A DNA stretch of 44,365 nucleotides from Mesaphorura yosii (taxonomy: Eukaryota; Arthropoda; Collembola; Poduromorpha; Tullbergiidae). Shown piece by piece: positions 1 to 44,365 of this stretch. The notes below the pieces were generated by a model that saw nothing but the letters and a program-made list of their open reading frames with translations, was not told the DNA's origin and ran no database searches. Both the position numbers and the translations under genes were made by a program. The stretch is taken from the NCBI GenBank assembly GCA_009869945.1, contig WIXG01000517.1, positions 1 through 44,365 on the forward strand, read 5' to 3'. Each line of letters opens with the position of its first letter. The stretch's first letter is position 1.

Positions 1-119
1 GAAATTGCAAGATTTCTGAAGAAAGAGGAATTAAGCAATGAGCGAACACGTGAACAGAAGTCGGCAGTCGACAGGCCTTCTGATCCATTGAAATTAAGCT
101 CGTACTTTTTACCACATAG

Positions 120-3888
<3,769 letters not shown>

Positions 3889-4321
3889 AATAAGAATATG
3901 TTTAGAGTACATGACGCATAGTTAATCACGATGTAGAAATAATTAATTCGTTAGTGCAAGATAGCACAAGACAGTAAAGGTGCTGATCAGTTCCTGTGTA
4001 CGTCTCACAAGCACAAGCGCCAGCAATTTCTAGTAGAAATGACCAAGTATTATTGCCACTATATTTTTATATAAGCGAAGCGATGCCTGTCCTTTTTAGG
4101 TACACCTTCTTTTCTTGCTATCCAAGGCAACTATCTATTGTTGTTTAGTTTTTAGTTTTACTTTATGTACGTTCTGCAGTTTTACCTGTACTTACCTTGT
4201 TTTTATGTTAATTTCTCTGTCCACTTTGTAAACCGTAAGGTAGATTTCATGTACGACCAGATAAACCAACCCATCAACAGGTCAACAGGTCAACAGGTGG
4301 TGGGCTACTTTTAGTTGGAAG
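3889..4321. other. IRE1 3' region and intergenic gap to the CFAP184-like gene
   Basis: AT-rich, with stops in all frames and no gene seen. It must contain the IRE1 3' UTR and the promoter/5' UTR of the next gene. There is no clear AATAAA. A short tandem repeat sits just before the next start codon. Confidence 0.6.
4274..4297 (+). repeat. three perfect copies of an 8-bp unit (TCAACAGG)
   Basis: TCAACAGG is repeated three times without interruption, 25 bp upstream of the ATG of the next gene. It lies in the probable 5' UTR or core promoter. Confidence 0.85.
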
Positions 4322-6834
4322 ATGGATGGCAGCAATTCGAAGAAAACAATTATAAAATTAGACGTAGAGGGCAAGACTAAAAGCACTGATCAAGATGGTA
4401 AGCAATTAGAATACGAATGAGTTGAGTTGTGACAAGTGAAGCACCCTAATGTAATCTTTAAGGAATCAATCAAGAGAATGAACTAAAACCTCGGCTGGAC
4501 TCGATAATTCGTAAGACATCAGCAGCCCGTGAATCAACTCTGGGAAAAAGCCAGACTCCAACAGATTTACACACGAACCAGGAAACGGAAGAGCAGCTGG
4601 AGCCAGCGCGTGAAGAGGAAGAATCGGGGAAGGATGAAAATGAACTTGACAATGAGAATGATGAAGCCAGCGAGGAAGAAGAACGTGAAATCGCTGAAGC
4701 CTTTGAGCAGTTTGTGCCTCAAGCAAGCGAAGCGGTGTCTGTTGTAGAAATAGCGTCGGCGGAGGGCTTACAACAATGTCAAGTAATCGTTGGTAAAGCG
4801 AAAGAAAGACATGATCTAGTGGATGAATACCTTCGCCTTAAAGCGGAGTTGAAGTACGAAGAGAAGAAGAATGCGTACCTCCAAGATCGCATTTACAAGA
4901 CATCACTCCGTAAAGGCATCATCGACGAATCCAAGCTGAAGAGAGACGAGGCCAAACACCGACGTAAATCTGATAATATTCGACTGATTCTTAGACGAAA
5001 GATGCTGACCATCCGGGCATTCAAACGAGAACAGCGCAGGCAATTGAAAAGAATGGAAGAATCTCGTTCCAAGAGATCCAAGAGAAAGAGGTCAAGAAGA
5101 AGCAAATCTCACAGACGTAGAAGCAAGGCGAGGCAAAGTTTTGCTAACTCGGTGATAAAGAAAGACGATGAAGATCACGACCACGTTGGCAGTCACAGCC
5201 ACAGCCATCATCACCAGCATCGCAGATCACGAGCTGAGAGTCACGGTCACGTCCATGGCGATGATAAGAAGGATTGTAGCCACAGTCGTGAATCGAAGCA
5301 TCATCATCGGCGTTCTCATTCTCATGCTCGCAAAGAGACAAGTGCTGGACACGAGCACGAACACAGGAAGAATCGACATCACAACCACACGCATCATCAT
5401 CACCACAAAGACAAGCATGCCAAAGATGGTGAGGCTGACGGTGGAAAGAAAGAAATAGAGACCAAGGACAATGCAAATGTCCAGACGCTTTCAGTCTCCA
5501 AGAACGTTCCGAAATCCGCGAAAGTTAAGCATTTGAGGCGAATGCACCGAACCAAATCCATTGGCACTTCATTACTGACCGATCAAGAACGCAAAAACAA
5601 GAAATTTGATTTTGGAAAGTAAGTCATGAAGGATTGCACGTTTTGGCATTATGGGGCATTTGGGCATTGTAATTAAGAGTTTCCGTTCCTTAGAGCCAAT
5701 CCGACGTTCGTACTGAAAGGCAGAAGTCGGCTGTATGACCAAATCAACAACGAATTCAAGTACGACTGGTTGATTCGTAGAGTTATTATTCACCTCCGCA
5801 AAGAAAGGAAATATGCATTTTATCACGAGAACAATTTGAAACGCCAAGCTTGTAAACGTGATTTATGGAAGAAGGCTCATGAACAAAAGTTGCGAGAAAT
5901 TTTGCACCTACTGCGAACTTACAGTGAAGAAGCTGTCGACTCGAATACTGGGCATCGCATTCCGCGTGCAAGCACCGAACAATTCTGTAAAGAGATCGCA
6001 CACATTCATTCCCAGTTGTGTGACGCGATGGTCTTAATGTTCAAGAGTCGGCGTGGCCTGGAATTGTCCCTTCGGCGATTGGAGGCGTCTGAAGTTCAAG
6101 GTGAAGGACTCCAAATGCTTGAGTATGAACAATTAAGATCAGGTACGCATTTAGAAGGTAAAGTTTTGCCTGGCCTTTTGTGTACTGATGATTCTTGAAG
6201 ATCGAATTGGGCTAATAATTTTGGGTTGATTCGGGCGTAGAAAATCAGACGTTGAAGGACCGACTCGGAGATCGTGTGAAAGAGGTGGATAACATCAAGG
6301 ACAAAATCACGCATGCTATTCAAGTGCTGGCTCATTTCCGGAACAAAATGTTCAGCATGAATGTAAGAAATTCTCAATTCCAATGGACTCAGTCGCCAGA
6401 CCCTAAATAATGAGTTTCTTCCTCTTTAATTCCAGTACTTGATCGCCGAAGGAAACGAAGTACTGACGAAGGTCAACGATGAAGTTTACGACGTTCGTGG
6501 TCAGTCCGAACTGATGGCACGTCGTCACGAAATAATTAAACGGGAGGAGCAAGGCCTAGTTGTCGAGTCAGGTCTGCTGGACAACACGCCGCTGCTGCGA
6601 GACTATGAGAGAACGCACTTCCATGTCCAGGACCTGAAGAATGAGAAGAGGACGCTCACACAAGAACTGGACCGGTACACGAAGGAAATCAGCGAAATCA
6701 AGAAGCGTATCAGTGAATTTCAGACGGACTACCCGAACATTTACGCCAAGCAAAAGGCACGCATCGAAGGAAGGCGAGCTGAGAAAAAGCGACAGCGCCT
6801 TTCAAAGTTTAATAAAGTCAGGGACCAATGCTAA
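4322..6834 (+). CDS. CFAP184 / CCDC96-like axonemal coiled-coil protein with a His-rich insert
   Basis: Predicted motile-cilium structural protein; in other eukaryotes CCDC96/CFAP184 pairs with CCDC113 near radial spoke 3. Five exons: 4322-4397, 4463-5618, 5694-6142, 6241-6362, 6436-6834 (phases 1, 2, 1, 0), giving 733 residues. The start is the first ATG of the frame. Order: acidic Glu-rich N-terminus (about residues 50-110), a long basic coiled coil, a strongly His-rich Arg/Lys stretch (about residues 262-350, some 29 His), then the C-terminal conserved coiled coil. The latter shows the family blocks LEYEQLRSENQTL, HAIQVLAHFRNKM and SGLLDNTPLLRDYE, which I recognise as the CCDC113/CCDC96 (DUF4201) pattern. 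The His-rich block replaces what is normally ordinary charged coiled coil. The family assignment rests on the C-terminal third; the rest is low complexity. Confidence 0.8.
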
Positions 6835-7670
6835 ATGAGCTTGAAAGTTTTTAGGTTGCTTTAAAAAGGAATGAGGTGATTTTATCCTCTGCTGCTTGAT
6901 TTTATTTTTCTGGTGTTTTCTCTTTAAATATTTCTCCATGACTTATCATTATTCCTCTAGCGCGTACGGTACAAAAAATTAACGATTATGTCCTAAAAGT
7001 TTAAAGTCTTTGAGACGGCCGGTCATTTAAACATGGCAGTAATCAAGTTACCAATATTTTAAGTAAGGATGATTAGAAATAAGTATTCGACGAAACAAAG
7101 GGTTATCTCTGCAACTGCAGCGCCTGCACACTTCTCTTCTGGAGTGAAATTTCTGTACTAAGCTACATATGTGATATCCAATCCAACTAAAAATGTAATG
7201 GTAAGCAGAAGCCATCGCACGAGCACGATGCAAATCTATGCGTATAAATCCAAACAAGCCTAAAAGTATTTATTTCTCTTCGTTGACGAATAACTAATAA
7301 TAAATACATACCAGTTTTAATCAATTTGATTGGTCTTTTCTGCTTCTTTGCCAATTATCATGTTTCACTTCGTAGCTCGTGATTAGTGAGCATGAGTCAG
7401 GCCGCCGCCTGGTCTAAGTCTTTCGAAATCCGAATGCAAGAAGAACCGAGAACATCATGTGGTCAGTTTTGTGGTGAGGCGATTCGATTTTAGTTTAGAT
7501 TTGTCAAACCACAATGTGACTCACTACTTGCGCCTTGGGCACACACGAATATTCTGCGAAGAATGAACTTTATCATTGAATTCTAACTATTCTTTAGTGA
7601 ATTCTTTACTAGCAATTCATACGAAATATTTATTGGCACTCCAGTCGCACCTTCTCACGTACTCCGTGAC
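6835..7670. other. intergenic region between CFAP184-like and small HSP genes
   Basis: No gene seen. A possible poly(A) signal AATAAA lies at 7299-7304. The right-hand part must contain the promoter of the first small HSP gene and includes one heat-shock-element core at 7546-7555. No convincing TATA box was found at the expected distance from the start codon. Confidence 0.6.
7546..7555 (+). promoter_or_regulatory. candidate heat shock element (nGAAnnTTCn)
   Basis: CGAATATTCT matches two inverted HSF half-sites with the standard 2-nt gap. A third GAA follows at 7558-7560 but one base out of the ideal 5-bp register. It sits about 115 bp upstream of the start codon of a small HSP gene, which is the expected place. 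Confidence 0.5.
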
Positions 7671-8458
7671 ATGAACTTCCCATTCTACATTCCCGGCTAC
7701 CAGCCCCAGGACCCGACTTCGTCGTGGGCGCGGTCGTGGTCCTTCAATTTCGGCAATGTATCTTCGCCGTCATCATCGCCGCCAGCTGCGTCGGCCACGG
7801 CGGCGCCACCGCCATACACAAGATTTGACCCTGCTGGGTTTGGATCGGGCTTGGGTCACTTCGGTGGTCCATACCGAACTTACTGCCAGCCGTACTGGAG
7901 TGGTTATGGCCCACCTCCTCCGTCGGGATACTTCGGACAACCAGGAATCGGAGTCGGAGCTAGTGCAGGCGCCGGGGCGTCCGTTTACGGTGGATTCAAT
8001 ACGAATAGGGTTTCTTCTTCCGGCGGTGACCATAACGGCGAAAAGGAAGCCGGCAGCGAAAGTAAAGATTTTGAAGTAAGGACGAAGATGTGGAATATCA
8101 TTGCTAATGCTAACTACCATTTTGAATTGGCGTGATTAATTGGCATTGATAGGTGAGAATTGACGTGTCAAACTACGAACCGGAGGAGCTCACAGTCAAG
8201 ACAGTCTCCAACACCAAAATCATTGTCGAAGCCTACAAAGAGCGACAGGGAGTTCATACGGCGAGTGCCCGTGCATTTGAGAAAAGCTACAAGCTTCCGG
8301 TGGGCATTCCTCTGGAGAATCTCCGAGCAAGAATTACCCCGGACGGGAAACAGCTCATCCTCTCTGCGAAGCGTCCAGCCGCAGCCTCGTCGGATGCAAA
8401 TGCGAATGCAACCTGGAAAGAGACGAACGTCAAGATTGAGTCGAAGAAAAACCAGTAA
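7671..8458 (+). CDS. small heat shock protein (alpha-crystallin family), copy 1
   Basis: ATP-independent holdase chaperone. Two exons, 7671-8075 and 8153-8458, joined in phase 0, give 236 residues. The N-terminal 135 residues are rich in Gly, Pro, Ser and Ala with aromatic repeats, as expected for the disordered oligomerising arm. Exon 2 opens exactly at the alpha-crystallin domain (VRIDVSNYEPEELTVKT) and runs through the FEKSYKLP and ITPDGKQLILSAK strands. A C-terminal V-K-I tripeptide near the end can serve as the I/V-x-I/V anchor for oligomer assembly. Start chosen: first ATG of the frame. The intron lies at the same place as in the neighbouring copy, so the two are tandem duplicates. A candidate HSE lies upstream and AATAAA 36 nt after the stop. 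Confidence 0.93.
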
Positions 8459-8493
8459 ACAGTAAAGCTAAAGCTATTCCAGTTTCTATCGAC

Positions 8494-8499
8494 AATAAA
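8494..8499 (+). terminator. poly(A) signal of small HSP copy 1
   Basis: AATAAA 36 nt after the stop codon. Confidence 0.65.
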
Positions 8500-8681
8500 C
8501 GAATCACACTTTGCTCAAAATAAGCGTCTGCGTACCGGTGACTCATTCAAAGCATGATAATGCATTATTAGCACACAACGCAGCTGAAATGTTGAAACAC
8601 GCGACAGTGACTGTGAACTAGCAAAATAAATTGCGGTAGTGAGCTGCATTAAAAACGCTGGCTGTTCTCGTCATACTTGCC

Positions 8682-8691
8682 AGAAGCTTCT
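8682..8691 (+). promoter_or_regulatory. candidate heat shock element upstream of small HSP copy 2
   Basis: AGAAGCTTCT is a perfect inverted pair of HSF half-sites (nGAAnnTTCn). It lies about 255 bp upstream of the TATA box of copy 2. A gapped pair of half-sites occurs closer, at 8845-8859. Confidence 0.4.
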
Positions 8692-8938
8692 CAACCTTTG
8701 GAGAAGCAATTCGTTCTCGTGCTTTACCGCACGCAGCAGGCAGCAGTGAGTTACCTGATGTCACTGCTTGTCATAGCCGCACTAGTGTTATGGTCATTTT
8801 CATGTCATATTGCAATGCACTATGCAATCGTACGAGCATGGTCTAGAACAATGTTTTCAATCTGCAAATCATCTTAACCTTACTTTACTGGCCACTGGCA
8901 GGCGAAAACTGCTGTCTCATTCTGTTCGCGACTTTGGG

Positions 8939-8979
8939 TATAAATATGAACAATATTTTCGTTCGTTCCAATTCAGTCA
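8939..8979 (+). promoter_or_regulatory. core promoter of small HSP copy 2: TATA box and initiator
   Basis: TATAAATA at 8939-8946 is followed by TTCAGTCA, an arthropod-type TCAGT initiator whose A is at 8975, about 36 nt from the first T. This predicts a 5' UTR of about 90 nt. The GH19 gene in this window shows the same arrangement and spacing. Confidence 0.65.
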
Positions 8980-9064
8980 CAAACTTCAACTTCCTCTGCG
9001 AGCTAACTTGAAACTAATTTCCAACTAACGCAAATTTTACTTCATCCTAAAGTATCCATTAGTC

Positions 9065-9793
9065 ATGGAATTCCTTCTACCGCTTTTGAATCCACACGCA
9101 TTCCAGCAGGGACGCCAAGGCTTTGGTCCCTTTGGTCAACCCCAGACAGGCTTCGGATTCGGTCAACAACAATGTGGCCAAAGCCAAGACATGCCTTGCT
9201 CATCCCAACAAGCAAAGGCCAGAGCATCAGCTGCAGCAGCAGAACAATTTGGCTTCGACCCAGCCGAGTACGGTTTCAATTTGGAAGACTTCGTGGGCAC
9301 CGCCGCAGCTTTTGTGGCGTCATTGGCTGAGGCCGCCCAGGCACAGAACAAATCATCGCCGAAGGAGAGTCGAGAACAGAAGGACGGATTTCAGGTATTG
9401 AACGTTGTGTAACCACCGCTTGAATTGAATTTCGTTGATTTGCTCTCAATTAACGCCTTTCACTTTGTTCCATTCCAGATGAAATTCGATGTCGCACAAT
9501 TCAAGCCGGAAGAGCTCACCGTCAAGACCGTTGACAACTTCATTGTGTTGGAAGGAGTACACGAAGAACGTGAGGACGGCAATGGATTCGTGTCGCGACA
9601 GTTTACCAGGAGAATTCAAATCCCAGCTGGAATCGACGCAGAGAGCATCAAGTGCGATTTCACTGCGAGTGGACAACTTGTCATATCAGCACCCAAACTC
9701 GCTCCAGTTCAAAGCCCGCCTGTTGCTGAAGATGCAAAAACCATTCCGATTCAACAAGAAAACAACGGCAGCAGCAAGGCCGATGAGCGCTAA
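9065..9793 (+). CDS. small heat shock protein (alpha-crystallin family), copy 2
   Basis: Holdase chaperone paralogous to the upstream gene. Exons 9065-9394 and 9479-9793 join in phase 0 to 214 residues. The N-terminal arm is rich in Phe, Gly and Gln (FGPFGQPQTGFGFGQQ). Exon 2 begins at the alpha-crystallin domain (MKFDVAQFKPEELTVKT) and continues through HEEREDGNGFVSRQFTRR and the TASGQLVISAPK strand. The C-terminal tail carries a perfect I-P-I oligomerisation motif. The intron position and phase are identical to copy 1 while the N-terminal arms are unrelated, the usual pattern of divergence after tandem duplication. A TATA box and initiator lie about 90-125 bp upstream of the ATG, which fits a strongly inducible gene. 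Confidence 0.94.
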
Positions 9794-10094
9794 CCATAAG
9801 TAATTAAGAAGAATCCAAAAATCATCCTTCTATAGTCCTAATTTTATGTAGTTTAGCTAAGATCATTCTCCTTTTGCTTAAATCCCTTTCAGTAATTTAA
9901 AAAACAGAAATCTGCAAATCTGCACGAATATAACCCACGTTCTGGAAGTCCACATGATGAATTTTTGTGTAGTATGCCAAGGTTCGTACTAACAAATTGC
10001 CGACTGCACTAGAAAAATGCGCGCGTGGCACGTGTACGAGTGTGTGTAAATCTATTAAGACCAGGCTATAATTTATAACATGCTACACGTGTAC

Positions 10095-10100
10095 AATAAA
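10095..10100 (+). terminator. possible poly(A) signal of small HSP copy 2
   Basis: AATAAA about 300 nt after the stop, the first canonical hexamer I see downstream. Confidence 0.4.
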
Positions 10101-13100
10101 CATTCTCATTCCCGACTGGTGTGATTTATCGGAGCGTAGCCGTCGCCATCGCCGCATCAGTGTGAATGAATTGGTGTCTAAATATAAATCTTGGCACCTG
10201 CACAGTAACAAGTTTTTTCGCCTTGTTTTGTATTGCACAACACGCGCGTTCATTTTTGCGATGCGATGCTACGATGGGATTTATTTTGGTAAAAATTTTG
10301 CATCCCAAGAATTAATTCCTGGAAAAGAGATAACATGCACGAACCAAGAACACAGAGTATTTAAAAATAGCGTGCAAGCCTTTCACCTTCTGAAAGAAAC
10401 AATCTTGGAATGGAAGCAAAGTCTTTCTTGAGTAATGAGAATCACATGGCGATGACGATGGCGTAATGAGTTCATTCCCAGCGAGGAAGAGCATCGAGTG
10501 TCTAACAGAATTTCTCGGGAATTCTTGCGTTGCTTATCGCTCGTCGTCGTGTCAAATCACAGCTTAATTGGGAGTTATCTGCAGTTGTTCAGTATTGACT
10601 AAAAAGGCAGAGCTCCAAAGGTCGGATTTCATAACTCTTCGAATTCGAATGCTCGAATTTCTGTAATTTTCTCAACTCGTATTCATTTGCAACAGAATTT
10701 CTCAGCAAAAGAGAGCAGTGCCGTTAAACAATTGGGCATCTCTCTTCAATACGCTAACTCTTGACGTTATTCTTTTTTTGACTGGATAAAGTTTGCACGC
10801 TAGGTCTTAAAAGTACTTGAACTAAAATAGAAACTGAGCTGCCGCTGACGTAATTCGAAAATTTTGGATCCATAAATAGCGCTAACTGATGTCAATTTAT
10901 AGAATTTTATTGCTTGGCACTCAAGAAATGAATCCTACAATGTTTTTCGTGCATTGCACGCTAAACATTCATGATCCTCACGTCATCACTCCTCGCACCA
11001 CGAAATTCGCATATTTGCACTTGCCGCCACGCCATTTGCCTACCTTTGGCGGAGTTAATCCGGAGATAAAAAAAATTCCGAGAGTAAGAACCTTTTGTAA
11101 CAAGTTCCATAATCCATTCGTGCATTTTGCTTACGCAATACGCAAGTAATTATCAATTATCATACAATTTCAGCACCACAATCCGCAACCGTGCCATGCA
11201 TGTTTGTTTAACAAGTATTCTAGTTTTATTCTAGCACCTGTCAAATTCAGCTTCAGCTGTGTTTGCCGTTTGAGTCTGTATTTCTCGTGAAGGCTTAGTC
11301 GTAGAGCCGCAATCAAAGCCAAAGTCACAAGTGGAAAAGTTATGAAATCTGTTTGCAAGTTAATTATAATATGGTCCCAAGTTTTATGTACATATTTGCA
11401 GAATTTTCTTGGAACTCAGCTCAAACGCAAACTGGTCGGTCGTGTTTCGCGTGATTGAGATCACCGAATCAGAGTTCTGAATGCTGTTCATTAACGTCAG
11501 CGTCAACGAGTCAACGCGTACGTACTACAATGTCAAGGGATTATAGTCCTTGTTCGTCCTTCTGCCTTGCCATTCCGGTTATCAGTCATCAACCCACTGC
11601 CACCACAGTCCAATTACAACGAGTATGAAGTGTGAACAAATAGTAAATCTCCCCACTTCAAGTAGCTCTGGCAGTTCTTGGAATTCTGGTAATTAGCTGT
11701 TCTATGTACAGAGATCTGATAAGCTTAACGAGAATGTATGCATATGCAAGATTGTATCTTCTGCAGCTACATCAAGTAATCTCATGAGAGCTTATTAATC
11801 TACACGTCTACTCACTTCATAGGCAGACAGCAAAAAGGCTTCGACTTCATCTGCTTTCTTCTGTGGTGGTGCGGCGGTTTAACGAGAAAAATGCCTTCGT
11901 GCCACGTCAAAGCAATGCAATGCATATGTGACAAGTTGCTGTGATTGTGATTAGTGATTAACCACGCGTTGACTGATTTGCCAGTCTGAATGACGGGTTT
12001 TTCGGTTCTCTCAGGATTCAACCAGCAACAGTTACCCACAACTTCTTGGTTGCAGCCGTTTCTGGTCTCCTTTTGCATTTTTATATTAGCGTTCCATTAA
12101 TAAGTGGACTTCAAGTACAATTCGGACTCGAAAATTAGCCTAATTAGCGAAACTAACCTACCTCATTGCTGCCATTATCCGGTGTGGCCTTGACTAGTCA
12201 TTATCTCTGACGACAAAATTTCCTCGTAACTGTTGACTTAATACATAAACGCATGGTAATGAGGTATAACAATTTCGTTCCATAGTCCAAGCACTTGACT
12301 TCTACAGCACTTTACCCGCGGCATGGCTACGTGTTTAAGTATTTAGATAATTTTAGATGTAATTATATAACATTTTCGCAGGAAAATGACGAATTGATAA
12401 ATTAGCAGACATGTGGCCATGACAAATCACGGATTTCGGAATACAATGTAACACTTGCTTTATGCTTTTCCCGTAGAGAATACTAGATACTACTTGATTA
12501 GAATTTAAGGAAAAATTGCTTATTTCCCATAATTTCTTGACATTTGACTCGTGAATTGGAAGATTTACTGGAATTTTTGCAAGTTCTTGTCAATATTTAA
12601 GAGAGTCTTTGCAGATTTCAATGAAAGGGCTCTCATTATGCTGTTCTTACCAAGAAATCGACGCTCTTTCATCTATCACGCAATGAATACGCACATACGC
12701 GGGAATTGACATTTAGCATGAAAAGAAGTCTAGTCAGTGTTTTCTCTTTTCCATTCCCAATGAGCATAATGACATCGCCATTATTGTGCATGTCAGTTAA
12801 TTCTCAACACGAAAATGATGTATGAATGCCGCACGCAATGATATGAAGTGCAGTGCAATCAATTACCGGGAATTAATCAATGCGCTGAAGAAACTCCAAT
12901 TGTTTACGTAGAATCGTGCAAAACAGGCACACCAGCACAGATTGCCGTGCCTTGTCGTGTCGTGACTGACAGGTACATCATGCAATTATAATTGTAGCAT
13001 ATCATAAATTCCAAACGCCAAGTGCATTTCTGATTGCACTATCTGTGCCCATGAACATTTCATTATTCATGTCTCTCGTCTTCTTTGACGTGCTTTACCT

Positions 13101-13780
13101 GCAAAATTCTTAGAAATCAAACCGTTCGGGATCGCGTTCCTGTATGCCATGCTTGTGCCTGCCATTGCATGAGCATTTAATAATTAACTTGCTTCGTAAA
13201 ACAATACGAAGAAGAACAACAACAATGTATCTTGTATGATCTCAACGTTTCGACTTTCGAGTCGGCAATTGGACTTTAATCGGTTACCTTTGTAGATTTC
13301 TCTTGAATTCATTTCCCTGTGTATGCACACATTTTTTGTACGATGCGATGCGCTATACTCTGAAGCATGTCTTGTTTCTGCTTCTGCTTAACCGCTAATT
13401 CTCAGAATCTTCAGCACAGCAAAGCTGAGTTGCAAAACGCTGTGCTGTTTGTTGCTTGCTGCTGCTACTGGCCTGACTTGTTCACTGATTATGAGAACAA
13501 TACGGCACGGCACAGAACAGGACAATGCGGGATTGTGACGGCCGCCGCGTGCTGTATTCCTCGAACAACATAATTGCATTGTGTATTGTGATTGTGATTG
13601 TCTCTTTGATCTTGTGTCGTGTTTTGTGCTTGTGCAGTTCTGTTCTAGCTAACAGACAGGCAAAGAAAAGGCTGTTTAAGTCTTTAAGCCGTACGTACGC
13701 GTACGCTTGTTTTCATGTTGTGTTGTGGCTTTCTAGTAATCTAGTCCTTTGTTCAATTATGAATTGTTCTTGGAAGCGCA

Positions 13781-13797
13781 AAGCCCAAGCCCAAGCC
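13781..13797 (+). repeat. AAGCCC short tandem repeat
   Basis: Two perfect and one degenerate AAGCCC units in non-coding DNA. Similar words recur near 17176. Confidence 0.6.
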
Positions 13798-14545
13798 AAA
13801 GGCTCATTATGTGTGTTATGTCTTGCATTGTTACGGTAAACAATGCGGGTCAGATGTCAGAGTGCAGTTGTCGACATCAAATTCCACGAAACCCGGCTCG
13901 ACACGGCGTACGTTTACTTTACATGATTTCTCTCAAGGATGCCTACTTGAATTCTGTAACGCCAATACAATTTTTAGGACACGGACTTGAAATCGCGAAG
14001 GGCCTTTTAAAGTTAATACTCAAACGTTTTCGGCGATGAGACTGAGACTGGAGGAATTGACATGCACTTACACTCGTGCGTTAGGCTACAGGTTTCCCGA
14101 TTTTAATTCAGTCGCTCGTGATGCATTGACCCTGTAGCCACGTGCTTATTCAAAAGTTGCGTAGTATTAGTCAGCTAATTATAAGCCAGGCTTTTGTATT
14201 ATCAAAGTTATAATAAAACTGTCAAGTAAATATTGACTACATATCAACTGTGTGCTGAACAAGTCATCGACAAGTGGCTTGGCTGTCGAACAGTACAGTA
14301 CCGAGGAGCGAGGAACAATAAAGGAAAGTGTAAATAGAAAAAGAGTGCAGGGCATGCACAAAGTGGATCAGGATGAAACCAACCACAACCGAAATAATTT
14401 CGCGGAATTCTGTGCCGCACTGGTCGGTCTTGGTGGCTCGTGGTCTCAACTTTTTCTGCGAAAAAGTTTCGCTTCTACGACGCGACCGTTCTGCGGTTTT
14501 CACGCAATATTCATCGTACCTTGTTAAATGAGTCAATTCCAGTGC

Positions 14546-14560
14546 TTGGCTTGGCTTGGC
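14546..14560 (+). repeat. (TTGGC)3 pentamer repeat
   Basis: Three perfect TTGGC units. The same pentamer run recurs at 16056-16070 and, shorter, near 17366, 27611 and 32403. Confidence 0.8.
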
Positions 14561-16055
14561 TCACTGAATTCTAGTCTAGGCTGAGCTGAGACGACCCAAT
14601 TCGCATTCGCGATGAAGTCGCATTCGCAATATCGCAATTCTCCGAAACCTTTGCTTTTAACTTCTGTTTTGAGGTTTCTGATCAAATATTTACAGGCTCT
14701 GTTTCTTTTTCTGTATTTGCCTGGCACTACCAACAAGAATTTCACGGGAAATTGTCAATTTGTAAGCCCAGTCTTTTTATGACATGAGCCCAAACACTTC
14801 AGGTGTGTTCTCTGTTTATGCCTGCTTACTGTTTAACTGTATTCCTGTGCTTTTGCTTGTGCTAATTGCATAACGGGCCAAACTGCATGCGAAACTCTCA
14901 AGTGCTGTACTGAATGAACTTGCATATAAGAATAACACTTGATTGACTTCTGTCTCAATGCGCCGACTGTGACGGACAATGGCCGGTCATCGATTATCAA
15001 TACACCTTTGACCGCTCGGTTTACCAATCGTCATAATTGTCTGTCGCAATTACTGCTAAATTGACCGTTTGTACAACACCAAATTCCTGTGAAAAATGAC
15101 CCCACTTCTTGACCCAGTTAATGCACAGACATAGTAAGGTAAATGTGAATGTTTCGCTTTTACGAGTTACTACTACGACCACGCCGATGAGCCCACCTTC
15201 CTCGTTCTTCCACGAATTACTAAGGAAAATGCCTAACCAAGCTAGTCAAGCTCCCAGCCTTTCCCAATATAAAAATAGTTCCTATTCACCGGAATTTAAT
15301 TACTCAAGCACTCGAGACGGCCTCCGCTTCCTCTGTGTACTTTCTTGGTTCATAGAAGCACTGCGCCTGAAAAAGTTTTCTGTTCGCGAAAGAATTTAAT
15401 TAAGAGAGGCGTGCAGTGTCGCAATCGGTGAGAATCGGCTCGCCAGCTCGTCGAAGGTTCGATTTTATTCGAAATTTGCAATTCCGCCATTCACGAATTG
15501 TGAACTGGGAATTACGATTCGAGGAACGCCGAGAGGGAAGCTAAAGCCTTATGGTGTACGTACGCGTAACCTACACAAGGAAAGAAAAGAATAGAAATAT
15601 TCACCACGTGCTTCTGTTTTTAGTTTTTCTGAGAATAAAGTCGCATCTGCCCGTGGCTCTATAAATTTGGCAGGTATTGATTTTCACGGTCAGCCGCTGG
15701 CCTGGACTCAAGCTACATTGGGTTGTGAACGTGAATCAATAAAAAACTAATAATATAATGATAAACGCTTGGCACGACTCGGCTCGGCTTGGCTGGTTTT
15801 ATTGTCATTGAATTTTGATTTCATTGTCAAACCTGCATTGAATGTTATTGCATTGCCGTCGCCTTGCATTGGGGCAAAGCACAATTCTGAAGGTCACTCG
15901 ATACTCGATTCGCGATACCCATGTATCGTGTTTCGTGTATCGTGTGAACTGCTCCGTTCTGTTTTCTGTTGCGCTGCTCTGCTGTGAATGACATTAAATA
16001 TTCCAAAGCAGTTTGAGATTTCTTAGAACTGGCATGCCCATGCCCATGAACCACA

Positions 16056-16070
16056 TTGGCTTGGCTTGGC
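16056..16070 (+). repeat. (TTGGC)3 pentamer repeat
   Basis: Three perfect TTGGC units, a second locus of the same repeat. A different pentamer run follows within 15 bp. Confidence 0.8.
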
Positions 16071-16081
16071 TTAGCGTGCTG

Positions 16082-16098
16082 CGCTACGCTACGCTACG
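16082..16098 (+). repeat. (CGCTA)3 pentamer repeat
   Basis: Three perfect CGCTA units plus a partial fourth, directly after the TTGGC run. Confidence 0.75.
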
Positions 16099-19000
16099 CC
16101 ACAGTAAAGATTAATTTTATACACAATACGACTTAAGGCTACGACTACGGCAAAGAGAGACAAGAAATTCTTCTCGGAATTAATTTAAAAGTTTCGACCA
16201 CGCTCACGCACTCACTCATCTCCTCGACCAGCAATTTATGTTGCACAAGTTTCAAGTTTGAACTCTAAATTCTCATTCTCAGCTTGCTTCGTTGCTTGCT
16301 CATCTCAGAAGTTTATGCACATAAACAGTAAACCATAAAGGCAAAGTTTTAATAGTTTAAAGCATGGGATGAGCACTCTGTTAATGCTGAGACAGAATCT
16401 CATTCATCATTCATCACTCACCACCACAGCGCAGCACAGCGCATTTCGTAATTGAATTAGGAAGAATTGAAGTGCCTCATGCAACTTTAATGTCAGGAGG
16501 TCAGGTTTATTTCAATAGAAAATCCACGCCACAAACACGACGGTATCGCGCGCATGAACCGAGTCCACGTGCTACATGCTACAGGATATGACAGCTACAA
16601 ATTATTTATAAGATACGGCATTCCGCGTCCACGTCTTACAATTAATATTTGATTGATTCCAGGTACCGTTTCCAAGAACAGGCCAGAAAATGTAGCGCGA
16701 GTCCGAGTCCATGAAATAGTGCAATTAGCAGTAAATACGATTGATATTCGAGAATGACATTAATTTACCATGCTTGCACGATTGCCTTCTCAGAATTCTA
16801 ATCGAAGAATCAACGAACAGCAGAGACGAAGCATAGCAAGCATAGAGCACGTTTCGTTGGAGCCGAATTAATCCTTTTCGGGGGAAACGTGCTTCACGCC
16901 AAGTCTAAAGCGTAAGAACTAAGCTCGGGCTTCACGGCTCCAATACCCAGTTCCAGGCAAAGGCAACAGGCAAGCCTGACTACTTCGTTTCGCTTGAAAG
17001 GTCAGTTATCCATCCATTACTTTACCTTACCTTACCTCGCTCGTTGTTGTGAGCTCGGCTCGTCCTACGGAGATTGCCAGTTTCGCAAGTCATAAATTCA
17101 CTATTCGCAAGTAAATCGCCTCCACGCTTGTTTTGCTAAGCCGAACGACGCTCGTGCATCGAAAAGTAGACTCAAAGCCCAAGCCAAAGTCAAAGCCCGA
17201 GAATGGCTTCATTTATTTTTAATCCAACTTTCCGAGTATTTGTGCTCACTTCTCATTTTCGCTGCTGCTCAGCGTGCCACGCGTCCGCGTCGCGAGAAAT
17301 CTGATTATTATTAAACATGAGATTCCATGAAAATTGACCTTAGCTGCATGGAATGGCAAGGCATGGCTTGGCTTGGCTCTACCCAGAATAATGTGATGCC
17401 TGTGATTGCCACTCCCAGTACCAAGTAAAAGTAATATAATTGTATTTACACTTGGGCTTGAACTCATTTGGATTCCTATTATGCTCGATAATTCAATTCA
17501 TGCTCTCGTATTCATGTTTCACGTGAATTCTGAACTCTGAGTTCGTGCAATGAAAGGCAAGAAAGACACCCAAAAAAGGGAACGATGATATGATACAGAT
17601 TCTTGGGAAAAGTGAGAAAGCTCTCTCCTCCACGTGATTCTGAGTTCTGAGCCGTGCTGTGCTGTGCAAGAAATTCGTGGAAAGGATACCCAGCGCAGGA
17701 AACTTCATAAACTCCATCTCGGTTTCGTAAGTTGCTTCCTATTCTTCTCTTCTCAGTACGCGCTATTGACTCCATCCGCCTTGCTCTTATTCTGTTCCAT
17801 CATCACAAGACAGACGCGGGCGGCGAGCAGGCAGCAGGCAGGCATGGCACAGAAACCCGAGAGAGAAGCTTTTAAGATATTTCAGAGAAGAAGTCTTGTT
17901 AAAATTCAGATTCCGAGAAATTCTTCTTCCTTACTGCTTTCTTATTACTTCTTGCTTCTTACTGCCGTGCTGTGTGGGCATTCACATTAGCGTTGGCATT
18001 TGGGGATTCAAGGAACTGGTCGCTAAGAATTCAGTGCAGCTCAGTGCAAACGCAAGCGTAAGCGTAAGAAGTGGATTATCCCGTAAAGCAAAGACTTTTC
18101 TTCGTATTACTCTACTCAGTCGGAAGTCGTAATCTTCATGGCCGTGCCCATGCTATGCCTTAACAAAATACGGAATACGGAAAATAGGCCAATGTACGAA
18201 TGTGAATGTATGCTCACGCTATGGGGAATTTGAGACCAGACTCGGAGCCGTGTTCATGCTCGTTCTATATTGTTTACGACTTGTCAATTGAAGCCTGGGA
18301 CAATATCGACTCGAACTGGACTGGACTCGATCCTTGCTCGACGCTCGCACGTCGTATTTATGTTCAGATACAAGTTCCCCTGCCACTGGGCTATTCTCGC
18401 CTGTCTGGCCCAAATTCCAAAGAATTCAATGAAACAAGAAACAACAACGAATAAGTGACTGCGACTGGTACCCTGCCTGCCGTAAATTGAAATTTCTTGT
18501 AAATACTACGAATACGGCCGGCCACGCGAACGCGAGGGGAATTGCCCAAAACGAAGACGGAAATTAATTTTTCTGGAAAGACGCAGAAAAGGTCAGCATT
18601 TAAATGGAAATGTACGATCCTTGTCACCTAAAATCCACGATGACGCCAGTACTCGAACCTAGTACAATTTCGTTATTTTTCTGTTGCGTTGTAAGAATTT
18701 CTCTGAGTCAGAAGCACATTCAGGCACGCTGAGATACGAATAAGAAGAGCGCTCGCTGTCGCAGTGGGTATTTGTCACGCACTAGCTCGCTGTTGCTGCG
18801 TTGAGAATCCAATCCTTAAATGTCAAGGTTACGGTGAAATCCTTCGGAGGTGTATTGACTTGGGCACAAATGCCCAAGGTCAATAAATATCTGGTCAAGG
18901 CAAAACAATACGCGCACGTACGCATGCAGAGACTCAACTTACGATTTCCACAGAATTCCAAATGACAAATGACAATTTCCATTTTCACATTTGAAATTCA

Positions 19001-19636
19001 AAGTTGGCAAAGCAAAGGTTTGAACACATGTCGGAATTTCTAATGAAGCACGAAGCATAAGCAGCTAGAATCAAGAATTAATATTAAATTTATGGGCAAA
19101 TAGCAAAATAGCAAGCCAATTACCATGAATCGGAAACAAATTCTTGTGAATTCAGGATTCTTGAGCTGTACGGGTCACAAGAGTTCAGTTCAACAGTCAA
19201 GTGCTTTCACACTCATATACGGCCGATTGGCGATTACGATTACGCAATTGTAATTTGGAGTCCGGGCAGTGGCACACACTGCCGTATTTCCCACGAATTA
19301 TTCATTCGGTCAATATATAATGCCAATGTAAATAACGCGTTGCAATGTAACATGGCACTTGGCATATGAAGTTGTCCTGTCGTGCACGTGTTTGGCAAAT
19401 GCATAAATTCGCTGTAAAATTTCAAGTGCAGCTGGATGTATTGGCAATGGCATTCGGGCATTAGCATTACCAATGGCAAGATTTTCAAGCTACGGCTACG
19501 GGAAAGCTCCGATTAGATATCGCAATACGTATAATTGTGAATTGATTGCGAATAGCGAATTCATGCTAAATATGGAAAATGATAATGACAATGGCAAGTG
19601 TTAACATCATCAGTCATCTGAGTTCACCGCTACATA

Positions 19637-19654
19637 CTATGACTATGACTATGA
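19637..19654 (+). repeat. (CTATGA)3 hexamer repeat
   Basis: Three perfect CTATGA units in non-coding DNA. Confidence 0.8.
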
Positions 19655-20457
19655 CAAGCCAGAGCAAAGCAGATAAAATTAGTTGGAAATCTCAAGCTTA
19701 GCTACACCTACAACGTTGAGTGAGTTGAGTGAGTACAACTACAACTAAGCGGGATGGTATCATGTAGGACTCATACGGTAGGAAAGCCCGCAGTATAAAG
19801 TACACAACGTAGTACAGTTTTTGCTCATTCAGGCTTTGGCCGTCCTCGAGTCGAGTCCGCGCACAACAAGCAGGTTGAGACTTGAGATTCGCGAACACAT
19901 TCGCAAATCGCGTCATCCTCGTACTCGTACGTACACACTTTAAAGTGATCTCTTTTGGTAGTTTCATTAATTTATTACCCGTATTACTACTCAGTTAATT
20001 GTTCGCAGTGCTTAATTCAGTGTCCATTCCTTGCATTCGTACGTATTTGCAATTTGGCAATTTGCATTCTCGTCCCGTTGTGGTTTTATCGGCGTGATTC
20101 TTGGAATTTGGAAGCAACAAGTCACATTCAACGCGATAAAGAATTACAATTGCACGTGCGTTGTGGTCAGCGAGGATTTCTGTGAGTTGGACCGGACTGG
20201 ACCTGAATTTGACGTAAATTCTTAGTATTTACAGCGCAGAGGCGGAGCAGACAGTCAGTGAACAACTTGATACCAATACCAAAGAGCAAAAACCGGTTTA
20301 GTTTACATTATACGCAGTCGCCCTTCGCAAATCGCAAAAACAAGAACGCAAGTACCTCGTAGTAAGTTTGTTCCACTCTTTATTATCAAAGTCACGACCA
20401 GGATCAAGATCAGCATTCAACTTTCAGCACTGGTCACCTCAAAGTCTTACGTTCAAG

Positions 20458-20552
20458 GTACGTCATCTCAATTTATCTTATCTTCAACGCAGTCTGCAGT
20501 GCTGCGGTATTCTTCGACGTTGTAAGCTAACAACTTTTATCTCATTCACCAG
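20458..20552 (+). other. candidate 5' UTR intron of the SOCS gene
   Basis: A good donor (CAAG/GTACGT) at 20458 and an acceptor with pyrimidine-rich lead (ATTCACCAG) ending at 20552 bound a 95-nt segment, the typical intron size in this window. It lies about 285 nt before the start codon. Transcript evidence is needed; weak. Confidence 0.25.
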
Positions 20553-20837
20553 AACGTCAGACAGACAGTGAAAACGCCAGAACAGAATTATTTATCAAAG
20601 CCAAAGCGGAAGCAACACTTCCAAGAATCGCCGTCATAAGTCATAACGCAGCACACAGAGGAAGAGAAAAAGAGACACGGCACACATTCTAGATTCAGAG
20701 CCAGCGCTAACGTCAACAAACAAGCTAGAAGCACAGGTCCCAGTTCGTGCTCACAAGCAATTAAGTCAAATCTGCCTGAATACGGAAACGGACTCCCCGT
20801 GTCTTCGCCGTCGCCCTGTCTATCGTGAATCGTGTTT

Positions 20838-23800
20838 ATGTTCCTCCTAGACAAATTGCCTACAATGGCTACAGTGCAAGATCTCATGTGTTATCAAATC
20901 AACAAGTTCCACAGAACAACGACGCTGCACCCGCCCGGCAAAGTGACTGCACCTACACCAGCCACGACCACGGTCGCATCGCAACCTTCGTCACCTACAA
21001 TTAAGGCGGGCACTCCAACCGAGTCGGAGAATCTGAAGACCGGGGTCAATGCTGAGCCAAACAGGCTGAAGACTGCCTGCTCCTGCAAATGTCAGTCCAG
21101 CGGCAACAGTAAGAGTAAATGCACTGAAGACTCTGGATCGCTGGAGTTGGTGTACTATTACTGCCCAGACTGTGAGCGCGAGACGAAGAAGTCAAGAACA
21201 CTCCGATTCGGTTCTGGTGGAGACGTCTTTGTGGACAAGAGTCATCACACGTACTACAATACACTTAATCCTCCTCCTCTGCCACCTCCACCGTCCGCTG
21301 CTGCGACTGCTAACACAAACTCAAAATCTAGCAGTGCCACAGCCACGACCACCGCAACTGTCAATGTCAATGCCAAAGACGACGATGACGACGGCTCGTC
21401 CGACAGCGGCAGCACACTCACAGTCAACATCAACCTGCCAAAAAGATTTGACTTCAAGCTCCTCTCCAATCAGTCGCATCACCTACATGTGAATATCAGT
21501 ATTAGTGAGAATAAGAACAGCAAGCAGCGGGCACTCGCGTCGCTGCCCTCCTCACCGAATGCAATCTCACGGGCGGACAACAGCGAACAGTCACATTCCT
21601 TCACGTTCACGGCTGGACACTTGCATAGCAGCAGCAGCTGTGGTCGCATTGATGAACTGAACAAAGACTGGGCCAAGCATGACACTAAACACAATCTGCA
21701 TTTGAGTGGGTGGTACTTTGGCAAAATGGATTGGCAGGTAATAATGGATTTCAGTACTGCATAATAAATATGTTTGTCCTGGCATGATAAAGGTTAATTC
21801 CTATTTCAATGGAATTCCACTCCTACCTTTCCCGTATAATGTCAATTTGTAGTACTTTGAATTACTGTGATTACTTGCTTTAGTTTGAATGAAATTCCAA
21901 TGAAATTCTAATGAAATGCCAATCCAAGCCACGTCACGTCACATGGAAAGTACAGGTCAGGAAAGGCCTACAATGACAAATCTTTTCTTTCTGACCCTCC
22001 AGAATTCGATTCGAGTACTCAAATCGACACCAATCGGCACATTTCTCCTTCGAGACTCGGGCGACCCAAAATATTGCTTTTCGCTGAGTATTCAGACGGA
22101 GCACGGACCAATCTCATCTCGAATCAGCTACCGCAACGGGAAATTTCGCTTGGACTCGCAAGATCATGTGAGCGACATGCTGCCGTCCTTCTCGAACGTC
22201 ATCAGTCTCGTGGAGCATTACATCAAGTTTGGACTCGTCAAGAATGCGTCTGGACGACAGGTGAGGCAACAGCAAAACTTCCAGACTCTACCTAAACGTA
22301 GCGCGTGTACATTACGTGATGATGAAATGACGCGATAAAGCCTAGTCTACCGTCTTACATGGCAGTAAATTGTTTTAGACGTGCAACACTTGTCATTATT
22401 GCATATTTGCAAATTGCACTTAGCCATTAGCTCATCGAATGTGTAGGCGAATGCGAATCGAATTATACATGCACGTCGTAGCGTAGGCAGACAGGCAGGC
22501 AATTGAGGTTGAGGTAGTCATCATGTGTAGACATGGCTGGTTAGTAACTACAAAGTACCTGTCGTTATCGTTACGTCACGTGAAACAACTTTTAGCAATC
22601 AGCACTTCACCGTGCTGTGCTGCGTAAAGTAAAGTGGAGGATTCTAGGAATTGACAAAAGGATCAGATCATGTGCCCATGCCATAATAATCATCATAATT
22701 ATAGAAATTCGCATCGCTAGACTACGACACGGCAATTTCTAATATTTCCATGTAGGATTATGTTGTTGTGTAGTTAAGTTTCACATGTGTCCTGTGTTCT
22801 GTGTCCTTACGGTCGTATTTCTGGAACTGGCATACAAGTAACAGTAACTTACTACTAGACAGGAGAGAACAACAAGTGTCCAATTATAATTTCGTTCGCA
22901 GTAATTTGAAACTCCTCCTGCCAGAACAGCGCAGCCCTTCTGAGACTGCTTTTGGAAAGTTTGCGTCGTGTTGTGTTGAGAATTATGACACGATGGCACC
23001 ATGAAAATATCGAAATATGCCATCGCTGCTGACTCACTTCTCGATGTGCACAGTCAGTGTTGAATCTGTAATTAGCAGCAGCTGAAGGTAAAGGAGGCCG
23101 AACCCCGTAGAGCAGTGAGGCGGCCGAGCTCTGAAATTAGCTTGACCTTTGAACGAATGAGCGAGCGGCCAATAATGACATAATCTACTTGTAAAGCTGT
23201 GAATTGGTGCTTAGCCTTTTGACGCGTTTGGCGTAATTGGCTCAAGTGTCACGCATGATGTGACGTATCGACATATGTGATGTGACGTGATGTGTCATCT
23301 TCTCGAATATGGAGCCCAAACACCAAACGTCAAGTGTTGATTCATATGAACATGAAAGTCGAAAGTCAAAAGTGGATGAAGATTCCTTTCTTATGATTTA
23401 CGAGTGTAATTTATCAGAGGTATTTATCTTTGAGTAACCTGAAGCGTCACGTCGCGTTACAAGAATCTGATTACAAGTCTCCACTCTCCACTGAGAGACT
23501 TCCTGTGAACTCGAAATGACATGCGAACGCAATTGCGAATATTCTCTTCTCTGAGCTGCCAAGTAAACAAACTCCATATAAAGGCGCTGAAATCTGAAAA
23601 CTGCGACTAGTGACTGGCGACTTGTAGCAGTTTTCACTGAATTTTATTTCTTTAGCTAGCTGTGTATGCTATTTCTTTGTCAAGTGGGTTACTGTGTATG
23701 TGTACAAATGTACTGCAAGGCTTGAACAATGGAGTCATTAAATTAATAATGACTGTACGAATGCAGTATGCAATTTTACTGTTTAATGACAAGGCAGTGA

Positions 23801-25018
23801 TTGACTTATTGACACAATGACACAGTGCCGTGCTGCTGTCGGCTCACTGCTTGCTTGTAGTCACTGTCCCACCGAATTCTTTAACGTTTGCGTTGGCGTA
23901 GGTTATGTACACGCTACGCACATCACGTCAGCCCGCGTGTGTGCATTTGTGCACGCAATTAACACATGGCGAGGCCGGCCAACCCTCTGATAAGCGAAAT
24001 TCGCTGTAAATTAAGCTACAGCGTCAAGTATCGAATTTTGCATGTGCCGCTGCTGCTATGCTCACGTACACAAGCAGAAAGCAGAATAGAATTGCATTTT
24101 CAGGCTTGTTATTAGCGAGGCGAAGCTAATTGGACTTTCTGCATCACGCTTGCAACTCGCAAAAGTACATTCAGTGGAAACCTTGCGATTGCTTGAGAAT
24201 TGAATTGCCTGCCTGTCTGCGTTTCCACGAACAGTTAGGTACCAACCGGCGTGAGACGCGCTGACGAGCCCACATTTTCAGTTTTCGTAGGGATTAACGA
24301 GTAAACGAGCTGTTGCTGCGACTGCATTATTGATGAGTCAGAGGATTAGAAGAAGTGTTCAATGGTCACGCCAGCGCAGCAATTGTCGGGCTTCGTACCG
24401 GATGCTGTTGCTGCACAAAGTATGAAAAGCATTTTTCCGACTTCACTCGCTACTCTTCTTATCAAGTACGCTAAATTTTGATGTGTCATTACCATCATCA
24501 TTACCTGAGTGTTCAGCGTTAATGCTTACCATAAATCGCGAATTGCAGCAACGGCAATGAATGATTCATTCATAAAATACAGCGTAAGCTTATTCGCCAT
24601 GCTAAAAATAGGACATGGCACACAAGACACAACCTTGACTAATGCGCGAAGGTGTCGAAGTCGACTGTCATGATTTTATTGTGCTAGCTTCGTAAATCTC
24701 AAATGTAATTATTTGATTATTATTTATTCGTGGCTCGTGATCATTTCATCATCACCATCGAGTTCTCAGTAGGCCGTGCAACGGGAATGTCAATCTAATC
24801 ATAAATCTTGTCTTTGTGCGTTACAGGTGTGGGTAGATTCTCACGGACTCACATTCTCGCCAATACACCTGAAGGAACCAAAGAAGAAATTCGTGCCGTC
24901 ACTGCAACACGCGTCACGATTAGTTATTAACCGCAATCTGGACCGCATTGACATCAGCCGGCGCGATGTGCCGCCGAGCATTCAAAACTATCTGAATAAG
25001 TATCCGCATACTGTGTAG
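20838..25018 (+). CDS. SOCS2/CIS-like suppressor of cytokine signalling (SH2 + SOCS box)
   Basis: Adaptor that docks on phosphotyrosines through SH2 and recruits an elongin B/C-cullin E3 ligase through the SOCS box, damping JAK/STAT signalling. Exons 20838-21737, 22003-22260 and 24827-25018, all phase 0, give 449 residues. An in-frame TGA at 20826 bounds the start; the second ATG at 20865 has the better context and may be the true start. Residues 1-290 are low complexity: a Cys group (CSCKC...CPDC), a PPPLPPPP run, and Ser/Thr/Ala and Asp tracts. SH2 begins at SGWYFGKM and has the FLLRD phosphotyrosine-binding Arg at about residue 317. The SOCS box is recognisable from PSLQHASRLVINR to the C-terminal YLNKYPHTV, which resembles SOCS2/CIS rather than SOCS5-7. 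Intron 2 is 2.6 kb, the longest in the window. Confidence 0.9.
22261..24826 (+). other. long second intron of the SOCS gene
   Basis: GTGAGG donor and TTACAG acceptor. No embedded gene is seen on either strand. It has one TTCYNRGAA site (22642) and several HSE-like TTCnnGAA pairs. Base composition and simple-sequence texture match the flanking gene-poor DNA. Confidence 0.7.
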
Positions 25019-25296
25019 TAGCGTCTACAGCGTGTATTGACGAATTTTATTGCCACCTACCACAACATCCACATCCTCAGCACACCAAGTCAAATCTCCT
25101 GTAAACCACAAACTGTATAATTAATATATTTGTGTGTAAGACGCAGCAATTTATTACCTTGTATTCTTCTTTTACTGATGCATTTTGAATTGATATTGAT
25201 ATTTGTCAGTCAATTGATATACTTTTTTGTCAGCTTTCTTGTACTTGTGACTTGAGCGTTTTGTTTGCAAGCTAAGGCTACGTGGAAAATGAACCA

Positions 25297-25302
25297 AATA
25301 AA
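25297..25302 (+). terminator. possible poly(A) signal of the SOCS gene
   Basis: AATAAA about 280 nt after the stop. Confidence 0.45.
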
Positions 25303-26621
25303 TTCCTATTTTTGTACCGAGAAATGCCGACGACGTTGATAAAAGAGAAGCCATTCACTTATTTGTCTTCTTGTGCTGAGGGTTGAGAAGTTTCTTGGAA
25401 AATAGCGTTGAAGAAAAGCTAGATGCAGTGATAAAATCGAATGGGAGGCTTCTCCCTTGCTGCAGCTGATCACTGATTCTTATTCTGGTTGAGAATACTG
25501 ATGACTAGTTCTTCATGTCAACAGATTTCTCACCACTGTGACTTCAGTCGAAAATATTTTGATTGAGTCGTTGCCTTACATGCCTGTCAATCCAATTCAC
25601 GCCATTCTACTGCGGGTATATATAGTTTAAATGAGTCCTTTGCTAGTTTGCAGCTGGGCCGAAGAAACAGAAAGAAAGTTGATTATGTTATTAGTGTTTC
25701 ATTGGAATTCTCAGTTTACAAATCACGCCTGTGTTCTTGCATTTCAAATTCAAGCCTGCCTGCCTGCATTGAAGTTTAGATTCGGCTGACTTCACTTTCA
25801 TTAGAAATGATTACTTCACAGCCACCACAACACAGACCAAAGAATGTAGCTTAGCTTACAGCTTTGCTTCATCATTACCATCATCAGTTTAATTACAGGC
25901 CGATGAATAGCGGAACAGTCATACTATTCGTAGCCTGCGTATTCTTCTCATGCCTCTGCCTGCCGTCTTGTTTTGATTCTGGTAATTGCTGTTGTGGTTT
26001 TCTTTGAATTTCTTCGTGCTCCTCAAAAGTTTTCTGCTTCAATCAATCTCCCATTCTTCTTCTTTGTACAGTGGGGTGAATTTCCATTGAAATACCAGTC
26101 CCAGTTGATAGTGGATGGTGACGCGGTGGTAATTAATCAATTTCAAGTGAATTGGCGATGCTTCGTTGTTTGCTTTGACTGTGTAACACATTTTGTCGAT
26201 GTCGATTTGGTATTCAACGCCGTGCCATGCTGAAGCATGCGATTAAAGTTAAAACGAAAACACAAGCCAAAGCCACCTTAAGCAAGCCGAGCTTAAACAT
26301 AGTTAGCATGCTTAGGTTTGGCTAAGCGAGTGAGTTAGCTCGTAGTTTCTCCACGTTCTGTCTTTAATTTTGGTCGATTTAGTCGATTTTGTCAACTTTT
26401 TGGTCAAAGAAGAATAAGCCAAGTGGAAATTCGTTGGAATTATTGGACGAGTGAAACCAAGCGTCAATTTCACAAAAGGCACGACGCGTGTTGCGCGCAA
26501 GAAAAGATAAAGAGCAATATTGAATTTTGGTCCGTGAGCTCTTTAGCCACTTCAGCATGAAAAAGACACACTCGAGTCCATTCCAATTCCACTCACCCAT
26601 CCAAAGTAATACAGGCCAGGT

Positions 26622-26638
26622 GAAGGCAGGCAGGCAGG
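26622..26638 (+). repeat. (GGCA)n short tandem repeat
   Basis: Consecutive GGCA units in non-coding DNA. Shorter GGCA runs recur elsewhere, e.g. near 32013. Confidence 0.6.
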
Positions 26639-29600
26639 ATTTCGACCAATTCGTATGGATTTGAATCAAATAATACCGACATTCCATATCTGTCATTTCC
26701 CGGCAACCCGTGCCTGAGTGCCTGTGCTCAAAGCTTAATGCCAATGCCCATAGCCTCTGCTCTGCTCATAATTCCAGGAACCTTTTCACCGTTCAGGCAT
26801 ACATCACATAAAATGCTAATCAGAGAATGATTTCTTGGAATTTGTTCCGTATGACGCTTAATGCGAATACGAATATCTCTGTGTGCCTGCAATGCCCGAT
26901 AGCACGGCACAGCGAGATGACTATTATTTCCATTGTGTGCCATCGCCATCGCAAACATTGCCCCACTTTGATGAAGCGGTTCATACAAAAACTCAAACTC
27001 TTTTCATGTCCGCTTTGATGAGGAGTCTGAGCATTCAGCCGAGAGCCGTTAGTCCAAGCGTGCAGTCAAGAGATTACGATTTCCACGGAATTCGGGCAGA
27101 CACAGAATCGCTTCTTTAATTGAATAGAAATTGGATCCTGTGCCATTATTAGGAATTCCAGTGAACTGAACTGAACAGAATCTGAACTGGGTCATTAAAA
27201 GACAACTTGACTTGGCTTCGACTGGGCCTGGAGTCTCGAGATTGTCGTGATCGAGACGATTCTCCCGTGTTCCGTGTCCCCACGGGATGAAATTCTGAAG
27301 AGCGCAGTAAGCCGTAAGCTGTAAGCTGGTATTGCCATTGCATTTAGAGAAAGTGAGAGAAGAGAAGATAAATAATGAGATTTCTATTTCTGCGTATATT
27401 TCCACATTTCACCGACTCGCTCCGCATTTTCATTCGCTCAGCACCACACAGCACAGCTCTGAAGAGTTCGCATTCGCGATTCCTGGAATCGGAATCGCAT
27501 AGAGCACAACCAACACATGACATGGCAAGGCATTGCCATGTAAAGCGAAGAGAAGAACTCGTTCTTTCGTTCCTTGTTCGATGCTTTTGCTATTGCTTTT
27601 ACTCTCCTGGCTTGGCTTGTCTGTTGGTTCTTTTGGCCTGGCTCAGTGAATCGTGTCGTGAGTCTCTGGCTGGCCCGACTTTAACGCACTGGCAGCACTG
27701 GCAATTATGTTATTTTGCGTCAGAATATTTTCTCGCGAAAATCAATCTTTTTGCCACGGACTGTCATCACATCTGTTGGGCTTGTGCTTTGTTCAAGTGC
27801 CGTGTACTCAGGTAGTCATGAAAGAATATGACGACTGACTTTCTTTGCACATACTTTCACCTTGTCTGCTTTGTAGGAATTACAATTATTGCGAATTTCA
27901 ATTCGCGAATGCAAACTCGCAAGCGAATTTCGTCTGAATCTTCAAACCACATTCGACAAAGCACAAAAAAGTGAAACTTTTAATGGAAAAAGTATTTGCT
28001 TTTACTTTATTCTCAACTCGATAAATTTTCTAATTTAAAATTTCTTGGGAAATTTGGAATTCGCCTCCCGGCGCGTGGCGCGACGGCGCCAAGTGGTGTG
28101 GCATGCTGCATTTGAAGCAGTTCGCAGTACGGGGAAAGGAAAGCAGAAATGCGATTTTGACTCAATTTGCAATCCAATTTGTGCACCGGCAACTTTTCAT
28201 GCAAAGCGGGTTAATTCGAGGAATTACGGGCCGAGGGCAAAGCATAGTAGCACGCTCAAAAATTGCATTAGCTCAATTTTTCTCTGGAACTTACTTGAAC
28301 GTGGAAAAACGCAAGCATACGAACTCTTGTGGTACCAAGTTTCAATTATTGCCATTTCTTCGAGTCTTGCGTGGCGTGCATTCGCAATTCGCGTGGGCAA
28401 GCAGGAGGGAAAGGGAAATGTTAAAGACCAAGGAAAGAAAGATAATTATAAATCTTATCCGTGCCATGCCGTGTATTCGTCTGTTTTCTGGAATTATGAA
28501 ACACGACACTTCGTATGCTTCGTGTTCGTTTCATTACGCGTCGGTTCTTTGAAATGGAAGTGGAAGTCAATTATTATTGTCAATACGAACGCACGGAGAA
28601 GCGCGCGTTCGTAGCTTACGCGACATTTATTTGTGTCGTCGAGTGGAGCATCTCAGATTTCTGAGCCTTCTATTCACATTTCGTGGAAGTGTTTTTGATG
28701 TCCCGCCGTTTTTGAAGTCCCACTCATATCATCAAGCAAATAGACAAATCCAAATGGTGAATCTATTCTTGTCTTCCACGAAAATCAATCACAACTCACA
28801 AATTCACATTCATGAATGTTTACTCCTCCGAACAACGCAATGGCAGGTGCAGGAATCGAATTGAAATTCAAATTAAAGCAAACGCTGACTGACAAAGCAT
28901 TGAACAACCACAATTTTGAGTTACTTTCAAATATAGGACGTATTTGAAGAGGAAGAAGTTCATGGTTCATCCTTTGCGTGTGTTCCAGTGAAATTTCTCC
29001 CCTCGCTTCCTATTTCGAGTGTTCATTGGAAATCCGGCGGCTCGGCTTGGAGGAAGAGTGGATCTGACAACTGAAGCTTTGATTCTGGTGAAGTTCGTCT
29101 ATTCCATTGAATCATTGAACGCGAACGAGAATGGCGAATGGCAATGACGGCCACTCAAACTCCAAACTTACTTTGCTGATTGCTGATGTCAACACTTAAG
29201 TTCCAGCTCCGTCTTTATTATTCTTGGAAGAATGTCAAAGTCCCGAATTCGAAGTGAGACTCAAATTCAAACCAACAGGAAGAAAAACACGCGGAAACTG
29301 GAAAATTCAGGTTTGACAAAAGTCAGACCGAGACGAGACATCAAACTTGTACAGTTAATTCTTCGCTATTCGCTGGAAATTTATGCTCCTCTTTGTGCTT
29401 TGTCAGATGCCAATTTTGTTTGCTGGAAAATTTGAAAGCGAATGCGGGCATAAATTACTGAGAAGACGCGATTTTTCCTGCCCTGCTTGAAGCGACTGGT
29501 TTTTCTTTACGATTGAATTATAATCCGATTCTCTGTTCAGTGCAGAACCACGTCACAATAGAAAAATTAATCATCATCTCATCTTTCGCTCGCCTGTCTG

Positions 29601-32600
29601 CCGGGGCTGGCTGAGAAGAAAGCTGACAATGCAGCACACCTGCCAGAAAAAAACTGCCGGGTGAATTATGAAAAGTTTCCGTATTTTCTTTCGTTATTAA
29701 AGCACTGGGAAATGAAATTGATTTTCCAGGAATTCGGGTTTATGCGGTTAAAAATGAAATTGGCTTTCTTTTCTTTCGACTTCGGCTGTGCGATACGGTG
29801 CCCGTCTTCTGATGCCCTTTTTGACCGCGACGTAGATTTCATTCGCCACATCGCCGCTACGCCAGGACCACAAAAATTGTTTTGGCTCAGCTCGGCACGG
29901 GTACATTGACTTCAGTTTGAGGTCATTTGATAAATTCACAAATCCTAAAATAACACAGAAACCTCAACAAGTTTTGCTGAGCGAGAGTATTCAAACCGTT
30001 GTGTCAATTTTGCAGGAGCAAAAGTTAATTGAATTTGTTCTATTTCACAATGTTACAGTCCTCGTGCTCAATTAATTTCTTGGAACGAACTTTAACACAG
30101 AGGAGCCAGAGCCAGATCAAAACAAAACAAGCAAAATGCAAAAAGGGCCGACTATGAATGCAGTAAAAGCAGAGATGGAGATAAGAATCAGAATCATGGT
30201 CATCCATCTTCATCTCCATTTCAGTGCTACGCGGACTGCGAACACGAGAACGCCTGCCTTCACCTTGGCTGACTGAAGCTTTACGCAAAGGTAGCGAAGG
30301 TATCGTGATAAATGATGAAGCAATTCTTGGAAAGATAGAACCATGTCATTGCAATGACATACGCAGATGCAGAACACAGTCCATTAAATAAATGTCATGG
30401 ACGCGAGAGGCGAGGCAAGATGCAAGATGCGAGATTCCCAAGAAAGAAGGTAATCAGAACTCTTCTTCTCCTGTGTATTCTGCGTACTGCGTGAGTTCTT
30501 TTGTAAGCAAATTGAAATTGAAACAGTTTAGGGATTGCTGTTCTGAGAAAATCTTGAGCATTCATAATGCGAGCATGATGATCACGATTTGGAGTACGCC
30601 GAATGCAACGCCGCAGTGTTGTATGGTGATGAGTTTTGAGCCTTAATGCACGAGTAGGAGCACGAGTGGAATGCGAGTCCCTGAAAGTGTTTAAAATATT
30701 TAAAGTGTTTACTTCTTACAGAGGCACGATTCTCGTGAATTCATAATTCGTGATCATGCCTAATTTCTGAGGGCTGAGAACTGGGACTCGGGGCCTTCAG
30801 TGTCGGAACTTGCTGCATTGTGGACCGAATCTTGGCCTGTACGTTATTCGTTGACGTCTTCATCTTTTAGTCTCTTCTGCGTGGGGCACGACGACTCGAG
30901 GGCAGCGAAATGTCAAGGCATCGTGCAAACTACGATTCCTGAAACTGATTTAAAGACCGGGCAGAATTTCTGGAACTCAACAATCTTGAAACGGTGGCCG
31001 TGCAGTTGAATCTGTGTTGAGGTGCGTGTCAGTCATCAGCGTTGTATATTGTATCATTTACCTAATGGATTTGCGATACTTGCTTTGATAAGATGGATTA
31101 AGAATTGAAGCGAGCTAAGTTGCTTATTAGCTTTTATTGCTGCTGCTGGGTGGTGCATTTCTTCGAAATTCGACTGCTTTCAGGTCGAATCGAGAGTTGA
31201 TCCGGCCAGATTTCTGATTGAAATCCTCCGCACGTGCATTTCTCATTAGCTGCATGTCGAACACGATACACGATAACACGATGCGAGAGTAACAAGCTGA
31301 GAACACAATTAAGACACGCATACAACAATCATAACGATTATCATTGTTAATCTTTAATTTCTCACTAAGATCTCACAATCTTGTTTCTGAGTATTGCTGT
31401 ATTGCTTGCGATTGCGCGCATAGTAAGTTTGCCACCAACAAACCACACACCAACCACTTGTGCATGATAACATACAATCAGTGCCAGTGCTTAGTGTTTA
31501 AGAAATTAAAGCCAATTCTGGCGAACTAGCAGCGAAAAGTGTCATGTCATCATCACAGCTCGCACCACCAGCGCAGTGGCAGGCAGGAGTGCGGGGCCCG
31601 CAACAATGCGTAATTATGATGAATTCTTTATCCTCATTATGCGCGTGTTTATGAGCTCAGCTCAGTTTCAGTTTCCAGGTAAAGAGTAAAGAGGCTTTTG
31701 TTGCGAATGCGACCTAACCTAAAGCGTTGGTTCGTTTACCACTTACCACCCATTAAACATTCTTTGCAGCTGATCTTCCCTTCGTCTTCTTCCATTTCAC
31801 AATTCACAAGAACAATTACACGACACTTTTTGCATGCATGATGCATATAGCGTAATTCATATTCGTATTTTGTAAGCATAAGTCCATTTACGCGTACTTT
31901 GTTAGTACTTTGGTGTTCTTTATCTCGAATCCTAGAATTCTTGGAGATTTTCCTTTCTTCGCGTTCCTCGAGCGTTTGAATAATGGATTTTACCTGGGAA
32001 TTCTGGAGGGAAGGCAGGCAGGCCCTTCCTTTTACTACCCGTAAGCGCAACTAATGCATAATGGGTCCGTAAAGCGTCTAACATCTTCCCGCATCAATTT
32101 TAATCCAAATTCTGATGAGTCATAATCCAGACAGCAGGCAGGCTGGCTCGGTCGGACCTCAGAAGAATCCGACTTCAGGATAAAGGCTTGCCTTGCTTTG
32201 CCATTATACTGGCAGCCGTGGCCGTGCTGTGTTTCGGCGAATTACTTCAATTTCATCTTTCATTATTCGAAACTGTGAAAGTCATTGTTGTAGTGCAGTT
32301 CATTTACTGCACGGCGTTAACAGCAAAAGGCATCAGGTAGGGGAACACAAGCACAAAAACAAACGCAGCACCCCTTCAATTCTTCGAACTCGGCTGTGGT
32401 ATGGCTTGGCTTGGCGGCTTGAATTGGGCTCTTTGGAATTCTTGGAAATTGTGATACCAGACACTGAGGGAGAGGCTTGGAAAAAGATAAGCGTTTGTAC
32501 CTGATTTTCCTTTTGGGTTTGTTCTGATCCTATACGAAACAAAACGCAATCTTTACTTTTTACCCGCATTTCACTGGAGTTTGTAAATCCAGTCTACGGC

Positions 32601-32622
32601 ATGAAGGACTTTGCTAAAGCGC

Positions 32623-32799
32623 CCTAAACCCAGGGTGTGAAAAAATCATGATTTTTTCGAAAAAATCCGATAATTGTCGGATAGTTATCAATGATAATTA
32701 TCAATCGATAATTATCCGACTAGCCCTCAACATTAGGGGGTCGGATAATTATCAATGATAATTATCAATGGATAATTATCAGCGCACCCTGCCTAAACC
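32623..32799. repeat. 8-bp target-site duplication CCTAAACC flanking a MITE
   Basis: CCTAAACC occurs directly before (32623-32630) and directly after (32792-32799) the element. An exact 8-bp duplication is the signature of hAT-superfamily transposition. Confidence 0.85.
32631..32791. mobile_element. 161-bp hAT-type MITE (non-autonomous)
   Basis: Begins CAGGGTGTG and ends CGCACCCTG, giving short imperfect terminal inverted repeats (CAGGGTGYG), and is flanked by a perfect 8-bp duplication. It encodes nothing. Inside are a 20-bp perfect palindrome (32639-32658) and two direct copies of a 41-bp unit (32676-32716 and 32740-32780, two differences). Each unit is built from GATAATTATC, itself a palindrome. 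The size, termini and duplication fit a MITE mobilised by a hAT transposase encoded elsewhere. The exact duplication suggests a fairly recent insertion. Confidence 0.85.
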
Positions 32800-34640
32800 T
32801 AAGACTTAAGCGTCTAATTTAAGCCAAGTGAAGGAGAGATGATGCATAGAAGAATTGAAGGGTGATTCATTCGCACTTGTATGTTATAAACGTGTGTGAA
32901 CCAACACAAAGTCAATTCATTTGATAAGCCATCAAATCAAAGTCAAAGCAATTTCATGGAAATCGGCATCCTGCTGGTGACTGGCTTGCCTTTTACTTTA
33001 TAGCTTTCTCCTTCTCCACATTGCTCTAAAACTCTTGATTGTATTCAGCCTCAGCCAAGCCACAACAGATGCCCAAACGCAATACATCGGCAGCCTAAGG
33101 CTAAACATGGTGGTAAACAGTTCCTAAGAACGCAATCAAATTCACAGTGAATGTGGTTTCAGCTTTCAAGTGTTAACTAACTCGCATGGCTTGAATAAAC
33201 AGAGCAACAGTGGCTTCAATGAATTCTAGTCTGAAATCTGACCACACACTCAATACAAATACAAGCAGAAATTATGCACGAGGCTGGTGGCACATCTGTC
33301 CAAATAATCCAAAATATGAGCGTGCTCCGGTGAATCATGGCTTCATAAATACACACAATGGACTTGGAACTGGAATTGGGTGGTAAACTTGCTTGTCTTG
33401 TCAGAGCAGATGGTTCAACCAATTTGTCACTCTGAGCATGCCATGCATCCATGCATATTTGATGAAGACAATGAAAATGCTGTTCTGCTACTACTGCTTA
33501 ATGGACATGGTATCCATCCTGGATTCGTGGAACTCGGTGTTTGTATTTGGAATTTGGGGTCCGAGAGACATACGACTCAAACGAGAGCGTGAGGCGTGAA
33601 TTGTGAATGAGGCTGACTGAAGCATTACGCATGTCTACTCATGCTAATCTAGCTCGTGTGATGCTGGAGGGATGAAAGTGCGAAATGAAATTCACACTAC
33701 GACCGGATAAATGCAACAAAACAACACAAAACACACCTTGGATTCCTGGAATTGTTAATGGAACAATTTTGTACTCACACTCAGGCCGTCAGGCCAAATA
33801 TACTTCGTGCGTGAATGTAATAAAAGGTATGCGTATGCGCAATGGCACGGCAGAAGGGTGGAGTGTGGATTAATTGACATTATCCGGTACGAATGAAACG
33901 AGAACGAGGAGTTTACTCGTAAACGTTCACAATACGAAGAAATCCGTGAAAAAATGTAATTCATTTCCGTTCTGTTCCCTGCACTAGCATTTGAATGTAC
34001 AGGAATCTTAAATTCCTTTACAATCTGCGCTTATTTTCGTAATTGCAGTGTGCCAGGCATTAAATTGAGTAGCTTGTGATTCTTATTCTTTAGGCAGTGT
34101 TCCAATTACTCAGTTACACCTGTACTAAACTGATCCAAGTTAAAGATTCGTGGAAAAGCGAGCGACAGCGACTGACGTTACACTTAAATTCTTAGTCAAT
34201 TGGGACTGGTAACTGGCACTGGCATCCGGTTACTCCTCACACCACACTAAGCTTTGACCACTGCCACACCATTTCGTTTTTTCACCGTATCGTAATCGTA
34301 ATTCATTCACAATACGCAGAATCGATACAAAAAGCGTGTAGGGCTCTTTGCCTTTGTCTCTTCATGAGGAGAACGCTATTAATCGTGTGCCTACCTGAGA
34401 TAAAGACGTAGGATTAATTAAGAGCGAAACGCCTCATTCTTTTAGCGCAATCACTTTTCCTTTGAACCACCTCATTTATTATGGCCGTGGCGGTGCAGCG
34501 CGTCGCGGCGCGGCGGCTTCATTGCGTATGGGACAAATAAGAGCAGGCTCAGACCAAGACCGAGACACTTTCTAATTAAACGATTCAGAGAAGAAGAAAA
34601 GAGGAATGCAGTGCAGGCGCAGACAGGCAAACAAATTCAA

Positions 34641-34841
34641 ATGAAACCATCTGCGATCTTCGAGCTGCAGCAGGCACAGGTGGCGAACATGACGAGAATA
34701 TACAACGGAGCGCAGTCCAGCATCAGCTACGGCGTGCCGCTGCAGAAATTCAAAGAAGACAGCACTTTAAATTGTGAAACGTTCCACGAATTTCTATTAC
34801 GGATTCGTTCAGATGAAAGAATTAGGCGCGGCGGGGACTGA
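34641..34841 (+). CDS. candidate small ORF or exon of unknown function
   Basis: A 66-codon ATG frame inside a frame that is open from at least 34503. The codons from 34641 to about 34763 prefer G or C in third position, unlike surrounding non-coding DNA, and the peptide (FELQQAQVANMTRIYNG...) is not low complexity. A strong GTAAGT donor lies at 34848, 6 nt after the stop, so this may be a 5' exon of an alternative transcript. I do not recognise the product, and nothing downstream clearly continues it. Confidence 0.25.
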   Translation: MKPSAIFELQQAQVANMTRIYNGAQSSISYGVPLQKFKEDSTLNCETFHEFLLRIRSDERIRRGGD

Positions 34842-35348
34842 AGCCGTAAGTAATTTATGTAAAGCGCCTCGCCTCGCCTGGCGTTTGAGGCTGTGCTGTG
34901 CTGTCTCTTGTCTTTTCATCTTTCATGTTGATTACGATTACGGAGAATTAATTTACCTTTCCTTTCCTGGTATGCAATGAACTGAACCAATTCTTGGAAT
35001 ACACTCCGTGATGAAGGAAACTGGCTGGAGGCTCATTGCACGTACCAGCAAATAAACTTCGCCGGAATGCGGCAGCGGCAGATGAAAGAGAATTCTGATT
35101 TATTCATATTCTAAATCTGCGGATTCTGGAATATTTCGTCGAATTTTCATTTTAATCAAGGCTCAAGACCCGGTTGAGCCCAACATTCATCGACATATTG
35201 GTAAAAGAATAACTTAAAAGCTCAGAATTATATCACATGTAATTAAGCTAAGATAAATTAGGACAAGATATCACAATAAATAAAAGTCGTCACCAGAAGC
35301 AGCAGTTGATCGTGATCAGGGCGAGGCGGGGGCAAAGAGCGTGGCGAT

Positions 35349-35712
35349 TTACTTTCCGTAGTGGCCACCTCCGTGATGGTTTCCTCCATGGTGGTTTCCT
35401 CCATGGTGGTTGCCGCCATGATGGTTGCCGCCGCCTGGATAATATCCACCGCCACCACCTCCATGATGGTTGCCGCCACCTGGATAATATCCGCCACCTC
35501 CGTGATGGTTGCCACCATGACCGCCCCCGTACCGATTTCCTCCAGCAGGCTCTGCGAATATGTCAAATCAAAAATGTACTCTTTGAACTCCTTGAACTTT
35601 GAATACTCTCAACTCAATGGAAAATCTAAGCAATCTTAAACTTACCTGGAAGTGCGAAAGCTGCTCCTAGGATGCAGATTGCGATGAAGAGGATAATCTT
35701 GGTGAAATCCAT
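35349..35712 (-). CDS. secreted Gly/His-rich peptide
   Basis: Two exons on the minus strand, 35712-35646 and 35551-35349 (phase 1), encode 89 residues. Residues 1-21 form a classical signal peptide (MDFTKIILFIAICILGAAFA). The mature part is almost entirely Gly, His and Asn with two GYYPGGGNHH units and tandem NHHGG repeats. It contains no Cys, so it is not a disulfide peptide. Composition resembles Gly/His-rich antifungal or cuticle-associated peptides of arthropods (holotricin/tenecin-3 style) and should bind Zn/Cu/Ni ions, but no family assignment is possible. A TATA box lies about 84 bp upstream of the ATG. The next gene, AGPS, is divergent, 1.5 kb away. Confidence 0.8.
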
Positions 35713-35795
35713 CTTAGTTATTAGTTCACTGATTTGTCAAGATTCTACTACTTTGCGTAAGATGAGTTGCTTGAAATCTGTACGGAAAATTGTCA

Positions 35796-35803
35796 TATTT
35801 ATA
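35796..35803 (-). promoter_or_regulatory. TATA box of the Gly/His-rich peptide gene
   Basis: TATAAATA on the minus strand, 84 bp upstream of the start codon. Confidence 0.55.
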
Positions 35804-37251
35804 CCAAAAAATATCTGGCACAGCGTCGCTTGAAGGCGGCATTGCCACTTTGCTCCGTGCGTATTTAATGTCATTGAAACTTGCTCTCAAACTTGCTTGA
35901 CTTGTAAACAATGAGCACTCGCCTTCTACTGTCTATCGTGTGTCGTCACTTATGATTTAATTATTCATGAGATGAAGATGACGTTAATTGATGCCTGATG
36001 ATATTAATTTCACTTAATGTACAAATGTACGCGGCATAATTAATTAGTGCAATTCAGTCAGGCTCTGACGCACAGTGTGGCATTCGGGTCGCAGAAAATG
36101 AAGGCTTTCGTAAGAACTAAGTTTATGAATAGAAAGAATAATTAAGGAAGCAGGAATCGTGTGATAATTGTTGATGTTTCTAATAGCAAGGCATTTATGT
36201 TCAAGGTTGGAGTATGAAACCAAATTCAACATCAAGTACCCAGCTCGAAAGCTTGTCTGGGACGAAGCCGTAGTGCAGTCGGGAAAGAGCGGATGTACAG
36301 TTTACACAGAATAAGGTATGGATATTATTTACAGCTCAAAAAGTGGAGTGTTATCTGGGCAATTCACAGGACAATGATCTGGCAAACTCACCTTTGTCAT
36401 TTCCTTTGCATTCTTTATGAAGAAGTTTGGACTAGGACTAGGATCAGCTTCTATGCATTATTTACGTTCAACAAGATAACTAAGTCAGGAGCCATGACCT
36501 CATGACCCATGTCCTTTGTTCTTTGGTTGAATCTACAAGGAGTATCGCATCGATTAGCTGGGCTTCAGTTATTTATGGGCAGCGTATGTCCAAGTTTGTC
36601 CATTTCAGTTTGCTAGCAACATTTTAGTGACTTTAGTTAATTTCAAGTATCCAGTTGTCCATCGTTGGTCGTCCAACTGCTGTCAACGAACCAACCTTCG
36701 ATATGGAGAAATTGATCCGATTGATAACAATTGCAGGACATTTTCAGAACTATGGGCACTGCCTACAGTGCTTAACTGAAGTGAGAGTTGACAAAAGGGT
36801 ACACCAGCCAGGACGAAGGTCAAAAACGCGAAGTGAGCCACGAAGATCTTCGTAAGTTCCATACTGCTGAATGATGATCTCTTTAACAGATGAGCGAGGG
36901 CGACAAGATAAAAAAAACAAGCATAATACACAGAAAAGGAAAGTTGCAGCAGTGTCAGTTGCCGGTTTTATTGATTCTTTTCAAATTCAGAGATGCGTTA
37001 ACCAGCGAGTCAGTTTAAAACTGCAGTCGTCAGTTCCGGTGAGGAGTTACCTATCTTCTAGTCTTTTAACAAATATCTGTGAAGCTTGAAGTTACAGAGT
37101 TTTAACTATTCACTTCTGCGCCCTTCTCCTTAGGCATTTATCTCTTTAAATCGGCTTTTAAGGCACGTTGACTTGATTTAGCAGTTAGTCAGTTAGCATA
37201 TTATTAGTCAGCCCAACTTAGTCAAAACAATAAGCAACTATTAATGCAAGC
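35804..37251. other. intergenic region between the Gly/His-rich peptide and AGPS genes
   Basis: No gene confirmed. The segment 36651-36850 is open after a possible acceptor and ends at a good GTAAGT donor, but no downstream acceptor continues the frame. The frames at 36173-36320 and 36871-37089 also lack recognisable content. No TATA box is evident for AGPS. Confidence 0.5.

Positions 37252-37255
<4 letters not shown>
37244..37255 (+). promoter_or_regulatory. three-codon upstream ORF overlapping the AGPS start
   Basis: ATGCAAGCATGA: the uORF stop TGA (37253-37255) overlaps the AGPS ATG (37252-37254) in an ATGA arrangement. Ribosomes using the first ATG would stop on top of the main start, so it could tune AGPS translation. 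Confidence 0.45.
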
Positions 37256-39591
<2,336 letters not shown>

Positions 39592-39640
39592 AGAATTTGT
39601 GTTCTTTCATTGAAATGCAATTTATTGGACTAGACGATGT

Positions 39641-39646
39641 AATAAA
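39641..39646 (+). terminator. poly(A) signal of AGPS
   Basis: AATAAA 50 nt after the AGPS stop. Confidence 0.7.
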
Positions 39647-39744
39647 GCTTGTTATGATTTTTATTTTGATAACAGACAAATGTAGACGTTTTTCCTGTGG
39701 TTTTTCAACCGTGAAATTTGTAGGGAATTATTTGGAATGCATGG

Positions 39745-39750
39745 TTTATT
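39745..39750 (-). terminator. poly(A) signal of the GH19 chitinase gene
   Basis: AATAAA on the minus strand, about 41 nt after the stop. The two convergent genes' signals lie about 100 nt apart, with no overlap of coding sequence. Confidence 0.65.
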
Positions 39751-39790
39751 TCTTTCACCGTAATCAAATCAAAACAGCAAATAGGCACAA

Positions 39791-40922
39791 TTAAGCGTGG
39801 CAGTATCCGTCGCTGTCAGGCGGGATTGGCAGGTTAAGAATCGTCAGGATTTGCTTGTAGTGGTTGAATCGAAGCATCATGTTTTGTGAGTTGGGACCTC
39901 CGTCGCATTCAAGAGCTCCGTTGATGGCCTTCAGAGTGCCGCCAAAGGTACCGGCAACAGCATGGACGTTTGTGCTCCAAAACCAGGCAGCAGTCAACCA
40001 GCCAATCGCTGGATCATTCGCGACTTGATCGGGGTTCTGAATAAGACGATCGTCACCGTACAGGGATTGTGACGCTGCCTTGTAATTGTAGTCCCAGGTC
40101 AGCTGCAGCATTCCACGACCGTAGTAGACCACACCCGGTAAGCCACCGCTAATAAAAGTGAAAGCACGAGACACGAATTTAGCACACATTACACATCCTC
40201 ATAAAATTAGTCCAATATTGGTCATACGCATTGTTCGGGTACGCATTTCTGCACGCGTCCATATTCGTCTGGCAGTACTGCTCCTTTGTGTACTGGTATC
40301 CGACCGTTTCCCAGCAAGTGTGGGCCAAATACTTGGCAGCTTCGATTCGGGTACTGATTCCAGCTCGAGACAGGGAGTTGATGAATCCGTTGTAATAGCT
40401 CACGTCCGGATGTCCGCTCTTCGTGGCAGCAGCAGCGTTAAACTCGGACTGACTGATGAGTGCGCCTGAAATGAAATCAAGCGGCCGGAGTGATGTAATC
40501 AAATAACTTCAGTAATCTGAATGTCTTCAGGATGAATCACTAAATTACCTCCAGAGGATCCTTGAGTGGTTGTCGGACCTGGAGAAGAGGTGGTGGTTGG
40601 AGGCGGAGGTGGTGGCGCTGTCGTGCCTCCTCCGGAGCAGCCTGCGTTCGCAGGATAGTCGCAGTATTGTCCTCTATTATTCCATTCAGTTCCTGGAGGA
40701 CAGTCGCGAACCATCCACTGCCCATTCACGCATTGACTATATTGACTGCAAGTTGGTCCCGGTTGAAATCCGGACGTACATGCTGCGGAAGAATGTAAGT
40801 TCCAAAGATTAGGAGGCAATTCTGACACCCTGCAATATCGGTAAAGTTTTACCTTGGCCATAAACACAAGTTACTGCCAAAAGAAGCAGGGTGAAAACTT
40901 CAACGATCGTAGAGGACTGCAT
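39791..40922 (-). CDS. secreted chitinase: CBM14 chitin-binding domain + glycoside hydrolase family 19
   Basis: Endochitinase of the plant/bacterial-type GH19 family (inverting mechanism). Minus-strand exons 40922-40853, 40782-40549, 40465-40195 and 40148-39791 give 310 residues. Order: signal peptide (about 1-22); a six-Cys peritrophin-A/CBM14 domain (Cys 25-72, spacings 9, 5, 9, 12, 7); a Pro/Thr/Ser/Gly linker (73-102); the GH19 domain (103-310). The GH19 acid is Glu154 in HTCWETVGY, and the substrate-groove block VVYYGRGMLQLTWDYNY is well kept. The third intron, only 46 nt, uses a GTGTAA donor and was chosen because it alone restores the frame (FMRIGGLPGVVYYGRG). The 5' end has TATA plus an initiator. 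Likely roles are cuticle or gut chitin turnover, or defence against chitinous organisms. GH19 is patchy in animals, while the CBM14 half is typically animal. Confidence 0.94.
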
Positions 40923-41007
40923 GACTGACGCTGAAGCTTTTTTGTCTGAAGATACACCGAAGTGAAACGAGCTTGGTTAGACTTCGAAGACTGCTGATTA
41001 TTGTTCG

Positions 41008-41046
41008 ATCTGAGTTAAATTCCCAATTTTTCCATTCTATTTTATA
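41008..41046 (-). promoter_or_regulatory. core promoter of the GH19 chitinase gene: TATA box and initiator
   Basis: On the minus strand TATAAAATAG (41046-41037) is followed by CTCAGATC with the initiator A at 41011, 35 nt from the first T. This predicts a 5' UTR of about 90 nt. Confidence 0.6.
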
Positions 41047-42061
41047 CCCCCAGGCAGACTGGCGCCAGTAACCTCAGCCAGAACCCGAATCAATTGCAAT
41101 TATAACAGTTTATCAAGAATTGTGGTAAAATTCTTTAGTTTATTTATCAAAATCGATTGTGAATCGCAAATTAATCAAGAAATTGACGGCGAAGTCGTCA
41201 CAAATCACTTTGAATTAGCTCATGGTTCATCATTCTACAATACATCACACGAGAATTCCTTAAATTTACGATATTTGAACAAGTGACTGCTATCAGTCAA
41301 CAATTCCCATTCCGCAGAAAAAGACACATCTGCTGTTATTTATTGCAACCTCAGCCATATGGCTGATGGCCGTAAGAATCCATGGCTATTAAGGTTAAGC
41401 ACAAGCGGTTAGTTTCATATTTTAAACCATTTTTACAGCAGAAAGGGCAAAGTTAATCGGAAATGCTATTTAGTGCTTGAGTATATACCAAATACAGAGT
41501 ATCAGTCGATCACCAAATTCCAGGTATCAGATTCTGCACTCCACTGCAGTGAAATTCGAAGTATTTGCATTCGATAGAGCTGATGAGTGGTGATGCTGAT
41601 GGCGACTAATTGAATTCCAAGGAGTCCAAACTGCACAGGTACAGTAGAGAGGTGATGTCAGCTTTGAAGATAATTGGAGCGATAATTAAGTTGTCAGGGT
41701 TCGCAGTTCGTAGGCAGCGCAGTGACAGTCCTGACATTTTTTTAATGGCAAATCTTAATAGAATAATGCACCTAGTATTATGTATTAAGTGCTGAAAATA
41801 AAGGAGAGAGAAAATCACAACTTCAACTTTCAGTCATACGTGTTCTTTCCGTTGTTCCAACACGCACAGAGAAGCCATAAAACTGGAATACTGCTGTCAA
41901 GGTTCTTCTCGTAATTGTATTTGAGTATGTAAGCTCAATGATGTTTGTGTAACTTCAGATAAACCATTTATTAACTCCATGTTATTTTACTCATGTCATG
42001 AGATTACTAACAGATTACTTCAAAGAAGTCAAGGCAAGGGATAATAAAAATAATCACAATA
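41047..42061. other. intergenic region between the chitinase and the unrecognised gene
   Basis: No gene supported. On the plus strand a TATATA (41482-41487) is followed 22 nt later by a TCAGTCG initiator-like word, and AATAAA occurs at 41798-41803. An unannotated short non-coding transcript is possible but speculative. The frame at 41610-41795 lacks an ATG start and known motifs. Confidence 0.5.
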
Positions 42062-43433
42062 TCACGTATCATTCGAAAACGGTAAAGGAACCACCTCGGC
42101 CACTTCCTCTTCCAGCAGTGACGAAATGTTTCCAGACGAGAAGGACGACTGAGGTGGGATAATCGCTATGCTCAGTGGCAGTTGCCGCCTTGAGGCGATG
42201 TCCGAATCCCCCGTGGAGCAGAGTGACCCGTGTTTCCTGGGCTTCACTGCAGGCGCGAAGCTGAAATCGCCGTCGCCGTACTTGGAGGCGAGCTCCGGAG
42301 AATTCTGAATCACGTACAGATTCGGCACAGAATTGTATCTGAGGTTCCGGTTCGCAAACACAAGTTTTGGAGCCGCGGCGGCGTAGACTTTATCAGCACG
42401 GGGGCGACTGCTGCTGTTGCTGCCTTGTCGATGCAGGAGCTCCGTCACGAAATTAAACGGGGACTTCAGGAAATTTAGCAAGATTTGCTTGCGAGTCCCA
42501 CCGCCTTCGCCTGTGCTGCAGTTGCTGCTTTTTCTCGACGAGTTTGACGCCTGCGAACTTGCGCAGGCCTTCGCTATGCTTTTGCTATTGTACTTAAAGT
42601 TTTCCGCACTGCTCGCTTTCTTGGTGCCCTCGGCCTGGCCGTCGAAGGCAGTTGTCATTTCCAGGTTGTCGATGAGGAGTCGCGGTTCAGAACAAAAACG
42701 GTACCTTCGTGACAATTGTTCGTTCTCTGCTGCTGTTGCGTCTGCTGTGTTAATTTGCAGTCTATTGATCCTGATCGCTGCTTGAGATGGCCAGCTTGAC
42801 CGTGGTTTTGAAGTTGTCACTGCATTGGCATTGGCACTCGCACCAGATGCAGATTTCTTGCCTGTACCAGTGCCCAATGCAGACACGGCCATGGCGGCAA
42901 TCGAAGACAGCACATTGCTGTGGTTATTATTCGTGAGTGTACGCAGGTTGCAGAGAGAAATGGGAACGATGAATCGTGGACGATGGAGGTAGACCGTGTA
43001 AATTGAGTCGTCCGCTTCATCAGACGATGCAGCAGACGAAGATGGCGATGACGCTGATGAGTCCTGATGAGTGTTCATAGGATTAGCGTTCCGCTTTTGC
43101 AAATCCTGAAATATGAAAGTAGAAGATGAAAATGTGCGTGTGCGTGGCTGTTGGCCTGACTGGTTCGATTCGTACCTTTGAACCCGCTGCTGCTGCTGAG
43201 ATTTCTCCAAGATTCTTTGTGCAAGTGATTGCCGCACTCACTAACGCCTCAGTCGCCGTCGTCTGCCTCGGTGGCCTGGCGATGGCACTTGGCTGTTGCT
43301 GCTGTTGTAGCTCTTCAGCCAAGAGGAGCTTTTCCACTTTCCACATTTCAGCATCAATCAATTCAATTTGTCGTTTGAAGACGCGGTTCTGTACTTCAGC
43401 ACGAAAATGGAGTTCCTTTGCATCTTCAGCCAT
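42062..43433 (-). CDS. hypothetical Ser-rich protein, unrecognised
   Basis: Two minus-strand exons, 43433-43176 and 43105-42062 (phase 0), give 433 residues. The start is the ATG at 43433 in good context. The N-terminal 50 residues look helical and charged (FKRQIELIDAEMWKVEKLL) and end in a Gln run. A Ser/Asp tract, an aromatic block (SIYTVYLHRPRFIVPISL), Ala/Ser/Asn-rich linkers, a hydrophobic block (ILLNFLKSPFNFVTELLHR) and an acidic C-terminus follow. No signal peptide, membrane segment or catalytic motif was seen, and I do not recognise a family. Support for coding comes from the long open second exon (347 codons), the frame-preserving intron and balanced codon use. It could be a scaffold or signalling adaptor, but that is a guess. 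Confidence 0.7.
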
Positions 43434-43871
43434 GAATCTTTTGTTTAAACAAAGTACAAAATGAAATCTACAGTGTAATGATTTTTGTCTCCTGCTGGCA
43501 CTGCTTGCTTATTGCTATTGGTTGTTATTTCGCACGCTGCTGCTTTTTCTCTTTTGTTTCTTTTTCCTTTGGTGAGAACAGAAGCAGACGGCGGTGAGCA
43601 ACCGCATCGCCGTTGCTCACCGGCGGTGCCTGCTAAAAAACCAAAGGTCTGCATTCGCCCCCCTACCCCTAAACATGTCAGCCAGGATTTCTCAAAGACT
43701 AAGCGAGATATCGAAAAAATGGCCGAAACACAAAAGACGCGTGTTCCGGCCTAGATTTGCGAAAACTGGTCAAACAAGCATTTCCGGTCTTCCCATTGTT
43801 ACTTTCGGGCAGTTGAAACTCTAAAAACCATGTTTTTCGATTATACCTTTTTTCTGTGAAGACTTTTATAG
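43434..43871. other. intergenic/transposon-flanking region
   Basis: Contains the upstream region of the minus-strand hypothetical gene and the approach to the Helitron-like frame. Plus-strand frames (43485-43754 and 43594-43824) are open but unrecognised. They could be decayed transposon sequence. Confidence 0.4.
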
Positions 43872-44365
43872 AATTTTTTCCCAGTTTTCAATTCTAGAAT
43901 ATATTTGACACATTTTAGGTTTCTCATCATCAAAATCAAGTGCGCCGTTTCGGAGATACAGGGCTCCAAATTTTTTCAATGGCGTAACTTTGACCCTCAT
44001 AAGGAACCGGACAATTATTATTACTCCCAATTATTACTATTCATGCCTTTCCGGGCAGAAGACTTTTGTAATAACAATCAATCGCCTAAAACTCTTTTTC
44101 AACAAAAGTTCAATTTACTACGCAAGCATGAAGAAAATCCAATTATTAACGTGCAACTTGGATTAAATTTGAACCAAGCCCTTCTCAGGATTACTGACTT
44201 TGCAAACAATGAAGATGACATTAACATTGACAATAACGTGCAAACGAGTTTCATGGATGAGATTGAGGACTTGGATCCACTTACAGAGCGAGAAGCTTTC
44301 CCAGATCCGCCCCGAATTGTTGCGGACATGCAAGCAATGGTCAATTCTCTAAACAGAGACCAGAA
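43872..44365 (+). mobile_element. Helitron-like Rep/helicase reading frame (partial, runs off the window)
   Basis: An uninterrupted plus-strand frame from 43872 (just after a TAG) to the window end, about 164 codons. From 43977 it reads QWRNFDPHKEPDNYYYSQLL then LFMPFR. This matches the block after the Rep domain of animal Helitron polyproteins, where an Asp/Pro...Glu-Asn-Tyr-Tyr segment leads into a Leu-rich P-W/F-R motif. The last codons (MVNSLNRDQ) look like the LNxxQ start of the PIF1-type helicase. The region between is acidic and Asn-rich. The 5' part of the frame (43872-43976) does not look like the conserved Rep core, so it may be intronic or degraded. Whether the element is intact cannot be judged from here. 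Confidence 0.55.

Follow-up and report, generated by a model that had tools for sequence, protein, structure and literature searches.

Numerous STAT-type palindromes surround a SOCS2-like gene in the collembolan Mesaphorura yosii

In this study, we examine contig WIXG01000517.1 of Mesaphorura yosii (assembly GCA_009869945.1), the whole of which, at 44,365 bases, forms the window analysed here (C517) and which belongs to a genome of 93.0 Mb in 1,127 contigs. The window carries a SOCS gene with three coding exons, for which the first ATG of the frame was assumed to be the start codon:

20838..21737, forward strand: SOCS coding exon 1, ending ...GWYFGKMDWQ at the start of the SH2 domain, with a GT donor read from the sequence
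22003..22260, forward strand: SOCS coding exon 2, holding the rest of the SH2 domain, with AG/GT borders
24827..25018, forward strand: SOCS coding exon 3, holding the SOCS box (24893-24997) and the stop codon, from a six-frame SOCS_box match (Pfam) and the sequence

Joined, the three exons encode 449 amino acids without an internal stop, with an SH2 domain at residues 292-373 followed by a C-terminal SOCS box at 409-443, both over the curated Pfam cut-offs, which is the architecture of the SOCS2/CIS subfamily. Among solved structures, the model matches SOCS2 chains at 84 bits, followed by SOCS3 (54), SOCS1 (47), SOCS6 (42) and SOCS4 (35), making SOCS2 its closest solved relative in a bit-score comparison drawn from a list with no CIS chain. 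The gene, described as SOCS2/CIS-like by an earlier, sequence-only reading of this DNA, can thus be called SOCS2-like by its two domains and its nearest solved structures. A search for relatives of the protein gave six, of which the nearest three, on contigs of up to 3.2 kb, share 33 to 49% identity with it; five come from contigs of 1.3-3.2 kb and one from the wasp Copidosoma. Neighbouring genes encode a protein with kinase and Ribonuc_2-5A domains (IRE1-like by eye), two HSP20 proteins, a chitin-binding protein and an AGPS-like FAD enzyme, whose best match, 64% identical, is from the springtail Orchesella dallaii. Within the interval around the SOCS gene (10316-35007, to which all interval figures refer unless another range is given), Pfam searches of ten of the longer open frames returned only matches below the curated cut-off, and Rfam gave no match over the window at gathering scores. 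The SOCS gene, earlier taken to be the only gene of the interval, is the only one recognised there in the Pfam search of those ten frames.

The interval is rich in palindromes of the STAT type, which we counted as TTCYNRGAA (the YNR class), TTCN3GAA (N3, or 3n) and TTCN4GAA (N4, or 4n). The window holds 29 YNR sites, of which 27 start between 10316 and 34991, as given by the site count:

TTCYNRGAA starts 1 to 9, unstranded: 10316, 11406, 11675, 13107, 13399, 13767, 15627, 16020, 16171
TTCYNRGAA starts 10 to 18, unstranded: 16670, 16787, 17911, 20098, 20619, 22642, 25392, 26772, 26832
TTCYNRGAA starts 19 to 27, unstranded: 27480, 29221, 29724, 30077, 30324, 30541, 32439, 33743, 34991

The sequence-only reading had proposed about 27 such sites in 10316..34999 against about two expected, with 13 supplied by TTCTTGGAA/TTCCAAGAA. 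These figures were reproduced: 27 sites were counted, 300 dinucleotide shuffles of the interval (the chance model) yielded a mean of 2.0 and a maximum of 6, and 13 sites consist of TTCTTGGAA/TTCCAAGAA, the commonest word and a classical STAT5 site. The same reading had noted that other N3 and N4 words were raised, and had treated them as local background. Raised they are, with 31 non-YNR N3 sites against 8.6 expected and 50 N4 sites against 11.1, but they are themselves part of the signal; TTCCACGAA/TTCGTGGAA, for example, contribute nine further N3 sites. The palindrome field is confirmed as real and is stronger than first stated.

Measured against whole-genome totals of 12,111 YNR, 44,553 N3 and 41,918 N4 sites, the interval holds 27 YNR sites versus 3.2 expected (8.4-fold), 58 N3 versus 11.8 (4.9-fold) and 50 N4 versus 11.1 (4.5-fold). 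The corresponding Poisson P values, ~7e-22 for N3 and ~1e-17 for N4, are to be read within the limits set by an interval that had been picked earlier by its YNR sites. Dinucleotide shuffling likewise leaves all three classes far above the shuffled counts (N3 mean 11.1, maximum 23; N4 mean 10.9, maximum 20), while the neighbouring spacings N2 and N5, with 13 and 7 sites, compare with shuffle means of ~11 each. In a genome sample of 20 ten-kb stretches from 20 contigs (200 kb, picked blind, all at most 41 kb from the contig start), N3 averages 4.75 (maximum 8) and N4 3.80 (maximum 9) per 10 kb, versus 23.5 and 20.3 in the interval, and none of the 20 stretches equals the interval in density. The sample is no richer outside open frames of at least 80 amino acids (N3 4.9, N4 4.6 per 10 kb); masking such frames in the interval lowers its N3 density to 16.1 per 10 kb, with N4 at 21.2. 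On contig C1 (1-822,650), at most nine YNR sites fall within a span of equal length among the 100 places listed. A small YNR cluster at C1:143501-149500 was rejected as a candidate, having no 3n/4n specificity (6 and 3 sites, other spacings up to 7); a denser one, at ~C1:401.7-424.8 kb, has nine YNR sites. The flanks of the window itself hold 9 N3 and 4 N4 sites (first 10.3 kb) and 5 N3 and 4 N4 sites (last 9.4 kb), about as many as other spacings there.

Two spacings carry the excess. When the half-sites were kept and every gap from 0 to 15 was counted in 10316-34999, gap 3 gave 57 sites and gap 4 gave 50, whereas all other gaps gave 6 to 22. Relative to the genome sample, spacings 0-2 and 5-15 stand at 0.5-1.8x, with 10 and 11 somewhat raised (1.6x and 1.8x, the highest after 3 and 4). 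Furthermore, in a scan of all words made of two 3-mers separated by gaps of 0-12, compared with the 200 kb same-genome sample, TTC-N3-GAA ranked first (P 7e-22) and TTC-N4-GAA second (P 2e-20), and several of the next-ranked words overlap these two. Other words raised in the interval include AGCCAAGCC, GATAATTATC, TACnnnGAA and GAAATTC.

Moreover, the sequence context of the sites is constrained. The two bases flanking the palindromes avoid C both at N3 (19/114 versus 74/190 at genome copies, P 4e-5) and at N4 (14/100 versus 71/152, P 4e-8); at spacings 2, 5, 6 and 7, each with few sites in the window, this avoidance is absent. A flank preference common to both spacer lengths would be the trace expected from one protein family reading both. 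At the centre, N3 sites favour YNR (27/58 versus 18/95 in the genome sample, P 4e-4); N4 sites display no preference for YNNR (10/50 versus 22/76, P 0.3).

The N3 and N4 sites form a broad field on either side of the gene, delimited as the best-scoring segment:

11282..35135, unstranded: candidate STAT-site field of 108 N3/N4 palindromes, where 20.4 are expected from the genome-sample rate
11282..20837, unstranded: upstream part of the field, before the ATG, with 46 of the 108 interval sites
25019..35135, unstranded: downstream part of the field, after the stop codon, with 52 of the 108 interval sites

The remaining ten sites lie within the span of the gene. Field density is ~4.5 sites per kb, about 5x the genome rate, with a mean spacing of ~221 bp. 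The field reaches from ~9.5 kb before to ~10 kb after the coding region at similar density on both sides, and no focus of sites at a promoter was seen within it. The three coding exons hold one site in 1,350 bases versus 6.0 expected, and they coincide with three of the five longest site-free stretches. Gaps shorter than 50 bp number seven, versus 18.8 in simulation (P 0.001), meaning that close palindrome pairs of the STAT tetramer type are not enriched within the field, but scarce. Overall gap variation is only slightly low (P 0.06), and in a gap histogram of 25-bp bins up to 800 bp no bin is prominent beyond the first two, and hence no nucleosome-like period is seen. The local N3/N4 excess, over the genome as well as over other spacings, is as expected of a homotypic cluster of STAT binding sites.

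Candidate proteins for reading such sites are encoded in the genome. Two STAT5-like proteins were found, on contigs C391 and C7, their models assembled by eye. The C391 protein has STAT_alpha, STAT_bind and SH2 matches, scores 552 bits to STAT5B and ends GYVKP, while the C7 protein is divergent, with 195 bits to STAT5B; each has, close to its end, a tyrosine within Y-x-K-P. A STAT with a DNA-binding domain, an SH2 domain and a C-terminal tyrosine, as expected of a JAK/STAT pathway, is therefore present, and a candidate of the JAK type is suggested by one FERM_F2 match, marginal at 26.3 bits versus a cut-off of 26 and covering the FERM domain only. The surroundings of the STAT matches show no field at the scale of 3.2-3.4 kb, with 2-3 N3 and 2-5 N4 sites.

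At least ten SOCS boxes occur in the genome, that of the C517 gene included, and two of the other loci have an SH2 match nearby (C77 and C136). The C77 gene, of SOCS4/5 type by eye, has 8 N3 and 6 N4 sites in a 10-kb stretch that takes in its exons and upstream DNA. Within 3.5 kb of this locus, picked after the sites had been seen and made up of the exons with the sequence immediately upstream, 7 N3 and 4 N4 sites are clustered, compared with 0-3 at other spacings; four of these 11 are located within or next to coding exons. At the C136 gene, of SOCS6/7 type by eye, a 10-kb stretch leading up to and into the SH2 exon, with other coding exons in it, holds 5 N3 sites and 1 N4 site, which is no excess, indicating that SOCS genes in this genome do not generally have such a field. 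The seven remaining SOCS-box loci, covered over 2.9-3.1 kb each, have 1 to 5 N3 and 0 to 1 N4 sites.

The spacing specificity, the flank preference, the SOCS2-like gene and the two STAT5-like proteins together point to STAT, and we consider the interval likely to be a very large homotypic STAT response region that encloses the SOCS2-like gene and drives SOCS feedback. The large, distributed STAT-response landscape envisaged by the sequence-only reading is thereby supported as sequence, its activity being a prediction: from the sites and the gene they surround, we infer that STAT would bind the field in vivo and that the region would activate the SOCS gene. In such a scheme, activated STAT dimers, formed by the canonical STAT5-like protein and possibly by the second, divergent one, would occupy N3 and N4 palindromes dispersed over 24 kb of mostly non-coding DNA. 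SOCS transcription would then rise with STAT activity in a graded manner, and the SOCS protein would damp the pathway, closing a negative feedback loop. Given the scarcity of closely paired, tetramer-type sites, the effect would presumably come from many single sites adding up.

A more elaborate version of this STAT response region, which we regard as speculative and rather unlikely, would have the locus act as an analogue STAT counter. Here, about 100 mostly single, mutually spaced sites, in two spacer classes of similar number and with two STAT5-like readers, would take the place of a single compact enhancer and let SOCS output integrate total STAT activity, with one STAT5-like protein possibly preferring 3n and the other 4n.

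Four other explanations were weighed. Another DNA-binding protein with the same palindrome could have selected the sites, for example a BCL6/Ken-type zinc finger, since such repressors overlap STAT sites and the name of a protein cannot be read from sequence. This is improbable: SOCS genes are classical STAT targets, and spacing 2, which is of the heat-shock-factor type, is not raised (13 versus 13). Moreover, a joint preference for spacings 3 and 4, with nothing at 2 or 5, corresponds to the STAT92E site set described in passages of one Drosophila study (PMC2877871). Alternatively, the field might consist of STAT enhancers for another transcript, either from a neighbouring gene or an RNA not yet annotated, besides or instead of SOCS. 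Its downstream half extends for 10 kb, and Drosophila STAT enhancers may work at distances of tens of kb and bypass another gene, as the same passages relate (PMC2877871), but the SOCS gene sits near the middle of the field, whose ends fall short of the HSP20-type genes (left) and the AGPS-like gene (right), and this makes the reading improbable as well. The sites could also bind STAT mainly to buffer free STAT rather than to drive a gene, which would suit their similar density on both sides of the gene, the missing promoter focus and the scarcity of close pairs (7 gaps below 50 bp versus 18.8 simulated, P 0.001). However, about 100 sites compare with 86,471 such words genome-wide, so titration of STAT would be small, and it would be by coincidence that they lie around a SOCS gene; we hold such a sink to be improbable too.

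That the field is a compositional or repeat by-product of the local DNA can be dismissed almost entirely: GC is slightly lower than in the genome sample (0.43 versus 0.45), some other short words are raised and a short tandem array includes two of the N4 sites, but shuffles yield only 2, 11 and 11 sites (YNR, N3 and N4), the same half-sites at other spacings remain at 0.5-1.8x background, and the flank preference appears at 3 and 4 only of six spacings tested. Composition was rejected on the shuffles, the other spacings and the ORF-masked background, which all speak against it, and repeat origin because the search for repeats, at the settings used, found none above 41 nt. The tandem array has an 11-bp unit and contains the N4 sites at 21895 and 21906, and a 25-nt inverted pair carries one N4 site per arm, so a few sites are not independent, and no more than a few can be put down to repeats. 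No palindrome occurs in the GGCTTGGCT and GATAATTATC repeats.

Should the interval indeed be a STAT response region, the strength of JAK/STAT feedback could be read from sequence at a SOCS locus with 3n and 4n sites abundant in most of its intergenic space, and the field would permit a direct test of how dispersed sites add up. Additionally, the excess of 3n and 4n over other spacings offers a possible genome screen for STAT targets in arthropods without experimental data.

The usual picture of a STAT target locus is a compact enhancer with a few GAS sites, and the open-licence literature searched yielded no account of a SOCS field like the present one. The locus resembles the STAT5-CISH/SOCS2 feedback of vertebrates in that a SOCS2-like gene is flanked by GAS sites and a STAT5-like protein is present. 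However, vertebrate CISH/SOCS2 loci have a small number of GAS sites in promoters and enhancers and are not known to carry a 24-kb field, whereas here the field spans 24 kb and includes 4n sites too. Drosophila Socs36E is of the SOCS4/5 type, and its likely counterpart in this genome is, by eye, the C77 gene, which unlike the SOCS2-like gene has a small cluster only. The 4n spacing is given as the motif of STAT6 in one paper (PMC3564941).

In Drosophila, STAT92E uses both 3n and 4n sites, and the two were searched together as STAT92E sites because both function in vivo, according to passages of one study (PMC2877871). These passages list 85 sites in 144 kb for the vvl region, where the authors expected 70, 53 sites in 70 kb for the trh locus and, as a local cluster, 5 sites in a 700-bp fragment of dome, with non-conserved clustered sites contributing as well as conserved ones (PMC2877871). 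They also describe regulation of Socs36E by STAT92E as direct, on the basis of site mutation in cell lines (PMC2877871). The present locus is like vvl, trh and dome in having 3n and 4n sites in non-coding DNA, and like Socs36E in involving a SOCS gene. Unlike vvl and trh, it assembles 108 sites in 24 kb, six to eight times denser, in a comparison of raw densities between species that differ in base composition.

Within the palindrome field (10316-35007), some other short words are raised as well. TACnnnGAA/TTCnnnGTA occurs 40 times against about 12 expected, and when spacings of 0 to 8 were compared, this excess passed the P<0.001 mark at spacing 3 only. The first centre base of these words is most frequently G (15 of 40), in which the TTC sites differ; they possibly represent a weak STAT class or the site of another factor. 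GAAATTC/GAATTTC is likewise in excess, with 28 copies where 7.7 would be expected, half of which (14 of 28) overlap a TTCN3GAA or TTCN4GAA palindrome. A further word, AGCCAAGCC/GGCTTGGCT, is present in 11 copies against about one expected, and three times forms pairs shifted by 5 bp. Its copies, and the repeats in or near the field, lie as follows.

Raised word and repeats (window positions)
14276-17379, 27609, 32403 and 33053: copies of AGCCAAGCC/GGCTTGGCT
21888-21923: the first intron of the SOCS gene holds a tandem array with 3.3 copies of an 11-bp unit, AATGAAATTCC; two TTCN4GAA sites fall inside this array
32676-32780: two near-identical 41-nt copies of GATAATTATC units, 64 bp apart
35368-35517: short CCTCCATGATGGTTT-like repeats in tandem, 15-30 bp, directly right of the field

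Elsewhere in the assembly, the second SOCS gene, on contig C77, carries a small cluster specific to the 3- and 4-nucleotide spacings (6201-9700 of the 10-kb stretch L044), spanning the SOCS exons and the DNA immediately preceding them. On contig C1, nine TTCYNRGAA sites share one span at about 401.7-424.8 kb; in a list of 100 places covering C1:1-822650, no other span of equal length is denser. Besides the canonical STAT5-like gene on contig C391, the genome holds a second, divergent STAT5-like gene on contig C7 (L030, C7:4656-8057).
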